A stretch of DNA of 64,000 nucleotides from a virus, in IMG/VR virus record IMGVR_UViG_3300043219_000566, positions 62,001 through 126,000 of that record; one strand, given 5' to 3'. This document shows, piece after piece, positions 1 to 64,000 of the stretch. A program made the translations under genes and the position numbers. The notes under the pieces are model-generated. The model saw nothing but the letters and a program-made list of their open reading frames with translations. It did not search any database and was not told the origin of the DNA. How positions within the stretch are numbered: position 1 is the stretch's first letter; the number at the start of each line of letters is the position of its first letter.

Positions 1-1222
1 GCGCGGATTTGGCCGCGTCCGAGAACTCGACGTTCGTCATTCGCGCCTCGGAAGTATCGACCGTTTTGGTATCCAGCGGGCGACAGGTCCGCCAAGGCGC
101 GCGCAGGTTTTTCATCCACGGGAAAAGCGGAATCAGCTGCTCGACGTCGATGCTGCCGCGAGAAGAACCCACCTCGCGCAACACCTGGTACTGCCAGGGC
201 TCGATACCCGTGCGCCGCTTGTCGATTGCGCATTGAACTTCATTTGCGAGCGCAGGGCCACGGCAACGGTCAGGGCGCGTGCCGCAATCGTAACGACCGT
301 AGTGGAGAGGATCTCTGTTATTGCTGTAAAGGAAGCACGACGGGCAGAGCAGTCGGCGAAGCCGCCGGAGTCGCCCGCCCTGTTGCGCAGATAAACTCCG
401 AGCTTCCCGCAGACTCTCGTTGTTTTCCACATCGTTGCTGAGGTTATTGGCCAGGTAGGGCTCGAAGTGCATCCGCAATATAGCAGTTCGCGGCTCGCCG
501 TACGTTTGGCTCGGCAACAAAGCCTCCAACAACGGCTCGGCGCAAGTGAGCATTTTCGGAAACAGATCTGTCCCAGCGATGCAGTTGTACGTCATAAACT
601 GACACTCGCCGATCGACCAGTTTATCCGCCGCGGGCAGCTCTGCATGCACACGTCTCGGTAAGTAAGTATTCGAGACTGGTGCGCAACAATGGTGCGGCG
701 CGGATAGATCACATCGACTGCCTTAGCCTCGTGCGCACGAGCTGTACGTACTGCGCGACGCCACCAGTGCGCAGAACTGATTCGGCGGCCGTAGACGTAA
801 TAAGCCCGGAAATCGGACTGGTTGTAACCACCCGGCTGGATGAGCAGCCGCGCCGCCGCGGCTAATATCGGCAACGGGTAGATGTGTACAGCTAGTTCGT
901 TGGGATCTGCTCGCAAATCGTAGTGGGTGTGCTGATCCATGTTGCTGCGCGGCAGCACGAAAACCGCGGCGTTGACGAGCTTTTCCCAAGGAATCCGGTC
1001 TAACTCCTCCTTCTTGATGTAAGTTACGCCCAGTTCCCCGCGAGACAAGCCAGCTCCCAGCGCAGTGCGGAGCAGCGGAAAAATATCCTTTACCGGCTGG
1101 TGGTCTTCGATCTCGACGCACGTGTTTTTTAGATCTACGAGATCGTTCACAACCGGCAACGTTAGCGGGTTGCTGTTGGGTCCCCGAACACAAGTCGACA
1201 TGCTCCAGCTGCGCTTGTCCAT
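1..1222 (-). CDS. Cysteine-rich protein of unknown function, tandem paralogue A (C-terminus cut by window edge)
   Basis: An open frame of at least 407 codons starts at ATG 1222-1220 and runs off the left edge, so the C-terminus is missing. I do not recognise a family. It is clearly a paralogue of the next gene upstream (1261-2952): both carry a W-S-[VI]-G-x-C-x-F-x-x-Y-N-C motif followed by a G-T-D-L-[FV]-P motif and, further on, an F-E-P-Y motif. Both are rich in Cys, Trp and Tyr and have a paired C-x2-C-type region. The start is the first ATG after the stop of the upstream gene, 38 bases away; its ribosome site is weak, so coupling to the upstream gene is likely. Paired cysteines suggest metal binding or disulphides; that is inference. 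Confidence 0.75.
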   Translation of the reverse strand, partial: MDKRSWSMSTCVRGPNSNPLTLPVVNDLVDLKNTCVEIEDHQPVKDIFPLLRTALGAGLSRGELGVTYIKKEELDRIPWEKLVNAAVFVLPRSNMDQHTHYDLRADPNELAVHIYPLPILAAAARLLIQPGGYNQSDFRAYYVYGRRISSAHWWRRAVRTARAHEAKAVDVIYPRRTIVAHQSRILTYRDVCMQSCPRRINWSIGECQFMTYNCIAGTDLFPKMLTCAEPLLEALLPSQTYGEPRTAILRMHFEPYLANNLSNDVENNESLREARSLSAQQGGRLRRLRRLLCPSCFLYSNNRDPLHYGRYDCGTRPDRCRGPALANEVQCAIDKRRTGIEPWQYQVLREVGSSRGSIDVEQLIPLFPWMKNLRAPWRTCRPLDTKTVDTSEARMTNVEFSDAAKSA

Positions 1223-1260
1223 ACTAGCCAGAGGCAAGCACGTCCAAATAGGAAATCGGC

Positions 1261-2952
1261 TCATTCTAGGTACTCTTGTAAGGCTTGGTTCGTACCGATT
1301 TGGCGACAGCGCTCGAAGAAGCGCTGCGTATCGAGTCTGGTGAACTTCTTCTTGGTAGGCTCGACAATCACGCGCTTGAGCGCAGCATTCTGCGCACGGC
1401 GCTCGCGCGGTATCAGATTGCGCTTGCAGTACGCATAGAACTCGTCGGAGCTGGTAAGCCGCCAAGTATAGCGATTGTGCGGACCGGTGTAGTGCCTGGT
1501 CATCGAGTCGTCTTTGATCGTGTAGAACGTTGATAACCAGCGCCCCACGAAATTGAGCAGTTCCAAGTTGATCGCGAGGCGAACGCGCATACTCCACTTG
1601 CGGACCTGCGGAAAGACCTTGACAACTTCGGCTTCGGAGTCCATTTGCGCGCAGCCTCGCATCTCGCACAACTCGGCATACGTGATCATGTAGCCCCGAT
1701 GCGGATACTTGCTGCGCACAAGCCATACCCACTGGTCTGAGTACTGTATGTCCGGGCTATAGCGCACCGTCTTCATCCACTTCTCTTTTCTGGTCTGCGC
1801 GTCGAGCGCCAGCAGCGGCCGGACGATGTAATCCGGGCACTTGGAGCGCGCATGTCCGCTGAACCAGCGCTCCAGATCGCAAGTGTCTACCTCTGTTTTG
1901 GACAATGCGAACACGTGTAATATCCAGGGGTCAGGCAATGCTACGGGAATATCGGTCTCGCTGAACGGCCCAGCGCAGCTCTCCGCCACCCGCTTGCAGT
2001 AGGGCGTGCTATCGCGACCGATGATGCACGAGCGGCACTGAACATTGCGTATGCGTATGCGCGCGCCCGACTCTATCGCTGATTGTCTGTGCTCCGCGCG
2101 CGTCTGCCTAAACTCTTCGCGCAGCGTGGCCCTAACGCAGCCTACGCTGTAGGGCTCGAAAGCGTAGCGCTCGACGCAGTCTTCCTTCTGGCGAAAAGGC
2201 GTTTCGGCGAAAATCGCTTCCAGCCGCGGCAGCGGAGCAGAAAGTAACTCTGGCACCAGGTCGGTACCCAGCACGCAATTGTACCTGCCGAATGCGCAGG
2301 ACCCGACCGACCATTCGGCTTTGCGCTCGCACGTGAGGCAGTAGGACCGGTAGTCCAGTCGCTGGCCCTTGTGAATCAGGTAGAACTTGTTGCACGGCAC
2401 TGGTCTGGTACGCCAAATCTGCGTAATCAGCTCAGCTTGCTTGGTATCGGCCTGCGCCAGCACGCGCTGCTGTGCTCGCCAGGCAGGAATAGCCCCGTAG
2501 AAAATCATGAGCCGGAAATCGAACAACTGCGGTCGAGCCAACGTCATCGTCGTGCGCATCATCCACGCGTACCAATGCAGCGGGAACACGACGGCGTAGT
2601 ACGACAGCTCCTCTTCCGGCGTGGGTTCCTTGAACCAGCGTAACGCCTCGCAACTAATCAGCCACACCGCGCCGTTCTCTACCAACTCTGGCGTTACGAT
2701 CGGCGGAATCGAGACACCGAGATCCGGCTGGAACCAGCCGACCCCGATCTCCAGAGTTTTCTTCTTCAGTTGACCGAGCAGCCGCGCGCGCTGCTCCACG
2801 AAAGTCTCGGGATTCTTGAGAGCGGGCTCGGTGTGCGGATAATACTGCAGCTTCTCGCGCAGCGGGCAGCCGCGGGTGTTGTCGCAGATGTTAACATACC
2901 ACGCGCCCTGCCGGACGCGTCCCAAAGGAAAGCGAGTCCAGAACGCGGGCAT
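1261..2952 (-). CDS. Cysteine-rich protein of unknown function, tandem paralogue B
   Basis: This gene encodes 563 residues and starts at an ATG with a clear GGAGGT site 6 bases upstream. Family unknown. The central third contains YRSYCLTCERK, then W-S-V-G-S-C-A-F-G-R-Y-N-C and G-T-D-L-V-P, matching the downstream paralogue (1-1222) residue for residue at many positions. Further Cys pairs include QCRSC and ESC. There is no signal peptide or membrane segment. It is rich in Tyr, Trp and Arg and could be a structural or nucleic-acid-associated protein, but nothing in the sequence decides this. A terminator-like hairpin lies just before its ribosome site, so its expression probably depends on read-through from the VWA operon upstream. 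Confidence 0.85.
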   Translation of the reverse strand: MPAFWTRFPLGRVRQGAWYVNICDNTRGCPLREKLQYYPHTEPALKNPETFVEQRARLLGQLKKKTLEIGVGWFQPDLGVSIPPIVTPELVENGAVWLISCEALRWFKEPTPEEELSYYAVVFPLHWYAWMMRTTMTLARPQLFDFRLMIFYGAIPAWRAQQRVLAQADTKQAELITQIWRTRPVPCNKFYLIHKGQRLDYRSYCLTCERKAEWSVGSCAFGRYNCVLGTDLVPELLSAPLPRLEAIFAETPFRQKEDCVERYAFEPYSVGCVRATLREEFRQTRAEHRQSAIESGARIRIRNVQCRSCIIGRDSTPYCKRVAESCAGPFSETDIPVALPDPWILHVFALSKTEVDTCDLERWFSGHARSKCPDYIVRPLLALDAQTRKEKWMKTVRYSPDIQYSDQWVWLVRSKYPHRGYMITYAELCEMRGCAQMDSEAEVVKVFPQVRKWSMRVRLAINLELLNFVGRWLSTFYTIKDDSMTRHYTGPHNRYTWRLTSSDEFYAYCKRNLIPRERRAQNAALKRVIVEPTKKKFTRLDTQRFFERCRQIGTNQALQEYLE

Positions 2953-2970
2953 CTGAACCTCCGAAAAGAA

Positions 2971-2992
2971 GCGGGCGGCTAATGCCGCCCGC
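2971..2992 (-). terminator. Intrinsic terminator-like hairpin, minus strand
   Basis: A perfect 9-bp stem GCGGGCGGC/GCCGCCCGC closes a 4-base loop. Read on the minus strand it is followed by TTCTTTTC. Only 18 bases separate it from the ATG of the gene ending at 1261, and the GGAGGT site of that gene starts right after the T-run. No promoter fits between them, so read-through or RNA processing must feed the next gene. Confidence 0.8.
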
Positions 2993-3113
2993 GTCGTCTG
3001 TTGTAGCCGGTCACTTCGACAGAGCGTTTAGCGCCCCCCGGCCTACAACGGCGGTGGGGCCGGACCCGCTCGCGTGACCAGGAAAAAATTAGCCTAAACA
3101 GCCATGCCAACAT
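2979..3113 (-). CDS. Small Arg-rich protein with hydrophobic N-terminus
   Basis: This is a 44-codon ORF, too short to be found by length alone. It is preceded by a very strong site, AAAGGAGGT, 9 bases before the ATG, which starts directly after the stop of the VWA gene (3129). The product begins with an apolar stretch MLAWLFRLIFSW and continues with a strongly basic tail rich in Arg and His. Its stop codon lies inside the stem of the terminator hairpin 2971-2992. It may be a membrane-binding or nucleic-acid-binding micropeptide; no family is recognised. The ribosome site and tight spacing are the main support. Confidence 0.55.
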   Translation of the reverse strand: MLAWLFRLIFSWSRERVRPHRRCRPGGAKRSVEVTGYNRRRGRH

Positions 3114-3128
3114 GACACTACACCTCCT

Positions 3129-4628
3129 TTAATTATCCTCTACCTCCAAAACTACAGAGTCGCCCCATTCGCACACTCTGCGGCGAAATTCCTCTTCGTC
3201 GTAGCCAGTGGAAGTCAGCACCCACAGCGTGTCGATCTCCGACTCTTCGTCGGGGGCCGTACCCATGCCGTCGGTAAAATACACGATGTAATCAGGCCGT
3301 GGGCACATGTCGTGCGCGTACTCGAAACCCGGACGAAAATCGGTGCCGCCGCGGCCGAAGAAGCGCTCCAGCTTGTCGAACCCGCTGTACTGCATCGGCT
3401 CGGTGCACACGCCTGCATCAACCTGAATGAGGAAAGTCACCGCGCCGTTTGCGCGCATGCCTCTCAATTCGGCTTCGATGCAGCGCAGCTCCTCCTCGCC
3501 CATCGAGCCCGAAGTATCGATGATCCACAGCGCCACCACGGTCTTGTCCCGCGAGCGACCCTTGTAGAACTCGAACAAGGAGCCGTCGGGCATCTGAACA
3601 GCGTCGCCGCGTCGCGAGGGCTTCCGCGGGTTGAACACCCGTTTGCGGCTTTCATGCTGACCATGCTTGCTGCGCAAAATGGACTGCCATCTAATTCGGG
3701 GCTGACGATTGAGAGCTTCGATGAACTGCTCAGCGTCGCCCGCCATAAACCCTTGGCTTTTGAGCGAGTGATTCGACGCTTGCAAGTTAACTTCGGCTTG
3801 GTTCATGAAGTCCCGCGAACAAGAGTCCATGTGCGCGCCGTCGCCCTGCGCGATGTCGTCCATCGAGTCGAACTTGGTTAGCCCGTGCTTGTCCAGCAGG
3901 TCCTGCAACGCGTCCTGCAGCTCAGGATCGTTGCACTTGGCGAAGAATTTGGCATTGCCTTGCCCATCGCCGGGGCGCTTGATCACGACCTTGATCGGAG
4001 AGGGCATGCTGCCTGCTCCGCCGCCTTGATCCCAGAGCTTGTCGGCGTACTCCTCCATGGTCAGGTTCCGATCGAACTCCCACATCTCTGGAACGGGCAG
4101 AATGATTCCCTCTTCGGCGAGAATCGACGGATCAATCACCTGGCTAAGCACGATTTGACCAGCGCGTTCCACAATCTCCTGTCCGTAACGCCTGACCAGA
4201 TCCTGCGCGCGTTGGCTGAAGTGCCCATACGGGATACGCAGCATCTGCTCCTTGAGAAATTCCTTACGCGCCAGGTGACTCAACCGGTCGTAAATTCCGA
4301 AATTGAGACCCAAAGTGAAGTCTCCGGTGCGCTCAGGCCGCACTACCGCAAGGACCTTGGGCTTTTCCCCGTCCTGTTCGGTCAGCTCCCGCGTATTCAC
4401 CATGTTCGCGAACGTCGCGTACCCAGCATCGTCGGTCGTCACCAAATCGTGGCGCACGTCCATCATCATGAGAGCGTGCTCGCTGCCCGGCACGAGCGGT
4501 TCCATTTTGAACTTGGGCCGGTGAGGAACGAGATAGATCTCGCCGATGATCTCGCCTCCGTCGTCGTTATTCGGCGGCAGGGGACTCGGAGGGTTCGGCA
4601 GAGGTGGTGTCGTCGGTTGATTGCTCAT
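3129..4628 (-). CDS. VWA-domain protein, DUF2201-like (MoxR partner)
   Basis: The product has 499 residues. The C-terminal third is a von Willebrand A fold with an intact metal site: D-T-S-G-S at residues 371-375, G-T-D-F at about 428-431 and T-D-G-M-G at about 452. The middle region resembles the N-terminal part of the DUF2201 family, usually a putative metallopeptidase, but where an HExxH helix would be expected it reads EQMLRIPYGH, so the zinc site looks degraded. The N-terminus is Pro-rich and disordered. It overlaps the upstream helical gene by 62 bases and follows the AAA ATPase gene. In known MoxR-VWA pairs the ATPase and VWA protein together remodel or load cofactors on a target; the phage target is unknown. 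Confidence 0.85.
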   Translation of the reverse strand: MSNQPTTPPLPNPPSPLPPNNDDGGEIIGEIYLVPHRPKFKMEPLVPGSEHALMMMDVRHDLVTTDDAGYATFANMVNTRELTEQDGEKPKVLAVVRPERTGDFTLGLNFGIYDRLSHLARKEFLKEQMLRIPYGHFSQRAQDLVRRYGQEIVERAGQIVLSQVIDPSILAEEGIILPVPEMWEFDRNLTMEEYADKLWDQGGGAGSMPSPIKVVIKRPGDGQGNAKFFAKCNDPELQDALQDLLDKHGLTKFDSMDDIAQGDGAHMDSCSRDFMNQAEVNLQASNHSLKSQGFMAGDAEQFIEALNRQPRIRWQSILRSKHGQHESRKRVFNPRKPSRRGDAVQMPDGSLFEFYKGRSRDKTVVALWIIDTSGSMGEEELRCIEAELRGMRANGAVTFLIQVDAGVCTEPMQYSGFDKLERFFGRGGTDFRPGFEYAHDMCPRPDYIVYFTDGMGTAPDEESEIDTLWVLTSTGYDEEEFRRRVCEWGDSVVLEVEDN

Positions 4629-5253
4629 CGCTCGTTTGTCCTTCCGCTTCTTCGGCTTCCAGTAACGCCGTAATCCGCCGCTGGCTCTCGTCCATGACGG
4701 TCGCCATCTGCTGAGCTACGTCGGAATGAGCCATTGCCTGCACCAGCGTAGCCGATACCGGGTCGCCGTCGGAATCTTTCTTGCCCGAAACCGCATCGGC
4801 TACGAACATGACGAGATCGATCGGGGTCAGCTCGGCCAGCTGTTTGCAAGCCTCCTTGATATCTTCCTTCTCGGGGAGATCTTGGCCGTCCGGAGCCGTC
4901 AGCTGCACCACCAGCGCGTGCGCCTGGTGCGCATTGCTTCCTGTCTTTACGGCTGCGGCCAACCTGGGCGTCAGCGCTTCTTCCGGAAAGAGTTTGGTTT
5001 TGCCTCGGTGCTCCAACTCCAATAGCGCAAACGCCAGCAGTTCGATGGGCTGAAGCATGAGCAGCAGCTCCATGGTACGCGCCCTGACCTCGGCGGGCGT
5101 GTCGTCGTCTGTCACCAGACCCAGCGCGGTCGTTACGAACTGCAGGCGCTCGGAGATGATATTCTCATCGTTCCACCGCTGCACCTCAGCCTTGAATTCA
5201 TCCTGTCGGCTGCCGTCGTCTGCGAGCAGCTCTGAGACCGTGATCGTCAACAT
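4567..5253 (-). CDS. Helical acidic protein of MoxR-VWA operon, function unknown
   Basis: This is a 228-residue protein starting at ATG 5253 (MLTITVSELL), chosen because a GGAG site lies 9 bases upstream and a terminator hairpin occupies the sequence before it; the frame is open further upstream. It is predicted largely alpha-helical, with Leu-rich stretches around residues 50-80, and ends in an acidic Ser/Glu/Asp-rich tail. It sits between the AAA ATPase (5335-6582) and the VWA gene (3129-4628), overlapping the latter. That position suggests an adaptor or substrate of the ATPase-VWA machine. No family is recognised. Confidence 0.8.
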   Translation of the reverse strand: MLTITVSELLADDGSRQDEFKAEVQRWNDENIISERLQFVTTALGLVTDDDTPAEVRARTMELLLMLQPIELLAFALLELEHRGKTKLFPEEALTPRLAAAVKTGSNAHQAHALVVQLTAPDGQDLPEKEDIKEACKQLAELTPIDLVMFVADAVSGKKDSDGDPVSATLVQAMAHSDVAQQMATVMDESQRRITALLEAEEAEGQTSDEQSTDDTTSAEPSESPAAE

Positions 5254-5270
5254 TGTCGTTCTCCAAAAAC

Positions 5271-5294
5271 CCGGGGCGGTAGAAACCGCCCCGG
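5271..5294 (-). terminator. Intrinsic terminator-like hairpin, minus strand
   Basis: A perfect 10-bp stem CCGGGGCGGT/ACCGCCCCGG with a 4-base loop is followed on the minus strand by GTTTTTGG. It ends 17 bases before the ATG at 5253, whose GGAG site overlaps the end of the T-run. This again leaves no space for a promoter. Confidence 0.8.
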
Positions 5295-5334
5295 AAACCA
5301 CGTCAACCAAAAACTCCCGGCCGCCGCAGTACGC

Positions 5335-6582
5335 CTACATCCCGGCGGCTTGCTGGTGTTGCGTATGGCGGTCCATCAGCTTTGCCAGCTGCTCGGCCAC
5401 TGCGCGTGTCTTGAGGTGTTTCACCAGCAGCGGGCTTTTACCCGTTCCCGTCGCAGCGTCCAGAATCGTCTGGATCAAATCCGTCTTGGGAATCGTCTCG
5501 ATGACCCCAGCCATACGCTGAGTCTGGGAATCACCCATCTCGATGTCCGGGTCGCCGAAGTAGGACGCGATGTCGTAAGATGTGGCCCCGATCAGCGCCT
5601 CGCTGCCGTCTTTGGCCCAGCTGCGCATCCGCGCGATGTGCGCCTCGTGCTCTTTCTGTGTCGCAGCATCCATGATGTCCTTGGCAAGCATCGGGTACGC
5701 CGACGGATCGTTGCCGCGCTCCATGTACTTGCTGAGGCTCTCGACCATACCAGTTGGCATATTGAGCCGCATGGTGTTGAGAAACTGCGAGCGGTTGAGA
5801 CTACGCAGCTTGAGCCAGCGGAACGCGAATGCGCCGAGCATCTCCCACTTGCGCGGACTAATCAGATCGATCATGCCCTTGTTCATCATCATGAAACCGT
5901 AGATCAGATCCGGCAGTTTCTCAGTAGTGCCCAGGTAGTGCAGCACCTCCTCGGGCTTCGGCTTCACCCAGAGCGGGAACATGCGGTCGCGGACGCGCTT
6001 ATCGAGCTGCTGATTGAGGTGGTACTGTATTCCGTCTGGATTAGTAGCGGCGATCCAGAACCAGCCCTTTTCGACCTGGTGACCGTAGTAGCCGGTATCG
6101 TAGCCGTCGGTCAGCAGCGTCGCGATCATGTTCTGGTGCGTATGGGTACCGGTACCGCACTCATCGATGAAAGCAATGCCGCCCTTGCCCTTGGGCTCGT
6201 CAACCGGCATCCAGTTCGGTAGCGTGAACTGGTGGTGACCCTGATCGTCGTACTCGCGCTTGAACACGCCGAGATTGTCTTCCTCCATCGAGTCGCCCAT
6301 GCGGATGCGGCGCAGCTCGAACTCGTGCCGACGTGCCCACTGCTTAACGACAGTAGACTTGCCGACGCCTGCTTCGCCGATCAGAACCGGGCACCAGGCA
6401 GTATTAAAGTCCGGGTCCCAGACGTCCAGAAAACTGTCGCCCTTCACGGCGCGACAGAAGAAAATGTCCAGTAGAGCGTCCAGCTCGGCGAAATTGATCG
6501 GACGCTGTTTCGCCAGAAACTCTTTATCCCAGGACAATGACTCAAACGTCTTTTTGGCCTTGTCCTTCTGATCCTTCGCCAT
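5335..6582 (-). CDS. MoxR-type AAA+ ATPase
   Basis: The product has 415 residues. Walker A GEAGVGKST is at residues 69-77, Walker B IAFIDE at 136-141, sensor-1 ATNP at 179-182 and an arginine-rich finger region DKRVRDR at 194-200. This order and spacing fit the AAA_5/MoxR branch of AAA+ ATPases. A GGAGG site 9 bases upstream fixes the start. Two genes downstream lies the VWA protein (3129-4628); MoxR ATPases typically act with VWA partners as chaperones that activate or remodel protein complexes. Here they may act on a phage replication, assembly or host target. The C-terminal 150 residues are not recognised and may bind the substrate. Confidence 0.92.
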   Translation of the reverse strand: MAKDQKDKAKKTFESLSWDKEFLAKQRPINFAELDALLDIFFCRAVKGDSFLDVWDPDFNTAWCPVLIGEAGVGKSTVVKQWARRHEFELRRIRMGDSMEEDNLGVFKREYDDQGHHQFTLPNWMPVDEPKGKGGIAFIDECGTGTHTHQNMIATLLTDGYDTGYYGHQVEKGWFWIAATNPDGIQYHLNQQLDKRVRDRMFPLWVKPKPEEVLHYLGTTEKLPDLIYGFMMMNKGMIDLISPRKWEMLGAFAFRWLKLRSLNRSQFLNTMRLNMPTGMVESLSKYMERGNDPSAYPMLAKDIMDAATQKEHEAHIARMRSWAKDGSEALIGATSYDIASYFGDPDIEMGDSQTQRMAGVIETIPKTDLIQTILDAATGTGKSPLLVKHLKTRAVAEQLAKLMDRHTQHQQAAGM

Positions 6583-6943
6583 CTAGTTTGTCCTCCGGCG
6601 GTTTGGATTGCGGCAGCTGCTGCTGCAACGCAGCGATTCGTTGTTCCAACTCCTGCATCCGTTTTCCGACAGCCAGATCGTGCTGGCTGCGGACCGCTAG
6701 ACCGAGTTTGTCGATCTGACGACAGGCTTGCAGGAGTTCGCTGAGCGTCAGTGCTCGCGACGAGAGCAAAGTTCCGGCTGGTAATGAGCCTGCATCGTCC
6801 AGGTGGTAATCGAAGACGATGGCAACTGTGCGGAGATCGGGAAATCGGCCCAGAAGGGCCTGGAGTATGGTTTGCGCCTCCTCAGTCAGACCCTGATCCA
6901 GCCGTTTTCTCTCGGTCGGTGGGTTGTTCGGTGATGCCGTCAT
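6542..6943 (-). CDS. Protein of unknown function with C-terminal coiled coil
   Basis: A 133-residue protein starts at ATG 6943 (MTASPNNPPT), chosen for the GGAGG site 8 bases upstream. It overlaps the upstream membrane-protein gene by 62 bases and the downstream AAA gene by 41 bases. Residues about 25-85 look like a compact alpha/beta region. Residues about 85-115 form a Gln/Leu heptad stretch typical of a short coiled coil, followed by a charged tail. It is encoded immediately before the MoxR ATPase, so it may belong to the same complex; this is inference from position only. Confidence 0.7.
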   Translation of the reverse strand: MTASPNNPPTERKRLDQGLTEEAQTILQALLGRFPDLRTVAIVFDYHLDDAGSLPAGTLLSSRALTLSELLQACRQIDKLGLAVRSQHDLAVGKRMQELEQRIAALQQQLPQSKPPEDKLDGEGSEGQGQKDV

Positions 6944-7328
6944 GGGACAGGTCCTCCGGGTCCTCAGTAATTGTGACAGGATCAATTTCGATATCATCAC
7001 CCGAGGGGGACCTGCTCCACTGCTTGGTCAGATCGTTCAACAAGTTCGCCCCGCGGATCGCGCTTAGCCACAGCATTATGACCAGAAATGGGCTAAATGC
7101 GAGTCCAGCGGACGAGACTATCCAGTGCCCCGATAGAAGCAAGACCGCGATGGCCGCGGCCCAGTGGCTGAAGCAGAAGCCGCAGCCCACCAACTCTTCC
7201 CAAAAGGGACCACGAGATTCCACCCACGCGCGGAGACCACGCAAGAGGGAACTGTGCCGGAATGTTTCCGTGAGCTGGCACGTCGAGACAATTGCAAGAA
7301 CGAGCTGAAACCACAGCGAGGCATCCAT
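6882..7328 (-). CDS. DUF1360-like small membrane protein
   Basis: The product has 148 residues and starts at ATG 7328, with GGAGG upstream overlapping the stop of the previous gene. It has an N-terminal helix, the motif VGCGFCFSHWAA (C-x2-C-x3-W), then two apolar segments ending near LWLSAIRGANLLNDL. The C-x2-C followed by Trp at the start of a membrane segment matches DUF1360-type proteins known from Bacillus and from phages; their role is unknown. A second protein of the same architecture is encoded at 27828-28373. The last 40 residues are acidic and cytoplasmic-looking. It lies in a cluster of small membrane proteins (7336-7865). Confidence 0.75.
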   Translation of the reverse strand: MDASLWFQLVLAIVSTCQLTETFRHSSLLRGLRAWVESRGPFWEELVGCGFCFSHWAAAIAVLLLSGHWIVSSAGLAFSPFLVIMLWLSAIRGANLLNDLTKQWSRSPSGDDIEIDPVTITEDPEDLSHDGITEQPTDREKTAGSGSD

Positions 7329-7335
7329 GCAGCTT

Positions 7336-7485
7336 TTAACCTCCGTGTCTATGTCGTGCCAAGCACGCAATTCCGGCTAATGTGCCGCCGCCCAGCAGCA
7401 AGGCCGCTAGCGGCGAAATCCGCGCTGCTCCGATGGCCGAAACCAACAAGAGCAACACGACGAGAACCTTCGGACCATCGTTCAT
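7336..7485 (-). CDS. Small two-helix membrane protein
   Basis: A 49-codon ORF has its ATG (7485-7483) overlapping the TAA stop of the upstream gene by one base (TAATG), a classic translational coupling. It encodes two apolar segments, VLVVLLLLVSAIGAA and then LAALLLGGGTLAGIACLA, ending in a short basic tail RHRHGG. Two short helices and small size recall holin-like or membrane-anchoring phage peptides, but no specific family is recognised. The next gene downstream uses the GGAGG at its 3-prime end as ribosome site. Confidence 0.65.
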   Translation of the reverse strand: MNDGPKVLVVLLLLVSAIGAARISPLAALLLGGGTLAGIACLARHRHGG

Positions 7486-7688
7486 TAGACTGGTGTCTCG
7501 CTCCCTTCCAAACCTTTCCGGTCGGGAGACGGATCAGGCCAGCTTTCCGGCGCAGGTTCGCCAGCGTGGGTCCTTTCAACGTCTTCGTCGTGCGCGTGGT
7601 GCACGCCTTCCTGATATTGGTCGGCGCTACCCTTGACGTGTTTCCAGACGCCATGTCGCTTCAGATAGGTGGAAGGGGAGTTGGGCAT
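7485..7688 (-). CDS. Small hydrophilic protein of unknown function
   Basis: A 67-residue ORF starts at ATG 7688 with an AGCAGGAGAG ribosome site 7 bases upstream. The first 25 residues are basic (YLKRHGVWKHVKG); the rest is acidic and rich in His, Asp, Glu and Pro, with no membrane segment. It is tightly placed between two small membrane-protein genes: its stop overlaps the next start, and the stop of the gene before it lies within its ribosome site. No function can be assigned. Confidence 0.6.
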   Translation of the reverse strand: MPNSPSTYLKRHGVWKHVKGSADQYQEGVHHAHDEDVERTHAGEPAPESWPDPSPDRKGLEGSETPV

Positions 7689-7703
7689 TTGTTTTCTCTC
7701 CTG

Positions 7704-7865
7704 CTAACCTTTACCGTTGCGTTCTTCGTCTGCCGCGTCGTCCTCCGGACGATCGCGCGGATGGACCAGCTCCCGCAAGGCGCGGAGAGCGTTCGTCACC
7801 GGTTCGATTATAAGAACCAGGACAAGCCGGAGCCAAGAGTCAAAGGGACTGTGCAAATTGGACAT
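7704..7865 (-). CDS. Small single-span membrane protein
   Basis: A 53-residue ORF contains an apolar segment WLRLVLVLIIEPVTNALRAL and then a charged tail rich in Asp, Glu, Arg and Pro. Its stop TAG overlaps the ribosome site of the next gene, which supports it as the first member of the small membrane-protein chain. The start at 7865 overlaps the 5-prime end of the divergent terL by 8 bases; the ribosome site is weak. Either the two genes truly overlap head to head or one of the two starts is slightly misplaced. Confidence 0.5.
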   Translation of the reverse strand: MSNLHSPFDSWLRLVLVLIIEPVTNALRALRELVHPRDRPEDDAADEERNGKG

Positions 7866-9912
7866 CGATGATCTGCTTTCGTTGATAGAGCAAGCCAAGG
7901 GCGTTCGCCCGCATCTGGACCCAGACATCGATAAGCTCACTACGCTAGCAAATGTGACCGAACGCCACATTGCAGCAGAGCGCGAAGCTGATCCCTTGTC
8001 CGAGCAGCGCTCGGACGACGAGATCGTCGCGCGGGTTGCAGATAGCGTAGAGCATGAACTCGACTTCTCCATGAAAGAAGCCTTACAGGCCTACGGGCGA
8101 GTCTTCGAGGACATTGCGCAGGGTTCCATCGTCAGCGCGCTCCCGATGATGCTGAAGCTGCGCGGACGGCCTTACACGCTCGAAGATCACTTTCCGATGG
8201 AGCCGATGTTTCGCACAGAACTGCCGGTGCAATTCCTATTGCGGTGCGGTCGGCAGGTTTCTAAGTCGACCACCCTAGCTGCTCAAGGGGTCATTCAAGC
8301 TGGTAGTACTCCATTTTTCAACTCCCTGTTTGTGACACCGCTGTTCGAGCAGTGCCGTAGGTTTTCCTCGAACTACGTCCGCCCCTTCGTCGTCGACAGT
8401 CCGATCTACCGAACAATCACAGACAACAGGTGCGAGCAATCGGTTCTTCAGCGCTCTTTCAAGAATCGTTCGATCATGTTCTTCAGCTACTGTTTGAAGG
8501 ACGCGGATCGCATTCGAGGTATTGCCGCGGATCGTGTCACGGTGGACGAGGTCCAAGATATCGACTGGGACCTGCTGCCCATCATCCTAGAGACCATGTC
8601 GGCCTCCAAATGGGCCGTAATGCAGGCGGCCGGGACGCCCAAGACGCTCGACAACACCATCGAGTATCTGTGGTCACGCAGCTCGCAGGCCGAGTGGATC
8701 ACCCGCTGCGAGGCGTGCAACCACTACAATATCGCCTGCACGTCTCACGATTTGCTCAAAATGATCGGAAAGCACACGGTGGTTTGCGCCAAGTGCGGAC
8801 GCCCGATCAACCCCCGTCCGGCTATGCACCCCAAGCCGTCTAAGCGCGGCACAGGGTTCTGGATGCACGCGTTCCCAGAGCGCGTCAGCGAATTTCCCGG
8901 TTACCACGCGTCCCAGATCATTTTCCCGATGCACTTTGCTTCGCAGCGCAAGTGGGAGATCTTGCGCCGGAAGATGGACCCGACGCACACGCCCCGGCAC
9001 GTGTTCATCAACGAGGTGCTAGGCGAAGGCGCGGATGCCGGGACCAAGCTCGTGACGCAGGCGGATTTGATCAACGCCTGCAAAATCTACGGGCGGCCCA
9101 ATAAGTACACCGAGGCGCTTTTAGCCAAAGGCGAGTACATCGACGTGGCGCTCGGCATCGACTGGGGTGGTTCAACCGCTCCATACGGAGCCGGGCGCGC
9201 TCATCTGCTGCTCAAGCCCGAGGAAGGGCAGTCCTACACTGCCATGGCAGTCGTGGGGCTCAAGAACGACGGGCGCATTGACGTGCTCTACGTCTACCGT
9301 TTCGACTTGATCGGCAACCACCTGGAAGAGGCTCGCGCCTGTTTGCGCGCCTGGAACGACGTCGACGACGGGCACGGGTCCACGTTGCTTTGCCACGACT
9401 ACGGCGGCGCAGGCAGCGTGCGTGAGACATTGCTCGTGCAGTCAGGGTTGCCGCTGCATAACGTCTGTGGCTGCCAATACGTGCATGCTCCGCAGCAGAA
9501 GATGATGGAATTCAAGCAGAAAGGTGCCCGCGGGTACTACGCTCTGGACAAAGCCAGATCGCTCATCTTCCTGGCCACTGCGATCAAAGCCGGATTCGTC
9601 GGATTTCCATCCTGGCTCACCTGTCGAGCGCGCATCAGCGATTTCCTGGCGTTGATGGAAGACATGCTGGAGCGTCCCGGCGGAGCCAACATCATCCGGG
9701 TTATCCGCAAGCCGGGAGTGCCGGACGACGTCGCGCACGCGGTAAACTTCGCTGCTTGTGGGCTGTGGCATCGCCACGGTTACCCCAACTTCAAGGACAT
9801 CCTCTCCCTCGAAGCCGTTATGGCGAAGCTCGACCGGTCAGCGGCCGCAGTCGACGCAGACGAAGCACTGCAGCAGTTTGTGCTCGACGACGACGCGATC
9901 CAAGGCGTGTAG
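7858..9912 (+). CDS. terL: Terminase large subunit (DNA packaging ATPase-nuclease)
   Basis: This is the motor that translocates and cuts phage DNA at the portal. With a TTG start at 7858 (AAAGGGA upstream) it has 684 residues. Walker A is GRQVSKST (131-138) and Walker B is VTVDE (227-231). A zinc-binding insert has CEAC at 284-287 and CAKC at 310-313, as in GpA-type terminases. The C-terminal nuclease has Asp435 (ALGIDWGG), Asp514 (CHDYGG) and Asp623/624 (PDDVAHA). The frame is open back to 7717, but that stretch is Ser/Arg-rich shadow sequence of the small minus-strand gene. No small terminase is recognisable next to it. It is one of only three plus-strand genes in the window. Confidence 0.93.
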   Translation: MDIDDLLSLIEQAKGVRPHLDPDIDKLTTLANVTERHIAAEREADPLSEQRSDDEIVARVADSVEHELDFSMKEALQAYGRVFEDIAQGSIVSALPMMLKLRGRPYTLEDHFPMEPMFRTELPVQFLLRCGRQVSKSTTLAAQGVIQAGSTPFFNSLFVTPLFEQCRRFSSNYVRPFVVDSPIYRTITDNRCEQSVLQRSFKNRSIMFFSYCLKDADRIRGIAADRVTVDEVQDIDWDLLPIILETMSASKWAVMQAAGTPKTLDNTIEYLWSRSSQAEWITRCEACNHYNIACTSHDLLKMIGKHTVVCAKCGRPINPRPAMHPKPSKRGTGFWMHAFPERVSEFPGYHASQIIFPMHFASQRKWEILRRKMDPTHTPRHVFINEVLGEGADAGTKLVTQADLINACKIYGRPNKYTEALLAKGEYIDVALGIDWGGSTAPYGAGRAHLLLKPEEGQSYTAMAVVGLKNDGRIDVLYVYRFDLIGNHLEEARACLRAWNDVDDGHGSTLLCHDYGGAGSVRETLLVQSGLPLHNVCGCQYVHAPQQKMMEFKQKGARGYYALDKARSLIFLATAIKAGFVGFPSWLTCRARISDFLALMEDMLERPGGANIIRVIRKPGVPDDVAHAVNFAACGLWHRHGYPNFKDILSLEAVMAKLDRSAAAVDADEALQQFVLDDDAIQGV

Positions 9913-9920
9913 CGCGCTAC
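9909..9920. repeat. Palindrome GTAGCGCGCTAC (copy 1), bidirectional stop
   Basis: This 12-bp perfect palindrome sits exactly between the convergent ends of terL and the small minus-strand gene 9917-10141. Both stop codons (TAG) are read from it, one on each strand. The same palindrome recurs at 10445, 21546 and 37986. Confidence 0.8.
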
Positions 9921-10141
9921 TCTATTAAGTCCGCGACATCGAAATCCAGGTCATCGCTATCCTCCTCGACGACGATATTTACGCCGGGCAGCGCATACGC
10001 CATTGTGATACCTGGCCAATCGGGCTCGCTGTTATTGTCCTCGATCCAGGCCCGTCGCTCAGAGTCCCAGTGCCAAGCCCAGCTGGTGAATTTCTCGCGA
10101 TGCGGGTACGTGTCGCCGGTAGCGACGTAGCGTTTGCTCAT
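9917..10141 (-). CDS. Small acidic protein of unknown function
   Basis: A 74-residue protein starts at ATG 10141 with AGGA about 9 bases upstream. The N-terminus is aromatic and charged (KRYVATGDTYPHREKF, then WAWHWD); the C-terminus is acidic (EEDSDDLDFDVADLIE). Two Trp-rich stretches suggest a small folded domain. It converges with terL and stops within the palindrome at 9909-9920. It belongs to a run of five small acidic genes (to 11618). Function unknown. Confidence 0.65.
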   Translation of the reverse strand: MSKRYVATGDTYPHREKFTSWAWHWDSERRAWIEDNNSEPDWPGITMAYALPGVNIVVEEDSDDLDFDVADLIE

Positions 10142-10152
10142 GGGAAATTGTC

Positions 10153-10368
10153 CTAGATCCACACCTCGACGATTACCGGATCATCTTGCTCTTGCCGATT
10201 GATGCGGACCAAGCCCTCCGGGAGCGTATCGCGCGCTTCTTCCAGTGTGGCCTTGAGCGCGTGCGGCGGATCGTGCATGTGCACGCTTCTTAGGCGGATA
10301 GTAGCCCTGCGGACTACGAAATGGCTCGGGTAATCAGAAGGTCGTGCGTAGATAATGTACTGTTCCAT
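10153..10368 (-). CDS. Small protein of unknown function
   Basis: A 71-residue protein starts at ATG 10368 with GGAG 6 bases upstream. Mixed alpha/beta composition, with a probable strand-helix-strand layout (IIYARPSDY, then LKATLEEARDTLP, then VIVEVWI at the C-terminus). No motif is recognised. The start lies just downstream of the long inverted repeat 10384-10440, which may control this gene and the next one. Confidence 0.65.
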   Translation of the reverse strand: MEQYIIYARPSDYPSHFVVRRATIRLRSVHMHDPPHALKATLEEARDTLPEGLVRINRQEQDDPVIVEVWI

Positions 10369-10383
10369 CACTGTCTCCAGGCT

Positions 10384-10440
10384 GTATATATACTGCGCAA
10401 CCACTGCGTTTTCGAGGCAGTTTCAGCGCAGTATATATAC
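10384..10440. promoter_or_regulatory. Nested inverted repeat, probable operator or regulatory hairpin
   Basis: Arm GTATATATACTGCGC (10384-10398) is repeated perfectly in inverse at 10426-10440, with a 27-base centre. The centre holds a second inverted pair, ACTGC (10403-10407) and GCAGT (10417-10421). The arms are AT-rich in a GC-rich genome. The element lies between the end of gene 10459-10860 and the start of gene 10153-10368 and is followed by the palindrome 10445-10456. It could be an operator for a dimeric regulator, a cruciform or a mRNA leader structure. Confidence 0.7.
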
Positions 10441-10444
10441 CGCC

Positions 10445-10456
10445 GTAGCGCGCTAC
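10445..10456. repeat. Palindrome GTAGCGCGCTAC (copy 2)
   Basis: Second copy of the 12-bp palindrome, located directly beyond the stop codon of the minus-strand gene 10459-10860 and directly beside the nested inverted repeat. Confidence 0.75.
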
Positions 10457-10458
10457 GA

Positions 10459-10860
10459 CTAGACGTGCATGGGAATAATGCACCCGTTGTCCAGCTGATC
10501 GGCGTCGTTGACGCACTCGTCGTAGTTGTCGTAGACTCGCTGGATCATGGTCTTGTCGTCGAAGTCGAAGATGGCCCAACGGTTCGGCGCAGGACGGCCG
10601 TTGATCGGGCAGTCGTCGTAGATCTTGTAGCCCTCGTCGTCGCGCTCGTCGAAATACGCCTTGATCGGCTTATCGCAGTCGCCCTCGGGCCAGTCCTCGC
10701 TGTGGAAACCGGTGCCGAACGTCTCATGCCAGAATTCTTTAGCATAGGCTAACAGCTCCTCCTTGGCAGAGATAGCATCGTCGGCAACGCGGATATCGTG
10801 GCCGTGCCGATGCCAGATACGTACGACCCAGACCCCTTTAGCCTGTGTCTGGTTGCTCAT
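10459..10860 (-). CDS. Acidic protein of unknown function
   Basis: A 133-residue protein starts at ATG 10860 with GGAG 7 bases upstream. It is rich in Asp, Trp and Tyr. It begins with a likely strand GVWVVRIWHRHGHDIRVADD followed by a helix AKEELLAYAKEFWHE, and has several acidic loops (ERDDEGYKIYDD). It overlaps the next gene upstream by 23 bases. The acidity and small size fit host-takeover or DNA-mimic type phage proteins, but no family is recognised. Confidence 0.7.
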   Translation of the reverse strand: MSNQTQAKGVWVVRIWHRHGHDIRVADDAISAKEELLAYAKEFWHETFGTGFHSEDWPEGDCDKPIKAYFDERDDEGYKIYDDCPINGRPAPNRWAIFDFDDKTMIQRVYDNYDECVNDADQLDNGCIIPMHV

Positions 10861-11326
10861 CCTGTTTCTCCTCGTAATTGCTGCCGCAGTGCGAACAGAC
10901 CCCATCGGTCCCGAGTACACCGGGGCAGCCGTCGTCAGGGCAGTGACCCGCGCTCGGCACGCCCTCCTCGTCCATGGCTGTCATTTCCTGGCAATGGAAC
11001 AACCACTCCGCGTACCCGAGCTGAGTGTCTTTATTCGCGACTTCGTATCGCCAGTCGCTTCGCGGGTGCTTATCGTCTTCCTGGCTCGCGTGCGACAACG
11101 TCGGCCCCTCATCCTCTTCTTCCTCCAGGTCAGCTTCCTTAACGGTGCGTTCCAGCGGCACCACGTGCCAGCATTGACCAGACAGGTTCGTGACCGGGTT
11201 GTTCTGAGCCCAGTCGACTGCTTCGCCAGGGTCATTGAACGGAGGATCTCCGTATATCGTCATCCCAGTCGAAGGGTCCCAGACCACTACGACGTATTCA
11301 TTCGCCGGTATCGTTCGCTTCGCCAT
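10838..11326 (-). CDS. Acidic protein with C-terminal zinc ribbon
   Basis: A 162-residue protein starts at ATG 11326 with GGAGGAG 8 bases upstream. The N-terminal half has a likely beta-rich fold (EYVVVVWDPSTGMTIYGD). The C-terminal 35 residues carry two Cys pairs, CPDDGC and then CSHCG, typical of a rubredoxin-like zinc ribbon. A long acidic linker (DLEEEEDEG) separates them. It overlaps both neighbours, so it is translated as part of the same operon. The ribbon suggests contact with nucleic acid or with a transcription complex; this is inference. Confidence 0.7.
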   Translation of the reverse strand: MAKRTIPANEYVVVVWDPSTGMTIYGDPPFNDPGEAVDWAQNNPVTNLSGQCWHVVPLERTVKEADLEEEEDEGPTLSHASQEDDKHPRSDWRYEVANKDTQLGYAEWLFHCQEMTAMDEEGVPSAGHCPDDGCPGVLGTDGVCSHCGSNYEEKQDEQPDTG

Positions 11327-11618
11327 CAGATTTCTCCTCCTTCAGTTCTGGATGCTCCTTCTCAACCTGGAGCCGGAATTTCTGATGCTGGAGATCGAAA
11401 TCGAACTCCTTGCTTTTGACCTTGGCGGTGAAGTCGCACTCCTCGCAGCGCAGCTCGGTGTCGTCGTCGATGTAATGCTCGGCTGCCTCCGGGACCTCGG
11501 TGCAAAAGTTGCTGGGGCACGGACCGCCGCTCAGCTCGTGCATGGTGACTTTCACCCATACCAGAGCGCGCGCGTACAGAGTCTCAGACGAATTGCATTT
11601 CGGACATCTGAATTCCAT
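11298..11618 (-). CDS. Zinc-finger protein of unknown function
   Basis: A 106-residue protein starts at ATG 11618 (MEFRCPKCNS) with AAGGAG 8 bases upstream. CPKC near the N-terminus and CEEC near residue 63 form a two-knuckle zinc finger; a further PCPSNFC lies between. The C-terminus is a charged helix rich in Lys and Glu. It is the first gene of the operon running to 9917 and is preceded by the terminator 11654-11682. Confidence 0.7.
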   Translation of the reverse strand: MEFRCPKCNSSETLYARALVWVKVTMHELSGGPCPSNFCTEVPEAAEHYIDDDTELRCEECDFTAKVKSKEFDFDLQHQKFRLQVEKEHPELKEEKSDGEANDTGE

Positions 11619-11653
11619 CAGCAAAGCTCCTTGTAAGAACCAACAAAAAGAAA

Positions 11654-11682
11654 GCACCGACGGTCCCGAAGGACCCCGGTGC
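11654..11682 (-). terminator. Intrinsic terminator, minus strand
   Basis: A two-part stem (GCACCG with CGGTGC outside, GGTCC with GGACC inside, small internal bulge) encloses a 4-base loop. The minus strand continues with TTTCTTTTTG. It ends transcription arriving from the lipoprotein operon at 11815-12577. Confidence 0.8.
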
Positions 11683-11715
11683 TCTCCGGAGGGGAATTAA
11701 GCCGATTTTGAATAA

Positions 11716-11805
11716 ACCAGTCGGCCGCCGCGGCGGCGACGACCGACCAGTCGGACAAAACGAGAACTCGGCGAGCACTCAACTAGCCTTGCCGGGCACT
11801 CAACT
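11716..11805. promoter_or_regulatory. Intergenic control region with two direct-repeat pairs and a palindrome
   Basis: ACCAGTCGG occurs at 11716-11724 and 11746-11754. The first copy abuts a 14-bp palindrome GCCGCCGCGGCGGC (11724-11737). GCACTCAACT occurs at 11775-11784 and 11796-11805, 21 bases apart, that is two helical turns. No clear sigma-70 boxes are visible. The repeats look like paired protein-binding sites upstream of the operon that starts at 11618. Confidence 0.45.
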
Positions 11806-11814
11806 GCCAGAAGA

Positions 11815-12270
11815 TCAGTCTACTACGCCCGCAGCCCCAGGTACAGGGGTAAGCGGGCCAGGTAGCGCAGCCTCCTCAGACTGCATCCTGCGTCGTGACT
11901 CGTCCCATTCGCCCTTGAGGATACTGAACCAGCCCCGCTGACTCCAAATATAGCGCCGCGGGACTCGAAGCAGCTCGAACACCAACGTCTGCTGTTCGCG
12001 CGTGAGCCAGGTGATCTTGTCGTACTCGGTCAACGCATCCTTGACCGCTTGCGCTGCGGCGTCCGGGTCCTCGCCCGTCGCAGCCGCGCGTGCAGCGGCG
12101 CAATAGCGATCCGTGACCCCCTGCGTCGCCAGCATGTACAGGTCGTTGACGATCGTCTGTTGCTGAGCAACCGCGCGCCCGAAGGCCTCGTCGGCGATCT
12201 TGTTATGGTTCGACGTGCAGCTGCTGAGCAACATCAAGGGCAACGCGCACAGTAGAAACCATCGTCGCAT
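11815..12270 (-). CDS. Putative lipoprotein
   Basis: A 151-residue protein starts at ATG 12270. It has a signal peptide MRRWFLLCALPLMLLSSC with a Cys at the end of the apolar stretch, fitting a lipobox (L-S-S-C), so it is probably a membrane-anchored periplasmic lipoprotein. The mature part is helical and ends in a Pro-rich tail. Phages encode lipoproteins for superinfection exclusion or as outer-membrane spanins; the mature part here is longer than a usual Rz1-type spanin. The stop of the upstream gene (12272) and this start are nearly fused (TGACATG), indicating coupling. Confidence 0.75.
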   Translation of the reverse strand: MRRWFLLCALPLMLLSSCTSNHNKIADEAFGRAVAQQQTIVNDLYMLATQGVTDRYCAAARAAATGEDPDAAAQAVKDALTEYDKITWLTREQQTLVFELLRVPRRYIWSQRGWFSILKGEWDESRRRMQSEEAALPGPLTPVPGAAGVVD

Positions 12271-12271
12271 G

Positions 12272-12577
12272 TCAAATCCCCTTGAACATGACGCCGGAAA
12301 TGAAACCCCGTGCGTAAGCAGTAAACTTTTCGATGACATCCGCCTCGGCCGAGGCTTCGATCAACGCGTCCAGATCGGCTTGCGCCAATCCCGCAGTCGA
12401 AAGGTCGTGCTTCTCGCCCTCTTCCCAGGTGCGCGGTCCGGGCGTAGTGGGTGTTGCTCCGCCTGCAGGAATCTCGCCGTGGACGTCTAGCCACGCTTTG
12501 ACCATTCGGGCGAAGTCGGCCATAGCAGCCGGAGTTTTGCGCAAGAACTCGATGAACAGCTCGTTTACATCGGGCAT
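12272..12577 (-). CDS. Small helical protein of unknown function
   Basis: A 101-residue protein starts at ATG 12577 with a strong GAGGAGG site 6 bases upstream. It has an N-terminal helix (ELFIEFLRKTPAAMADFARM), a Gly/Pro-rich linker near the middle and a C-terminal helix ending in FISGVMFKGI. There is no signal peptide. It is encoded directly before the lipoprotein, with coupled translation, so the two may act together at the envelope. No family is recognised. Confidence 0.65.
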   Translation of the reverse strand: MPDVNELFIEFLRKTPAAMADFARMVKAWLDVHGEIPAGGATPTTPGPRTWEEGEKHDLSTAGLAQADLDALIEASAEADVIEKFTAYARGFISGVMFKGI

Positions 12578-12633
12578 GACAGCCTCCTCTTAGATGTCGG
12601 TCTCATTGTACGAGAGTAGTCAACTGGGGCAAA

Positions 12634-15417
12634 TCAGCCGCTATGAGCCTCGTACGTCTTTGCCCATTTTCTAGCTCGGCGCTCCCAGAACTTGCCGTCG
12701 ATAACCCAGCCTGCCCGATCGGTACCGTGCTCGCCGATCAGCGCGCCTGCTTCACGTAACGCCACGGTTGTCGCCAGCGTATCCAGCAGAGGCAATTGCC
12801 TCCGGGCCAGAGCTTCGACGATCTTCTGCTTGGAGACGAAAACACGCTTGTTCTCGCTATCGATCACGACCGCGGAGCCGGAACCGTCTTCTTTCAATGC
12901 TATCCCGTATTCGCGCTTCAGGTAACCGTCGTGAAGCATCTGCGCCACGAGGTACACAAAGCGCGCAGCAAAGGGTTCGCGGCCGGAGTCCCGCAGCGCG
13001 TCGCTGGCGTATTTGAACACGAAAGCAGGGTCCTGTGTCCCGACGGACGTCGCCCACTCCTGCAAGCCCAAGAGCGTCGCGTGCGACGGGCTGGGAGCCT
13101 TTGGCAAGCGCCCGATGCCGCGCTGGTAATGTGCCAAGTAATGAACCAGCAACGCCGCGATCTCGCACTCCCGGTAGTAATCGCCTTCATCTTCGCCGGT
13201 ATCGACCACGATCCAATTGCCGCACATCACCGCCGTAGCGATCTGCATCGGCGATAGCGACATCAGCACGTTCTTGGCTTGGGGCAACGCCAGCCAGTCG
13301 GAAAGAACCAACGGCATGACACTTCTGGCTTCGGTATCTCGCACCAACACCGGTAAGTCGTGATCCCGCTGGGACTTGTCGAACTCGCCGAACTGCCCGC
13401 GCACCCGCTCCAAGTTGAAGTCCAGCAAGCCCATGTCCGCGGCCAACTTGTCCGCCGCAGCAGTAGCCAAATCGCCGACCAGGCCAATGCCGCGGGGCTG
13501 CTCGCGGTCCAGGCCGCCGAGCAAATTGGTGATCAGAGCTGCCAGCAACGCCCACATGGTTCCGTTGGCGTCGGTGGGCTCCAGCCAAGCGTCTACGACG
13601 GCGGTATCGAGCGCGCCCGGCCGGTCTACACGTAGCCCCGGGAGCACGTCGCCGGTCAGTCCCAGCGACGACTTCTCCTCGATCACCCCGCCCCGGATAG
13701 CAAAACGCGGGAACAAAAAGCCCTGTCGCCGATCGTCCCAGCCTACGCGGGTCAGGGCCTTGATAGTTTTCTCGATGTGGCTGAAGCGATGAGCCATGTC
13801 CCACAAGCGCTGCTGTTGCGAGTTCGAGACAAAAGGCGTGGTGCCTCCCGCGCTCTCGACCGTGTTGACGATAACGCCCAAGGCGTTGTTACGCAGCTCG
13901 CGCTGCGTAGTCGACATGGGATAACGGTGGCCCCGGTGGTGGATCACGCCGGTGTAGAACGTCTCCTTGCTCTCGTCATCACGGATACAGCGATCCAATT
14001 CGACAACGGCATCGGAGATCCGCTCCTCGACGCCGCGGCGGCGTAACGACCAATGGGACTCGTCGGGTCCGATATACTGAACCACGGTGCCGCCGAACAT
14101 GATAGTTTCCCGCACGCGGGTACGGTGCTCCAGGAGCTTTTCCAGGATCGCCCGCTCCTCGTAAGTGCGGCAAGTCTCCAGCAGACGAAGACGCTGATCG
14201 ATCGACAAGTCGACGGTGTCCAGGATCGCGCTGACGTCCTCCGGATTAGCCACCAACAGGAAGTCGCGGAAGGCCTCGTAGGCCGGGCGACGTCGTACAA
14301 TCAACTCCTCGACCCGCTGGCGAGCAGGCATACTCACGTCGAGCAGTTCGCGTAGCTCGCGCCAGGTCTGGTAAGTCTCGATGCTCTTTTCGAGATAGGT
14401 GATCGGGAAGCTGGGATTCTCCAGGTAAGATACGGAGGCGTCGGCCGTCGCGCTCAGAGCTTGTTTGAACAGCGCCGCGGTCGGAGCGTAATCCCAGAAA
14501 ACCACCTCTTCAACGCCGAGCTGCGCCCAGATCGTAGGGTCGGTGTCCTGGTGCCAAGCTACAAGCGGCAGGGGGTTATTATCCTCCTGGAACCGGCGGT
14601 ACTGCAGCCACAAAGCCAACCATGGGCTACTGAACGCTGCCACGCGTTTCGGGTTGCGCGGCAACGCGTCCATCAGCATCAGCCCAGGGTCTTTCTGATT
14701 CTCAGCATGAGCGGGGAACCACATGCGCACGCTGCGCCGCCAGCCCAGCAGTAACAACGAGCTGACGCGACCCAGCGTATTGCCCCACGGCAGCGCCAGA
14801 CAGGTGCGAAAGCTACTCTGGCTCAGCCCCGGCGGGATACCGTGGTTGAGCTGGTCCATGATGTCCTTGCGGCTCGTGGCGTGCAGCCAGCGGCCTACAC
14901 CCGCGGTAATCGCCTCTTGAGATTCCAGCAGGTGTACGGTGACACCGATGTTGTCAGACAGGATCGCGTGCAGATCGCGGTGCTCGGACCAATGCCGCCG
15001 AGCCTCGCGCGACCACCTGCGCACGCTTTTGCGCGGAGCCGAGTGATCCAAGATGTAATCGTTGATTGCGCGCTCGACCAGCATTTCCTGCGGTAAAAGA
15101 AACTCGGGTTCGCGCAGTACCTGTTGGATCGCGTCCCGCAGCTCGCCGCGGTGAAAAACCTCGGCCAGCAACTCCAGCGAATCCCAAGTGCGGTTGCACT
15201 CGTAACAATGCCACACGAGCCCGCCCTCCGGGGCGTTCATGACCCGCACGCAGAATTGCTTCTGTACCCCCGCGCTCGCCTTAGCATGCGCCAATCTTTT
15301 GCGTCGGCAAATAAGGCAAGGTACCATTGTCGGTATCGAACGGATCGGTATCGACTTTCCGAACAGCGCTCGGAATACCGGAGTGAACTGCAGGTACGAA
15401 TTTAAGGATGGACCCAT
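12634..15417 (-). CDS. Large primase/helicase-like protein with zinc-binding N-terminus
   Basis: The product has up to 927 residues. An N-terminal zinc site of primase type is visible: CLIC at 34-37, then HCYEC at 70-74 after a beta-rich stretch. The segment around residues 555-570 (VGWDDRRQGFLFP) recalls the GW...P pattern of DUF927-type helicase modules. The following nucleotide-binding loop near residues 640-655 reads GIGLVGDLATAAADKL and lacks the GKT/S of a Walker A motif, so ATPase activity is doubtful. Start alternatives are ATG 15417 (used here, overlapping the divergent gene by 2 bases) and ATG 15327 just before the zinc site; the latter would leave 88 bases for divergent promoters. 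A primase-like role is an inference from the zinc site. Confidence 0.6.
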   Translation of the reverse strand: MGPSLNSYLQFTPVFRALFGKSIPIRSIPTMVPCLICRRKRLAHAKASAGVQKQFCVRVMNAPEGGLVWHCYECNRTWDSLELLAEVFHRGELRDAIQQVLREPEFLLPQEMLVERAINDYILDHSAPRKSVRRWSREARRHWSEHRDLHAILSDNIGVTVHLLESQEAITAGVGRWLHATSRKDIMDQLNHGIPPGLSQSSFRTCLALPWGNTLGRVSSLLLLGWRRSVRMWFPAHAENQKDPGLMLMDALPRNPKRVAAFSSPWLALWLQYRRFQEDNNPLPLVAWHQDTDPTIWAQLGVEEVVFWDYAPTAALFKQALSATADASVSYLENPSFPITYLEKSIETYQTWRELRELLDVSMPARQRVEELIVRRRPAYEAFRDFLLVANPEDVSAILDTVDLSIDQRLRLLETCRTYEERAILEKLLEHRTRVRETIMFGGTVVQYIGPDESHWSLRRRGVEERISDAVVELDRCIRDDESKETFYTGVIHHRGHRYPMSTTQRELRNNALGVIVNTVESAGGTTPFVSNSQQQRLWDMAHRFSHIEKTIKALTRVGWDDRRQGFLFPRFAIRGGVIEEKSSLGLTGDVLPGLRVDRPGALDTAVVDAWLEPTDANGTMWALLAALITNLLGGLDREQPRGIGLVGDLATAAADKLAADMGLLDFNLERVRGQFGEFDKSQRDHDLPVLVRDTEARSVMPLVLSDWLALPQAKNVLMSLSPMQIATAVMCGNWIVVDTGEDEGDYYRECEIAALLVHYLAHYQRGIGRLPKAPSPSHATLLGLQEWATSVGTQDPAFVFKYASDALRDSGREPFAARFVYLVAQMLHDGYLKREYGIALKEDGSGSAVVIDSENKRVFVSKQKIVEALARRQLPLLDTLATTVALREAGALIGEHGTDRAGWVIDGKFWERRARKWAKTYEAHSG
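15330..15354. promoter_or_regulatory. Tandem repeat TCGGTATCGA in divergent start region
   Basis: TCGGTATCGA occurs at 15330-15339 and again at 15345-15354. The pair lies between the two divergent genes if the minus-strand gene starts at 15327, and inside its first codons if it starts at 15417. It could be an operator for a divergent promoter pair. Confidence 0.35.
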
Positions 15418-16588
15418 GGATCACGTTGCCGATGTCAATTTGACCACGTTCCACCAGATCAGCCAGCTGCATAAGCTACCCGACTTCGTCAAGTCGGCTG
15501 CGATCGATCGGGACGCTATTGCACAGCTCCCGCCGACCGCTTTCGCTGATCCGGCTCACCGCCAGTTCCCGTGCCACACACGCGCGGACACGTTTCTATC
15601 GTACGCGTACTTCTTGAAGAATGCGAGCCAACTCGACGGCTCTACCCGCCGGGTGGCTTGGGAGAATCTACGCAAGTTCGCTCATCACTGGGCGATCTTC
15701 ATGGAGTGCGAGAAGCTCCAGCGCGCCCACGAGAAGCAAGCCAGCAGTGATCTGGACGCCATGCCCAACGGCAAGTTCGCGATCGTCGAAGAGTACAACG
15801 ACGAGACCTACCGAGCGCTCCCGTTGCTCAACGGCGACTGCGTGAAAGCAGCCGCCGAGCACCTAGCGGAGTTCAAGGACCGCTACCCGTTGTCTTGGCG
15901 GCAGGCTGCTGCTGAGCGTGTTCTCTCCGCCGCAACCGAGTTCGGTGTCGAGCCGCCGCACCTGGGCTACTTGCACAAAGCTGCCCGCCGCAATACCTCG
16001 TCTTCCACGGACATCGCCCGCGGGATGCTCGATCGGGCGCTGCTGATCAACAAGGAACATCGCGGCGAAGACGAGCAAGTGAAGTTTGCTCAAGCTGCTC
16101 GCGTTATGGCAGACGCCCACGGCGACGTCTTGCTGTCCGAGAAAGCCGCGTTGCTCATCGATCAATTCGACGAGCACTACAACCTGCGGCGGTACTATGC
16201 GCGCGGCTTGCCCGCACCCGAGGAAATCTGTTTCAGCTCAGTTACGGCGAAGGAAGCCAGCGACCTGCGCGACACCCTGATCACGATGGCCAACGGCGAG
16301 ATCTTCAGCAAAGCCGCGCTGGAGCAAGCAGGGCTGACTCCATATCGCGCGTTGGGCGACGACTTCGTCAAGGAGATCAGCGACGGGCTCAGCGGCGTCA
16401 GCATCGACAAGATCGCTTCGCTGGTGCCCACGTTGCCGCGCGACGACGCCGATATTCTCGGCCGGGCGCTGAAAGCCGCTGGAGTAAGATCAGTGGTGCA
16501 GTTGCAGAAAGAAGCCAAGATCCCCGAGCACGTCTGCGACTGGACACGCGAGGATTGGGATCATATGGTCGCGGCCGTCACTACCTAA
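15416..16588 (+). CDS. Protein of unknown function, possibly virion-associated
   Basis: A 390-residue protein starts at ATG 15416 with AAGGA 7 bases upstream. Near residue 45 it has the stretch PPTAFADPAHRQFPCHT followed by LSYAYFLKN. Similar short FA-x-P-x-x-R-x-[FY]-P segments occur in several phage head-related proteins, which is the only hint. Most of the rest is helical and hydrophilic. It is the first of two plus-strand genes placed between minus-strand blocks, divergent from the primase-like gene and 12 bases before the next gene. I do not assign a function. Confidence 0.7.
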   Translation: MDHVADVNLTTFHQISQLHKLPDFVKSAAIDRDAIAQLPPTAFADPAHRQFPCHTRADTFLSYAYFLKNASQLDGSTRRVAWENLRKFAHHWAIFMECEKLQRAHEKQASSDLDAMPNGKFAIVEEYNDETYRALPLLNGDCVKAAAEHLAEFKDRYPLSWRQAAAERVLSAATEFGVEPPHLGYLHKAARRNTSSSTDIARGMLDRALLINKEHRGEDEQVKFAQAARVMADAHGDVLLSEKAALLIDQFDEHYNLRRYYARGLPAPEEICFSSVTAKEASDLRDTLITMANGEIFSKAALEQAGLTPYRALGDDFVKEISDGLSGVSIDKIASLVPTLPRDDADILGRALKAAGVRSVVQLQKEAKIPEHVCDWTREDWDHMVAAVTT

Positions 16589-16599
16589 CGGAGCACATT

Positions 16600-16956
16600 A
16601 TGGCCATTCTGGGAGCTTACGAAAACAAGGGCGAGGTCGTCATTGAGTTCCGCGACCACGGGCCTACTCGGCTATCGTGGCGCGCGGCGCTAACGCGCTG
16701 CGCAGCCGTTGCACAAGCTGAAACTGCCATGAGCACCGGTTGCCGCGAGCCAGGCATCCAGAACGCCGTCGAGCAGATTTTGGCAGCCGCCCGCGACGCG
16801 CGGAAGAAGGACCCTGAGCAAACTGGCTGGAGGCCACCGCGCAGCGTCAGCATGTACAAGCAGGGTAACCGCAAAGAGATCGCTTGCGATCGCAGACTGA
16901 GCGCGCTGGGTCTGTCCGCACCAGCATCCAGCGGGATCATCGTCCCCGGGCAGTAG
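16600..16956 (+). CDS. Small basic protein of unknown function
   Basis: A 118-residue protein starts at ATG 16600, with GGAG 7 bases upstream and 12 bases after the stop of the preceding gene. It starts with a beta-like stretch (GAYENKGEVVIEFRDHG) and continues with an Ala-rich helix and a basic segment (KQGNRKEIACDRR). It is co-transcribed with 15416-16588 and overlaps tail to tail, by 20 bases, with the minus-strand gene ending at 16937. No family is recognised. Confidence 0.6.
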   Translation: MAILGAYENKGEVVIEFRDHGPTRLSWRAALTRCAAVAQAETAMSTGCREPGIQNAVEQILAAARDARKKDPEQTGWRPPRSVSMYKQGNRKEIACDRRLSALGLSAPASSGIIVPGQ

Positions 16957-17578
16957 TGTCGATTGATCCCAAACGGTCTGCGACCTGGTTGAGCAACCCT
17001 GCCACGAGACGGCACTTCTGGCCCAGGAGTCTCCAGGCCTTATGCTCGCGCGTAGGTAGCATTTCCAGGAATCCCAGCAACGCTTTGAAATAACGTTCGG
17101 TATCGTCCAGTAGCCGATCCGCACGCGTCCGTCGTTGCTCGCCGTCTGCGGCTACACGAGTTGTTACCGGTTTGCGCAGATACGCTCGGATATCGCGCTC
17201 AGTGCGGATCAACGGATCTCGTAACAATTCGCGAATGACAATGTTGGGGTCCTTGTGTTTTTTCAACTTGCCACAGCGCACCTCGTGCCCTTGCCGCGGC
17301 AGCACTAGACGTATTCCCGTCCAGCTGAACCCACGCGCGATCGCCCGCTTGAGCACGATAATGTGGACGAAAGCGAAACGATAGCAATCCTGCAGCAGGC
17401 TGATCGGTACACCGGCCTGCTGGCTGATACCTTTGAAGGAGTAGTTGTTGATGTCCACGAGCGTACGCACAAGCCGACCTAGCTGATGGCGCTCGGTTAG
17501 ATGCGGGTCCAAGATGACGTCGGCAAGCTGCTGTATTAGCCTCGTCGTCCTTCTCGGCAATTTGCGTGTGTGTGCCAT
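16937..17578 (-). CDS. Basic helical protein, possible DNA-binding
   Basis: A 213-residue protein starts at ATG 17578, just after GGAGGT and 6 bases; the GTG 15 bases upstream belongs to the ribosome site. It is strongly basic (Arg/Lys-rich) and helical. The segment GISQQAGVPISLLQDCYRF around residue 55 looks like a helix-turn-helix, followed by a further basic region. A DNA-binding or regulatory role is plausible but not proven. It is preceded by the strong terminator 17638-17664. Confidence 0.6.
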   Translation of the reverse strand: MAHTRKLPRRTTRLIQQLADVILDPHLTERHQLGRLVRTLVDINNYSFKGISQQAGVPISLLQDCYRFAFVHIIVLKRAIARGFSWTGIRLVLPRQGHEVRCGKLKKHKDPNIVIRELLRDPLIRTERDIRAYLRKPVTTRVAADGEQRRTRADRLLDDTERYFKALLGFLEMLPTREHKAWRLLGQKCRLVAGLLNQVADRLGSIDTTARGR

Positions 17579-17637
17579 TTCAAATACCTCCACGGCGCGT
17601 CGATAGCTAAACGAAAGACGACGTGTTCAAAAAAGAA

Positions 17638-17664
17638 GCCGCCCCGGCACGAAGCCGGGGCGGC
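17638..17664 (-). terminator. Intrinsic terminator, minus strand
   Basis: A perfect 11-bp stem GCCGCCCCGGC/GCCGGGGCGGC with a 5-base loop is followed on the minus strand by TTCTTTTTTG. It is the strongest terminator in the accessory block and lies between the 24-codon ORF and the gene starting at 17578. Confidence 0.88.
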
Positions 17665-17689
17665 ATTGTGTTTGGCAGTCGCGGATCGT

Positions 17690-17764
17690 CTAGCAAATCC
17701 AGCGGCCGATTGCATAGCAGATCAGCAAGAACAAGCCGAGCCCTTCGACTACTTTCGTTTTCAT
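17690..17764 (-). CDS. Micro-ORF encoding a single membrane helix
   Basis: A 24-codon ORF has GGGGAG 5 bases before its ATG. The peptide is MKTKVVEG followed by an apolar stretch LGLFLLICYAIGRWIC. This is a minimal transmembrane peptide. The ribosome site and its position before a terminator support expression; very short length keeps confidence moderate. A further possible 21-codon GTG frame (17764-17829 region) would overlap its start by ATGA. Confidence 0.45.
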   Translation of the reverse strand: MKTKVVEGLGLFLLICYAIGRWIC

Positions 17765-17825
17765 GCTTGCTCCCCTTGTGTCAGCGCGATCATAACGTTG
17801 CTCAGGTTGGCGCGTTCTCGGTGCA

Positions 17826-18407
17826 CTACTTCTTCTGCCTCTTCTTCTTGGCCTCCGGTACCAGCTCGCCCGAAGGAGCCATGGGATCGGCAACGAGACC
17901 AATTTGAAATGGGAAGTAGAACTCAGCAAAGCTCCGTGCAATTTTGCGGCGCGTAGCTGGCGCGCGTCGGCTATCATCCCAGCTAGATAATGCAGTACAC
18001 ACGTCCATCCAGCGAGCTAGTGCGTTGGCCATCGAGCGATTTCTGATCTGTTTAACGAGCCCACACCCCGCTTCAGTGCCAGTAAGCTTGTCGAGAATGA
18101 AACTCGTGAATATAGCAAACTGCGGGTCCACTATATTCATAACCACGATACAGCTCTCTCTCACGCCGGACATCGAGCAGTGCGCCAAGCGCTCGAATTC
18201 GATGCCGACGTTGGCCAAGAACATTGCTAGGTGGTAATCGCTTTGCGCAGCGCACTCTCGGTAGCTTCTCTCGACTTGCTCAGGCTTCTGCTGGTACAAA
18301 GAACAAAACTCTTGCAGAGGCTGGCCAAACCTCAGCATGATTTCGTGAGTGTGCGCATTGAGCAATTCCACCGCGGTCTGAAGCGACTTCAACGAGTAGC
18401 TCTCCAT
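17826..18407 (-). CDS. Protein of unknown function
   Basis: A 193-residue protein starts at ATG 18407 (MESYSLKSLQ) with AAGGAGG 6 bases upstream; the frame is open further upstream but without a ribosome site. It is mostly helical, with several Cys (five to six) and a basic C-terminal tail ending in KKKRQKK. No motif is recognised. It belongs to the small accessory block between the plus-strand pair and the late region. Confidence 0.65.
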   Translation of the reverse strand: MESYSLKSLQTAVELLNAHTHEIMLRFGQPLQEFCSLYQQKPEQVERSYRECAAQSDYHLAMFLANVGIEFERLAHCSMSGVRESCIVVMNIVDPQFAIFTSFILDKLTGTEAGCGLVKQIRNRSMANALARWMDVCTALSSWDDSRRAPATRRKIARSFAEFYFPFQIGLVADPMAPSGELVPEAKKKRQKK

Positions 18408-18429
18408 GAAGGCCTCCTTTCTGAGATAG

Positions 18430-18672
18430 TCACAATGACATCTCGCTGACTCCCGCACCCAGAACGATGCTCTGCCCGTAGCCGAGCGCAGCTGTTTCGC
18501 GGAGAGCTTCAGCAGCCCGGCGCGGACTTGAGAACTGTCCGCCGAAGACAACCGTCTCCTGGTCGATAGCGACCTCCGGAAAGAACTTGCCCTTGGCGTC
18601 GTAATCGTCAGCGGCGCAGATCAACGCGGGCGGATTGACGGGACCGTCGTTTCGGAACCACAGTTCGATCAT
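18430..18672 (-). CDS. Small protein of unknown function
   Basis: An 80-residue protein starts at ATG 18672 (MIELWFRND) with GGGAG 7 bases upstream. It shows alternating strands and one helix (RRAAEALRETAALGYGQ), suggesting a small alpha/beta fold. It overlaps the next upstream small ORF and lies 22 bases before the gene starting at 18407. Function unknown. Confidence 0.6.
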   Translation of the reverse strand: MIELWFRNDGPVNPPALICAADDYDAKGKFFPEVAIDQETVVFGGQFSSPRRAAEALRETAALGYGQSIVLGAGVSEMSL

Positions 18673-18802
18673 TGACATTCTCCCGTTTTAGCTCCCCAGG
18701 TAAAAAAGTCATCAGCGGGCGAGGCATCTCGTCGATTCTCTGACTGGTCAAATGACCTAGATCGCCTGGGGTTAGTTGTGACTGGCGGATAAGTCGACAC
18801 AT
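18608..18802 (-). CDS. Possible small protein overlapping its neighbour
   Basis: A 64-codon ORF starts at ATG 18802 with AAAGGA 8 bases upstream. The first 42 residues look like a normal protein (LTPGDLGHLTSQRIDEMPRP), while the last part overlaps the neighbouring gene in another frame and is Arg-rich shadow. It follows a terminator-like hairpin in the same way as other genes of this block. Real but short, or a leader peptide; uncertain. Confidence 0.4.
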   Translation of the reverse strand: MCRLIRQSQLTPGDLGHLTSQRIDEMPRPLMTFLPGELKRENVNDRTVVPKRRSRQSARVDLRR

Positions 18803-18845
18803 GATCAATTCCTTTTCAGCATGTGAACGCGGATAGATAACTTGA

Positions 18846-18863
18846 GCCCGGCCGGAGCCGGGC
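18846..18863 (-). terminator. Terminator-like hairpin, weak T-run
   Basis: A perfect 7-bp stem GCCCGGC/GCCGGGC with a 4-base loop lies after the stop of the lipoprotein gene (18883). The tail on the minus strand (TCAAGTTATC) is poor in T, so termination may be partial. Confidence 0.5.
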
Positions 18864-18882
18864 CGCCTACCTTTTGCTGTAT

Positions 18883-19374
18883 TCAGAACGGATTGATCGA
18901 ATCCCAGAAACCAGGGTCGTCCCAGATCACGAGCCCGGCAGTCTCCCGGGCTTTCATCCAGTTCGCGCGTGCGTCCTGCGCGACTTCTTTGGCGTCGTAG
19001 AACGCCGTGCGTTTCTCTTCCACGAGCGTGCTGCCGACGGAGTCCTTGTTCATCTTCACGTAGCCGTAGACCAGCTGCGCGCTGATGAACCCGTCGAACG
19101 ACTCTCGGTACTTGCGCCCGGCCAGCGTAGACCTGCGCGTCAGCAGCTCATCGACATCTGCGATGTTGGACTCATCGAACGGCAACGGCGTGTCGCCGAA
19201 AGCGATCTGCACCTCGTCGATCAACTGCGCTAACGCAGTCTGCTGCTCCGCGGCTAGCTGCTCCGTGCTGCCATCGTCAGCCTGAACCGACTCCCCGCAG
19301 CCAGTGAGAAAGACTCCGCCGCAGCAGAGTGCAACAAAGAAACAGAACGCCAGTTTGAAAGTGTGAGATTTCAT
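18883..19374 (-). CDS. Putative lipoprotein
   Basis: A 163-residue protein starts at ATG 19374 with AAGGAG 7 bases upstream. It has a signal peptide: basic start MKSHTFK, apolar core LAFCFFVALCCGGVF, then lipobox L-T-G-C at about residue 26. The mature part is hydrophilic, helical and acidic. It is the second lipoprotein of the window (see 11815-12270). A role at the cell envelope, such as blocking superinfection, is typical of phage lipoproteins but not shown here. It is bounded by terminator hairpins on both sides. Confidence 0.75.
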   Translation of the reverse strand: MKSHTFKLAFCFFVALCCGGVFLTGCGESVQADDGSTEQLAAEQQTALAQLIDEVQIAFGDTPLPFDESNIADVDELLTRRSTLAGRKYRESFDGFISAQLVYGYVKMNKDSVGSTLVEEKRTAFYDAKEVAQDARANWMKARETAGLVIWDDPGFWDSINPF

Positions 19375-19415
19375 CGCGGTCTCCTTGCGGCCGCGTCCGG
19401 CCATTCAAAAAACAA

Positions 19416-19439
19416 GCCCCGGACCCGTCGGTCCGGAGC
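19416..19439 (-). terminator. Intrinsic terminator, minus strand (repeat copy 1)
   Basis: The stem CCGGACC/GGTCCGG, extended by outer pairs across one mismatch, has a 4-base loop and is followed on the minus strand by GCTTGTTTTTTGAATGG. The element is nearly identical to the one at 20053-20076 over about 35 bases, so it is a duplicated terminator cassette. Confidence 0.85.
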
Positions 19440-19443
19440 AACT

Positions 19444-19806
19444 TCACGTGCTACTTTTTGTCGCGCAGAATCCTCTTTCGGCAGCTGCGTCTACTTGCTC
19501 CTGGATTATCTCCTTGTCGTGTTTACCAGCGTGCAGAGTGAGAACGACTTTCTCTTCGGGCAGCAACATCCGAACGGTCGAATTGACAAACTCGTCGTCG
19601 TTTCGCGCGGTTTTGCGCACGACGGTAGCGCTCAAAGGCTGGAGCCTGATCACCGTGAATCTGCTGTCCGGCACCAGCGAGTGGAGCGTGAACGCTACCT
19701 CACCGCGCAAAGGCCCGTCCAAGAATACGAACAGCTGACCGTTGGGCGTATAACGCAAAGGCAACACAACCTCTCCGCTGGTACATACCTCTACAGACGT
19801 GTGCAT
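19444..19806 (-). CDS. Small beta-rich protein of unknown function
   Basis: A 120-residue protein starts at ATG 19806 (MHTSVEVCTS) with AAGGAG 5-6 bases upstream. It has alternating apolar and polar residues (GEVVLPLRYTPNGQLFVFLD), suggesting a beta-sandwich, then a helical C-terminus. No signal peptide. Its stop is directly before the terminator 19416-19439. Unknown function. Confidence 0.65.
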   Translation of the reverse strand: MHTSVEVCTSGEVVLPLRYTPNGQLFVFLDGPLRGEVAFTLHSLVPDSRFTVIRLQPLSATVVRKTARNDDEFVNSTVRMLLPEEKVVLTLHAGKHDKEIIQEQVDAAAERGFCATKSST

Positions 19807-19819
19807 GACATCTCCTTCT

Positions 19820-20026
19820 TCACTGTGGACAGCGAATGTCGTCATCACCCAGGTCTTCTACGAACGAGTGGATGAGACAGAAATTGTCTTTTACGTCGGC
19901 GGGCAGACTTCCCCAGATCTCTTCCAGAATTCCACTGTACTTCATGCCTCCGCTGTCTATCTCTGGAAGGTTACGATAGATGCAGACAAGCGCGGTTCTC
20001 AGTCTGTCGAGTAGAATGCGATCCAT
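19820..20026 (-). CDS. Small helical protein of unknown function
   Basis: A 68-residue protein starts at ATG 20026 (MDRILLDRLR) with AAGGA 7 bases upstream. It has an N-terminal helix rich in Leu and Arg, then an acidic C-terminus (SFVEDLGDDDIRC). It is the first gene of the block running to 18430 and is preceded by two terminators in tandem (20053-20076 and 20099-20126). Confidence 0.6.
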   Translation of the reverse strand: MDRILLDRLRTALVCIYRNLPEIDSGGMKYSGILEEIWGSLPADVKDNFCLIHSFVEDLGDDDIRCPQ

Positions 20027-20052
20027 TCGTTTTCCTTCCATTCAAAAAACAA

Positions 20053-20076
20053 GCCCCGGACCCGACGGTCCGAGGC
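20053..20076 (-). terminator. Intrinsic terminator, minus strand (repeat copy 2)
   Basis: The stem CGGACC/GGTCCG, extended by GCC/GGC across one mismatch, has a 4-base loop and is followed by GCTTGTTTTTTGAATGG on the minus strand. It is the second copy of the cassette at 19416-19439, including the flanking T-run. Confidence 0.82.
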
Positions 20077-20098
20077 AGTTTGTTAATTGCAAAAAGCG

Positions 20099-20126
20099 AC
20101 CCGTGCCGCGGCTGGGCGGCACGGGT
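20099..20126 (-). terminator. Strong intrinsic terminator ending the putative RNA gene
   Basis: A perfect 11-bp stem ACCCGTGCCGC/GCGGCACGGGT with a 6-base loop is followed on the minus strand by CGCTTTTTGC. No protein gene lies upstream of it on this strand before 20549, so it most likely ends a non-coding transcript. Confidence 0.85.
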
Positions 20127-20367
20127 CCAATTCAAAGAACATTAAATTGGGGCTCAAGTGCTCATGACTAGTTCTCCCTTGAACATGGCCAGAAGCGACA
20201 CGCCAGTACTTGCGGCGCACGCTCGCATTTCAGCGAGTAAGTGGTGCCGCACTTTCGTGGCTGCCCAAGCGATGCTCGCGCTTGGACGCCAATCGCAGAA
20301 CCAGCTCACAGGCTAATCCAGGTGCTTAACGATAGCAATGGATCAAATCCGAGAGCTAATTCATTCT
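20099..20367 (-). ncRNA. Putative phage small RNA (promoter, structured body, terminator)
   Basis: The stretch 20130-20430 has no convincing protein gene on either strand. On the minus strand it starts with an extended -10 box (20374-20382) and ends with the terminator 20099-20126. In between are a three-part hairpin (TGCGGC 20211-20216 with GCCGCA 20246-20251, CAC/GTG and CTCGC/GCGAG inside) and a 7-bp perfect hairpin (CCAAGCG 20265-20271 with CGCTTGG 20279-20285). I do not recognise a known RNA family and see no tRNA. It could instead be a long leader of the gene at 20026, but the terminator argues against that. The 5-prime end is estimated from the -10 box. Confidence 0.4.
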
Positions 20368-20373
20368 CAATCT

Positions 20374-20382
20374 ATAGTACCA
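20374..20382 (-). promoter_or_regulatory. Extended -10 promoter (TGG-TACTAT), minus strand
   Basis: On the minus strand the sequence reads TGGTACTAT, an extended -10 element (TG, one base, TACTAT). A weak -35 candidate TTAATT lies about 16 bases upstream. The local sequence is AT-rich, unlike the surroundings. It is placed to drive the putative small RNA. Confidence 0.5.
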
Positions 20383-20435
20383 CTTTTCCCCCAGAAATTA
20401 AGCATTTTGGGGGGTCTCGCAGAAGAGAAAAAGCA

Positions 20436-20463
20436 CCCGCGCCGGGTGCGGTACCGGCGCGGG
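20436..20463 (-). terminator. Intrinsic terminator at the end of the late operon
   Basis: A perfect 10-bp stem CCCGCGCCGG/CCGGCGCGGG with an 8-base loop is followed on the minus strand by GCTTTTTCTC. It lies 86 bases past the stop of the last late gene (20549) and closes the long minus-strand structural region. Confidence 0.85.
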
Positions 20464-20548
20464 CGAAGTAGCGGAGGTAGAGAACGAGTAGCGGCAGTCT
20501 AAACCACCGCGCTCTGGTCCCCCAAATATCACTGTGACGTCGGCAAGC

Positions 20549-21292
20549 CTACGTTCGTGCCAACGCAGCTCGGCTCCGCTCCTCGCGGATCTTCGGGATG
20601 TTGGCTTCGACCGCGCGCGAGAACTTCTCCCAGCGCTTTTTGTCGTAGTTCTCCAAGACGGAAACCACGCTGTTCAGTTCCGTCATCATCTCCGCTAGCT
20701 GGTGAGCCAGGTGGCCCAGCAACGCAGAACGCTCCGTCTTAGCGTGGTCGTGCGCAGCATTGAACATGTCAGGGTCGTCGGCCCACTGATCCAACTCGGC
20801 CCGCTCAGGCATCTCGGCGATGCGCAGCACATCCGGCGGATCGAACACGCCGTCGTTGTCGAGCGCGATGCCGATGTAGCGCCGGACCTCGTGGCTGAAC
20901 TCTGGCAAGGACTCGTTGGGCTCGCGCTCCAACGACACGTTGAGCGCTACCTCGTAGATGCCCCAGATGATCTCCTCGGCATCGGCCGGATCGAAGCGCT
21001 TGAAATTGGCCTCGGCCCCGCTGAGCACGTTGCAAGTGGTGATGAAGAACTCAACCGAGATGTAGAACAGATCCGTGGTGTAGCAGGTGATCAACGCCTG
21101 GAGCTTGTCCTGGTTGATCCGGGGCGGAATGGCTCCGAAGTCCTCGGCAATCGCCATCCACAGCGACTCGGGGTCCCAAGCAAATAGCTCGGTGCCGTAC
21201 TTGTCGAACACGATCGCCAGCAGCGTGGTAGCAAATGAGTCGTCATTCTCCAGCGTGCTTGCCAGTAGCTTCCGACTCTGCGTCGTCGCCAT
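20549..21292 (-). CDS. Helical acidic protein of unknown function, last gene of late region
   Basis: A 247-residue protein starts at ATG 21292 with GGAGAAACCGG upstream. It is mainly helical and acidic in the middle, with a basic C-terminal helix (WEKFSRAVEANIPKIREERS). It has several Phe/Tyr in the first half (TDLFYISVEFFITTC) but no clear membrane segment. It is the last gene of the long structural transcript; its start lies inside the end of the upstream gene, so the two are coupled. No family is recognised. Confidence 0.7.
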   Translation of the reverse strand: MATTQSRKLLASTLENDDSFATTLLAIVFDKYGTELFAWDPESLWMAIAEDFGAIPPRINQDKLQALITCYTTDLFYISVEFFITTCNVLSGAEANFKRFDPADAEEIIWGIYEVALNVSLEREPNESLPEFSHEVRRYIGIALDNDGVFDPPDVLRIAEMPERAELDQWADDPDMFNAAHDHAKTERSALLGHLAHQLAEMMTELNSVVSVLENYDKKRWEKFSRAVEANIPKIREERSRAALART

Positions 21293-21806
21293 CCGGTTTC
21301 TCCAAGGGGCAGAGCTGCAGGAACAAAGCCGCGAGGCAAAGGCTATGCGACCAGATTATCAGTCCACCGCCAGCCAGCAGATCGTCCGGTTTTGCCGCGC
21401 TCTGCGTCTCGATGTCGAAGATATTGCGCTCGCTACTCAGGCGCGCCCAGCGTCCATCGAGAATCTCCAGCATCGGCAACGGCAAGCGCGGGCGCTCGGA
21501 CGGGTCCGCACGGTGTTGTGCCACAGCTTGAGCGAACTCCAACCCGTAGCGCGCTACGGCTTCACGGAAGAAAGCCACCACCGAAAGCGCATCCGACTCC
21601 ATTATGACCCGGCGGTCGAGCAAATGCGCGACAATCACGACCCCCAATGCAGCGTCCGGGGCAACGTCGCTGCCGCGATTCAGCCCGTACCAATCTGCGC
21701 CCTTTGGAAAGAGCTGGCCTCCGTAGCGTTTGATGCTGCCGAGAGCCAGCCCAGTCCGGGTCAGATCGCGTGCCGAAATTAGAGCATGGATCTGGTCAGT
21801 TTCCAC
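21243..21806 (-). CDS. Putative phage lysozyme-like or structural protein, unassigned
   Basis: A 187-residue protein, probably from GTG 21806 with GAGGT about 10 bases upstream. The N-terminal part has regular alpha/beta composition with a Leu/Val-rich core (DAALGVVIVAHLLDRRVIM). Near the C-terminus a segment LIIWSHSLCLAALFLQLC is apolar enough for one membrane helix, followed by an acidic tail. I cannot assign an enzyme family; the lysis possibility rests only on its position after the fibre genes and the single helix. It overlaps both neighbours. Confidence 0.5.
   Translation of the reverse strand: METDQIHALISARDLTRTGLALGSIKRYGGQLFPKGADWYGLNRGSDVAPDAALGVVIVAHLLDRRVIMESDALSVVAFFREAVARYGLEFAQAVAQHRADPSERPRLPLPMLEILDGRWARLSSERNIFDIETQSAAKPDDLLAGGGLIIWSHSLCLAALFLQLCPLEKPDGDDAESEATGKHAGE
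21546..21557. repeat. Palindrome GTAGCGCGCTAC (copy 3)
   Basis: Third copy of the 12-bp palindrome, here inside the coding region 21243-21806. Confidence 0.7.
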
Positions 21807-22273
21807 GTCTGCCGGTACCTCCGAGAAGGTCCCGCATCACCGACCGGCTCGGGTCCACCATGCGACTCGACACCGGCGTTATCGAAGCCGTAGTGGAAGC
21901 GCGCGTCGTAAGCCAGCTTCCGGCCTTCAGCTCCATTCACATCTTCCACGTTTTCGCCCTCGACGACCAAAAACAGCTGCTGGCCGTCGCGCTCGGCGTC
22001 AACCACCGATAGCCCGAGTTCAGCCGCTTGCTTGGCGATCGTGCTTGTTACCGGCGGCAGATTACTGGCGCTCGGCGGAGGCGCGGTCTCGGCCGGAATC
22101 GGAGTTGCACGTGCAGGCTCCTCTCGCGGCAATACCGCCGGTGACGTTTGAGGCTGCTCCGCGGCTGGCGGCGCAACAGGCGGCATAGCGGGCGGCGCAG
22201 CCGCCGGATTGATCGAAGCGATCACTTGCACATTATCTTCACTTCCTACAGGACTGGTTGGCTGGTCAGCCAT
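21779..22273 (-). CDS. Pro-rich protein of unknown function
   Basis: A 164-residue protein starts at ATG 22273 with GAGGAG 6 bases upstream. Residues about 20-75 form a low-complexity Ala/Pro-rich linker. The C-terminal 85 residues look like a small alpha/beta domain (LGLSVVDAERDGQQLFLVVE), ending with a basic stretch. The layout of a flexible arm plus domain is common in virion accessory proteins. No family is recognised. Confidence 0.65.
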   Translation of the reverse strand: MADQPTSPVGSEDNVQVIASINPAAAPPAMPPVAPPAAEQPQTSPAVLPREEPARATPIPAETAPPPSASNLPPVTSTIAKQAAELGLSVVDAERDGQQLFLVVEGENVEDVNGAEGRKLAYDARFHYGFDNAGVESHGGPEPVGDAGPSRRYRQTWKLTRSML

Positions 22274-22287
22274 GACATTCTCCTCTG

Positions 22288-22578
22288 CTAGAATTCGCGC
22301 ATGCGTTTGCCCACATACACCTTGATCTTATCGGCCTTGAGCACTTTTTTCAGCTGGTTCATCTGTGCAGGCGACCAGCCCCGAATCATCGCTTTGAACT
22401 CCTGGATCGCCTTCGAGCGAGCGTGCGCCCGGTTCGACGAGCAGCGACAGCCCTTGCCGCCCTTGATCTTCTTGGCCGGTCCTCGCAGTTGCGGCAAAGC
22501 CGCTACGACGTCGGGGCGCTGTAACAAGCTGACCAGCACTCCATTGGTAAGAGTTGTCGTCCGAGGTCCTTTAGGCAT
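22288..22578 (-). CDS. Small basic protein with Cys pair, of unknown function
   Basis: A 96-residue protein starts at ATG 22578 inside the end of the upstream gene (8-base overlap). The N-terminal part (VLVSLLQRPDVVAALPQL) is followed by a G-C-R-C motif and a basic C-terminal helix-turn-helix-like stretch (QMNQLKKVLKADKIKVYVG). It resembles, loosely, the C-terminal half of the protein 25474-25878 (C-x2-C, then a repeated basic helix). It may be a small regulator or assembly factor. Confidence 0.65.
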   Translation of the reverse strand: MPKGPRTTTLTNGVLVSLLQRPDVVAALPQLRGPAKKIKGGKGCRCSSNRAHARSKAIQEFKAMIRGWSPAQMNQLKKVLKADKIKVYVGKRMREF

Positions 22579-23464
22579 CTGGCGTTACTCGTTCCACCGT
22601 GATGTCGGTAACGCTATTTAAGTGAACTGCTAGAGCAGCCGCAAGTTGCTCGACCTCGTGCTGGATGTTTTCCCACCCCTCCTGCAGCAACTCGGTCCGC
22701 CTGGTGACGTAGTCGAAGGTGCGTTTGCGGTAGAACGGCGGCCACTGCGCCTCGTCTGCGGCCCCCGCCGGATAGTCCACCAGATCGCCCGGACTACATA
22801 CCGCAATCGGACGGCTCTTGGTCTCGCGCCCACGATCCGGCAGGTCGTCCCGCCACAAGAAGATCTTTGCATCGGTGCCGTCGGCCGAGCAAGTCACGCG
22901 CATGCGGTAACCAACCGGGCTATCTTCCGGATAGGCTGCGACTGCGTCGCGCTGTAGCACGAAACGTCGCGCGCCCTGTAGCGAACTGGACGAGTCCAGG
23001 GACGTTGCCCCAGGCGAGAAATCGTAGATCTTCATTTCAGCTGCGCGCAACGGAGCCAAGATGCCCAGCGCGTTCGCTAGTTTCTGGATATCGGACAGCA
23101 GCAACTCCCAGAACTGATCCATGATGGTTTCGTTCCGGAACGTCCAGCTGCCCTGGTTGCTGCGGTAGAACCCCGTCGCCGGATCGGGAGTGCTCTGGGG
23201 CCAGGTCTCCATGTCCAACGGGCTGCAGATGCCGATGAAGTGCGTACGGCCGTTGCCGTCGAGCTTGTAGAGCAAGACGTCGTGGTCGGTGCCGCTGATC
23301 GACGATGAGCTGGGAAACGAGATCGTGGAAGACGAGGACTCGATGCCTTCGATCGGGTCCCACTCGCCCGGCATCCCGACTCGCACGTCCATCCGCGTGC
23401 CGTATTCCTGCAGATTCAGCGACTCGGGAACGGCGACCATCTTGCGGACAGCGTAGTCAGGCAT
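22571..23464 (-). CDS. Virion-associated protein with serine runs
   Basis: A 297-residue protein starts at ATG 23464 with GGGAGG 6 bases upstream. Three runs of four serines occur (ESSSST, PSSSSIS, DSSSSLQ). The rest is a mixture of beta-rich segments and a C-terminal helix (LLQEGWENIQHEVEQLAAAL). It contains two related halves: each has a region of the form I-[GA]-[IV]-C-S-P followed by D, a Pro-rich loop, FYR and a W or F aromatic stretch (residues about 75-115 and 215-255), suggesting an internal duplication. It probably belongs to the tail-fibre set because of its position and the serine runs. Confidence 0.7.
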   Translation of the reverse strand: MPDYAVRKMVAVPESLNLQEYGTRMDVRVGMPGEWDPIEGIESSSSTISFPSSSSISGTDHDVLLYKLDGNGRTHFIGICSPLDMETWPQSTPDPATGFYRSNQGSWTFRNETIMDQFWELLLSDIQKLANALGILAPLRAAEMKIYDFSPGATSLDSSSSLQGARRFVLQRDAVAAYPEDSPVGYRMRVTCSADGTDAKIFLWRDDLPDRGRETKSRPIAVCSPGDLVDYPAGAADEAQWPPFYRKRTFDYVTRRTELLQEGWENIQHEVEQLAAALAVHLNSVTDITVERVTPDA

Positions 23465-23466
23465 CG

Positions 23467-25470
23467 CTAGCCTCCCGCCGAAGACGAGCTGCAGACGCTG
23501 TCGGTGCGGTAGCTTACTACCAGCGCCGGGGCAAGCAGACTTATGCTGCCGTCACGTCGCGCGCCGGGATCAGAGACGACTTCTTGAATCCACAAGCCGA
23601 AGTACTCGTTGCCACCGTCCGGGTCGTAATGCCAACGATCGACGAAGAACTGCATCATCGCAGTGATATTGGGAGGCAAGCTTACCACGCCATTCTGGAT
23701 CGTCGCCGCCAGACGGTCCCAAATTACGCCGTTGCGCGCCACAGCTGGGTCATCGACCCCAGAGAACTGGTCGACTGGCAAGTACCCAGGCTTGTAGATG
23801 TCGCGCACACGCAGCACTGCGTCCTCGCCTGTCTCGGAGGTATGCGCCGTCAAGAGCAAAGCCGCGCTCAGAATATGGGCGCAGCGCGGGATTGCTAGCG
23901 GGAAGCGCAAGAACGCATCCCAGTACTCGCCCGGGTCCAGGTTTCGGCCGAAGCGAATGAAGCCCAGGTCGTTGAATACAGTCTGAGTGCCGTGTTGGTT
24001 GAAGCGTGTTGCCGCGTCCTTGGTGTGCTCCAGGTAAATTAACACGGAGAACAGATCTGGATCGACCCAGTCCGACGACGAAGACACCGGTGCCAGAGAC
24101 GATGACGACAACGCCAACGGCGGCGGCACCGCAGAGAACGACGAAGACGAAGAAGACGGTCCGAACACTGGAGCTACCGAAGATGATTCCACTTCGATTG
24201 GCTCCGGGGCCGTAAACGTCTCGCTGTCTACAAACGCTGCCACTCCGGCCCCGCCGCGCAACACAGCGCCTCTACCAACCACCGGCACGCCGAACTCTAC
24301 CATGTCCAACGAGAGCGTAGCGCACTGCTGCTGGATCTCCTTCCAGGCGCGATCCAACAAAGCTGTCGTAGGCGCGAAAATCTCGGCCTGGCTCGTACGG
24401 AAAGCAAACGGGAATTGCGGCCTGGGCGTATCCTCGGGGATCAAAGTCAGATCATTGATATCGGCTACTCTCCGAAAAACCCGCTTGCGCAGCGTGATCC
24501 CGGGGTACGGTCGGCTGATCTCGTGAACGAAGATCTTGTTGATCACGCCTGAAGTCGACGTGCAGGCGATCAGCATGCGGAATAGGCTGCCCTCGAATCC
24601 CACCTTGTCGCGCAAGTTACCTTGGTCTAAGCGCTCGACCGTGAACGACGGGACTATAGCTGGAGTGAGCGACGAAGATGAAAGGAAAAAGACGCAGTAG
24701 CTAAATCCTGGCACTGGCCTAACGACGGAGTCGCCGCCCCAGTAGAACAAGCTCAGATCGATCGAGTCGCTATTGAACGTGCCATTCCGCCCGTTACCGG
24801 ACTCGTCGGCAATCAGCGCAGTTGGTACTCCACCAGCGTGCTCAGTGGAGCCGTCCCCCATGCGCCACCAACCCTCCAAGAAGGCAGATTTGGTGTAGCT
24901 GCCAGAATCGTCATCCAGCATCAAGCCATCGGCACCGTTGTACAGCGCGACAGCTTGCGCGAAGCTTAGCGTTGTGCTCCAGATACCGACCTCGTCGATC
25001 CAGCCGTCGAATTCCGTTTCGCTGTCGAAAAGCGTGGTGGAACGCACCGCGCCGATGAGAACGTCAGCTGCCTGCATCGTCGTGCCGGTGTACGCGTTCG
25101 TGGCCGCTTGCTGCCCATCGACGAAGACCCAGAGCTGAGACGCGCTGAACGAGATAACGATGTGGTGCCACTCGGCGTCGTTGAGCACGATGCCGAGCAG
25201 CCCGCCGATGTTGTAGTTGAAGATCTCCCCGCCGATGTACACGTCCAAGTCGATAGCGTTGATCGAAAATCCGTACTGGCAGACATTTTTGAACCCCTTG
25301 GCAACGACCATGTAGCTGCCGTTACCCGCAGCCCCAGTTTTGATCCAAGCCTGCATCGACCAGCTGTTCAATCCGGGCTGGAAGTTAAAAGCCGAATGCG
25401 CACCGACGGTAACGTATTCGTTTTCCAGTATCCGGAACTGCCCGGCCCAACAGTTTTGCAATGCACCCAT
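23467..25470 (-). CDS. Fibre-region protein with N-terminal LamG/ConA-like domain
   Basis: The product has 667 residues. Residues about 30-185 match the LamG-like jelly-roll pattern: SMQAWIKT near the start, EWHHIVISF and LWVFVDGQ in the middle, then GWIDEVGIW and ALYNGADG at the end. Such domains bind carbohydrates or proteins in phage tail fibres. Serine runs are numerous (SSSSLTP, SSSSSSFSA, SSSSLAP, SSSSDW, SSSSAGG at the C-terminus). A later region about residues 480-640 may be a second beta-sandwich. It is likely a receptor-binding or glycan-binding fibre component. Confidence 0.8.
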   Translation of the reverse strand: MGALQNCWAGQFRILENEYVTVGAHSAFNFQPGLNSWSMQAWIKTGAAGNGSYMVVAKGFKNVCQYGFSINAIDLDVYIGGEIFNYNIGGLLGIVLNDAEWHHIVISFSASQLWVFVDGQQAATNAYTGTTMQAADVLIGAVRSTTLFDSETEFDGWIDEVGIWSTTLSFAQAVALYNGADGLMLDDDSGSYTKSAFLEGWWRMGDGSTEHAGGVPTALIADESGNGRNGTFNSDSIDLSLFYWGGDSVVRPVPGFSYCVFFLSSSSLTPAIVPSFTVERLDQGNLRDKVGFEGSLFRMLIACTSTSGVINKIFVHEISRPYPGITLRKRVFRRVADINDLTLIPEDTPRPQFPFAFRTSQAEIFAPTTALLDRAWKEIQQQCATLSLDMVEFGVPVVGRGAVLRGGAGVAAFVDSETFTAPEPIEVESSSVAPVFGPSSSSSSFSAVPPPLALSSSSLAPVSSSSDWVDPDLFSVLIYLEHTKDAATRFNQHGTQTVFNDLGFIRFGRNLDPGEYWDAFLRFPLAIPRCAHILSAALLLTAHTSETGEDAVLRVRDIYKPGYLPVDQFSGVDDPAVARNGVIWDRLAATIQNGVVSLPPNITAMMQFFVDRWHYDPDGGNEYFGLWIQEVVSDPGARRDGSISLLAPALVVSYRTDSVCSSSSAGG

Positions 25471-25473
25471 GGG

Positions 25474-25878
25474 CTAATCCACGATTACGAACCGTTCGCG
25501 TTTCTTGGCTGCTTTCCCGGCGTACGCCAGGACGACGCGCTGAAACGGCTTGCGCTTCGCCGCGCTGACGAAGCCGCGGAGTTTTTGCAACTCCTGCATT
25601 CTATCGTGGTCGTAGAGCCACAGGAAAATCTGAGCGAATCCGTCCAGTATCGAGGCCTGAGCACGTAGAGCCTTGAGCCCGTCGCACTTGGTGCAGTCCG
25701 TATTCAGCGCAGACCCATCGAGCCCCTTCTTCTGCATGAACGTAGCCAGTTCCGTAACCGACGACAGCAGCTGAGCGAACGCCGGGCAGTGCTTGTAGAA
25801 GCCCTTGTGTCCCAGCAACCAGAGCACGTTGCTCTTGTTGCACAGGAAATCATCACTCGACACCCGCGATGTTCTCAT
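25474..25878 (-). CDS. Protein of unknown function with C-x2-C motif
   Basis: About 134 residues, start uncertain (ATG 25878 or GTG 25863), overlapping the end of the glycosyltransferase gene. It has an aromatic N-terminal region (NVLWLLGHKGFYKHC), then CTKC, then a helix and a basic C-terminus (AKRKPFQRVVLAYAGKAAKK). A loose resemblance to 22288-22578 (Cys pair followed by about 30 residues and a K-L-[KR]-x-[FV]-type segment ending in a V-x-x-Y stretch) suggests the same small family. Function unknown. Confidence 0.55.
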   Translation of the reverse strand: MRTSRVSSDDFLCNKSNVLWLLGHKGFYKHCPAFAQLLSSVTELATFMQKKGLDGSALNTDCTKCDGLKALRAQASILDGFAQIFLWLYDHDRMQELQKLRGFVSAAKRKPFQRVVLAYAGKAAKKRERFVIVD

Positions 25879-27817
25879 TGTACCCACGGAGATTAGCGTC
25901 ACTGATCTTGACCCCCTGATACGCCTGCGCAACCCCGTAACCTTGCTGTTGCAGCGCTACGCCCATCCAGATGTCGCCGCCGCGATGCTTGATGCGCGGG
26001 TCAGGCCAATTGGCTGCCTGGATCGCGTCGCGGGTCACCAGCCAGAACCCGCCGGTGCAGAAGTCACTTTTGTCCATCGGCGGACGCTTGGTTTTGTCCT
26101 GGTGAAGCGGGCGACCAGCATACCACCCAGCCTGTTTCAGCCAGTCCCACTGGTTGCCGCGCAGGTGCCAGTAGTACACCTTCCCGAACATGTGGTAGCC
26201 CCGGGGATAACGCGCGTCCTGCTGCAAAAACATCTCATCGACCTTGCTGCCGAGATGCAGCAGCCAGTTGCGATCGACGACATGCGAGTCGTCGTCGAAC
26301 CACATGACCCAGTCGGTCGTCAGCGGAGCCTCGGAGTCGTGGAACATGCGCCGCATCATCGGGTACTTGAAGACCTGCGGCGCGGCCTCGTAGATCCGCT
26401 CGACGTTGGGCTTGTCCTCCAGGAACGCCAGCACCTGCTTACGCGCGTCTTTGGTCGGTTCGTTGAGCGCGTAGCGCAGCTTGAACAAGTTGACGTCGAA
26501 GTGCGCGTAGAGGCTGTTCAGACAACGCAGCGCCAGGTCGGAATGCTTGCCGTAGGTCAAGCCGCACACGGTAATCGGGAACGTCAGGTGCTTGAATTTC
26601 ACCTCGTCCGGGCGCAGCGGAACCGTCGGCTCGCTGGGCCGCTTGCTCGGGCGTGCCTGCTTCGCCTTGGTCTTGGCGATTACAGGATGAGGATCTTGCA
26701 CCGGAGCCGGAGTACCCGCGTTCGGCACCTTCACAATCAAGTCTCTGATCGACGGCATCTGGTTCTCTCCGCAAGCGTGCTTTTCGTATTCCAGAATACT
26801 CTCAACGACTCGATCTACTGTAATCATGTCGAGACAACGCGGCAAAGGCACTCGGGCAGGAGTGTAAACGACGTTGCTGCAATTCTGCTCGGGCTTGCCC
26901 TCGGTAACCCGTGTTCGCCAGCAACCATGGTTCTTGCAGCACTTCAACGCGCCGACGGTGTGCAGGAACTTATGCGGCATGAATGGATGATCTACGAACC
27001 GCGCATCTTGATCCGGGTGCCAAGCCTCCCACTGCTTGGGAGTACCCGGCGGCTTCTTGATCCTCCCGCTAGCAAACGCCATGTTGCGCTGCAACGTCTC
27101 GACGTTGTAAGCCTCCCAGGTGTAGTGCTCGCGCCCGCCTGCGATCACCACAGTCGGCTTGCCGATCGCGGCCGCCAGGTGCATGAAGCAGGTAACCGGC
27201 GTCAGGACACCGCGGGCGTGCAAGCAAAGCCGAAACGCCTCGCGCAAGCTGGTTTTGCCCACCATGCTAAGCGCGCCGTTGAGCGGCGGGTGGTAGTGCC
27301 GCGCGCCGCCGCCGCTGGGCTTTCCGCCGATCTGCACGAAGTTGACTACGCCCTCCAGTCGCTGAATGACCTCCTGGTAACGCGCAGCGTCCCACCATTT
27401 GGTGGTAAAGTCGGCCTTGCCGCCCGAGACAACTACCCAGTAGTCGCCCTCGATCAACGGCTCGTTCAGTTCTTGCGGGCTCCAGTGCAGGTCGGGACGG
27501 AACTCGGTCAGCCGCACCTTCAGGTTGAGTTTCTTGTTCAGATCGTCGATGAAGCCCTGGATAAAATGCAGTCCGCACTGATTGGACCTGTGGATTAGCG
27601 GGTAACCCAGCTTGATTACGTTGGTCGTCTTGCGCGCCAAGTTCGCGATATACGGGTTGTTTTCCCAGACCTCTTTTGCCGTCGTTTCGACGCCGGTGAC
27701 GTACTGGTTGGGGTAACACCGATGCAGATCACGCAGGACCACCGACATCATCATGACGTCGCCTGGTGCTTGCGTATTGCGAAAAATCAGCGACCGGGGA
27801 CTACGTGCGCGCCGCAT
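25853..27817 (-). CDS. Two-domain glycosyltransferase (GT9-like plus GT-A/GT2-like)
   Basis: A 654-residue protein starts at ATG 27817, placed by GAGGGAG 3-8 bases upstream. Residues about 1-330 match a heptosyltransferase-type (GT9) fold: FRNTQAPGDVMMMSVVLRDL at the N-terminus, a WVVVSGGKADFTTKWWD segment and a THFMH-like acceptor region (PVTCFMHLAAAIGKPTVVI). Residues about 405-640 match a GT-A domain: FPITVCGLTYGKHSD, then a D-D-D metal motif at about residue 508 (WFDDDSHVVD) and a GGDIWMG segment. A Pro/Lys-rich linker joins them. Phage enzymes of this kind modify virion proteins, phage DNA or host surface glycans. Placement inside the fibre operon next to serine-run proteins favours virion glycosylation. 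Confidence 0.82.
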   Translation of the reverse strand: MRRARSPRSLIFRNTQAPGDVMMMSVVLRDLHRCYPNQYVTGVETTAKEVWENNPYIANLARKTTNVIKLGYPLIHRSNQCGLHFIQGFIDDLNKKLNLKVRLTEFRPDLHWSPQELNEPLIEGDYWVVVSGGKADFTTKWWDAARYQEVIQRLEGVVNFVQIGGKPSGGGARHYHPPLNGALSMVGKTSLREAFRLCLHARGVLTPVTCFMHLAAAIGKPTVVIAGGREHYTWEAYNVETLQRNMAFASGRIKKPPGTPKQWEAWHPDQDARFVDHPFMPHKFLHTVGALKCCKNHGCWRTRVTEGKPEQNCSNVVYTPARVPLPRCLDMITVDRVVESILEYEKHACGENQMPSIRDLIVKVPNAGTPAPVQDPHPVIAKTKAKQARPSKRPSEPTVPLRPDEVKFKHLTFPITVCGLTYGKHSDLALRCLNSLYAHFDVNLFKLRYALNEPTKDARKQVLAFLEDKPNVERIYEAAPQVFKYPMMRRMFHDSEAPLTTDWVMWFDDDSHVVDRNWLLHLGSKVDEMFLQQDARYPRGYHMFGKVYYWHLRGNQWDWLKQAGWYAGRPLHQDKTKRPPMDKSDFCTGGFWLVTRDAIQAANWPDPRIKHRGGDIWMGVALQQQGYGVAQAYQGVKISDANLRGYNENIAGVE

Positions 27818-27827
27818 AGCTCCCTCG

Positions 27828-28373
27828 TTACTTACCGCAGCTGGAACAGCCCTTGTGCGGCGATCCCGCAGCAGCAGAAGACAACGAGGCCAGTTGACGT
27901 GCGGCCAGACCGTGCACCAGCGTAGCCGCAGCAGCATAAGCTACCGCAGATAGCATCATTGCGAATAGATGTTGCCGCCCGTTGACCGCCAACCAGAGAA
28001 GCAGCGCAGTCCAGAAAAACTGACAAAACGAGCAGCTCGTGAAGTAAATCAGCATGCGCGTTTTCCACGTGATCTGCATCAAGCTGGAGAGATGCCGGTG
28101 CTTGTGTTCGAGCACCGAGGGCTCCAGCGGTATCCGCGCAGCGTTCATATCACCCTGCGCTGCCTCGGGGTTCCACAGTATCTTGTGGCGTAGCTCCCAT
28201 TGCAGCTGTCGGATCAAAGCAGCATCGGTCGTATTGCGCAGCCTGAACCAGCGCAACAGCTCCGTGGCTAAAAACGACTGGAATAAAACCTTGGTCGCTC
28301 CAAGCGTGACGAAGACCCAAACTATCAACGGAACGACCTGATCCATTCCGCGTACATCAAGAACACTCATCAT
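27828..28373 (-). CDS. DUF1360-like membrane protein (second copy)
   Basis: A 181-residue protein starts at ATG 28373 (AGGAG 8 bases upstream, ATGA overlap with the previous stop). It has an N-terminal apolar segment (VPLIVWVFVTLGATKVLF), then SCSFCQFFWTALLLWLAV (C-x2-C-x3-W) and another apolar segment (FAMMLSAVAYAAAATLVHG), ending with CSSCGK. This is the same arrangement as 6882-7328. Co-translation with the glycosyltransferase directly downstream (10-base gap) suggests a membrane partner, perhaps for export or anchoring; this is inference. Confidence 0.7.
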   Translation of the reverse strand: MMSVLDVRGMDQVVPLIVWVFVTLGATKVLFQSFLATELLRWFRLRNTTDAALIRQLQWELRHKILWNPEAAQGDMNAARIPLEPSVLEHKHRHLSSLMQITWKTRMLIYFTSCSFCQFFWTALLLWLAVNGRQHLFAMMLSAVAYAAAATLVHGLAARQLASLSSAAAGSPHKGCSSCGK

Positions 28374-28681
28374 GATCGCTGCTCCTGCATCTCGTGCCGC
28401 AGATGCGCAATAATCCGCACCTCCGGAGTAACGTTGTTGGGATCGACTGTGAAAGGATCATTCTTCCGTAATTGCCAGCCCGTGTCCAGTCGCTCCAAAA
28501 ATTCCGCGCCGCCGGGCTGCTCCGCGATCCACTTGCGCAGCTCCTCCATGGCTGTGTTGTCCAGCGCTTCGCGAGCTTTGTCCAACACAAAGTCACAGGC
28601 CAATAGCCCTAGCGCATCGTCGGGACAGTACGCCGTCAGATGCACGCGTTTCGTTCCCACGTTGATACTGATCACTGGCAC
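28370..28681 (-). CDS. Small protein of unknown function
   Basis: A 103-residue protein, probably from GTG 28681, which has GAGGAG 6 bases upstream; ATG-free frame upstream has no ribosome site. It begins with a beta strand pair (VISINVGTKRVHLTAYC), then helices with Asp/Glu/Arg and ends with HLRHEMQEQRS. It overlaps the DUF1360-like gene by the ATGA arrangement. No family is recognised. Confidence 0.6.
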   Translation of the reverse strand: MPVISINVGTKRVHLTAYCPDDALGLLACDFVLDKAREALDNTAMEELRKWIAEQPGGAEFLERLDTGWQLRKNDPFTVDPNNVTPEVRIIAHLRHEMQEQRS

Positions 28682-28692
28682 CGCACGCTCCT

Positions 28693-31600
28693 CTATTCGC
28701 AAGGATTGTAGGGAGAACAAGTTCCACCCTGCCAAACTCCGCCCATCAGATCGCACTCGCCCTCTCCGTCGACTAAAAAGCACGAGGCTCCCACGCAGCA
28801 AGCGCCCATGTTCTGCTCATCAGGTGACCAGCACGGAAGCGGATTGGTCCAGCTCTCGCACGGGCAGTCGCTGCCGTAATCCTGCCAACCCTGCGGGCTC
28901 AAGCTGTAACTCCGCAGCGTCGGAATACCAGGGCGTTCATCCGGGTATGGTGTGCTCAGCCAAAGATCGCCAGCGAACTCGTTCTCATGGCCCTCGAAAT
29001 ACCGGTAAGCCCGGCCGGAGCCATCGAGGTTCAAGTCCGTGGCAGCCCAGACCCTGTCGCCTTGACACACCGGTTGCATCCATACTGAGCACTCGCAAAC
29101 ATAGCCATCAGCGCAGGCCTGCGACCCCATCCCGCCCAAGTTACTATGGGTAGGTCCATAGTAAAAATTTAGTCCGCCGAGACGTGTTGTTTCGCATAAA
29201 CTTGGTTTTGAAGCGTTAGGATTAGGGTTATCGTACCCAAAGACCTCGACCGGCGGCGGCCAAGTTATCACCTCGGCCAAGGACCAACAGCAATTGTGGC
29301 AAACCCGGCAAGTACCGACAACATCCCACCACGACTGCGCGAGCCCCTCCCAGTAGACTCCCATCACCTCATGGAACCACATCCCGAGTTCCCCCACTGC
29401 CGGAAATAGCTCGCCGCACCCGTACATGTCGCCCAAGCAGTTGCCGCTTGCTTCCTTTCCAGGGGTGCCCGTGCTGACCTGGAACGGGCCTTCAAGCCAC
29501 TCGTGATCGAAGCGCGCTTTGCGAAACGGGCCGCCGTGGTTGCTATCGGGACCGCCGACGCAACGAGCGGGCGTACAGATGAATTTAGACCAGCCTTCGA
29601 CTTGCTCCATACGTACCTCAGCATACACATGTAGCAGGGGCGCATCGCATTCGTACGTCTCCAAATTCCGCCCGACGCAAAGCCTTGAGCGCGAAGACAT
29701 ACCGCACCCAGTGGTCGAACCTACGTTGCAAAACACGTTATGATGTACAGTCCACTCGTCAAAACTAGTTCCAGATACGAACCCTTCGCACGCCGAATAG
29801 CGATAGGCCACCATCCCGCACTGCCCCGCAGCTGGTCCGCCGTGTAATTCCCAGCATTCCGACCACGAAGGCCGACTCCAAGAATCGCAAATAAGCGTCG
29901 GCCACCATTCTTCATATACAACCTCTCCGTTTTCCGCTACTTTCATGTAGAAGCCCTGGTAGTATCCTTCACAGCACATGTGGGACGCGTCAATCGTCCA
30001 CGTTTCGACTTGCTCGATAGTATTCGCGCCGTATGAATGATAGTGCCCGCAGCCCAGTCCCATAAAGGTATCCGGCGTGCGCTTGCGGCTCTTGATTGTC
30101 GATTGAGTCCAAATGCCGTTGGTAATCAGGTATTCGACCGCGTTGATGATCTCCAAGATGTGGGTCGGCGCGATTACGTCACCCGGGCGTAATCCCACTT
30201 CGGCGTACCTGTTAAATATCCTCCCAGAGTTCGCGACAGCCGGTTCGTACCAGCAACGAAACAACGAAGGCATAACTTCCCAAGAATTGCCGCCACCGTA
30301 GAACGGATTCCGCGGTCCGGCTTCCGGGTCGTTGGGGACCCACGAGCGCGGCGGCGGCGCGCCGCTGCGAAAGAGCATGTCGATCCCGCGCCAAGACTTG
30401 CGCGCACGCTGCGAGCCGTGCGCGGGCTCGTCCGGGTGGTTGTGCAGCGGGCGTACGTCGTCCCACGCGGGCGGCTTCGGCTGAGTTACGCTGATCGGAG
30501 TCGGCCTAAAAGCGCCGCCAGGCGGATTAGGACTCGGGGGCGGATTGATTTCAATCTCATCGATCGGGTCCATACCCGCGCCGGTTTCGCCCCACTCGCC
30601 CTTGCCGCCGTGGATGTACTGCGGCCAAGGCGCGGAACCTGACCAGCGCCAGCGGATCGGCATATTCATACAGCAGTAACCATGGTTACTCGTGGGACTC
30701 GGGCGAGTTCGTGGGTTATGGTGCACGATCGTCTGGGCTTCCCAGATATCACCACAAAGATCCTGGTCTCCGCAAGTCTGTCCGACAATGAACGAGAGCG
30801 TAAAGCGCACCATGTTCAGCAACTCGGGCTGGATCGTCTCGGAACCATCGAAGTAGTAGCGGTCGGTTCCCTTGCGGCAGCTATTCAGCATCTCCGGCAG
30901 CCCGCGGCCGTACGGATTGTAGTGCGTAAACCAGGTTACCTTGTGGCGCTGCTCGTGAGACGGCGGAGACGAGCCGCCCGGCTCATAATACCACGTGCCG
31001 CCGACCCTGATTCGGATGTACCAATTCACTTCGGTACCTTGGCTGTACGGGCCAATCGTAGCCGAGTACTCCGGCCCCCCGGTCATCGGAGTCACTTCGC
31101 TGTCGTGAACCAACTCAACCTGCGAAGGTGTTGCCACGCCGCTGGGCTTGCTCCAATGAAACCGGATCTCCTCGCCGTTTACTTCAAAGATATCCGGCTC
31201 GGAACCGAACTCCCCATCCGCGCGCGGGTCACCTCCACCCCCACTGCCCTCTTCGCGCCCGTAGCTGCCGGGCGGAAAATAGGTCGTGTTGTGCTCGCCC
31301 CCAATCAACGCCATACCCGAGTCGCAACTCCGCGGAAGAATCGGGACCTGCGGCAGCGGATGCTGCCCAACACACGAGGGCGCTACATTTCCGATTGCCG
31401 CGTACTCCTTACCGCCGCCAGGAGCCGGGGGATACCCGGTCGGCGTAGCCTCCGCGTAGTCGGAGTAGTCGCAATCGACCAGACCGCCACTGTACGGATT
31501 CGGCTTTGGCGACTCCTCCCAGCTCTCTGGCCCCCACAGACAGCGCGGGTGCGTGCGAGCATGCCACTGCTGCTTCGGCTCGGTATCGTAACGCGGCCGC

Positions 31601-31857
31601 CCGCCCCACAGCGCGTACAGCAGCCCTTCGAGCTGCTCCATCGCTTTGGCGAATTGCCCACCCAGCGTTTCTTCCCAGTTGATCTCGTCCCCGCCCGCCG
31701 GAGGCGAGCCCGCCGGGAGAATGCGCTTGCCGGGGTGCATGTCCGACCACTTCATCGCGTAAGGCCGTTCAGCAACGTTCGGGTGAGCCAACCGCTCATC
31801 GATGTGCGAAGTGGTTCCGTACTGCGTGGGCTCCTCGAAGGTAACGTCGTGCGACAC
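28693..31857 (-). CDS. Large Cys/Trp-rich fibre-region protein with GACC-type C-terminus
   Basis: The product has 1054 residues. It is extremely rich in Trp, Cys, Gly, Pro and Tyr and shows no membrane segment. Residues about 215-300 look like a fibronectin-III or immunoglobulin-like fold. The last 40 residues read GACCVGASCFLV, then a C, then GGVWQGGTC and NPC, a Cys-rich module I recall from planctomycete secreted proteins. Many Cys pairs (for example GHYHSYGANT region, CGMSSRSRLC, CRVCHNCC) imply disulphide stabilisation outside the cell. An extracellular adhesin or tail-fibre role is likely from the neighbourhood. The start at ATG 31857 lies 2 bases after the stop of the upstream gene. 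Confidence 0.75.
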   Translation of the reverse strand: MSHDVTFEEPTQYGTTSHIDERLAHPNVAERPYAMKWSDMHPGKRILPAGSPPAGGDEINWEETLGGQFAKAMEQLEGLLYALWGGRPRYDTEPKQQWHARTHPRCLWGPESWEESPKPNPYSGGLVDCDYSDYAEATPTGYPPAPGGGKEYAAIGNVAPSCVGQHPLPQVPILPRSCDSGMALIGGEHNTTYFPPGSYGREEGSGGGGDPRADGEFGSEPDIFEVNGEEIRFHWSKPSGVATPSQVELVHDSEVTPMTGGPEYSATIGPYSQGTEVNWYIRIRVGGTWYYEPGGSSPPSHEQRHKVTWFTHYNPYGRGLPEMLNSCRKGTDRYYFDGSETIQPELLNMVRFTLSFIVGQTCGDQDLCGDIWEAQTIVHHNPRTRPSPTSNHGYCCMNMPIRWRWSGSAPWPQYIHGGKGEWGETGAGMDPIDEIEINPPPSPNPPGGAFRPTPISVTQPKPPAWDDVRPLHNHPDEPAHGSQRARKSWRGIDMLFRSGAPPPRSWVPNDPEAGPRNPFYGGGNSWEVMPSLFRCWYEPAVANSGRIFNRYAEVGLRPGDVIAPTHILEIINAVEYLITNGIWTQSTIKSRKRTPDTFMGLGCGHYHSYGANTIEQVETWTIDASHMCCEGYYQGFYMKVAENGEVVYEEWWPTLICDSWSRPSWSECWELHGGPAAGQCGMVAYRYSACEGFVSGTSFDEWTVHHNVFCNVGSTTGCGMSSRSRLCVGRNLETYECDAPLLHVYAEVRMEQVEGWSKFICTPARCVGGPDSNHGGPFRKARFDHEWLEGPFQVSTGTPGKEASGNCLGDMYGCGELFPAVGELGMWFHEVMGVYWEGLAQSWWDVVGTCRVCHNCCWSLAEVITWPPPVEVFGYDNPNPNASKPSLCETTRLGGLNFYYGPTHSNLGGMGSQACADGYVCECSVWMQPVCQGDRVWAATDLNLDGSGRAYRYFEGHENEFAGDLWLSTPYPDERPGIPTLRSYSLSPQGWQDYGSDCPCESWTNPLPCWSPDEQNMGACCVGASCFLVDGEGECDLMGGVWQGGTCSPYNPCE

Positions 31858-31859
31858 GG

Positions 31860-32258
31860 CTAGCCTCCGGGCGAACTCAGGGAAAATACGACTCCGGCTG
31901 GAACGCCTATGCTTTCTCCGGCAGGAATCAGGACACTCTGTTCCTGATACATGGCTAATTCAGTTCCCAGAAAAACGGCGATGTATCCTATGCGCCAGGT
32001 AACCGCTGGATCAACCGTCTGGTTCAAAAACGAGAACGCGCTGGATTGCACGTAAGGCGGAGCCCCGTCGTAGTACGTCCAGCTCAGCTGAACGAACACT
32101 GCCGTGAGTGGCACGTACTGCAGCAACCCGCCGAAGCTGCCGCCTTCCTTGGTCAAGCTCACGCCGCGCGTCAGCGGAATCGCAAGCCAGTTTCCCGCAG
32201 CTCCCGCATCACCGAAAGCCCGGTCAGCGATCTTCAGCGCAAAGTAGCTCGTAATCAC
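31860..32258 (-). CDS. Small beta-rich fibre-region protein
   Basis: A 132-residue protein, probably from GTG 32258, because the GTG overlaps the TGA of the upstream gene (GTGA) and GAGG lies 9 bases before it. Sequence upstream in the same frame is Arg-rich shadow. It shows alternating apolar residues (TAVFVQLSWTYYDGAPP, RIGYIAVFLGTELAMY, GESIGVPAGVVFSLSS), typical of a small beta-sandwich. Likely a tail-fibre-tip or decorating protein; no family recognised. Confidence 0.6.
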   Translation of the reverse strand: MITSYFALKIADRAFGDAGAAGNWLAIPLTRGVSLTKEGGSFGGLLQYVPLTAVFVQLSWTYYDGAPPYVQSSAFSFLNQTVDPAVTWRIGYIAVFLGTELAMYQEQSVLIPAGESIGVPAGVVFSLSSPGG

Positions 32259-33070
32259 CCAATTCGGCCTCGGTACTTGACGTAAATCGAGCTGCCCGGC
32301 CGCCAAAGAATCGGATGCACGAACCGAGAGTACGCGAGCAACGTATTGCTCGACTGGTCGACCACGAAAGCGATGGTCAACGGAAGCCCCCCGATTTTCC
32401 TGAAATCGCATAGCCATTGCAACTGCGGGTCGTCTTCCGGGTCGTCTTCCCAGGTGTCAAACCAACCCAGCCAGTCGTCCAGGTCTTCCCACGGCTCGGG
32501 GTAATAGCTAGTGCACTTGATCTGGGGCAAGTGCCAAGGGTACCCGAGAGTCACCGCACCCGACTCGGCATGCTCCCAGGGGTAATACCAGCCGCCGTAG
32601 TACGGATTACCGAGCCGCTCGACGATGTCGAGCGTAAAGATATTGTCCCAATCTCCGTGCGGACCCCACGACTGTCCGTTCTTGAACTTGGTCCAAGCCG
32701 ATTCAAAAACACCGCCGTGTGCTTCGCTGAACACGTTGAACCTTAGCGGCCGATGCCCCTCCGGATGACCGGCCGTTATATAGCCGAACGCCCGCCGCAT
32801 CATGTCGTTGAGCCCCGCGCCTTCTTGACAATCGTGCGTCACGTCAGCGTAAGTCAGCGACTCATTCAGCGCATGACCGATACAGCCCCCGTGATTAGGT
32901 CGATTTTCCCGCGAACTCAAATTCGGGCCAGCCAACCCCATTTCAAACGACATCTCGTCGCCGCCCGTGAACACGCGCTGCAGGATCTTGGTAGCCCCCT
33001 CGTACACCAGCGTGTTCGGCAACGTCTGCACCGGGCCGTCTTCGGTGAACTTGACCAAGAACTCGCCCAT
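32255..33070 (-). CDS. Fibre-region protein with N-T-x2-YEG N-terminal motif
   Basis: A 271-residue protein starts at ATG 33070, overlapping the TAA of the upstream gene by one base. The N-terminal part has LPNTLVYEGATKILQRVF and then an M-x-F-x-[MF] stretch; the same pattern (HNTVQYEGFDALGKIMSG) occurs in the gene 45510-46091, so the two share a domain often placed at the end of phage fibre operons. The middle is rich in Trp, Tyr and Gly. Probably a receptor-binding tip or its adaptor. Confidence 0.7.
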   Translation of the reverse strand: MGEFLVKFTEDGPVQTLPNTLVYEGATKILQRVFTGGDEMSFEMGLAGPNLSSRENRPNHGGCIGHALNESLTYADVTHDCQEGAGLNDMMRRAFGYITAGHPEGHRPLRFNVFSEAHGGVFESAWTKFKNGQSWGPHGDWDNIFTLDIVERLGNPYYGGWYYPWEHAESGAVTLGYPWHLPQIKCTSYYPEPWEDLDDWLGWFDTWEDDPEDDPQLQWLCDFRKIGGLPLTIAFVVDQSSNTLLAYSRFVHPILWRPGSSIYVKYRGRIG

Positions 33071-35325
33071 TAGAACGTCCCGCGGTAGTGGCTGCGCGAG
33101 CAGGCATACAGGGTCTGGTTAGACGCGTTCGACACCGTCCAGAACACCACGACATCGCCAGTCACGAGCGCCGACACCCACTGTCCACCGTAGCCCTGCT
33201 CCTCAACGTTCAACATGTTGGAAGCGATTTGCGTACCGCCGGGCCGGTCGATCCATTCAAAATCGGCGTTCATCCAGACCTCGACTGCCGAGTACACAAA
33301 GGGCGGCAAGCAGCCGTACTTGTCCGTGATCCGAGCGAACCGCCCGCCGGTGCCGCCGCTGCCGCCGCCCGGCGTGATAAACAGCCGCAGTTCTTCGTTG
33401 AACGCGCAGTCCCCGGCAAACGGGCCGTCTACCCAGTCCTGCACCGGCAGCGCGCTGTACTCCAGCGAGTTGAGCGGCTCAGCTTCCGAGTTGCCGACAT
33501 CCGAAATGTGATAGAAGTTCACATCCGGGCTGCGCTTGCCGCAGGGAATGAACAAGCTGAGCTGCAGATCGAGATTGCAGTCGTCATCGAACTCGTTCTT
33601 GGCCCAGTGCCCATGCGCCCAGCTCGGTCCGTACGAGTCGCCCCACTGCAGCGAGTTGCGAAACCACTCCAAGTTCTGGTGGATGTTGACCGAGCCCGCT
33701 GGAAGCAAGCTGTAGTACGGATGGTACTCGTAACGATCCGGATCAGCTGTCTGGTAGCGCTCCTGGCGGTCTTTCATGATCAACGATACGAAGGGATTTG
33801 CGAGCAGATCGTCGTCGAGCGAGCGATGCGCGCCGCCTGTCGGACATGGCATATTCAACGACAGATCCAAAATCGGCAGGCACGGAGTTAGCTGCCCGGC
33901 GACTTTACCCTCGCGAACTCGAACAGTGATTTGCGGCCCACCGAAAGCCCAGCTGCGCTCGGGAAAGTCCAAGTCAGCCGGTAGCTCGGTGTAAAAGTAC
34001 GAATCGAGGAACGTCACGTCGCCCGGGACGCTGTCAGTCTCGACCGACACCGGACAAGGCAGATTCAACGCCAACTGCAAATCAGGCGAGCACAGCTCGG
34101 CTCCAGAGCCGGAGTCGTAGAAGTTCACTCGTAGATTGGCTGTTGGCTCCTGCGCCCAAGGCAGCAGACCACCCGAGCCCGAGAACTCGATCGCAACCTG
34201 ACTAGTGGCAGTGAACTCGACTGGGCAAGGGAAGTACAACCGCAGATCCAGACTGGGGTAGCAATCGTCGGCGCATTGCGAAGACGATCCCACTATGTAG
34301 AACGTACCGGACGGTGGCCCCGAGAGAGTATATCGCTTTACGACTTTGAGTTTAGGCGTGTGCCAGTCGACTGGGCAAGGAATATTCAAACTGAGGCCCA
34401 ATTGGAAATCGCAACTGCCGGGAGACTGTTCCGCCCACAGCTCGATCTCCGGTCGCCGGTCAGCCGGAATACAACTGATTTCCTTGCCGTAACTGGTTTC
34501 CTGGGGCGTGATAGTGCCAGGACACGGCAGCGCCATGTCGACTACAAGCTCGTAGTCGCAGCCGCCGGTCCCAGTGACTTGCAGCGTCGTGCCACCGGCA
34601 CCTAACCCAGGCTCATATACAGCAGTTCCGATTCCGCCCGTGAGTCCGGTTGGACACGGCAGACGCAAGTTGAAGGACAACACGAAGTCGCAGGGACCGA
34701 TGCCCGAGGAGCTGTAGTAGTCGTCAGCCGGGATCACCAGCAGCTCGGCCTCTCCTTCGTCGAGCGGGATACTTCCATCGAACTCGACGGTCCCTATGCC
34801 GCCGACCAAGTCGGTCGGACACGGCAAACCGATGCTGAGGCTGATCCCCAGATCACAATCGCCGCTGTCGATCGTCTCCGCTGTACCTCCGGCAGTCTCC
34901 AGCGCCGGGTCGTACTCGACGTCGATGTACGCTTCGGTAAACGAGACGAAACACGGGATCGACAGCTGAAAATCAATGTGGGGCTCGCAGTAGTCGCTCG
35001 TCGGGTAGGTAAGCACAACGCTGAAAGCGTCGGCTACCGCGCTGCTCTGGTTGGGCAAGAACACGCTGCCGGTAACGACCATCGGGTAGCAACCGAGATC
35101 AATCGGCGGAATCGGGATCGGCGGGTCGGTGGGTGTGACAATTGTGTCCGGCGGACCAGGGAAAGCGCACGAGTCGACGAATTCGTAATCGCCGATTTCC
35201 GGGTTGTCAGGCGCGCACTCTTTGTCGAACGCCGCGTCCCCGCGATCAGGACCTTCGCCGACCTCGCCAGCAACCGCGGACGATGACGATGATCCCACTC
35301 CGAGATTCAACGGCCACCAGGGCAT
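33070..35325 (-). CDS. Repeat-rich fibre protein: about nine C-x-L-x-L-PCP repeats
   Basis: The product has 751 residues. A motif C-x3-[LFI]-x-[LF]-x-[LM]-x-[LIF]-P-C-[PFG] occurs about nine times, with first Cys near residues 113, 157, 212, 256, 305, 355, 412, 482 and 578, and a degenerate copy near 641. Spacing is 44-96 residues. The alternation of apolar residues suggests a beta strand closed by a disulphide in each unit, giving an elongated array. A serine run (GSSSSSA) is at residues 11-16. The start ATG 35325 has GGA 8 bases upstream. Function is inferred as a rod-like or receptor-binding fibre; I do not recognise a family. Confidence 0.78.
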   Translation of the reverse strand: MPWWPLNLGVGSSSSSAVAGEVGEGPDRGDAAFDKECAPDNPEIGDYEFVDSCAFPGPPDTIVTPTDPPIPIPPIDLGCYPMVVTGSVFLPNQSSAVADAFSVVLTYPTSDYCEPHIDFQLSIPCFVSFTEAYIDVEYDPALETAGGTAETIDSGDCDLGISLSIGLPCPTDLVGGIGTVEFDGSIPLDEGEAELLVIPADDYYSSSGIGPCDFVLSFNLRLPCPTGLTGGIGTAVYEPGLGAGGTTLQVTGTGGCDYELVVDMALPCPGTITPQETSYGKEISCIPADRRPEIELWAEQSPGSCDFQLGLSLNIPCPVDWHTPKLKVVKRYTLSGPPSGTFYIVGSSSQCADDCYPSLDLRLYFPCPVEFTATSQVAIEFSGSGGLLPWAQEPTANLRVNFYDSGSGAELCSPDLQLALNLPCPVSVETDSVPGDVTFLDSYFYTELPADLDFPERSWAFGGPQITVRVREGKVAGQLTPCLPILDLSLNMPCPTGGAHRSLDDDLLANPFVSLIMKDRQERYQTADPDRYEYHPYYSLLPAGSVNIHQNLEWFRNSLQWGDSYGPSWAHGHWAKNEFDDDCNLDLQLSLFIPCGKRSPDVNFYHISDVGNSEAEPLNSLEYSALPVQDWVDGPFAGDCAFNEELRLFITPGGGSGGTGGRFARITDKYGCLPPFVYSAVEVWMNADFEWIDRPGGTQIASNMLNVEEQGYGGQWVSALVTGDVVVFWTVSNASNQTLYACSRSHYRGTF

Positions 35326-35341
35326 TCATCACGTCCGTTTG

Positions 35342-36232
35342 CTAAGGCGCAGCTGCCGAGCTACTCAGCCCTTCTTTGTCGACCAAGATGAGGCAAAATC
35401 CGGCCGAGACCTCCGTGTCGCTGGCACTCATGTTGGCTCCGCGCACCTTGATATCGGTTCTCTCGTCGAACACGTGCGGAGGAGAGTAGTCATGTTGCCA
35501 TGCCGATACGCCCGCCGCAGCTAGCCCGACGTGCTCCAGCAACCGGAAAGTCTTGCCGAGGTCGCGACGGAATAGCTTGACATCGCCGGTCTTTGACCCG
35601 CCCTTCAAAATCGTCGCCCACCACATCGTCAGCAGAGCGATCTTGCCCGCCGGAACCGTGTAAATCGCCATCAACGTCTGCTGGTTCTCACTCGCGAAGT
35701 AAGCACGCGCATTAACCAGGTCTGTAGGCACGCCGCCGTTGCCCGTAGCCGTGCTATTGATAGCCGCGTAGACGTTGCCCGCGGTCGCCGCCGAGCCGTC
35801 GGAATACATGCGGAAGATACGCTTCCATAGCTTGCCGCTGACCTCGACTGCCGTCTGACCATCAAGCTGGACCGTCGCTTCTTGCGATTCCCAGTTCTCG
35901 TCCAGGCCGACAAGTGTGACCTGGTAAGTCGCGCCGCTATCGCCCGCCTCGTCACTGGAAACGTAGAGCGTCTGCGCTGTTGCATCGTACGTATAATCCT
36001 CAGCGGCACCGTTGATGCCCAGATCCCAGATATCGGCGTCGGTGCCAGTGTCGATTTCCGTGTTCAACCCGAACTTGTGGACCATCGACCAGCCGGAGAT
36101 GCTGTTCTGGCCTTCGATATGCGAGCGCGCGACCTCTATCAAAAAGGGAACGGTAACCTGGTATTGCTCACCACCAAGCTCTAGCCCCGCAATGATCTCT
36201 CCGCCTCTGCCGGGATTAAGTTGTATCGCCAT
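35342..36232 (-). CDS. Virion beta-rich protein (decoration or fibre type)
   Basis: A 296-residue protein starts at ATG 36232 with AGGAG 7 bases upstream. It has the composition and pattern of a group of phage structural proteins found in many environmental phages: E-x-TVQLDGQTAVEVSGKLWKRIFRMY, then AGNVYAAI, and later QQTLMAIYTVPAGKIALLTMW. The C-terminus ends in a serine run (LSSSAAAP). It is beta-rich and has no signal peptide. It lies between the repeat-rich fibre gene and the R-x-YPF paralogue cluster. Confidence 0.75.
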   Translation of the reverse strand: MAIQLNPGRGGEIIAGLELGGEQYQVTVPFLIEVARSHIEGQNSISGWSMVHKFGLNTEIDTGTDADIWDLGINGAAEDYTYDATAQTLYVSSDEAGDSGATYQVTLVGLDENWESQEATVQLDGQTAVEVSGKLWKRIFRMYSDGSAATAGNVYAAINSTATGNGGVPTDLVNARAYFASENQQTLMAIYTVPAGKIALLTMWWATILKGGSKTGDVKLFRRDLGKTFRLLEHVGLAAAGVSAWQHDYSPPHVFDERTDIKVRGANMSASDTEVSAGFCLILVDKEGLSSSAAAP

Positions 36233-36242
36233 CGATATGCTC

Positions 36243-37163
36243 CTACTCGCATTCTTCCATCGACTCACGCCCGGTAATCCGGATCGTATGCTCACTGGGC
36301 GAGACGACCTCTACCCCCCGCCCGCCCTGGATACGGAACGAGCCAGAAGCGTCGGCTTCGACACCGTTGATGTTGGTGATAACCTCATGGCAGCGCGTGG
36401 CACAATCGATGTCGATCGAAGCGGCCCGCCGTTTCAGCTCTGTGTAAGTCCGGGGAACCGCTTCGCACGGCTCGCCCAGCCCGGCCCCGCGCCGCGCGCT
36501 GAAGCGCATTGCGTTGTTGCGCGACAGCACGTTGATCTGGCAGTTGTATCCCTCACGGAAACGCACGTCACCCGCAACTGCTTCGCCGCCCGGCGCGAAC
36601 GGGTACTGCTCGGGGTTGATCGACACGCTGGACGAACTGGACCCCTGTTCCGATGTTGCACAATTCGCCGTGGTCCGCGGCTGATTAGCCACCAGGAACT
36701 TGTTGACGAAGTGGCCGTCGACTACCTGCAAGCAACGCTGCTCGATGTACGGCACCGTCAGTGGAGCCGAACCGATCAGCGCCGAGTAAGAATAAGACCC
36801 AGAAGAGTACGGATTACCGTGCACCACCCAGCCGTAGCCATGCTGCACGCCGTCGGCCACAAGCAGCAAGTCCGAACGTTGCCAGGGGTAGGTGCCCTTG
36901 TCCGTGGCCAAAGACACGCCGTCCACGGCAGCTCCGGCAGCGTAGATCTCGAAGGTAAGTTGGCTAGCGGGGCCGACCTGGCTTAGCAACACACGGTGCT
37001 CTGGATCGGTGGGATCGAAGCCGGAGCTGGAGAACAGCACCAACCCGAAATCCACGATGGTGAGTCGCTGATTGTCCGGGACCGCAACGATCCCGCTTAC
37101 CGACTCGTCGATCAGCGGGTAGTTGCGATTCAAGTTCCGGGCGTAGAAATCAGCGTCGGCCAT
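36243..37163 (-). CDS. R-x-YPF family fibre protein, paralogue 1
   Basis: A 306-residue protein starts at ATG 37163 (TGATG overlap with the upstream gene, GGAG upstream). The N-terminal motif is RNLNRNYPLIDE, the shared start of five neighbouring proteins. The central part has a serine run (GSSSSSVS). Near residues 250-280 it has TNINGVEADASGSFRI, matching INGV/INGI segments in the paralogues at 38242, 41139 and 42541. This gives a two-part layout: variable beta-rich body, then a conserved INGV region. Likely surface-exposed fibre or baseplate-attached protein. Confidence 0.72.
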   Translation of the reverse strand: MADADFYARNLNRNYPLIDESVSGIVAVPDNQRLTIVDFGLVLFSSSGFDPTDPEHRVLLSQVGPASQLTFEIYAAGAAVDGVSLATDKGTYPWQRSDLLLVADGVQHGYGWVVHGNPYSSGSYSYSALIGSAPLTVPYIEQRCLQVVDGHFVNKFLVANQPRTTANCATSEQGSSSSSVSINPEQYPFAPGGEAVAGDVRFREGYNCQINVLSRNNAMRFSARRGAGLGEPCEAVPRTYTELKRRAASIDIDCATRCHEVITNINGVEADASGSFRIQGGRGVEVVSPSEHTIRITGRESMEECE

Positions 37164-37984
37164 CAACCCTCTCCGAAGAAGAACATCCTGATCCCGTTCG
37201 GAATCGGGACAACTCGCAGCGCCGGTTCTTGCGCGTAATTCTCGATGTACCCGACTAAGAGCTGGACAGTCCCGGAACCATGCGGTCCGATATTCTCCTC
37301 GTCAAACTGGATTGTCTTGAGCAAGCGATCACGTTCTACCGGGGCACCTTCGGCTTCGCAGTCTCGGCGTACGAACAACGGATCGCCTACCACATCGACC
37401 CTGATGATCTCCTCCCAGCCGTGCCAGACGCCGAACTGACCACCCAACGACGAGGACGAGCCGTCCTGGTTCACAACGGTCAGCTGTACGCCGTTCTCGC
37501 CGACCAGGGGGACGTCGCCGTGAAAGATCTCGCCGGACTCCAGCCGCACGGTGCGTACGCAGGCTTGAGGCTGCGGTACAACCACCGTAGCTGCGAACCG
37601 CGTTTGTGGCATCTGGAAGGTGTAGGTCCCGTCGGGCCAGCCAGCGAGCTTGGACAACCCGCGGTCGCCCACCGGGTAGCCCAGCAAGCAACCTAGATAG
37701 ATCTCCCCGTCGGCGAAGAAATCGACCCAACTCGGTGGAGCATTGCGAGTGAAAGATCCGCTGCCGAGCGCCCCGCGTCCGTCGGACAAAGAGATTGTGA
37801 CCTGTTCGCCGACTTCGATAGACGCGATGAACAGATCGTGTCGTCCGCCCGGCGGGTAGAGACGCCCGTCGATAAAGACATCGTTCTCGATAGCAACCTG
37901 CCCGTTGGTGCGCGTAGCGCTAGGGTCAAACGGGTAGGCCGTATCGACGGACTCGTCATAATACGTTGGCAGCGTGACTCGCAT
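37163..37984 (-). CDS. R-x-YPF family fibre protein, paralogue 2 (short, no INGV region)
   Basis: A 273-residue protein starts at ATG 37984 directly after the palindrome 37986-37997; no good ribosome site is visible, so coupling or a structured leader is likely. The N-terminal motif is SVDTAYPFDPS. Residues about 35-50 contain VFIDGRLYPPGG. A run of four serines (DGSSSSLGG) is near the middle. It lacks the C-terminal INGV part seen in the other paralogues. Beta-rich; function inferred from family and location only. Confidence 0.65.
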   Translation of the reverse strand: MRVTLPTYYDESVDTAYPFDPSATRTNGQVAIENDVFIDGRLYPPGGRHDLFIASIEVGEQVTISLSDGRGALGSGSFTRNAPPSWVDFFADGEIYLGCLLGYPVGDRGLSKLAGWPDGTYTFQMPQTRFAATVVVPQPQACVRTVRLESGEIFHGDVPLVGENGVQLTVVNQDGSSSSLGGQFGVWHGWEEIIRVDVVGDPLFVRRDCEAEGAPVERDRLLKTIQFDEENIGPHGSGTVQLLVGYIENYAQEPALRVVPIPNGIRMFFFGEG

Positions 37985-37985
37985 C

Positions 37986-37997
37986 GTAGCGCGCTAC
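37986..37997. repeat. Palindrome GTAGCGCGCTAC (copy 4)
   Basis: Fourth copy of the palindrome. It provides the TAG stop of the small membrane-protein gene 37994-38230 and lies one base before the start codon of the next gene at 37984. Confidence 0.8.
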
Positions 37998-38230
37998 GCT
38001 TTCTTTCCTTTCTTCGCTACTGGCGGAGGCGCAGTCTTGTACGGCACGGCTTCCTCGGACGTCACCGAGTTGTCGCGCGCGACCAGGAAACCCGACCCGG
38101 TGAGCGCGACCATGACGGCCTCGATACTGAAGGTCGTGTCAGCGTTCCCGTCCATCAAGTAGTAGACCTGCAAGGCTACTGCGCTGATGATCAACAAGAC
38201 GCCTGCTAGCGTAGTTCTCCAACTTTTCAT
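37994..38230 (-). CDS. Small membrane protein with ARDN-x-VTSE motif, possible holin
   Basis: A 78-residue protein starts at ATG 38230 with GGAG 5 bases upstream. It has a basic N-terminus (MKSWRTTLAG), an apolar segment (VLLIISAVALQVYYLMDG) and a second one (VMVALTGSGFLVARDN), followed by SVTSEEAV and a Lys/Pro tail. The pattern MKSW-x-TT-x-x-G plus ARDN-x-VTSE is widespread in small phage proteins of unknown role; two membrane segments and a charged tail would fit a holin. It is encoded in the middle of the fibre cluster, unlike usual lysis cassettes. Confidence 0.7.
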   Translation of the reverse strand: MKSWRTTLAGVLLIISAVALQVYYLMDGNADTTFSIEAVMVALTGSGFLVARDNSVTSEEAVPYKTAPPPVAKKGKKA

Positions 38231-38241
38231 GATTTCTCCAA

Positions 38242-41139
38242 TCAACAGTCGAGCCACGGCAGCTTGTTCGCCACAACGATGTTCAGCTCTCCCGCGGTAG
38301 GTGATGCCGTGAACTCCGTCATGCGAACCTCGCCACCAAAGACGTATAATCCTGGCGGACCGTCAGCGAAGTAGAGCGACGAAACTGAGGAGCCGTCCCA
38401 CTCGCTTTTGTTGGTCACCAGCAACGTAGGTTCACCATACTCGACAGGTATCGTTTTTGTCAGATAACCGCCTGACGACGATAACAGCGGACCGAGGTCA
38501 ACAGGATTCAGCCACGCCGCAATGCTGTACTTGCCCGCGGCCTCCGTAACCCGCACCACCAACCGATGCCACGCTGTCAGCCAATCGGCTCCTGCGTAAG
38601 CGCTGATGTCTTCCCACTGGGCATTGAACACATGCGGCGTACTGTGCATGCCGTAACCGAGCCGCCGACCGACGATGTCGACCAGCATGGCCCAGAAACT
38701 GTGGCGCGTGTCGCCCTGAAATCCAATCGCTAGCCCCACCCTGGGATTGCCCGTCGCGTACTTGAACGCCAGCGAGAACAGGTAGTCGTCGACGACGGTG
38801 CTCTCGCACTTGAGAATCGCGTACTGATGATTCGCGCCGCCGCCCGCGGTGTCGAGATACTGGCGGCCGAAACGCAACACGTCGCTGCCGTCCACGTAGA
38901 ACAGCTGCGGGCTGAAGAAGTTGTTGCCGGACGGCAGCCGATTGAACTGGTCGTTGGCTCGGCCGGTACCGAAATCGTTCGACCAGCCTTCTTGATCCGC
39001 GTCGTACTTGAGCGCGTAGGCCACATCGCCGGGATCGTGGTTGAAGTCTTCCTCCAAGCAGGCTTGCTTCTCCCACTTGTTGCTCTGCAAAAAGATCTCG
39101 CTCAAGTGCAATCGCACCGGGTCCAACGCATGCAGCCCAGCCGAGCTGCTGCTACTACTGCTACCCTGGCCGCGCTGGCACGAGAGATCCACGGAGAAGA
39201 ACCGCATCTCGGTTTCCAGCAAATTCCGCGGCGCAGAAAAATGCCCGCCCCACGCATGTCCATCCCACTGCTCCCACAGCGGGTGATACGTCGTCAGTTC
39301 CCAGCACCACATAGTCTGCGAGCCCGCAGCACTGCTGCTGCTCCCGCGAGTGCTGCTGGACGAAGACCCTTGCGTCGGTTGTGTCGACGACGAACTACCG
39401 TACCGGTTGCACTTCCAAATCCGGAAGCTGAAATGCTGTTCGAGCCAGCCGGTGTCGCGCGGGACCGGAAATTCCCAGCGAGAGCTGGACGAGTTGTACG
39501 GGAATCCGTACCAGCTAGAGCTGGACAAAGCGTAATACTGCTCCAAGCACGGCCGCCACTCTCCGCTCGGTGGAACCCAATCGCACCAAGCCGGGCTGTA
39601 GCTCATCGAGCGCGGCCACGAGACCGGGTCACCCCCGTGACCGTAGTCGACTAGTTCGGTAGGAACGTCTTCCCAGCCGTTGCCGATGTTGTACTGCGGT
39701 ACCCACTTCACGACAGCAGCATTGAGGTTCGGCAATCCGGTGTGCTGGTACTCCAGCTTGAGACGAAAGCCTCGCTCCGCGGAGTCGCCAAACTGCTCGT
39801 TGCCCAACATGAGATAGAGAACACGCGCTTCGTCGTTCGACGCGGCAGGCTGCTCCGCTAGCGCCAAGATCTCATCCCAGCTCAACCGCCAGTAACCCTC
39901 GAACTCGAAGGAATCGCCTATCTCGGTGAGTTCGCACTTCCAGCGGTTATTGCGCAACGCACGCGGGTATGCCTCTGCAGCACTGACTCGCCGCCAGGGA
40001 ATCTCAAGGTAGTCGTCCACGATCTTGAAGTCTTCGGCGGGCTCGCTGAACGGGACCGGCTCCCCGACGATCAGACGATGAGGCTTCCAGTGCAGTTCAT
40101 GGACTCCGTCCTCGAACAACGAGAAATCAGCCACCTCGTCCGGGCTGGAGAAATCGTAATGCCGCGTCGTCGGACCAGCTGTGCTGGACTCCGCCGGAGG
40201 CGATGGTCCACTGCCCGACGACCCGGGCTCTGGCTCCTCTCCGGCACCCGACAGCGACGAGTCGCACTGGTCATACGGTATGGGCTCGGGTTGACCGACT
40301 GGCGCGCACACGTCGTCGTAATCGATCGGCGTCATCAGCACGATACCCAACGCGCCCTCGTCGTCGTCGGGCGGGTTATCCAGCTCGCCATGCAGCACGC
40401 CGTTGGTATCGTCGATCTCGATCGTAATGACCCCGGCATCATCCGGCGTGACACCGTTGATATCTCGGATCGCAGGACGATCACAGGTGTCGCTCTCCGG
40501 ACGCTTGCCGCAAGGTCCCATGAAGAACGAGTACAACCCCGGCAGTTGCTCGGGATCGAGTCCGAAAATCACGCAACGCTGATACTCGTTGCCCGCGTAA
40601 CGATAGCCTGCCTCGATGGACAGATTGCTGCCCGCCAGGAACCTGACGTTTCCAGTCAACTCGGCCGAGGAATTCTCTTTTCCCAACGAGCGCACCGGAT
40701 ATGCCTGATAGGCTTGCGCGACGCGCGGAAGCAATTGAGCATTTTCGTAGTTGTCGAACCGCCAGGTATTCACGCCCGTTAAGCTGGCGGGAATCTCGCC
40801 AACGGCCGCCCAGCCTCCTACCCCCGGTTGCATGGCCTGCAATTCCTGGCTTTTGTAAGCAACTTCGGGACGCGAGACCTGAAGCACTGCTAGCACAGTT
40901 ACGACGTCGGTGACGGTGTTCCTCGCGGCAAACGTCATGGTGACCAAGCCGGGGCTCACGGTAACGGTGGAGACGAACCCGACGTCTCCGTAGCTGTCCG
41001 GCCACCACAGGTGACAGTCGTTCAGGACGAACTCGGGCAGCACTCTGCCGTCGGCATCCCGCAACGATGCAAGGTCCGCGAACGGATAGACGCGCACGTC
41101 GTTGAGATTTCCAAAATCGTGTTGCACGATACCGGGCAT
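38242..41139 (-). CDS. R-x-YPF family fibre protein, paralogue 3 (long, many serine runs)
   Basis: A 965-residue protein starts at ATG 41139 (TGATG overlap with the upstream gene). The N-terminal motif is LNDVRVYPFADL. Residues about 240-260 contain IRDINGVTPDDAGVITI, the shared INGV region. The rest, about 650 residues, is extra: beta-rich segments separated by serine runs (SSSSSTR, SSSSAAG, SSSSSSSAG and others), including a stretch around residues 700-900 that looks like a jelly-roll lectin fold. It is the largest of the five paralogues and probably the main adhesin. Confidence 0.75.
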   Translation of the reverse strand: MPGIVQHDFGNLNDVRVYPFADLASLRDADGRVLPEFVLNDCHLWWPDSYGDVGFVSTVTVSPGLVTMTFAARNTVTDVVTVLAVLQVSRPEVAYKSQELQAMQPGVGGWAAVGEIPASLTGVNTWRFDNYENAQLLPRVAQAYQAYPVRSLGKENSSAELTGNVRFLAGSNLSIEAGYRYAGNEYQRCVIFGLDPEQLPGLYSFFMGPCGKRPESDTCDRPAIRDINGVTPDDAGVITIEIDDTNGVLHGELDNPPDDDEGALGIVLMTPIDYDDVCAPVGQPEPIPYDQCDSSLSGAGEEPEPGSSGSGPSPPAESSTAGPTTRHYDFSSPDEVADFSLFEDGVHELHWKPHRLIVGEPVPFSEPAEDFKIVDDYLEIPWRRVSAAEAYPRALRNNRWKCELTEIGDSFEFEGYWRLSWDEILALAEQPAASNDEARVLYLMLGNEQFGDSAERGFRLKLEYQHTGLPNLNAAVVKWVPQYNIGNGWEDVPTELVDYGHGGDPVSWPRSMSYSPAWCDWVPPSGEWRPCLEQYYALSSSSWYGFPYNSSSSRWEFPVPRDTGWLEQHFSFRIWKCNRYGSSSSTQPTQGSSSSSTRGSSSSAAGSQTMWCWELTTYHPLWEQWDGHAWGGHFSAPRNLLETEMRFFSVDLSCQRGQGSSSSSSSAGLHALDPVRLHLSEIFLQSNKWEKQACLEEDFNHDPGDVAYALKYDADQEGWSNDFGTGRANDQFNRLPSGNNFFSPQLFYVDGSDVLRFGRQYLDTAGGGANHQYAILKCESTVVDDYLFSLAFKYATGNPRVGLAIGFQGDTRHSFWAMLVDIVGRRLGYGMHSTPHVFNAQWEDISAYAGADWLTAWHRLVVRVTEAAGKYSIAAWLNPVDLGPLLSSSGGYLTKTIPVEYGEPTLLVTNKSEWDGSSVSSLYFADGPPGLYVFGGEVRMTEFTASPTAGELNIVVANKLPWLDC

Positions 41140-42530
41140 CAACTACCGCCTTTGTTCGTGTTGCTGATCAGCTGCACGTTTGCCTGCAGCACGGAAGGCT
41201 CCGTGGCCGCGCATGCCAGCACCGAAGCGTCGATTTGCACATTAGCGTCCTCGACCCGGTCAGGACCGCTGACGCGCACCGAGAACGTGAACAGCTTGTA
41301 ATGCCCGCCTTTGATGGCAGAGTTGTCCACGAAAGTGTAAGTCCCGTCGCCGTTGTCAGTCGGGTCTACCTGCCCGTAGTTGTCCTGGGTGTTGTAGACC
41401 ATCCCGCTGCCAGGAACGTACTCGAACGTGTAGTCGCCGCCCGCGAACGAGATATCGACCGTCGCGCCTTCCTGCAGACAATCCTCCATGTTGCCGACCC
41501 AGACCTGGATAGTGACCAGCCAGCCAGTGAAGGCGTAGCCGAACAGCTGCGATACGCAACCTTCGCCCACGCACGCGACCCGCAGGTCCCATTCGGCCTT
41601 AGTAGTTTCGTAGGCCGCGAGCACGTCCGCCCAGATATCCTTGATAGCCAGGCCCTCATCCTTCAGCTGCCGGATGTGTTCCAGCAACTCAGAGAAATCG
41701 TCGCACTGACAGCAAGCCCGGCAGTCGTTGTGGATCTTGATCACGAAGGGCCGCGGCTCATTTCCGACGATGCGACGATGAATTCGGTAGCAGTCGTCAC
41801 CGGCGATAAAGAAGTTCCCCTCGTCACCAGCGATCTGATTGATCGTACGAATCTCGGCCAACGAACCGCCGCAATCCGTTTCGAGTTTGCCAGTACCCGC
41901 GCCAGGAATAGCGCTGATCTTGATCCTCCGAACGTCCGGGCGCAGCACAGACTTGGTTAAATCGCGCGCGGTAGTCAACGGCGTAGACGGGTCTACTTCG
42001 AGCTGGATATTGGTCCCCTCGATCAGCTCGCCGATCTCGCCCAGATTCACCCAAGTTCCGGCCGTAAGCCCGATGGAATTCACCCGGGCGGGTTGACGAC
42101 CGATGCAGCGAGGCACGAACTCCGGATAGGGCGAGGAGAACTCGATTGGCGAAGACGCGGTAGACAGCGGGCTGTAATCGTGATTCAAGACGAGCGTAAG
42201 TGCCAGACCTTCGTCCTCGTCGGTGTAAACCAGCACTCGGTAGTCGCCGATTACGCTGTTGGAAGTCGGCGTAACATCGAGAAGCGCGCCAGTTTCGGTG
42301 TTGTAGAGCACCAAGTCCCAGGACGACGCCGGGTCCAGGCTCACGAAGCGCCAATGATAATCGTGGTCCTCGTCGGCGTTGTCCGATCGAAAAGTCAGGT
42401 AGGCGTCCAGGAAAAACGGTCGGGGATCGTTGGCCTGGTAGGGCGCACTGAGAGTTAGGTCCGCGGCATCCGTAAACGGATACGCGCGGCTCTTGTTGCG
42501 CTCCAGCCACTCGCCTTCCATGCCCGGCAC
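41139..42530 (-). CDS. R-x-YPF family fibre protein, paralogue 4
   Basis: A 463-residue protein from GTG 42530 (GAGGA 6 bases upstream) or ATG 42521. The N-terminal motif is WLERNKSRAYPFTDA. The INGV region is changed to RTINQIAGDEGNFFI at about residues 225-245. It then has a Cys-rich stretch HNDCRACCQC, a helix and a C-terminal beta domain (GATVDISFAGGDYTFEYVPG) resembling an immunoglobulin-like or invasin-type fold. It contains short serine stretches (STASSP). Likely baseplate-proximal fibre. Confidence 0.72.
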   Translation of the reverse strand: MPGMEGEWLERNKSRAYPFTDAADLTLSAPYQANDPRPFFLDAYLTFRSDNADEDHDYHWRFVSLDPASSWDLVLYNTETGALLDVTPTSNSVIGDYRVLVYTDEDEGLALTLVLNHDYSPLSTASSPIEFSSPYPEFVPRCIGRQPARVNSIGLTAGTWVNLGEIGELIEGTNIQLEVDPSTPLTTARDLTKSVLRPDVRRIKISAIPGAGTGKLETDCGGSLAEIRTINQIAGDEGNFFIAGDDCYRIHRRIVGNEPRPFVIKIHNDCRACCQCDDFSELLEHIRQLKDEGLAIKDIWADVLAAYETTKAEWDLRVACVGEGCVSQLFGYAFTGWLVTIQVWVGNMEDCLQEGATVDISFAGGDYTFEYVPGSGMVYNTQDNYGQVDPTDNGDGTYTFVDNSAIKGGHYKLFTFSVRVSGPDRVEDANVQIDASVLACAATEPSVLQANVQLISNTNKGGS

Positions 42531-42540
42531 GTAATTTCCT

Positions 42541-43482
42541 CTAATCGCATGGGACGATGTTCCCCAGCTTAGAGGCCAGGATCACATCCCGCATTTGTTC
42601 CACATTGCCCAGCGCGCGCTCAGCGTACGCGCGCTGTGTGGCGATCTGTGACGCCAGGCGCGCTAGCTCGTCGCGCAACACCTGCAGTTCGTTGCATCCA
42701 CAACAGGGATCGGCGCAGGTGTCCTCTAGTTCAATGCCGTGCGAGATCCCGGCCCAGTTAATGCAGTTCGCCGTCCGCACCAGAAAATCACCGGTGTTCG
42801 GATCGGGTCCAATGCCGTTGATAGTCTCGATGCACCGCCCGCCGGGGGCGTCCGGGCATTCGCACTCTGCTTCGTAATCTGTGCTCGGGACAGCAGAGAT
42901 CCGCAACTGCTTCGCACCGGACGGCGGCGTAATCAGGGTCAGTCCAATGTTGTCGCCTGCCAGGATCTCGACGTCACCCTGGATCAGATCGCTTTCCTCG
43001 TTGTCCGCGTTGACGATACGCAACGCTGACACGCCCTGGAGACTGGGGCGAAAGACCGTGGGTAACAAGCGGGCATTTCCCACGCTGAAGCTGTACGAGC
43101 CTCCGTACTTCTTGATCTCGTCGAAACGCCCGATAGCGATGCGCCCCACGCTGTCGGCAAAGTCGCCGGTGCCCTCGATGTAGTAAGCCGCGTTCTCGGT
43201 GTGACCGGCCTCGGTGATCGCGCGAGTCGCAATAGCGGCAGCCTCACCGTCGTAGCCGATGGAGATGATGACCCCACCCGCGAAAACCGTCAGCTGCTTG
43301 AGGTAGAACTTCGACACGTCGTACGTTTGGGCAGGCACCGGAAAGATCAGATCAACGATCAGCTCCCTGGGGATCTCCAGCGAGTCGGAGTCGTCCTTCA
43401 AGGAGACATCGTCCATGAACGGAAACCGCCGGTTGCGGTTGTTGTTCAACCAGTCTTCATGGATGACGCCGCCAGCAACCAT
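42541..43482 (-). CDS. R-x-YPF family fibre protein, paralogue 5
   Basis: A 313-residue protein starts at ATG 43482 with AGGAA 5 bases upstream. The N-terminal motif is LNNNRNRRFPFMDD. The INGV region is ETINGIGPDPNTGDFLV at about residues 215-235. A Cys-rich segment (CADPCCGCNEL) leads to a C-terminal helical coil of about 40 residues (LQVLRDELARLASQIATQ), which could trimerise. It is the simplest full-length member and the best guide to the family domain. Confidence 0.74.
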   Translation of the reverse strand: MVAGGVIHEDWLNNNRNRRFPFMDDVSLKDDSDSLEIPRELIVDLIFPVPAQTYDVSKFYLKQLTVFAGGVIISIGYDGEAAAIATRAITEAGHTENAAYYIEGTGDFADSVGRIAIGRFDEIKKYGGSYSFSVGNARLLPTVFRPSLQGVSALRIVNADNEESDLIQGDVEILAGDNIGLTLITPPSGAKQLRISAVPSTDYEAECECPDAPGGRCIETINGIGPDPNTGDFLVRTANCINWAGISHGIELEDTCADPCCGCNELQVLRDELARLASQIATQRAYAERALGNVEQMRDVILASKLGNIVPCD

Positions 43483-43670
43483 TAATTCCTACTTTTTTCC
43501 AGCGCGCAAAGCATGCACCCGGCTGTTTTCCCCAGCTTCGGTTGGCGGCCGACCCGCTCGTCGTACACCCGACGATGCCCGCACGCCAGCGTAAAGACGA
43601 GCTTGCCGTACGTGTGACAATGCCGCAGTCCCACGATCTTCCGGTTCAGCGGACTAACTCTCTTATCCAT
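43482..43670 (-). CDS. Small Cys/His protein, probable zinc knuckle
   Basis: A 62-residue ORF starts at ATG 43670 with GGGG 6 bases upstream and its stop overlaps the start of the next gene. It is basic, with C-H-T-Y near the N-terminus, then LACGHRRVY and AGCMLCALE. The CGH...C-x2-C pattern suggests one zinc site. No family is recognised. It is wedged between two fibre genes and its codon pattern is like theirs. Confidence 0.6.
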   Translation of the reverse strand: MDKRVSPLNRKIVGLRHCHTYGKLVFTLACGHRRVYDERVGRQPKLGKTAGCMLCALEKSRN

Positions 43671-43671
43671 A

Positions 43672-45498
43672 TCACGCCCCGTCGTAGATGGTGGCTACCA
43701 TGTTCACCACCGCTAGTTCTCCTGCGTAACTGTCGGAGTCCGAGCGCGTCACCCGGAACATCAACAACTGGTTGCTGCTGACTGGCACGTCTAAAGCCAG
43801 CTTGGCAAAGTAGTTACCGATATCCATCGCTCCGGCATCTTCCAGATCGAGCTGAGCCGCGGAAGAAAGCGAGGTCGGCAACGTCGGGAACGGGCTACCA
43901 GGATGCCCAGAAGACGACGACAACCCCACGAACTCCGTGTCGTTAATCAAGGCGTACTCGATAGTTACGCCCGCAGGCGGGGTACCCGCCGTCGGAGTAG
44001 CGAACCAGAGGTCCAGCTGCAACCGCGGCTGCGTCATCAAGACGTGCGGCACCCGCACCCGGCCGATGTAACTGGTCTCGCGGCCGCTGGGCAAACCGAC
44101 GTAGGGGAGAACCGACTGGTAAATGCTCTCAGACGCCCCAGAGAGCGCTACAAGGCCCACGTCGACCTTCCGCGACACTTGGGTCGGGTCGAGACCGTTA
44201 ATCGTCACAGACCCCGCAGAATAGCCGCCTGCGAGTATCTGTGACCCAGTCACGACCGCTAAACCGGTTCCGCGGATGCCTTCGACCATGTGACCGACCA
44301 GAAGATTCCCGTAACCGGTCACGTTCTTGACGACCTGCGAACCAGCCTGCCCGCCCGTACGATCCCAAGGCAGCTCGATGTCGAGGATGACCTTGCTCTG
44401 ACAGTAGCCCTCGGCGTCTGGAGACGCGCACCCGCTTACCACGAGCGGAGAGCCGTCGGCGGCCTTGATGCCCGTGACGGACGCCTGGGCGGTCTTGGAG
44501 ACCATCCGCGTGAACCAGAGCGTCAGACGCCGGTAGATCGACGCACACGGCGCGGGACGACCGGGCGCAGTGGTCCCGGACGAGGACGACGCGACCGGCG
44601 TGGACACTGAGCTGGAGATACAGGTGTCTTGCTCCCACGGAACGTCGGAATCGCAGCTGGTCATCCACCAGATACCGTTGCTGTCGATCAGAACGTGGTC
44701 CGGCGAGACCCCTGTGCCATTCAGATCCAGGTGAGCCCCGGACAGCGGCTGCGGGGGCCAGACGGCCGCAAGCAACGAGTTGCGGGTCCAGTTGTAGCCG
44801 AAGTACGCCCCGACCGGAGCTGTGTTGCCGAAGATCGGGTCAGCAGCCTCCAGCCAGCCCTCGCGCTCTGAGTCCCCGTGGACGATGTCGACTCGGCCGC
44901 TCTCCAGGCAGATCACCGTTCCGGCGGCTTCGGGCAGCAAGTCGAACTTGTAGTGAATGTGGTCTTCCAGCACCTCGCGGGGCGTCGGGTTGACGATCAA
45001 GCCGTCTTCGGTGACCTGCGCTACGTAGACCGCCGCTGCCGGGCGCGCTGATACCAGGCGGCCCTGGTCAACGGCGCTCAGCCAGTAGTGCCCCTCGGGC
45101 AGATCCGTGCCGCTGGCGTCCTGAACCGTCAGACCCTTGTACCGCCCGCGGATCAGGATATCGGCTGCCACGGCGCTCAGCTTGCGCGCTACGACGCCTA
45201 TCACGTAGCCCGAGTCTGCCAGCTTGAGCATGCCGTTGACGTCGTCGGTCGTGCTGGCGAGCGCGGGCTTGAACTGCTGGTCCGTTTCGTCGTAGTAGAC
45301 TGCCATATCGGCGCTGACTGCGGACGAGATCGCCTGGCTGAACAGGATCAACCCCTCGCCGATAGCCGAAGCGTCCAGGCGGTCCTTCAGATACTGCGTA
45401 CGCTCAGCAAGCTGCGTAACCGGCAGACCAACCGTCTGCTCGTTTACGTCATCGCCGTTGCGAATCATGCTGATGTTTTCACGCCAAGTCGATGCCAT
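43672..45498 (-). CDS. Tail-fibre protein (serine runs)
   Basis: A 608-residue protein starts at ATG 45498 with GAGA 6-9 bases upstream. The N-terminal 45 residues (WRENISMIRNGDDVNEQTV, then AERTQYLKDRLD) match the short helical start seen in many phage fibres that attach to baseplates. The body is beta-rich with serine runs (CISSSVSTP, ASSSSGT, LSSSSGH). The C-terminal part looks like a beta-sandwich ending in NMVATIYDGA. Likely a distal receptor-binding fibre. Confidence 0.75.
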   Translation of the reverse strand: MASTWRENISMIRNGDDVNEQTVGLPVTQLAERTQYLKDRLDASAIGEGLILFSQAISSAVSADMAVYYDETDQQFKPALASTTDDVNGMLKLADSGYVIGVVARKLSAVAADILIRGRYKGLTVQDASGTDLPEGHYWLSAVDQGRLVSARPAAAVYVAQVTEDGLIVNPTPREVLEDHIHYKFDLLPEAAGTVICLESGRVDIVHGDSEREGWLEAADPIFGNTAPVGAYFGYNWTRNSLLAAVWPPQPLSGAHLDLNGTGVSPDHVLIDSNGIWWMTSCDSDVPWEQDTCISSSVSTPVASSSSGTTAPGRPAPCASIYRRLTLWFTRMVSKTAQASVTGIKAADGSPLVVSGCASPDAEGYCQSKVILDIELPWDRTGGQAGSQVVKNVTGYGNLLVGHMVEGIRGTGLAVVTGSQILAGGYSAGSVTINGLDPTQVSRKVDVGLVALSGASESIYQSVLPYVGLPSGRETSYIGRVRVPHVLMTQPRLQLDLWFATPTAGTPPAGVTIEYALINDTEFVGLSSSSGHPGSPFPTLPTSLSSAAQLDLEDAGAMDIGNYFAKLALDVPVSSNQLLMFRVTRSDSDSYAGELAVVNMVATIYDGA

Positions 45499-45509
45499 GG
45501 CTTATCTCA

Positions 45510-46091
45510 CTAGGTCCACGAGTGCGCGAAGATAACCGTCCACCGCAAACCGAAACCACCAGTAGCCGGTACAACCAGCGGGGCTCCCGGTGCCCAGGCG
45601 GCGTAGACCATGTCCTGGGTGTTGTCGTCCCAGTCCGGCGCGACGACCAGCGCCGCCATCTCGACGGCGTCGCCCGCGTTGAAAACCAGGCTGTTGGCCT
45701 CGCCGACATCCCCCGAAGCCGCGATCCCGGAGAAGACTATCTGGTTCGAGTTGTAGAGACCCGGATGCGCTACTTCCGTTGCGCTGGTAATGCCCTCACC
45801 CAGCCTTGTCCGAACGAAATCCAGCCCGGCCCCGAGATTGAGGAACTGAGCTGCCGTGATCTCGCGGCTGGCGACGCTGCGCCCGGTACCCGCTCCGCCG
45901 TCCTCGAACTGGAAGTACATCCCGTTGATGCCGACGCTCAACTCGCCGGACATGATCTTGCCCAACGCGTCGAAGCCTTCGTACTGCACCGTATTGTGCT
46001 CGCGCAGCAAAATGCGCTCACGACCGTGCTCGTCGATAGTGAACGCCTCGATCCGGCCGAGCACCAGTGGAGGTCGTGCGATCAAGTTCAT
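45510..46091 (-). CDS. Fibre-associated protein with N-T-x2-YEG motif
   Basis: A 193-residue protein from ATG 46091 (AGGGA 8 bases upstream). It contains HNTVQYEGFDALGKIMSG followed by an M-Y-F-x-F-E-D-G-G stretch, the same domain pattern as 32255-33070. Beta-rich C-terminus (GLRWTVIFAHSWT). It follows the tail protein at 46102-47934, the usual place for baseplate-fibre adaptor proteins. The frame is open to 46109, but that extension has no ribosome site. Confidence 0.68.
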   Translation of the reverse strand: MNLIARPPLVLGRIEAFTIDEHGRERILLREHNTVQYEGFDALGKIMSGELSVGINGMYFQFEDGGAGTGRSVASREITAAQFLNLGAGLDFVRTRLGEGITSATEVAHPGLYNSNQIVFSGIAASGDVGEANSLVFNAGDAVEMAALVVAPDWDDNTQDMVYAAWAPGAPLVVPATGGFGLRWTVIFAHSWT

Positions 46092-46101
46092 AGCTGCATC
46101 C

Positions 46102-47934
46102 CTAATCACAATTCACTGCCGGATAGAAGACCGTCGGCTCCAGATCACCGAGGTATCCGTACAGCTCCGTAGCCGGGTCAATCACATCCTCGGTTGCCAA
46201 AGCATCCGCAACAGCCACCGCACACCCGGACGCGAACGATGACGATGACGACGACGTATTGTCGCCACACGCCGTTACGTCGGTGTGAACGCTGTCCGTT
46301 GTCTCAGCTTCAGCCTCTACCAGGAAGATGATTGCTTTGCCAGGCAGCAACGTGCTGCGCAGCAGCTCCAGCAATTCAAGTCCCAACGCGTCTTTACCGA
46401 AGCGCGTATAACGCAGGTATACCACAAGAGTGTTGTTGCGCAGAAAATGTTCGATGACCCAGCCCGCCGGGTTCACGTACGCCGGTGTGATTCCCAGCTG
46501 CTCCAGCCACGTCCGCCCGGCAGTAACGCCGTTGGCGTGTGCAGTAGACCAGAATAGAGCCACATCTTCGTCAGCGCCGTCCAACGGCACGACTTTCGCA
46601 TGCACCCGCCCGCCGCTGTCGACCGTCGCGGTATCGATGCTGCCAAGCTGGTTGCGGAAACCAAGCGATCCGTAGTAGCCGCTCCCGAGCAGCGCTCGGT
46701 TGATAGGCAAGGCCGTCAGCAACGGCATTTCGTTCACAGGCGGCTTGATCTTCGACGGTGAGCGTTGCCTGCTGTAGACCCGCTGCCGCGCGCCCGAAGA
46801 TGACGACGACTCGCCGGGAGTGTAGCGCGTTACGATTTGTCCCGTGTCGTCGACTCGAACTGCCTGTAGCAGCGCTACGATGTCGTCGTAATTGGCCAAG
46901 TCGAACACGCTGACCGTGTCGACCAGCGCTTGCCCCGCGTAAACCGTCTGTCCGATAGAGACGTTGGCCTGGCTCTGAGCCGGGTAGATGTAGCAGTGCT
47001 GATCGGTGCAGACGACGGTCTTGTAAGCGTAGCCCAAGACGCCCTCGACAACTTCCGAGGTCTCGCGCACCATCGGGATACCTACGATAGCAGCTAGTGC
47101 CCAATCGAGGTCCCGCGCACTCAACCCGCCCACGAATCCGTTCCATAGCGAGTTAATCAGATTCGCGTAGCTCTCCGAGCTGGCCAGCTTGCGCCGAATG
47201 ACGTAACCGTAATGCTCGTAGAGGTACTCCCAGTCCTCGTGCGAGTTGAACGCCCACAGCACAACCTCGCGGTCGGTGACGTTGCCACGGTCGTCCAAGA
47301 TGCTGGTCACGGTAAGTCGCGCGTCGTTGAACGGATCGTCCCGCAGATAGATCGAACCGTCTTCGACAAAAAAGTCGCTGCCGTTTACCCAAGCCAGCGT
47401 GGGATCGAGCATCCGGTTCAGAAGCACGCCGATGTGCTTGATATCTGTTAGATCCGCGGTGTGAAACTGATTGCCGACAGGGACGCCGTAGCGGTAGCTG
47501 CCGTCGTAGTACGCCCCGTCGCCGTACTTCAGCACCGCTGCCCGGCCAGTATCGATCTCGCTTTCCTTGATAACCAGCGCGTGCCAGATCCGGCGGTGAA
47601 AGATCGGGCACGAGAAACGACTAACGCAGGCGACAGCTTCCAGGTAGTCCAGATACGCCTGCAGAAATTGCTGCGAGTTGGCCCGCTCCAGCCCCAGCAG
47701 CTGCCCGCGATCCTCGAAGTGCCGCGACCAGAACGAACCCAGCGCCGCGACGATCGGCCAGCCAGTCGACATGTCTCCGCGGGGATGCTTCGGCAGAAAC
47801 GTGTTGCCCGACAGCGTGTACCCGGTCGGGGTCACCAGCAGAGTATCGTCCCTTTCCCGTGGAGGAAGCACAGTTTGCTCCTCGGGATCATGGGGGCCGT
47901 CCCACTGGAAAATGTCGTCGAGTGCGTCTCCCAT
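46102..47934 (-). CDS. Baseplate/tail protein (downstream of gpJ-like)
   Basis: A 610-residue protein starts at ATG 47934, directly after the gpJ-like gene. By position it corresponds to tail protein I of P2-like phages, but it is much longer. The N-terminal 170 residues are hydrophilic and helical; aromatic-rich segments follow. Serine runs (GESSSSSGA, TSSSSSSFAS) mark two linkers. There is a GYYGSLGFR segment and a C-terminal ELLELLRSTLLPGKAIIF stretch. I assign it to the baseplate-to-fibre junction from order and size, not from a family match. Confidence 0.7.
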   Translation of the reverse strand: MGDALDDIFQWDGPHDPEEQTVLPPRERDDTLLVTPTGYTLSGNTFLPKHPRGDMSTGWPIVAALGSFWSRHFEDRGQLLGLERANSQQFLQAYLDYLEAVACVSRFSCPIFHRRIWHALVIKESEIDTGRAAVLKYGDGAYYDGSYRYGVPVGNQFHTADLTDIKHIGVLLNRMLDPTLAWVNGSDFFVEDGSIYLRDDPFNDARLTVTSILDDRGNVTDREVVLWAFNSHEDWEYLYEHYGYVIRRKLASSESYANLINSLWNGFVGGLSARDLDWALAAIVGIPMVRETSEVVEGVLGYAYKTVVCTDQHCYIYPAQSQANVSIGQTVYAGQALVDTVSVFDLANYDDIVALLQAVRVDDTGQIVTRYTPGESSSSSGARQRVYSRQRSPSKIKPPVNEMPLLTALPINRALLGSGYYGSLGFRNQLGSIDTATVDSGGRVHAKVVPLDGADEDVALFWSTAHANGVTAGRTWLEQLGITPAYVNPAGWVIEHFLRNNTLVVYLRYTRFGKDALGLELLELLRSTLLPGKAIIFLVEAEAETTDSVHTDVTACGDNTSSSSSSFASGCAVAVADALATEDVIDPATELYGYLGDLEPTVFYPAVNCD

Positions 47935-49593
47935 TTATACCTCGGGCGTCTGCAGTTCGCTTACGCTGACGTCAACGTTACTGGTGCGCAGGAAAAAGCC
48001 GACGGTACGTGCCGATACCGAAGGATCACTTAGGTTGTCCGGTACACGTAACTCGTCGGTGCCGGTGATGTTTTGCGTCGTCCCGTCCGGCATGTAGATC
48101 GTGGCGACCAGCGTCAACGGCAAATCTAACACCGCGTCACTGGTTAATTGGCCTTGAGCAGCGTCGATAACTACCGAACCAGGCAAATGACCCACGTCGA
48201 AGCCCAACGCGTTCACCGCATTCACCACGGCGTTCTTGACCGCATCGGTATCTACCTCACCCGTGTTGCGAGCCTCGATCTTGATACCCACGCTGCATAT
48301 CGCCGGAATCGGCGCGCGAACCAGGTAGTCCGTCGCTGGGCCACGCCGGTCCCGGGCGTTGACGAAGTCCTGGATATCGGCGATCTCCGGCATCTTCAAC
48401 AAGTAAAGCTGATAGGTAGCAGTTTGCCCGGCTGTCAGCGTTGACTGCCCGTCCGTGAACTGCATCACCAGCGTGCGGTAGCGCGTGAAAGCCGCTTCGC
48501 TGGCAGTCTCCAGGTCCGGGACGAACTCGTCGCCGGTTTGAGTGGCGTTGTACGACCAGACCTTGCTGAGGATAGCCAGAGAATCGAGCAACGTCGGTTC
48601 GCTCTCGCCCTGCAACTGAAACGGCGTGGCTCCCGCGCGATAAACCGCCAGCGCATCGTAGACCCCGGCCGCCACATCCCGATCGAGCGCGATAGTCAGC
48701 GTCTTGACAGCCACATCCGTCATCGTGGCAGTAACGTTGACCAGCACGCGCTCCGGCGAAAGTGCCGTGCGAGCGTAGATGTCGGCTTTCCCACCCATGC
48801 TCATCTCGAACAAGTTGTGCTTGTCCCGCAGCATTTCGGAATCGGCGAAACCGATGATTGAAACAGCCGACAGGTCAGCAAAATTCTCGCGCAGCAAAGC
48901 CTCGATGTGCGAGCGTCCGCTCAAGACCCGCGGGGACAGTCCGCTCTGCGCCCGCGCAGCCAACGTGGCATTGTCCTCAGTGGCTCGTCCACCAGAGAAA
49001 TCACCTGCAGCGATCGCGTCCACCAGCCGCGGAATGGTTGCCGTAGTCGTGAAGCGCGTGCCTGCGGCGACGTTGTACTCGGTGCCCGTTGCTACAGCTT
49101 CCACATCGATCAGGAATTCGTAGTTGCCGTCATTGCGCGCCGTGATCAAGCGCGAGCCGGTGTTTATCACGTTGTTGGCAGCAGTCACGCCGACGAACGA
49201 CTGAGTCGCAGTGAACTCCAACCCGTTGGCAGTGAAGGTTGCGCCGGAGTCTACCGGCGTCACCACCTGGTCCGTGACGATGATCCTGATTTGCCCAGTT
49301 GCCTCAGCACCAGTGTCACGCGTAAGCAACAGATTGCTCAACACGGACGTCACGATATCGTCCGTCGCCAACGCCGGGTTCTGAGAGATGTCGTAGAGGC
49401 TCATGGACCGCCGCAGCTCGTCCATATTGGCTTCGTTGAGCGCGTGGAACATCGCCGCCGGACGGATCAGCAACTCGCGCAAAACCCGCCCGCGCGCCAG
49501 GTCCATGCTAGGGAACTCGTCCTGCAGCATCTGCACCAAGGCCAACTCGGCCTGAGTGACGTCCGCTTCGGTTAGATTCGACAAACTCAGCAT
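47935..49593 (-). CDS. Baseplate wedge protein, gpJ-like
   Basis: A 552-residue protein starts at ATG 49593. It has the gpJ/COG3299 layout: an N-terminal helical region (RELLIRPAAMFHALNEANMDE), then V-T-P-[VI]-D-S-G-A-x-F and VATGTEYNVAAGT segments, a G-R-A-x-E-D-N-A-x-L-A-x-R motif typical of the family, and C-terminal beta repeats. Such proteins join wedges around the hub of contractile tails. It is preceded by the gp25/W-like protein (49598) and followed by a further tail protein, the canonical order. Confidence 0.88.
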   Translation of the reverse strand: MLSLSNLTEADVTQAELALVQMLQDEFPSMDLARGRVLRELLIRPAAMFHALNEANMDELRRSMSLYDISQNPALATDDIVTSVLSNLLLTRDTGAEATGQIRIIVTDQVVTPVDSGATFTANGLEFTATQSFVGVTAANNVINTGSRLITARNDGNYEFLIDVEAVATGTEYNVAAGTRFTTTATIPRLVDAIAAGDFSGGRATEDNATLAARAQSGLSPRVLSGRSHIEALLRENFADLSAVSIIGFADSEMLRDKHNLFEMSMGGKADIYARTALSPERVLVNVTATMTDVAVKTLTIALDRDVAAGVYDALAVYRAGATPFQLQGESEPTLLDSLAILSKVWSYNATQTGDEFVPDLETASEAAFTRYRTLVMQFTDGQSTLTAGQTATYQLYLLKMPEIADIQDFVNARDRRGPATDYLVRAPIPAICSVGIKIEARNTGEVDTDAVKNAVVNAVNALGFDVGHLPGSVVIDAAQGQLTSDAVLDLPLTLVATIYMPDGTTQNITGTDELRVPDNLSDPSVSARTVGFFLRTSNVDVSVSELQTPEV

Positions 49594-49597
49594 AGTT

Positions 49598-50071
49598 CTA
49601 CCTGATCGCCAGTGTGACCGGAACGGTAATCTCGCGCGTCTCTCCGGCCAAGGTCTGTATCTGAATCACCAATGACAGTTGCGTCGGGTCCGGCGAAGCA
49701 AACGACACCAGCTCGATTTCGCTCAGCACTTCATCGTCACTGTCCTTGGTCTCCCGGTAGCGCTCTTGCTGCTCCAGGACAGCTTCAGCAGCTTCGCGGA
49801 ACGCCAATAGCACCTGGTTGTTGATCATGTTCGACAACCGGACTCGGGTGACGAAGCGCGAACCGAAGTCCGGGTCGTGTTCCCGGCTGCCTTTTTCCGT
49901 CAGAAACAACGTCAGAAACGTCTGCGCTGCTTTCTGGATGCCGGTAATCACGGCTCCGCCGTAGTCGGCTCCCCAACCCGTGGCAATCTGCCGCATGCCA
50001 GACACCTGCGCGCCTTGCATAGTAAACAGGTCGACGAATCGCCCAGTGTAATCAGTCGTTACCGTTGCCAT
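49598..50071 (-). CDS. Baseplate wedge protein, gp25/W-like
   Basis: A 157-residue protein starts at ATG 50071 inside the end of the upstream gene. It contains a segment GIQKAAQTFLTLFLTEKGSR, followed by DPDFGSRFV, the small conserved core (helix, then D-P-x-F-G) of gp25/gpW-type baseplate proteins, then a helix and a C-terminal beta hairpin (ETREITVPVTLAI). It lies directly before the gpJ-like gene, as expected. Confidence 0.82.
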   Translation of the reverse strand: MATVTTDYTGRFVDLFTMQGAQVSGMRQIATGWGADYGGAVITGIQKAAQTFLTLFLTEKGSREHDPDFGSRFVTRVRLSNMINNQVLLAFREAAEAVLEQQERYRETKDSDDEVLSEIELVSFASPDPTQLSLVIQIQTLAGETREITVPVTLAIR

Positions 50072-50549
50072 TACCACCACCGGAACCATTGCCGCCTGCT
50101 ACTCGGCTCAGTTGATATTCCACGTAAGTCAGCAGGCTCGACTGCACCATCCCGTGTACTGAGCCTCCGTGCCGCTTGGCTGTGGCCTCGTGAGCCAACC
50201 TTCGTATCCGCGTGCGGTGCCGCGCCAGGAAGTCACGCTCCAGTCCAGACAGCACGTCGCTCTGGTTGGACGCGAGCGCCAGGTCTTGCTTGATCGGCCC
50301 GTCGCCATCGTTACCACCTTCGCCGGTAATCGCCTGGACGTACGCTTCCTCGGCCTCGGAACGATCGAACAAGTCGTGGATGCCGTCGAAGTCGAATTTG
50401 CCGGGCTTGTCGCTTGCCGCAGCGCCCTCGGCTTTCTCCAACAGCATCCAGGGCAACTGGTCTTGCCCACGCAAGCCTTGGCCGACCAATTTACACTGCG
50501 CCTTCAGCTCATCCATGCGCTCTTGAAATCGCTTGATTACTGCTCCCAT
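50052..50549 (-). CDS. Protein of unknown function next to the sigma factor
   Basis: A 165-residue protein starts at ATG 50549 with GGAGG 7 bases upstream. It is helical and hydrophilic, rich in Gln, Asp and Arg, with a Gly/Asn-rich C-terminal tail (GGNGSGGGNGNGND). It overlaps the end of the sigma-factor gene (50537) and the start of the gp25/W-like gene, so the three are translationally linked. It may act with the sigma factor (for example as anti-sigma) or as a baseplate part; there is no direct evidence. Confidence 0.65.
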   Translation of the reverse strand: MGAVIKRFQERMDELKAQCKLVGQGLRGQDQLPWMLLEKAEGAAASDKPGKFDFDGIHDLFDRSEAEEAYVQAITGEGGNDGDGPIKQDLALASNQSDVLSGLERDFLARHRTRIRRLAHEATAKRHGGSVHGMVQSSLLTYVEYQLSRVAGGNGSGGGNGNGND

Positions 50550-51286
50550 GCCGACACCTCCGTCCCGGCCAGCAACTTCTGCTGAATGCGCGCGGTACGC
50601 TGCGTAATCGCCGACGGGCTCATGTCCAGCCGCCGAGCGATCTCGACGTTCCGCAGCACCGGTTGCTCGTTGCGCCCCAGCTTCCAGTCGAGAATGCGTC
50701 GATCGATCGGAGCGAGATCGTGGTAGACATAGTTCAGCCAAATCTCCTGCGGGTCCACCTGGCTCACCACAGGATCGGGAAGCGAACTGCCTACGGGCGC
50801 GTCGAGACTGATCACCGGGTTGGCGTAAGCACGGATCTTGCCGAGGCGCGTGGGACTAAGCCCCATCCGGTCAGATAGCTCAGCATCGGAGGGATCACGA
50901 CCCAGTTCCTCGTACATTTGGCTCGAAGTGCGCTCCATGTCGTGCAATTGCCGCAGCCGTCGCTCGGACATCTTCATCGGCGTGACCGCCTGCTGCGTGT
51001 AGCGTCTCAAGGGCTGCAGCTGGAGCATGACGTGCGATTCCAGCTTGGTGCCGCGCGCCGCGTCGTAACCACGCACGGCTTTGATCGCCAGAGTCTTGGC
51101 TCGGCCACGAGTAATAGGAGAGATATTACCGCTCGCGTAGGTAGTCAACGCCGAGTCGATTGTCGGGCGCAAATGATCCAATACCCGACGTAGATTCGGC
51201 TGCGTGGGGCTAGCTGACCACACGCTGTACGGATCTTTGAGCTGATCCGGCGCTTTGACGAGATTGTCGGCTTTAGGCAACTTCAT
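50537..51286 (-). CDS. Sigma-70-family RNA polymerase sigma factor
   Basis: A 249-residue protein from ATG 51286, which overlaps the end of the hub gene by 14 bases; the ribosome site is weak, consistent with coupling. Region 2-like sequence is at about residues 61-96 (KAVRGYDAARGTKLES), region 3-like at 118-150 (MYEELGRDPSDAELSDRMGL) and region 4 at 190-238 with a helix-turn-helix (VEIARRLDMSPSAITQR). All three are present, so it should direct host polymerase to phage promoters, probably late ones. Its location in the middle of the baseplate genes is unusual. Confidence 0.85.
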   Translation of the reverse strand: MKLPKADNLVKAPDQLKDPYSVWSASPTQPNLRRVLDHLRPTIDSALTTYASGNISPITRGRAKTLAIKAVRGYDAARGTKLESHVMLQLQPLRRYTQQAVTPMKMSERRLRQLHDMERTSSQMYEELGRDPSDAELSDRMGLSPTRLGKIRAYANPVISLDAPVGSSLPDPVVSQVDPQEIWLNYVYHDLAPIDRRILDWKLGRNEQPVLRNVEIARRLDMSPSAITQRTARIQQKLLAGTEVSAWEQ

Positions 51287-53066
51287 GCTGACCCGGCTCA
51301 GGAACAAAGGTACTCGCGACCGACGCGGCATTCGCGCCGCCGCTAACCATTTGAAGGCGCTGAAGCACCGTACCGACCCAGCGCTCTCCAGCACTACTTT
51401 TGTACAGCGGATGACCGCTTGTGCCGTAGAGCTTTTCGCCCTCGCGACGAATGTGACTTAACGTCAAACTCGTCGACGCGCTGGCATTTACCGCGTCGAT
51501 CTGAAAGCGGACCGACGTCACCATCGCGTACAGATACCCGAAGTCAGCCGGGTCATCGTAGAGTTTACCGTCGATATCTTCGATCCTCACAATCGAGCCC
51601 GGCGCGATGTCGAAGCGCAGCTTGCCAGTCAGCTCCCCGGTACGCGGCAGAAACTGATGTACCCAGTACCACCACTTCGCGTAAGCGTCGCCCAGCCGCT
51701 TAGCCAGCGCCGCGTCTCGCTTCGGCTCGGCGTCCCTCGCCGCGGGCTCAGCAGTTTCGTCCTCGGCTTCCGGCCCCTCTTCGACGTCGCGCATCGAGTT
51801 ATTCATACCATCGATACTCAGCCGCGCGTTCAACGCGGCTTCCATCGACTTGTCCATCACCCAGTCCGGCGCTTCCACGAACTGCACCATGCCTCTGGCC
51901 GCGCGTGCGCGCACGTCGTCCGGTAGAGACTCGTCTTGATCGGCTAAGTAGCATCCCGAGCTGGTCAGGAATTCGTAATCCTGCACGACGTTCTCGTCCG
52001 CCGAACGCAGCGGGCATGAGAAGTGCCCGCTAACCGACACTCCGCGCCACACGCGGAACAGCGCTTCGCTCGGCTTGAACGTGTGATACTCGCTGGCCTT
52101 GATAGTAACGTGGCGCGGCGAGATCTCTCCCGCCAAACACGGCGAGATCGGCGCGCAGACCGCAGTGTCTACCGTTGGAACGATAGAGAACTGAAACAGG
52201 TGCGCTACCTCCAGTAACTTGTCCCACAGCGTCGAGGTGCCCAGCGAGCCGTTGTAAAGACGCTTAGAAGTAGCTTGCGAAATCGACCCACGTAGAGCTA
52301 AGTCTAGCGCCTCCACCATCTCCATCTTCGGTACGTCGACCAACGCGCTGATATCGAACGCCCCAGCCGCGCTGCCGTCGGCCAACCGGGGCAAAGCTGT
52401 ATCGTTCGTAGCACGACGATCCGTCCGCAGCTCCGGTGGCCCGCACGCTAGCTGAGTCAGGATCGAACCGCCGGTGCAGATCTCGACGAACTTGGGCTTG
52501 AGCGCCGCAATCCACAAGTCTTCGCCCATCTTCTTCAAAAGCGGGTCTTCAGGATCGCGTCCGCTACTAGCCAGGTTGCCAGTTACCGCGGGGAGTTTCA
52601 ATGCTACCGGCGCGCCGGTTACCACGTCGTCGCTAAGCGCGCTGCTGGCGTCCAGGTCGATCAGCCAGTGCGTAGCGTGTACCACGACGCTGATCGTGCC
52701 CAGCGAGCGAACCGTACTGGTTCCCGTTACCAGCCCATTGAAGACCTTGAACGGCGCGGTAGGCCAGCTCACCCCGGGCGCGAACTCGCCTTCCAGCTGC
52801 ACCCAGGCCTCGATGACTTTGAACTGCTTCAGGCTCTCGGCCAGCGCCCTGGCCCGCTGGACGTTTTCCTCGGATGCTTCATCAGCAGGCTTACCAACCG
52901 GGATGACCATCTGCGCCCACGGAAACGAGTTCAGCATGAACGAACCCTGAATCGCCGACAGTGGCAACTTCTCCGCAGCGGAATCATCGTCCTGGCCCAG
53001 TATCACGTAGCCCGTGACCCTGGTATGGACCGTAGTAGCTTCAGCTTGTCCCGTTACCGAAGGCAT
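51273..53066 (-). CDS. Baseplate hub-like protein
   Basis: A 597-residue protein, located between the tape-measure block and the wedge genes, the place of hub proteins. It starts with a beta-rich stretch (TGYVILGQDDDSAAEKLP), contains a fold rich in V/T strands (GTISVVVHATHWLIDLD) and a central helical region with an acidic insert (EEGPEAEDETAEPAARDAE). A phage-tail-hub fold (gp27/gpD-like) is suggested by order and by the pattern RGVSVSGHF...GSIVRIEDIDG, but the match is weak. Its stop overlaps the sigma-factor start. Confidence 0.65.
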   Translation of the reverse strand: MPSVTGQAEATTVHTRVTGYVILGQDDDSAAEKLPLSAIQGSFMLNSFPWAQMVIPVGKPADEASEENVQRARALAESLKQFKVIEAWVQLEGEFAPGVSWPTAPFKVFNGLVTGTSTVRSLGTISVVVHATHWLIDLDASSALSDDVVTGAPVALKLPAVTGNLASSGRDPEDPLLKKMGEDLWIAALKPKFVEICTGGSILTQLACGPPELRTDRRATNDTALPRLADGSAAGAFDISALVDVPKMEMVEALDLALRGSISQATSKRLYNGSLGTSTLWDKLLEVAHLFQFSIVPTVDTAVCAPISPCLAGEISPRHVTIKASEYHTFKPSEALFRVWRGVSVSGHFSCPLRSADENVVQDYEFLTSSGCYLADQDESLPDDVRARAARGMVQFVEAPDWVMDKSMEAALNARLSIDGMNNSMRDVEEGPEAEDETAEPAARDAEPKRDAALAKRLGDAYAKWWYWVHQFLPRTGELTGKLRFDIAPGSIVRIEDIDGKLYDDPADFGYLYAMVTSVRFQIDAVNASASTSLTLSHIRREGEKLYGTSGHPLYKSSAGERWVGTVLQRLQMVSGGANAASVASTFVPEPGQHEVA

Positions 53067-53088
53067 CGTCAGATATCACTCTAGTTCG

Positions 53089-53970
53089 CTAAGCAGTTCC
53101 AATAGGCGACCGCTGCGACCCATTTCCCTGGGAGGAACCAGACGGGCTAGATAGCGTCGCCGCGCGGGCTCCTAGCGCAGAGCGCCAAATATCGTGGATG
53201 CGGCAGATCATCGCCAGCACTAGCCCAGCGACGCGATCCGGTAGCTGGCTCTGCCGCCACAGTCCGTATAACGTGAGATAGGGCTCCACCGCTTCCCGGC
53301 CGAATAACGTGTGCGCGTGTCCCTGCAACTGATCGCACGTCGCGATCTTGGCAGACAAATCCAGCACGGGACGAGCCAACGTCGACAACGTCATGGTACC
53401 AGTCCAGTCAGACGAAACCGCGCTGCCGAAAAACATCCGCAACTTCATATCGGTGTCGGGAAGCGCGATGTCTTTCGACAGATTCGCGCTCTCGTACACG
53501 TTGCGCTCCGTGATATTTTGCGTCCGCAAATTGGTGACCGTAACCACTCCGCTTGACCAGCTCAGGTGGTAGTTAACCGCCATGATGCCGACCTTCTCGT
53601 CGGCGGCTAGCGTGCCGAGAATGTCGACGGACTGCAAGTGAGTCAGCCCAGTAGCTACTGTCCAACTTAGCTGGTAAGCCGCATCAGCGAACGGGCCTGC
53701 AGCCATGGGGTCGTAGGTAATTCGACAATCTTCCGTCAGCAAATAACCACCGTAGTCGGTAGCGTGCACGACCCGCAGCAACCGGTCGATCACGAAATTG
53801 CGATAGGTATTATCCGGAGCAGTACCGAGCAGCGTCTCCCAGTAAGCTCGCAACCACACCGGTAACGACACAGCTCTGAACGGCTCGGGAATGTACTCTT
53901 CTCCCAGCGCGTGCAGCGATTGCCCACCACCCGAGCGGTTCAACAGCAACGTGCGTGAGTGGTTAACCAT
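53089..53970 (-). CDS. Tail/baseplate protein of unknown function
   Basis: A 293-residue protein starts at ATG 53970 with AGGAG 8 bases upstream; the longer frame to 54087 has no ribosome site. It is beta-rich (FRAVSLPVWLRAYWE, NYHLSWSSGVVTVTNL, GTMTLSTLARPVLDLS). The C-terminal part is a helix and a Ser/Gly tail. Located between the tape-measure and hub genes, so probably a tail-tip or baseplate component. No family recognised. Confidence 0.65.
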   Translation of the reverse strand: MVNHSRTLLLNRSGGGQSLHALGEEYIPEPFRAVSLPVWLRAYWETLLGTAPDNTYRNFVIDRLLRVVHATDYGGYLLTEDCRITYDPMAAGPFADAAYQLSWTVATGLTHLQSVDILGTLAADEKVGIMAVNYHLSWSSGVVTVTNLRTQNITERNVYESANLSKDIALPDTDMKLRMFFGSAVSSDWTGTMTLSTLARPVLDLSAKIATCDQLQGHAHTLFGREAVEPYLTLYGLWRQSQLPDRVAGLVLAMICRIHDIWRSALGARAATLSSPSGSSQGNGSQRSPIGTA

Positions 53971-54478
53971 ACAGAGTGCTCCTGGGTGCCGATTGACTCC
54001 TCCGAAATGCAGCTGGAAGCGTCTTGAGCAGCAGGTTGAAATTGTGCGCGCCCGAGGACGCATCAACTGTTGACAGCGCCATGCCAACGATGAAGCCGTT
54101 AATCACCTCGTTCGCGAAAGTTATTTGCACGCGCTGCACACGACGAGACACCCGATGCTCGCGGTAGAACTTTATCAACTCCTGGATGCCGTTCTTGTCG
54201 TCTTTACAGCGCCGCGGGAAAGCCAGACCGCTGATCTGCAAGTCCCCGATTTGATCGCCGAACGAATAGACGTAGATGACATTTTCCAAGCTCTGCTGGA
54301 ACTGCGTGTTGGTGCGCTGCTCCGAGTTGATACGCGTGATAATCACGCCATCCACGAAAGTCTCGCCCTGTGGGGCCGGGTCCGTGAATACGAACAGGTT
54401 GGCTTGTCCCCGGATGTTCGGGAGCGTGAAGACTACCAGCGTCCCGGCGTTGATCGTATCTTCGTAGAACAAGTCCAT
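53963..54478 (-). CDS. Tail protein of unknown function (post tape-measure)
   Basis: A 171-residue protein starts at ATG 54478, overlapping the stop of the tape-measure gene (TGATG). It is beta-rich (GTLVVFTLPNIRGQANLFVF, NVIYVYSFGDQIGDLQISG) with a conserved-looking basic segment (FYREHRVSRRVQRVQITF) and ends in ITFANEVINGFIVGM. It has the size and composition of the small LysM-less tail proteins that follow the tape measure in contractile-tailed phages. Role inferred from position. Confidence 0.65.
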   Translation of the reverse strand: MDLFYEDTINAGTLVVFTLPNIRGQANLFVFTDPAPQGETFVDGVIITRINSEQRTNTQFQQSLENVIYVYSFGDQIGDLQISGLAFPRRCKDDKNGIQELIKFYREHRVSRRVQRVQITFANEVINGFIVGMALSTVDASSGAHNFNLLLKTLPAAFRRSQSAPRSTLYG

Positions 54479-57400
54479 CAGGCTACCTGTGTATTGCCAA
54501 TCCACGTTGAACCAGGACCGCCGGGCATCACACGCTGGCTGGCCTCGCGCCCGCGGTTCACCGTGGGTCCGTTCACCTCGATCGTTACACCACTGCCGAG
54601 TTCCTCGCCGGTCTTGGCATCCTTGAAGGTCACGGTAATTGCGCCGTCGGCCGCCTCGCCCCCGCCCGCCGACTGCCCTTTCGTCCGTGCTTCCGTATCT
54701 GCCTTTTCCCGCTCCTTGGCTATCTCCACTGCTTGCTTAATCGCATCGGGACCCTTGCTAGACGCTGCGGCCATTTCACCTAGCGTCTTGAGCGTAGACG
54801 TTCCGCGGTCCAAGCCCTCGGTAGCAAGAACCATACGAGCGGTGTCAACTGTGACTTCCCCGTCCTCAAACAGCGGGCTCTCTCTCAGGGTTCGGCCCAG
54901 ATCCGCCATCACGCGCTTCTGCCCGCGCTCGCCCAGCGTTGAAGTATCCGTATCGAGTCCACTGCGGATTTTCTGCAGCGCTTCCCACTGTTCAGACAGC
55001 TTGTACGTTTTTCGGAATTGCTCAGAACCAACCCGCTTCTTTTCGCGCGCGATATCCCGCGGGTCCATGTCCAGATACGCCCCGCTGGTAACAAGCGCGT
55101 GGTCGGTTGTCGACAGCGGTTTGATCCCAATCAGGCGCTCAGTATCGAAGCGGACATTGTCGTAACCGCTCTCCCGCAGGTCCTCTTGCAGCTCTTTCAT
55201 TTGCTCGTCGGTCATGCTCGATTCTTCGTGGAAGGTCCCTAGAGCGCGGTCGTCGAGTCTGCCCTGCCAGAACTCAGTGAGTTCTTTCACCCGCTCCTCA
55301 CGTTTCTCGGGGTCGGAAAGAAAGCGCTCGTCCAACATGACCAGCTGGCGGATAAGATCCTGTGGAGGTACCAGCTTCCCGCTAGCCCGATCGACTCCGT
55401 ACAACAGATCGGTTGCGCCCAGCTCTAGGCCCTGCCACTCCGAAAGCGCATCCCGCCGTTCCTTCTCGGTTTTAGCCCCGACGAAACGAGCGCGTGCTGC
55501 TTGTATGCGATTGGACGTTTCTGCCGCGGCCGCTGGCGTACGGGTGCGCCCACGCGGCATCTCGGAACGCTCGGCCCGCCGCAACTGACGATAGAGCGGA
55601 CCTACGTCAGCTAGCCCTTCCGTCGTGGCCTCTACAGCCAACATCTCTTCCTGAATTTCCTGAACTCGCGCAGTGTCACCGGCCGCCTTGGCCTCGTCTA
55701 GCTCAACCAGCTTGCCTTCCATCCAGCGGGCGTCGCTCCGGTACATGGCGGCCGATTGCTTGAAGCCCCGCGCGTCTCCGGGCGACATCGAGGCAGCGGC
55801 CAGATTCACCTGATCCGCTGTCCATTGCCCAGCGGCTCCCACAACCGTGCGAATGGCCCCGATGCGCTCGGCATCTCCAAGACTGCGGTCTGCGATCCGC
55901 GGCGCAGCCCGCAACACTTGCGGGTCCAACGTCCCCAGTATGGCCTGAATGGATTCAGTGCCGCCTACGCCTGCGTGTCGGTCCCAAAGCTCAGCTTGAG
56001 CGCGTGCATCAATTTCGAGTTGGCGTTGAATGCGCGCGGCTCCCGCGGTATCCCCGGACTCGCGCGCGACTTGCAGTAGTTGATGGTTCTCCGAAATGCG
56101 CTTCAACGCCTTCTCGTCGACTTGCTGGAGCAGTTCTTCGCTAGGCATAAACCCGAACGCCGTCATCATCACGTCGCCGACGTCGGTTTTCCCAGCTGCC
56201 AGCGCGCCCATCACGCGCTCGAAGGCTCCGCCGCGCGCCGTGACGTTGATATCAGCCAGCATCTCCTGTCCGGCAACCCCGACCGCGACAGTGTCCAGCA
56301 TGGCGCGCTGCGCCTGGAGCTTCTCGTCGTTATAGATCTGGCCTAGCTCCTGCGTACTCTTGAAGCCCCGCCCAATGAGATGGCCCTGTATCTGGCGATC
56401 CATTTCCAGATTGCGGTACAGCGCCTCACCGTTCAGCCCAGAGACATCAACGCCCTGGTCACGCAGCCAGCGCATACGCTCGCCAGTCGTGCCGCGCGGA
56501 GAGTGGAAGTAAGACTGCGAGACCTTGTCCAGCACGTCTGGGACGCTCATGCCACTAGCAGCCGCCGTAGCTTGGATCTGCTTCACCATGCGGTCGTTGC
56601 TGCCTCCGGCTCTTTCAATGTAGCCGTAGAAGTCACCGACCGCAGTACCGATAGCTGACTGAGTCTCGACCATCTGCCCCCGCTGAATAGCTGCTAGCAA
56701 CTCAGGACGCTGTTCTAGTTCTTCCTGCACCCCTACCATGCTCATCAACGCGGTGTACGACCGTGCGTGCCCGATACCCAGACCGCTCAGCTCGTCCTGC
56801 AACTCAGTTATGTTCCGTTCGTTCCAGCCCATCGCGTCTGCACGCTGCTGAACACGCTGGTAGATGGCTTGCTGCCCCGGCGATAGCGTCGTGCGGTCGA
56901 TGTCTTGCAACAGCAACCCAGCCTGCACGCTGACTCGCGCGCCCTCCGACGTCGTCCCGCGAGTCAGCGTTTGCATTCGCAGATCGGCCTCGCGAGTGGG
57001 AGACAAGCGATGTCGAAAGGCCCCGGTCACCATGGTCTGCGAAGCCACCGTGGCCGCGTATGCCTCGGTTGCTACCCGCCCCCCTAGTAGCGGCGACAGG
57101 CCCATCTGGTCGTACATCGTCGCGCCGGTCTTGACGATCTCCATCATCGCGTCCATAGAGATGTTTGCTGTACGTGCCATCTCCTTGACGCGGTAGAGCA
57201 ACTGCTGAATCTGGTTGGGGTCCATCTGTTGCATCGAGCCGCCGGTGAGCTGCTGCAGCTGGTCGATGATGCGCGGGATCGGCGCATCCGGTTTTCCCAT
57301 GATCTCGCGCATAGTGCCGACGATGTCGGCATACGACTGCAGCTGACGGCCGACACTGAGAGTTTGCGCAGCCCCTCGCAAGGACTCGATAGAGCGATCC

Positions 57401-58206
57401 GAAAGTTGTTCGGCATCCATCCCGAGCTTCTCAGCAAAAGCACGCACTTCCCGCTGCGGCATCTCGGTCGTGATTAACCCCTTTCGGGTTAGCTCTCCGG
57501 CCATTTCACCGAGGTCGCCGAACTTCATCCCGCGTGCGCGTTGCGCGTCCCACTGGCCCTGCGGAGCGAAGAAGTCGAGCAGGCGGCGGATCATGCCCTG
57601 CGCGTCTTTGTCCTCCATGCCCAGGGCATAACGGTCACGCGTGGTGTCGCGCATGTTCTGAGTTGCTACAAACATCTGGCGAGCGAAATCTTGTGCCGAG
57701 CCGCCCGGCATCTGCTGGAAGAAACCCAGCCCGGTCATTAGCGGAGTGAACTGCTGCGCCAGCGTGTTGGCATGAGCAGCCGTAGCCGGACTGGTATACC
57801 CGAGCGCGGCTTTGAAGCCCTGTTCAATCGCCCGGGACAGCTGCTCCTCGTCCATTCGTGCGCCGATACCGACTGCGCCTTCCAGGCCGCGCTCGAACTC
57901 GCGCCCACGCATGACGTCCATAACGTTGACGCCAGTGGGCATGTACTGGTAACCCCGCCGGGCAGCGAGCTGCTCGAACATGCGCCCGCCCATCTGACCC
58001 AGCGGCCCCTGACCGAGCGACAAGTGATGCGGATTCGGTAGCTGCGGACCGAAAAACGACTGCCCCTGCATAAAACTGTAGCCAGGAGCCATTTGTTGCT
58101 GCTGGGGAAGTTGGCCGAACGCCGGACTAAACCCGGGCGTACCGAAGGACTGCTGCCCGAGAGCGGCCTGGAGAGCCTCAAGTGTCTGCTGATCCACCAG
58201 ATTCAT
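54478..58206 (-). CDS. Putative tail tape measure protein
   Basis: The product has 1242 residues. It is almost entirely helical, rich in Ala, Gln, Glu and Arg, with many Gln/Met-rich linkers in the first 90 residues (FGQLPQQQQMAPGYSFM). No clear membrane segment is visible, unlike many tape measures. Placement right after the chaperone-like pair (58178-59598) and before the tail-tip genes, together with length, supports the tape-measure call. Tail length set by a 1242-residue protein would be roughly average. The C-terminal part (TITVTFKDAKTGEELGSGV type) is beta-rich and may bind the baseplate. Assignment by position and composition. Confidence 0.7.
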   Translation of the reverse strand: MNLVDQQTLEALQAALGQQSFGTPGFSPAFGQLPQQQQMAPGYSFMQGQSFFGPQLPNPHHLSLGQGPLGQMGGRMFEQLAARRGYQYMPTGVNVMDVMRGREFERGLEGAVGIGARMDEEQLSRAIEQGFKAALGYTSPATAAHANTLAQQFTPLMTGLGFFQQMPGGSAQDFARQMFVATQNMRDTTRDRYALGMEDKDAQGMIRRLLDFFAPQGQWDAQRARGMKFGDLGEMAGELTRKGLITTEMPQREVRAFAEKLGMDAEQLSDRSIESLRGAAQTLSVGRQLQSYADIVGTMREIMGKPDAPIPRIIDQLQQLTGGSMQQMDPNQIQQLLYRVKEMARTANISMDAMMEIVKTGATMYDQMGLSPLLGGRVATEAYAATVASQTMVTGAFRHRLSPTREADLRMQTLTRGTTSEGARVSVQAGLLLQDIDRTTLSPGQQAIYQRVQQRADAMGWNERNITELQDELSGLGIGHARSYTALMSMVGVQEELEQRPELLAAIQRGQMVETQSAIGTAVGDFYGYIERAGGSNDRMVKQIQATAAASGMSVPDVLDKVSQSYFHSPRGTTGERMRWLRDQGVDVSGLNGEALYRNLEMDRQIQGHLIGRGFKSTQELGQIYNDEKLQAQRAMLDTVAVGVAGQEMLADINVTARGGAFERVMGALAAGKTDVGDVMMTAFGFMPSEELLQQVDEKALKRISENHQLLQVARESGDTAGAARIQRQLEIDARAQAELWDRHAGVGGTESIQAILGTLDPQVLRAAPRIADRSLGDAERIGAIRTVVGAAGQWTADQVNLAAASMSPGDARGFKQSAAMYRSDARWMEGKLVELDEAKAAGDTARVQEIQEEMLAVEATTEGLADVGPLYRQLRRAERSEMPRGRTRTPAAAAETSNRIQAARARFVGAKTEKERRDALSEWQGLELGATDLLYGVDRASGKLVPPQDLIRQLVMLDERFLSDPEKREERVKELTEFWQGRLDDRALGTFHEESSMTDEQMKELQEDLRESGYDNVRFDTERLIGIKPLSTTDHALVTSGAYLDMDPRDIAREKKRVGSEQFRKTYKLSEQWEALQKIRSGLDTDTSTLGERGQKRVMADLGRTLRESPLFEDGEVTVDTARMVLATEGLDRGTSTLKTLGEMAAASSKGPDAIKQAVEIAKEREKADTEARTKGQSAGGGEAADGAITVTFKDAKTGEELGSGVTIEVNGPTVNRGREASQRVMPGGPGSTWIGNTQVA

Positions 58207-58651
58207 TCTGCGCTCGCTGTACCTTTATCTGCTCGAACCGCTTGATCATCTCGACGATACCGCGATCTGTCAGCCCTGTGTCTCCGATCTCGTTGGTACG
58301 CTCGTACAAGCGAGCCCGAGTCTCTTCGATCTTCTTGCGCCAGCTTTCGTCCCACGGATGCAACAAGCTGCCCAAGCGCTGGTACGTCAGCAAGGCCTCG
58401 TCGCGGCAGTTGTTGAACATCTGCCAGTCCACCCGGTCGAAATGCGGGCTGTAAACCAGTGGCTGCGCGCTGCTGGAATGGAACCCGATCATTGACATAC
58501 CCAGTCTGACCGATTCCTCGCGCGACAGTTCCTGTAGGACCAGTGTCTCCTTTATCAAATAGCGCCGCGTTACCGGGCAGCCTTCCGCGGTATCGATCAG
58601 CCGACGGGCGGCAGCCCGAACTAAGAGTGAGCCCCATCGGCTGCTTTCCAA
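58178..58651 (-). CDS. Tail-assembly-chaperone-region protein (second frame)
   Basis: A 157-residue frame that overlaps the end of the upstream gene by 31 bases, in the -1 frame relative to it, and overlaps the tape-measure start by 29 bases. The first possible start is TTG 58651 with a poor ribosome site. This arrangement is typical of the G/GT tail-assembly chaperone pair made by -1 frameshifting before the tape measure, but I see no canonical slippery heptamer in the short shared window. The protein is helical and charged, with DRVDWQMFNNCRDEALLTYQ in the centre. A stand-alone gene is the alternative. Confidence 0.6.
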   Translation of the reverse strand: MESSRWGSLLVRAAARRLIDTAEGCPVTRRYLIKETLVLQELSREESVRLGMSMIGFHSSSAQPLVYSPHFDRVDWQMFNNCRDEALLTYQRLGSLLHPWDESWRKKIEETRARLYERTNEIGDTGLTDRGIVEMIKRFEQIKVQRAQNESGGSADT

Positions 58652-59598
58652 AAATCCGGTTCATGCGCTCGCGATGCGAACCAACCGTAGAGCCGCTCGA
58701 ATTCCATCCATAACGCCGTCACGATGTTGTACAGCCCGGCGGCCTGCTCCCCGCCGAAGACCGCTTTGTCCAGTGCCTCTACGGGATGCAGTGTCTCGCT
58801 TGAGACCTGCTTGTCGTAATCTTGCAGCGCCTTGAACTCCTGCGTCCCGTCGTCATTCGTGATCTTGTGGATCGAAGCAGCAACGTGGTAGCGCTGCAAC
58901 TGGGCTTGCATATCACCCATCCCGAGCAACTTCTCGTTCTTGAGCAATCCCCGCGTGTACTCCAACGCCATGTCCACTTCACGTTGGGTACGCGAACGCA
59001 GCGTTACCTTCGCGCTGCCGCCGAATAACGAGTAGGTCTTGAAGAAGCGGCCTTTGGCGCTCATCACATGGCGAATGAACGCCATCTTGTCTTCTTCCCC
59101 GAAGCGCGGATTCTGAAACGAATCGCGCTGATCCCACCCGCAGTGGTGACAACGCACCGGCTCTTTGGCTTTGCGCAACAGATCGCCGATGTCGATCGTA
59201 GCCGAAGCCATCGGCTCGGGCGGCGGACCAGGACCGATATCCTGCTCGCTGTCGCTGAACTCTGGAGCAGGCAACCCGCTCTCTTCGAGCTGCAGATCAG
59301 AGTCGACTTCGGCTGCAGGAGCGTGCTCGCCCTGAACATCGCGTACTGCGTCCTCGACGCCAGCCACCTTGTCCGGGGCCAGGTCTTCCAGCGACGTCAC
59401 GCCGCCGAACCCGGACGGCATTTCCAGGGGCTTCGGTTTGAGCGCTTCCTCAGAGAGTTTTCCTTCGTCGGTAAGCAGTCCCTGGTGCTTGGCGACCGCA
59501 CGCTCAAGCTCAGTCAGAGACTGATCGGCGCTGGTAAATCTGCCCTTTAACGAGGGCGCGGTCTCCAGCTGCTCTTGGGTAAATTCGTTCTCCGGCAT
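58621..59598 (-). CDS. Tail-assembly-chaperone-like protein
   Basis: The product has 325 residues. The N-terminal 130 residues are acidic and Pro-rich, disordered. Residues about 140-230 contain CHHCGW (one Cys pair), then MAFIRHVMSAKGRFFKTYSLFGGSAKVTLR in two pieces, resembling the core of phage tail assembly chaperones (helix, FGG, beta strand, R-x-x-T). It is followed by helices. Located between the spike gene and the tape measure, where such chaperones occur; they keep the tape measure soluble and recruit tube subunits. Confidence 0.65.
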   Translation of the reverse strand: MPENEFTQEQLETAPSLKGRFTSADQSLTELERAVAKHQGLLTDEGKLSEEALKPKPLEMPSGFGGVTSLEDLAPDKVAGVEDAVRDVQGEHAPAAEVDSDLQLEESGLPAPEFSDSEQDIGPGPPPEPMASATIDIGDLLRKAKEPVRCHHCGWDQRDSFQNPRFGEEDKMAFIRHVMSAKGRFFKTYSLFGGSAKVTLRSRTQREVDMALEYTRGLLKNEKLLGMGDMQAQLQRYHVAASIHKITNDDGTQEFKALQDYDKQVSSETLHPVEALDKAVFGGEQAAGLYNIVTALWMEFERLYGWFASRAHEPDFWKAADGAHS

Positions 59599-59604
59599 CT
59601 GCGT

Positions 59605-62433
59605 CTAGCTCCTCTGCTGTACTGTCACGTTATAGCCTTCCTTGAAAGTCTTCCGCGTAGTCTTGCCCAGTTCAGGTTCATCCTCATCGTCCTCAATCTG
59701 CGTGCGTGCATCGGACACGCCCATCGTGAAATCGAACAGCTTGTTCTCAAGTGTAACGAACGCGTCTTCCTCTTCCCAAATCTCGAAGCCGGGATAAGGC
59801 ATCGTCTCCTGGCCAACGCTGGGAGCGAGCAAGGGAACCTCGACCCAGGGCGTCGTCTTGCTGAACAGCTTGCGATTCATCTCCTGCCAGCGAGCCTCGT
59901 ACCATACGAAATTCTGATCTGTGCCGTACTGCTCGGGCGTGCGGAAACTGAAGACCGCGTCGCTGATTAGCATCTCGCCAGCGAGCTGGCTCGTCGCGTC
60001 GTACAGCTCCGTGGTCAGCACTTCCACCAGCGCGTTATCTGCCGCGCGCTCAGCCTCCAGCACGCGCTGAGTGATGAGCTGCATGGAATCCAAATGCTCT
60101 TTGGCTCGCGTCGGATGCTCCTCGATCACCGGGAAAGTCCCGTCGCTGGGAGCCCCCATCGGTACCGTTGCCCGGTCCTCGGTAACCTGGTATAGCAACC
60201 CGCCCGTGAACACCCCGCTGCCCCTGACCAGCAAGCTGTTCTGCAAAACGAGCATCCCGCCGCCCTGGATAGTGCTACCAATCTCAGCAGATCCCGCCGT
60301 GAGAAAATCCCTCGCAACGAACAGCGTCCCCAGGACAGAGAACACCGTATTTTCTTGTTCCTCGTGCCCGAAAGAGAAAACGTTGGCACCGAAAGTCATG
60401 GATTGCAAAGCACGCCCGCCGAGCACAAACGCATGCTTCCGCAAGTCGAGCGAAGCGGTATCGTCGTTCTCGCCGGTTGAACCAATGATTGCCTGCAGCC
60501 GGTTCTGCGCGCGCAACGTGATGTCCTGCCCGTGCACGAAAGCCAGGCCGAGCCCACCCCCGGCGTCGACGTGAATCTGTCCGGAACTCCTGTCTTGCTC
60601 ACGAGTTCCGGCGCGCAGGTACGTGTGCTTGCTCATGCTGATGACGTTCGAGGCCAGAGCCTTGATCAACACGCCGCGGCTCTCGACGTTTTCGCCCAAC
60701 TGTGACCAGTCGGGCTCCTCGGATTCGCCAGCAGCCGGATCGAACTGCGACTCGATCAACACGCCCTTGTCGACCGCGACCATCATCAGATTGCCCTGAG
60801 CCTTGATGCGCACGTCCCCCTGACTCGCGGATAGATCCGCTGAGTTACCTGCTTTCAGGATCAGATCGTGCGGTGCCCAGGCCTGGACGTTGCGGCCGGG
60901 CTGTAGCACAACATCGTTACGCGCAGACAGGAAGATGTTGCCGCCTTCCATCCGGATCTGGCTGCCGTAGGCGTCCTCCAGCACGATGCTGCCATCGTCC
61001 TCGATGGCAAAGCTGGCCTTGCCGGAGAAGTACTGTGTGCTACCGCGGTGGTCGACCTGCAACGTAACCTTCTTTGGCAACGGCATCCAGAACGGCAGGT
61101 CCTGTACCTCGGTTACCGGGTCATAGATCGCCTTGCTGAGCCCGAACTGCTCGACTGCTTCACGCTCCTCGGGCAATAGCCAGTCTTTCTCGTGGCGAAT
61201 GAAGCCGATGTTGTCGTAGTAGCCGTAGAGCAACGCATGCCGCTCGTACGCCATCAGCGCGCGCAGCCCAGCCTGGTCATCCGGCAGCGTAGGATCGTGC
61301 TTCGTGTGTAGCTTCTCGCCGTCGCCCAGCACCCCGGCGGCCTTGTAGTTCTTTTTGCTGTCGCCAAGCGGGTCCTCCGGCAGGATCAGCTCCTTCGGCA
61401 CCGGGATCGCCACTGTCTTCTCGATCAGTATGCCCTTGGCGCTACGCAGCCGGATGCGCCCGTCGGTATGAATGCCGGTCTCGGCGACGCCCGGGAAAAC
61501 TGTCTCGTTCTGTAATTGCTCAACCTGCGTCTCGCCGCTAGCCTCCCCGCGCACCGGCAGCGCAATGATGACGCGCTCCAGATCGCCGAGATAGCCGCGG
61601 AAGCGCTGCGCTCGCCAGATCCCCATCTGGTCGTCTTCGATCGGCTCGCGCCCCGCGCGCCCCGGCGTACCGTTCCAGCTATCGGCTGCGTGCTTGGTGA
61701 AGTCTTCGCTGGAGCCGAAAACTCCCACGGTCTCCCAGGGCAAATGCCCATAACGAAAGACTTCGGACCACTCGCCTTCGTCGTTGAGCGCCCGCAGATC
61801 ACTAGCCGCAGTTTGAATCTCCAAGTTGTAGCCGGTCAGGCGCAGCAGATTATCGAGCCAGAAAGCCTCGATCCCGCAGAAATGACTGGCCCGCAGCCAC
61901 GCCATCAAACGACCGATGCCGTAACCGACTCCGAGGTCGTTGATGTACCCGCAGTCGCCGGGTAACTCATCGCAAGGGCTACCTGCGGAGAAATTGATGT
62001 CTCCGGAGATGCCGTTAACGCGCTCCAGAGAACCGCTGTGCACTCGATCGAAACCAATTCCGCTGCGGCAAGCAGGCACGAGCCAGTCGGGCACTCGGTT
62101 GAACTCCGACGAAGTGATCCATTCCGGGATACTACCCAGCACGTAGCAATACGGCACACCGTTCGGCTGGTAACAGATCACCTTGGTATGCGCCGGGTAG
62201 CAACTGCCGATCTGGCGCGGGCCAATAACACTGTTGCCCGCGCGTGACATGGGCACGCCGATAACGACGGTGTTGTTTGCCGCAGCAACCTTCATGATCC
62301 CGAAGTGCGCGATGTTGTCGACAACTTCGGAGATGAAGAACGCGTCGCTCAGCAGCTTGACCGGTGGATCAGGTCGGCGGTCTTGCGCCTCGGCCGCGAC
62401 GCCCAGAGGCTGGTCCTCGAAGAACGATGGCAT
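59605..62433 (-). CDS. Baseplate spike-like protein (OB fold plus beta-rich repeats)
   Basis: A 942-residue protein starts at ATG 62433 with AGGG 8 bases upstream. N-terminal residues about 45-110 have an OB-fold-like pattern ending in HTKVICYQPNGVPYCYVLGS, as in gpV/gp5-type spikes. Residues about 470-690 are made of short regular beta repeats (NIFLSARNDVVLQPGRN, DLILKAGNSADLSASQGD, VRIKAQGNLMM), typical of a trimeric beta-helix. The C-terminal 150 residues are helical and acidic. It would be the membrane-piercing tip. Its gene order, between the tube and the chaperone genes, is unusual. Confidence 0.72.
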   Translation of the reverse strand: MPSFFEDQPLGVAAEAQDRRPDPPVKLLSDAFFISEVVDNIAHFGIMKVAAANNTVVIGVPMSRAGNSVIGPRQIGSCYPAHTKVICYQPNGVPYCYVLGSIPEWITSSEFNRVPDWLVPACRSGIGFDRVHSGSLERVNGISGDINFSAGSPCDELPGDCGYINDLGVGYGIGRLMAWLRASHFCGIEAFWLDNLLRLTGYNLEIQTAASDLRALNDEGEWSEVFRYGHLPWETVGVFGSSEDFTKHAADSWNGTPGRAGREPIEDDQMGIWRAQRFRGYLGDLERVIIALPVRGEASGETQVEQLQNETVFPGVAETGIHTDGRIRLRSAKGILIEKTVAIPVPKELILPEDPLGDSKKNYKAAGVLGDGEKLHTKHDPTLPDDQAGLRALMAYERHALLYGYYDNIGFIRHEKDWLLPEEREAVEQFGLSKAIYDPVTEVQDLPFWMPLPKKVTLQVDHRGSTQYFSGKASFAIEDDGSIVLEDAYGSQIRMEGGNIFLSARNDVVLQPGRNVQAWAPHDLILKAGNSADLSASQGDVRIKAQGNLMMVAVDKGVLIESQFDPAAGESEEPDWSQLGENVESRGVLIKALASNVISMSKHTYLRAGTREQDRSSGQIHVDAGGGLGLAFVHGQDITLRAQNRLQAIIGSTGENDDTASLDLRKHAFVLGGRALQSMTFGANVFSFGHEEQENTVFSVLGTLFVARDFLTAGSAEIGSTIQGGGMLVLQNSLLVRGSGVFTGGLLYQVTEDRATVPMGAPSDGTFPVIEEHPTRAKEHLDSMQLITQRVLEAERAADNALVEVLTTELYDATSQLAGEMLISDAVFSFRTPEQYGTDQNFVWYEARWQEMNRKLFSKTTPWVEVPLLAPSVGQETMPYPGFEIWEEEDAFVTLENKLFDFTMGVSDARTQIEDDEDEPELGKTTRKTFKEGYNVTVQQRS

Positions 62434-62450
62434 GGCTGACCCTTAATCAA

Positions 62451-62485
62451 AGCGGCGACAGCGGGTCACCCACGCTGTCGCCGCT
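62451..62485 (-). terminator. Intrinsic terminator-like hairpin between tube and spike genes
   Basis: A perfect 13-bp stem AGCGGCGACAGCG/CGCTGTCGCCGCT with a 9-base loop is followed on the minus strand by CTTTGATTAAGGG. It lies just past the tube gene and only 17 bases before the spike start codon. Partial termination here would make sheath and tube transcripts far more abundant than the downstream tail genes. Confidence 0.75.
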
Positions 62486-62513
62486 GCTGTTCAACGCGCT
62501 GGCGATTTTCGGG

Positions 62514-63017
62514 TTAGGTGGTTCCCGAGGTTCGCCCGCCGCTGGCAGCGCTCGCGAAGATAAGCGCCATGTTGTTGTTCACGATGTAGTCGGCCACGGC
62601 AATCGACATCGCAGTCGAGATCAACACCGGCTGGCTGAACGAAATCGATCCGCCCTGTTTCTGGCAGATGCCCTGCTCGTTCTCGCGGCCCTGAATCTCT
62701 ATCGTGATGTTCTTGCCTTCCGCTGCTGTGCAGGGATCGCCGTACTTCTGGAGGAACGTGATGAGATTGTCCAGGTCGGTGACTACGTTGGACAACGTCA
62801 TCTGGCCCTGCGGGCGGCTGGCGACGTACGCCTGAAAGTCCGCGTTCTCCAGGTCGAATAACCGGGTGACGTTCTGAGCGTAGTTGAAGTTCAGGTTCTG
62901 GACCAACATGAAAGACTGGTCCTGACCTGCAATCACGATCTGGAACGCGTCCGAGCTATACGCCTGCCCGATGACCTGGGGTCTGCGCCCCAGAATGTCG
63001 AGAGTGGCATCAGCCAT
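62514..63017 (-). CDS. Tail tube protein
   Basis: A 167-residue protein starts at ATG 63017. It is beta-rich with the pattern of contractile-tail tube proteins: AGQDQSFMLVQNLNFNY near the N-terminus, a loop with LENADFQAYVASRPQGQM, then a helix (VVTDLDNLITFLQKYGDP) and strands (NITIEIQGREN, GGSISFSQPVLISTAMS). Directly downstream of the sheath gene on the same strand, the standard order. It forms the inner channel of the tail. A terminator hairpin follows it. Confidence 0.88.
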   Translation of the reverse strand: MADATLDILGRRPQVIGQAYSSDAFQIVIAGQDQSFMLVQNLNFNYAQNVTRLFDLENADFQAYVASRPQGQMTLSNVVTDLDNLITFLQKYGDPCTAAEGKNITIEIQGRENEQGICQKQGGSISFSQPVLISTAMSIAVADYIVNNNMALIFASAASGGRTSGTT

Positions 63018-63045
63018 GGGTGAGTCTCCTTAACGTAAGTCACTG

Positions 63046-64000
63046 TTAGACAATCAGCTTGAGTTCGATGACATTCGCCGGGTACGGAATCGTAATCGAG
63101 AGCACCGCGACCACCTGGTCGAGGTTAACAACGTGCTGGCGCAGCTCGACGATCTCCGCCGTAAGCAACTGCCCGCCCAGCGTTGGTGTCGAGCCGTTGG
63201 CCTTGAGGTAATCCACCGTCGACAGAATCTGCCGCCGGAGCTGAGCCAGGAAGCGCGGCGTGATATTCGACCGCCCGATGTACGGCTTGAGCTGGTTCAG
63301 GAAAACGTAGCTGACGGCGTCGACATTCTTGACTACCATCAGTTCCTTGCAGTTCAGGTCCGTAGTGCAGGTCGATACCTCGTGCCGCGTGAAGATCTCC
63401 CCGGTATTCGGGTCCTGATCGATGATCCAGATGCCAGCTTCCGCCATCGTGTTCAACTGCGACTCACCGAAGTACTCAGTAGTGCGCGTCACGGCGGTGA
63501 AGCCTTCGATGGCGATGTTGGTCAGGCCTTGCTGCGGAACGACACCCGAGACCAGCCCAGCGATCGCTGCGCAAGCGTAGATACCCGAGATCTGTACACC
63601 CGCGGCATCCTCGATCACGTCCGGCCAAACGTAGTAGACCCGGCGAGCCGCGAAAGCTCCGCCCAGGATGCCGAACGCCGCAGCTTCCTCGTTCTTGGTC
63701 TGCGACTTCTGGATCGAGAACAACTTGGCGATATTGACCCCTGCGCTTGGACCAGATACCAGCCGCAACCGCTGATTCGAGATCACCGCGTCGATGACGT
63801 AATCGTCGTAGGCCAGCCCACCAAAGCCGTCACCCACGTAGTTGGTGCGGAACAGGTCACCAGCGCGCACTGCCATGTCGACGAACCCACCACCGGCCGG
63901 ATAAGCCGTCGGGTCCCAATTGACGATGGTGTACTGCGTACCAGTGGTATCCACGTCGTCGTCGACGGTGGCGAGCAGATCGTCGGCCTCGTACGTGTTG
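63046..64000 (-). CDS. Tail sheath protein, C-terminal part (cut by window edge)
   Basis: An open frame of at least 317 codons continues past the right edge; the N-terminus is missing. The C-terminal part shows the typical sheath pattern: RRVYYVWPDVIED, a helical SGIYACAAIAGLVSGVVPQQ (Gly/Ala-rich, before the conserved N-x-x-I-x-G-F segment), AEAGIWIIDQD and EIFTRHEVST, then a helix bundle and a final strand (VVAVLSITIPYPANVIELKL). The first 15 codons at the edge continue the frame without stops. It makes the contractile outer tail; identification rests on pattern and on the tube gene that follows. Confidence 0.85.
   Translation of the reverse strand, partial: NTYEADDLLATVDDDVDTTGTQYTIVNWDPTAYPAGGGFVDMAVRAGDLFRTNYVGDGFGGLAYDDYVIDAVISNQRLRLVSGPSAGVNIAKLFSIQKSQTKNEEAAAFGILGGAFAARRVYYVWPDVIEDAAGVQISGIYACAAIAGLVSGVVPQQGLTNIAIEGFTAVTRTTEYFGESQLNTMAEAGIWIIDQDPNTGEIFTRHEVSTCTTDLNCKELMVVKNVDAVSYVFLNQLKPYIGRSNITPRFLAQLRRQILSTVDYLKANGSTPTLGGQLLTAEIVELRQHVVNLDQVVAVLSITIPYPANVIELKLIV

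Follow-up and report, generated by a model that had tools for sequence, protein, structure and literature searches.

The window analysed here, a stretch of 64,000 nucleotides from a giant uncultivated phage, contains a tail-fibre region in which all of the genes lie on the minus strand and are separated by short gaps. Eight genes, exactly those singled out in the first-pass annotation, encode proteins with runs of four or more serines. There are 21 such runs, the longest of seven residues, where about 0.4 would be expected (summed over composition-preserving shuffles), and none occurs in any other window gene tested. The eight products are a fibre-region protein of 297 residues with three runs (22571..23464); a laminin-G-domain protein of 667 residues with five runs, four of which are conserved in L003, the nearest relative (23467..25470); a protein of 751 residues with repeated LPCP-type motifs and a run near its N terminus (33070..35325); fibre-module proteins of 307 residues (36243..37166), 273 residues (37163..37984), 966 residues with six runs of up to seven serines (38242..41142) and 608 residues with two runs (43672..45498); and a protein of 610 residues with two runs that adjoins a predicted baseplate gene (46102..47934). 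The predicted baseplate protein (47935-49593) was also tried as a marker, and a pattern scan found no relatives of it. Genes at 125-132 kb of the record, beyond the window, also encode serine runs.

The preference for serine is marked. In the window, no other residue forms more than two runs, and 35 phage tail loci hold 259 runs of serine versus 56 of glycine, 50 of alanine and 22 of threonine, even though serine is rarer there than alanine and glycine. Most run codons are TCN (74/95), as had been noted from the sequence; the accompanying suggestion, that the DNA is a slippage-prone TCG/TCA repeat, is contradicted by the data. The codons are a mixture of TCN and AGY, identical codons are adjacent 19 times versus 18.1 expected, and in the runs of another phage locus (L046) there is a deficit, 27 versus 66. 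Moreover, the serines are conserved as residues: between the window and its nearest relative, 59 of 95 run serines are kept, whereas other serines are kept about half as often (102/302), and only 17 of those 59 retain their codon, in proteins that are 40-57% identical. It is thus very unlikely that the runs are neutral, functionless products of slippage, although their lengths do differ between relatives, as such an origin would predict. A genome-wide scan for TCN runs was uninformative because the pattern also matches runs of acidic residues on the other strand.

Among these genes lies one for a glycosyltransferase of 654 residues (25853..27817, minus strand), in which a GT9-type GT-B domain and a GT-A domain are joined by a disordered linker. 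Its homologues in L003 and L004 are 62% and 42% identical over the alignment. The GT-B domain (approximately residues 1-350; 26768..27817) matches PF01075 at residues 173-280 with 42 bits against a cut-off of 22 (E 9.1e-11), contains invariant residues, and in an AF2 model of the enzyme (pLDDT 82) has a predicted fold like that of solved GT9 enzymes: Foldseek retrieves WaaF, TibC and WaaC (1psw, E 4.6e-9; 4rb4/4rap, ~1e-8). The GT-A domain (approximately residues 411-654; 25856..26587) is recognized through PF13641/PF00535 matches in homologues, a DDD motif at residues 508-510 that is conserved in the two-domain homologues, and a predicted fold for which Foldseek finds ppGalNAc-T1 and RmlT; in several relatives this half is degenerate or missing. 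The GT9-like plus GT-A-like architecture first proposed from the sequence is therefore upheld, for both domains, by structure prediction as well as by family matches. In a collection of isolate phages, neither the enzyme nor a fibre protein nor relatives used as queries had a match; only the laminin-G domain did, in Synechococcus phages. A plasmid search also gave no match.

Directly upstream is a gene for a small membrane-type protein (27828..28373, minus strand), described in the first-pass annotation as DUF1360-like. Its membrane character stands. The family assignment is not supported, as there is no Pfam family at E ≤0.1 and no convincing Pfam or NCBIfam match, DUF1360 included; among the loci examined, the window and L003 are the only two in which this protein adjoins the transferase. 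It had further been stated that the enzyme is transcribed together with the fibre genes. The shared strand and the short gaps make this plausible, although promoter and terminator scans returned no more than chance.

What sets the GT9 half apart is a four-cysteine finger (C293/C294-C299-C313-C328; 26834..26941, minus strand), defined by a phage alignment and by HHalign. C293, C299, C313 and C328 are invariant in 20 phage sequences, and the finger is present in 32/35 bacterial relatives. Its cysteines (C293/294, C299, C313, C328) align one-to-one with those of the iron finger of the BAHT autotransporter heptosyltransferases TibC and AAH (probability 96.5, E 1e-9 against 12 TIGR04414 proteins), and occupy the equivalent position in the C-lobe of a shared GT9-type GT-B fold. 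TibC transfers heptose to serine but not to threonine, and loses its activity when any one of the finger cysteines is mutated (PMC4358343). Like the phage enzyme, the BAHT proteins are coupled to serine-bearing surface proteins, but their partners are autotransporter passenger domains instead of proteins with serine runs. There are other differences. Judged by its sequence, the phage enzyme lies outside the BAHT family: a true BAHT scores 502 bits against TIGR04414, while the enzymes of the window, L003 and L004 have no match at E ≤1. It also carries the additional GT-A domain. BAHT proteins, which form a dodecameric ring, possess an N-terminal beta-barrel (residues 1-97 in TibC). The HHalign alignment made with a combined phage and bacterial GT9 profile starts at residue 15 of the phage protein and residue 135 of BAHT; the phage sequence thus begins about where the BAHT catalytic domain does, and lacks a counterpart of the barrel. 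LPS heptosyltransferases (WaaC/WaaF) share the PF01075 fold; their genes are not in a fibre module and, to our knowledge, they have no cysteine finger.

The bacterial members of this GT9 family connect the enzyme to serine runs. A protein with such a run is encoded within 8 kb in 32 of 74 loci, which together contain 218 runs versus 25.6 expected, and these proteins are otherwise of unrelated kinds. In sixteen of these genomes, ordinary GT9 loci served for comparison, and only 1/40 has a serine-run protein (p = 9e-7 versus 32/74); when the comparison is confined to the same genomes, the finger family has one in 7/16 (p 3e-4). Random windows give 2/16, with one run each, and further loci from Planctomycetes 4/6 versus 2/14. 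The link is one of family and vicinity: in the run-containing loci the immediate neighbour is a serine-run gene 13 times, versus 11.0 by chance, so there is no excess. In a Bacteroidota-wide sample the family was found in 1/396, the query genome only, and its distribution there is therefore patchy.

Among the phages, a broad clade has the transferase gene in its tail-fibre module. Moraphages were considered as this clade and set aside, because RNA polymerase genes are reportedly missing from them (PMC12619734). The coupling of enzyme and runs in the clade is loose. One phage, G009, has 23 serine runs in a complete module and more upstream, but its 100 kb contain no GT9, either at the syntenic position or anywhere else; conversely, the enzyme occurs in at least seven tail modules that lack a run of four serines (G005, G012, G014, G019, G020, G021, G029). 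At the level of phages the association does not reach significance (p between 0.06 and 0.36, depending on the threshold). Strict coupling, for which the co-occurrence of the two in relatives had been fixed beforehand as the test, thus fails.

This separation fits two other explanations. One is that the runs are plain flexible linkers and the transferase, with no shared function, modifies surface glycans of the host, for example to block superinfection. The runs are indeed found in loops, at termini and in variable regions, and are gained and lost between orthologues; the one in the 37163..37984 protein lies in a low-confidence stretch of a structure model that is confident for the N-terminal half only, and has no counterpart in the orthologue from L004. 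The GT9 fold is, in addition, common to LPS heptosyltransferases, and the record holds a second set of glycosyltransferases and a sulfotransferase outside the fibre region. We nevertheless consider this explanation unlikely, because it does not account for the difference between 32/74 and 1/40 in bacteria, the TibC-type finger, or the clade-wide placing in the fibre module. According to the other, which appears rather improbable, fibre proteins are glycosylated away from the runs, which are incidental linkers. The enzyme is indeed retained in phages without a run of four serines, and in most relatives a member of the 22571-23464 family, with or without runs, follows its gene directly or nearly so; yet in bacteria the association involves serine-run proteins of otherwise unrelated kinds.

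The most likely reading, with a probability of about 0.5, is that the phage enzyme is a serine O-glycosyltransferase of the fibre proteins. Its resemblance to bacterial enzymes that glycosylate serine, and the occurrence of its bacterial kin near serine-run genes, suggest that the phage may coat its fibres with sugars, and the composition of the runs, serine and rarely threonine, argues for such a reaction. We infer the reaction, sugar, acceptor and benefit as follows. The GT9 half would glycosylate serine side chains in fibre-module proteins, above all in exposed, flexible runs, with an initial sugar that is probably heptose, and the finger may help to grip the acceptor; the GT-A half would either supply a second sugar or modify the same acceptor. 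Given the place of the gene among fibre genes, the enzyme would modify fibre proteins in the infected cell soon after their synthesis. On the tail, the glycosylated runs would then be soluble and resistant to proteases, and serve as spacers or shields. The same record contains a heptose-7-phosphate-kinase-like gene (TIGR02198, E 1.7e-71, below the curated cut-off) and a SIS/GmhA-like, weakly heptose-isomerase-like gene (PF13580, E 4e-7; the GmhA match is weak).

It also contains thymidylate-metabolism genes, and glycosylation of modified bases is a known role of phage glycosyltransferases (discussed in PMC12619734). That both domains act on phage DNA in this manner is nonetheless highly improbable, as the gene resides in the fibre module and not among replication or nucleotide genes, and its fold and finger match glycosyltransferases of proteins and LPS.

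The sugar-coated fibre had been put forward as new, by analogy with Gram-positive bacteria. In these, serine-rich-repeat adhesins are surface proteins with linked transferases, a likeness that holds, although the enzyme families and secretion partners are different and the repeats are long compared with the short runs here; the Gram-negative autotransporter heptosyltransferases are the better analogy. As for novelty, virion glycosylation is already known: phage-encoded glycosyltransferases of mycobacteriophages are thought to decorate structural proteins (Freeman et al. 2023, as cited in PMC12619734), and there capsid and tail-tube proteins carry the glycans at their C-termini. Compared with that account, the present candidates differ in being fibre-region proteins with internal serine runs.

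A broader proposal, whose odds we would place slightly short of even, is that of an undescribed, patchy system for O-glycosylation of serine runs, based on a four-cysteine-finger GT9 (often with a GT-A domain), spread over many bacterial phyla and used by ~200 kb uncultivated phages to sugar-coat their tail fibres. If true, protein glycosylation would have a further family, distinct from the autotransporter heptosyltransferases and acting on a simple, recognizable acceptor, phages would decorate the fibres that contact the host and not just capsid or tail tube, and the serine runs of fibre proteins would have a testable reason. The chemistry would be accessible without the uncultivated phage in cultured organisms, namely Chitinophagaceae DXS, Rhodocytophaga aerolata and Caballeronia telluris. 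In the latter, the GT9, a methyltransferase-domain gene whose N-terminal half is glycosyltransferase-like, and two serine-run genes lie side by side.

The window covers bases 62001-126000 of a virus record of 216,501 bases, and nearly all of its genes lie on the minus strand. The fibre region comes after a predicted baseplate gene pair (47935-50089); the gene at 49598-50089 encodes a product with a hit to the baseplate-wedge family PHROG 43 (E 1.8e-5). The serine runs that the first-pass annotation had described in eight genes of this region (starting at 22571, 23467, 33070, 36243, 37163, 38242, 43672 and 46102) are real: 21 runs of at least four serines occur against ∼0.4 expected from shuffles of the window genes, which, like those of the other loci, were called by a simple codon-usage method in our scripts. 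All of them fall within those eight genes, none in the other window genes tested, and among the residues serine alone has a run excess of that size. The fibre region also encodes a cysteine- and tryptophan-rich protein of 1054 aa without a family match (28693-31857). The fibre-module families are paralogous at least in part: iterated searching from 37163-37984 recovers the 42541-43482 family in addition, and by eye an N-terminal N..R.YPF-like pattern is common to five of the families.

Do these runs arise in the DNA, or are they kept in the protein? The earlier suggestion that they are slippage-prone repeats did not hold. Within the window, 19 pairs of neighbouring serine codons are identical, close to the 18.1 expected by chance; in L046, the locus of the related phage record G009, such pairs are strongly avoided (27 against 66 expected). 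In the comparison with a relative (L003) whose fibre proteins are 40-57% identical to those of the window, 59/95 run serines are conserved versus 102/302 other serines, and the same codon is kept at 17 of the 59. DNA slippage was therefore rejected as the source of the runs, and because their serines are conserved above the others while the codons have diverged, the runs are kept at the protein level. The L046 tail module also holds one truncated protein with 38% serine.

The 654-aa enzyme of the region (25853-27817, minus strand) was proposed to join a GT9-like and a GT-A-like domain, and this is borne out: it matches GT9 (PF01075, E 9e-11), its C-terminal half has a DDD motif, its homologues match GT2-type profiles, and in an AlphaFold2 model (pLDDT 82) one half resembles GT9 structures and the other GT-A structures. 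Four cysteines (C293, C299, C313 and C328) are invariant in 20 phage sequences, with C294 nearly so, and the same C..GCW..C..C pattern is found in 32 of 35 bacterial relatives. When the GT9 half is aligned, profile to profile, with a set of 12 TIGR04414-matching autotransporter heptosyltransferases, taken from Caballeronia and further genomes in its genus group (probability 96.5, E 1e-9), the phage and bacterial cysteines align with the four of the iron finger. In TibC this finger binds iron, is required for activity and aids substrate recognition, and the sugar acceptor is serine, not threonine (PMC4358343). Despite the shared finger, the phage enzyme lies outside the autotransporter family, because a profile search gave no TIGR04414 match and the beta-barrel domain of those enzymes is missing.

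A genome scan gave 74 bacterial loci of this GT9 family, mostly in Planctomycetes and Verrucomicrobia, with others in Bacteroidota, Caballeronia, Pseudomonas, Armatimonadetes and further groups; many come from metagenome-assembled genomes, and some are possibly mobile or viral. A serine-run protein lies within 8 kb of the GT9 gene in 32/74, with 218 runs in total against 25.6 from shuffles. Around ordinary GT9 genes, sampled as 40 windows drawn from sixteen of these genomes, a single run occurred in one window (p 9e-7), and within the same sixteen genomes the comparison is 7/16 to 1/40 (p 3e-4), both p-values being optimistic as the sequences are related. Random windows gave 2/16, with one run each, and a second Planctomycetes sample 4/6 versus 2/14. 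Direct adjacency of the two genes in the bacterial loci is not above chance, and the association is one of loci. The partners differ in type: RHS-type proteins with serine-rich N-termini (labelled by eye), Bacteroidota proteins with serine-run linkers, and Caballeronia proteins. At the locus of Caballeronia telluris, a cultured bacterium (L115:6385-11526), a finger-bearing GT9 gene is accompanied by two serine-run genes side by side and by a methyltransferase-domain gene whose N-terminal half is glycosyltransferase-like. In Planctomycetes loci (L264-L267, L126, L148), GT9 lies near RHS-type or very serine-rich proteins, and some carry a gene resembling that upstream of the Caballeronia GT9.

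What, then, does the enzyme do? Made together with the fibre proteins, it probably puts sugar on their exposed serines, the runs acting as dense acceptor sites; such sugars might confer protease resistance, solubility, shielding and spacing. In the main rival reading, the enzyme would modify the host surface and the runs would serve as simple linkers; both the bacterial association with serine-run proteins and the four-cysteine finger make this less likely. Serine O-heptosylation is already known (PMC4358343), as is virion glycosylation in mycobacteriophages, cited in PMC12619734. A literature search on GT9 with serine-rich proteins or polyserine gave nothing relevant by title or abstract, in a corpus with sparse coverage of subscription journals. 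What would be new, as judged from sequence, is a GT9 family that bears the finger yet falls outside the heptosyltransferases already known, is linked in bacteria to serine-run proteins and also occurs in the fibre modules of phages.

Scanning viral contigs with the enzyme gave 25 loci, and with a fibre protein 27. Their conserved order is fibre-module families, transferase, 22571-23464 family and 20549-21292 family. The GT-A half is a separate gene in two loci (L035, L036), degenerate in five (L030, L032, L033, L034, L027) and outside the GT9 protein in L028 and L029; the membrane protein at 27828-28373 adjoins the enzyme in the window and L003 only, among the loci examined. Inside the phage clade, runs and transferase are loosely coupled. 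Among modules seen well enough, at least one run of four or more occurs in 18/25 with the enzyme versus 3/6 without (p 0.36), and at least two in 17/25 versus 1/6 (p 0.06), p-values that are likewise optimistic. The clearest exception is the G009 module, with 23 runs, and many more upstream, but no GT9 or GT2 match within the 100 kb of this fragmentary record, where a heptose-kinase-like gene is present; seven records (G005, G012, G014, G019, G020, G021, G029) carry the enzyme without a run of four. In the poorly called G003, the enzyme is present and no runs were seen in the locus. Two tail modules, L047 (G010) and L049 (G012), have near-equal gene lengths and a 641-aa transferase each, while a 781-aa serine/threonine-rich protein is in just one.

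With regard to sugar supply, the whole virus record (G000:C1) encodes on its minus strand a PfkB kinase (198527-199561; L012:13527-14561), whose best match is the HldE heptose-7-phosphate kinase domain (E 1.7e-71; its 241 bits fall short of the 345-bit cut-off), and a SIS-domain protein with weak similarity to the phosphoheptose isomerase GmhA (178492-179169, minus; L011:13492-14169). HldE-like kinases occur in 11/25 related phage records. Both genes are consistent with a heptose donor, short of proof. A second glycan cluster (176292-196978; L011, L012) holds GT2/GT7C, a second GT9, two GT4-like proteins, a sulfotransferase and a sugar nucleotidyltransferase-like protein. The RuBisCO-like protein at 193834-195030 (minus; L012:8834-10030; type III best match, E 1.2e-50, below cut-off) keeps the KPK and KEDE motifs by eye and is possibly non-carboxylating, since its loop-6 lysine is apparently replaced. 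Elsewhere in the record, Rpb2 and Rpb1 RNA polymerase domains are matched in a single 1465-aa protein (148901-153298, minus; L010:3901-8298), in which a simple pattern search did not find the NADFDGD active-site motif, and a ribonucleotide reductase gene (169216-172674, minus; L011:4216-7674) carries a probable HNH-endonuclease intein.

Follow-up and report, generated by a model that had tools for sequence, protein, structure and literature searches.

We describe a probable phage tail-fiber protein whose shaft appears to consist of ten tandem β modules, each carrying a conserved pair of cysteines and none joined by collagen. The protein (751 aa, ATG start) is encoded on the minus strand of the analyzed window, a 64-kb stretch corresponding to bases 62001-126000 of a 216,501-base virus record. 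In our preferred reading, which we consider probable, it is a tail-fiber-type shaft in which each module is likely closed by a disulfide between its two cysteines (designated Ca and Cb) formed after lysis. At the level of sequence, modules and collagen interchange in one gene slot, and the module cysteines are paired and conserved. Since relatives use modules, collagen, or both at the same position, we regard this protein as a sulfur-stapled, collagen-free version of a known kind of fiber.

An earlier note on this DNA had reported about nine recurring motifs in which a cysteine, a hydrophobic strand, and a Pro-Cys step follow each other. We found nine such C-x11-C motifs, starting at residues 113, 157, 212, 256, 305, 355, 412, 482, and 583, with a Cys-to-Cys spacing of exactly 12 in all nine and Pro preceding each second Cys; eight of these residue numbers agree with the note, and the ninth replaces its value of 578. 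The strict regular expression is matched by eight of the nine motifs, the one at 256 having Val at one strand position, and PCF and PCG stand in place of PCP at the ends of the first and last motifs, respectively. Among 20,000 shuffled versions of the protein, seven contained one strict match and none contained more, far below the eight observed, and the strict motif is absent elsewhere in the window in all six frames. The count of nine holds for motifs, while the note overlooked that the array begins at C79 and closes with a degenerate tenth unit, C640 AFNEELRLFITP, which has no second Cys. Pfam and PHROGs gave no match to the protein as query, nor did viral contigs or a set of 50,697 phage records, and PDB sequences gave noise only. 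It has no Pfam match to the collagen triple helix repeat (PF01391) and contains no Gly-X-Y collagen, neither the protein nor its module set matches Phage_fiber_2 (PF03406) in Pfam, and a Pfam scan of 45 single modules returned sub-threshold noise only.

Relatives were obtained by scanning with the motif pattern. In viral contigs, such a scan gave 69 matches, mostly single chance matches, with real arrays in L026 and L005, and a further pattern added L073/L074 and L081. The lone match of the first viral pattern (the CD form), in L002, lies in the wrong frame and was discarded. Two scans of bacterial genomes gave 0 and 71 matches, and the latter, in which no repeat array occurs, are taken as chance. 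In the L026 protein, a collagen-like stretch (Pfam Collagen, 2e-14) comes after nine copies of the motif. The protein of L005, about 2,470 aa long, combines similar repeats with long collagen and matches PHROG tail fiber proteins (to 3e-113), and its modules-only stretches match minor tail PHROGs (E 1e-11). Some L026 modules carry additional Cys and hydrophobic inserts; two modules at L026:4340-4700 (+), whose hydrophobic insert is CPQAYVLPVLPQLLQVILPQFF and which also have additional Cys, fall outside the standard module. The fiber of L081/L090 (L090:1130-2354, plus strand) has three Cys modules and then different repeats (TLEDITLSGLQTIDGV..DDIVLVKNQ), which are a possible receptor-binding part.

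The relatives reveal the true repeat unit. The spacing from Cb to the next Ca, 12 in the target, is 15, 18, 21, 35, or 56-108 in relatives, and most linkers following Pro are 0, 3, 6, or 9 residues long, in phase with collagen triplets, many of them being of Gly-X-Y type. For example, IGPIGP, IGPIGPIGL, or long collagen stands between the motif's Pro and second Cys in L005, and the corresponding inserts are AGP in L073, P or GF in L081, and QINVP in L192. The second Cys always stays joined to the following CPQ... segment, and in L073 each lone module amid collagen has precisely two Cys, which directly precede strands 1 and 3, respectively. Because the second Cys travels with the next module and lone modules keep two Cys, the unit runs from Ca through Cb to Pro, and the motif on which the earlier note had drawn its unit boundary spans a module junction, its two Cys belonging to adjacent modules that inserted collagen separates in relatives. 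As parsed from these sequences, the module is Ca-b1-loop-b2-Cb-x3-b3(LxLxLxI)-Pro. Under this register the target has ten modules with 10 cysteine pairs, from 79/113 to 595/640, and no orphan Cys in the array. Both Ca and Cb are present in all 49 modules parsed in five proteins, although these modules were found partly by their Cys; a scan of the same five proteins without the Cys requirement found no Cys-less strand-3 motif, its sole entry, in L073, being a module from the existing count read in a shifted register. In L189, one module keeps Ca and has Phe at the Cb position. Comparison with relatives shows that no Gly-X-Y linkers are left between the modules of the target.

The direct orthologue on another contig, L202, is 34% identical to the target over 724 aligned positions (BLASTP) and 40% overall. 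It also lacks collagen, has the same C-terminal domain, and has one module fewer, so that C157 and C169 of the target fall in an alignment gap. Against this 40% identity, 22 of the 24 aligned target Cys are kept (P = 1e-7), including C285 and C351, which may form an eleventh pair, although this is a guess. Both lost Cys are in the C-terminal domain, and all 20 aligned array cysteines are kept, which indicates that the array pattern is under selection. Members of the family share an N-terminal segment in which Cys and Pro are spaced, with similar C..P..C..P starts, and this segment probably serves for virion attachment; the C-terminal domain of about 100 aa is a possible fiber tip. The modules and neighboring genes are listed below.

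Table. Map of the probable fiber protein and of genes near it (window positions)
Feature	Position	Strand	Basis or remark
Whole ORF, probable tail-fiber protein, 751 aa	33070..35325	-	Motif analysis and gene-order orthologues
Residues 1-78, poly-Ser start, then family N-terminal segment FDKEC..GDYEFVDSC..PP	35092..35325	-	Alignment with L202 and L090
Module 1, residues 79-124, Ca C79 / Cb C113	34954..35091	-	Module parse
Module 2, residues 125-168, Ca C125 / Cb C157	34822..34953	-	Module parse and L202 alignment
Module 3, residues 169-223, Ca C169 / Cb C212	34657..34821	-	Module parse and L202 alignment
Module 4, residues 224-267, Ca C224 / Cb C256	34525..34656	-	Module parse and L202 alignment
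Module 5, residues 268-316, Ca C268 / Cb C305, extra conserved C285	34378..34524	-	Module parse and L202 alignment
Module 6, residues 317-366, Ca C317 / Cb C355, extra conserved C351	34228..34377	-	Module parse and L202 alignment
Module 7, residues 367-423, Ca C367 / Cb C412	34057..34227	-	Module parse and L202 alignment
Module 8, residues 424-493, Ca C424 / Cb C482	33847..34056	-	Module parse and L202 alignment
Module 9, residues 494-594, Ca C494 / Cb C583, long Ca-Cb insertion	33544..33846	-	Module parse and L202 alignment
Module 10, residues 595-652, Ca C595 / Cb C640, last, no Cys after	33370..33543	-	Module parse and L202 alignment
Residues 653-751, Gly-rich hinge and C-terminal domain, common to L202	33073..33369	-	L202 alignment
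phrog_8198 protein, between landmark gene and fiber gene	35342..36295	-	PHROG match
Conserved upstream landmark gene (GLGEPCE..INGV protein)	36243..37166	-	Beside fiber gene in five phage records
Conserved upstream gene (LVGEDGV..RVDVVGDPLF protein)	37163..37984	-	Used as query to find 19 loci
Gene containing Glyco_transf_9	25853..27937	-	Homologue also 3' of fiber gene in L026

Structure prediction with AF2 gave a poor single-chain model for target modules 4-5 (pLDDT 49). Two L073 modules were modeled better (single chain, pLDDT 71), with three strands in each module (7-16, 23-29, and 40-48, then 56-65, 72-78, and 89-98). From the motif, the module parse, and the relative's model, the target modules fit a three-strand type of about 40-50 residues that ends in a hydrophobic [IL]P. 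Compared with viral models by Foldseek, the L073 model matched mostly phage collagen, tail-fiber, and appendage proteins (best E 3e-5), and no significant match was found in the PDB.

The genomic position of the fiber gene is conserved. The L026 gene is surrounded by homologues of the window proteins 38242-41142, 37163-37984, 36243-37166, and 25853-27937, and the landmark homologue adjoins the repeat or fiber gene in five of five records, the window having one extra gene between. A search with the VVGDPLF gene gave 19 loci (L184-L202), nearly all with a collagen fiber, Cys modules, or both just downstream, L200 being unclear. Collagen only is found in L185-L187, L193, and L194, Cys modules only in L184, L188, L192, and L202, and both together in L189-L191, L195-L199, and L201. 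These counts refer to sequences and not to independent events, since several contigs share overlapping or nearly identical sequence (L189/L190, L198/L199/L201, and also L073/L074). The target lies two genes downstream of its VVGDPLF gene, with the phrog_8198 gene inserted, and shares the N-terminal segment, as do the fiber genes of this group, and its cluster adjoins the genes for Baseplate_J and a gp25-like wedge protein.

Several other features of this region were recorded. In cyanophage S-RIM44, the phrog_8198 homologue lies between the genes for the small and large terminase subunits, whereas here it is inside the fiber cluster. The Glyco_transf_9 protein, which may decorate the fiber, has a long second half; its L026 homologue is 31% identical over its length, and it has no match in the phage records. 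Five neighboring proteins at 36243-43482 (-) share an N..R.YPF start and look like paralogues, and their gene order is kept in other large phages. Downstream of the fiber gene, 28693-31857 (-) encodes a 1054-aa Trp/Cys-rich protein with 43 Cys and no Pfam or PHROG match. Ser runs (SSSS to SSSSSSS) occur in many tail proteins, both at 22571-46172 (-) and in L081/L090. The large terminase (7717-9912, plus strand) is 28% identical to those of Salmonella phage Arash and Vibrio phages D69, D148, and D181, and, judged by this protein, the searched phage collection contains no cultured phage close to the group.

The modules appear to belong to a wider family. Through a weak match (E 0.6) we reached gp43 of Gordonia phage IDyn, in which a module GPSVGFQIGSVTTSPSGGAASVSI..NKILNFTLPRG has the same strand pattern as the relatives' modules (V.IGSVTT....AAVSI....ILNF.LP) but lacks Cys and has collagen-like triplets on both sides. 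A profile of ten Cys-free actinophage modules matched the relatives' Cys modules at 92.7% over 40 columns in hhalign, and none of 200 column-shuffled controls scored as well. The target modules match those of relatives at 90.9%, over only 20 columns around Cb and strand 3, and do not directly match the Cys-free set (0.3%); the link from the target to the Cys-free set thus runs by steps. Accepting these steps, the target module would be a variant, with a conserved Cys pair, of the module that stands beside collagen in many phage fibers. The known collagen-associated modules have no Cys pair and stand singly between collagen, whereas ten consecutive modules, each with Cys, follow one another in the target, which has no collagen. 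We found no open paper on Cys modules in phage collagen fibers.

How the cysteines are used can be read in several ways. The earlier note had proposed a rod of small disulfide-closed β units in which the two Cys of each C-x11-C motif pair. The tandem β array is retained, and disulfides are probable given that the Cys are conserved and paired, while the proposed partners and unit limits are not. The invariant spacing in the target speaks for bonds within the motif, but we judge them highly improbable: in the L073 model, with Ca at 3, Cb at 37, and the next Ca at 52, a single straight strand of nine residues runs between them and would hold them about 30 A or more apart if extended; the fixed spacing is lost in relatives, with no Cys directly after Pro in 45 of 90 modules parsed in twelve proteins; and such pairing would leave orphan Cys in the target (C79 and C640), in L005 (16), and in L073 (10). 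It is less far-fetched, though still unlikely, that Ca and Cb bond between the chains of a trimer in the manner of a cystine knot, so that each module would covalently cross-link the fiber around its axis. Next to Gly-X-Y triplets, at the ends of collagen helices, interchain cystine knots are common, and Ca directly follows such triplets in relatives; moreover, the virion of phage Milano is locked by interchain disulfides, including those from fibers to baseplate (PMC10811340). The Ca-Cb spacing of about 30-45 residues with a two-stranded segment fits closure within one chain better, however, and the strand limits of the L073 model would bring Ca and Cb approximately face to face, provided that strands 1 and 2 make a hairpin.

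Phage assembly is cytoplasmic, and the reducing cytoplasm raises the question of whether the cysteines stay reduced, as buried core residues or as metal ligands (e.g. zinc) at module junctions. A search of six records from this phage group found no gene of the thioredoxin family, which agrees with this reading and also fits, without proving, oxidation after release. Paired and strongly kept Cys are a usual mark of disulfides, however, and the retention of Ca/Cb in L202 is of this kind; the existence of Cys-free module versions further argues that Cys is not needed for the fold core. We therefore rate reduced cysteines as rather improbable. The protein could also belong to another virion appendage, for example one that decorates the baseplate or neck or forms a whisker decoration, with the same modules serving as a spacer. 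It has no Pfam or PHROG match of its own, and the best fold match is annotated as a preneck appendage; against this, the orthologues that occupy this gene slot match tail fiber PHROGs and the cluster adjoins baseplate genes, so that this assignment seems unlikely, about on a par with interchain bonding. The note's term "virion protein" can be narrowed to a probable tail-fiber type, presumably located in the tail.

Under the preferred reading, with bonds within each module, the protein is of the tail-fiber type and belongs to a large tailed phage whose set of baseplate genes is myovirus-like. The N-terminal segment would fix the protein to the virion, the ten tandem β modules would form the shaft, and the C-terminal domain its putative tip. 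One Ca-Cb disulfide per module would close the base of the hairpin of strands 1 and 2, with oxidation presumably at lysis, when the virion enters an oxidizing environment. The rod would thus be stapled by its disulfides, which would make it rigid and protect it against unfolding and protease attack, and fiber length would be set by the number of modules and by the amount of collagen added or omitted. The assembly is probably trimeric, since orthologues carry collagen triple-helix sequence; because the target itself has no collagen, trimerization is the least secure part of the model.

Comparison with known systems puts these features in context. That a disulfide-built protein would be unusual for a phage assembled in the cytoplasm, as the earlier note held, is too strong a statement, as disulfide-locked virions are known: the tail of Agrobacterium phage Milano, also cytoplasm-assembled, has many disulfides, found by structure and mass spectrometry (PMC10811340). 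The bonds described for Milano join different sheath, tube, baseplate, and fiber subunits, whereas tandem Cys modules do not figure in the available text of that report (PMC10811340). The lateral tail fiber pb1 of T5 is a trimeric rod of β subdomains joined by rigid linkers (PMC12750041); by this description its rod is like that proposed for the target, while Cys pairing is not mentioned for pb1 in the text available (PMC12750041). In collagen-like prophage fibers of E. coli (EPcl proteins with Phage_fiber_2 repeats), non-collagen modules and collagen shafts are combined (PMC3368898), and the target differs in having neither a PF03406 match nor collagen.

We tentatively propose, as a possibility short of even likelihood, that disulfide-closed modules replaced the collagen triple helix as the length-setting rod in one group of large phages, so that this gene slot alternates between equivalent materials. 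Being small, regular, and Cys-paired, the module could serve as a designed rigid rod. If the proposal is right, phages swap collagen for disulfide-stapled β modules in the same fiber gene. The loci would then provide a natural series for asking what role collagen plays in phage fibers, and a clean system for studying when and how disulfides form in virions that are assembled in a reducing cytoplasm.
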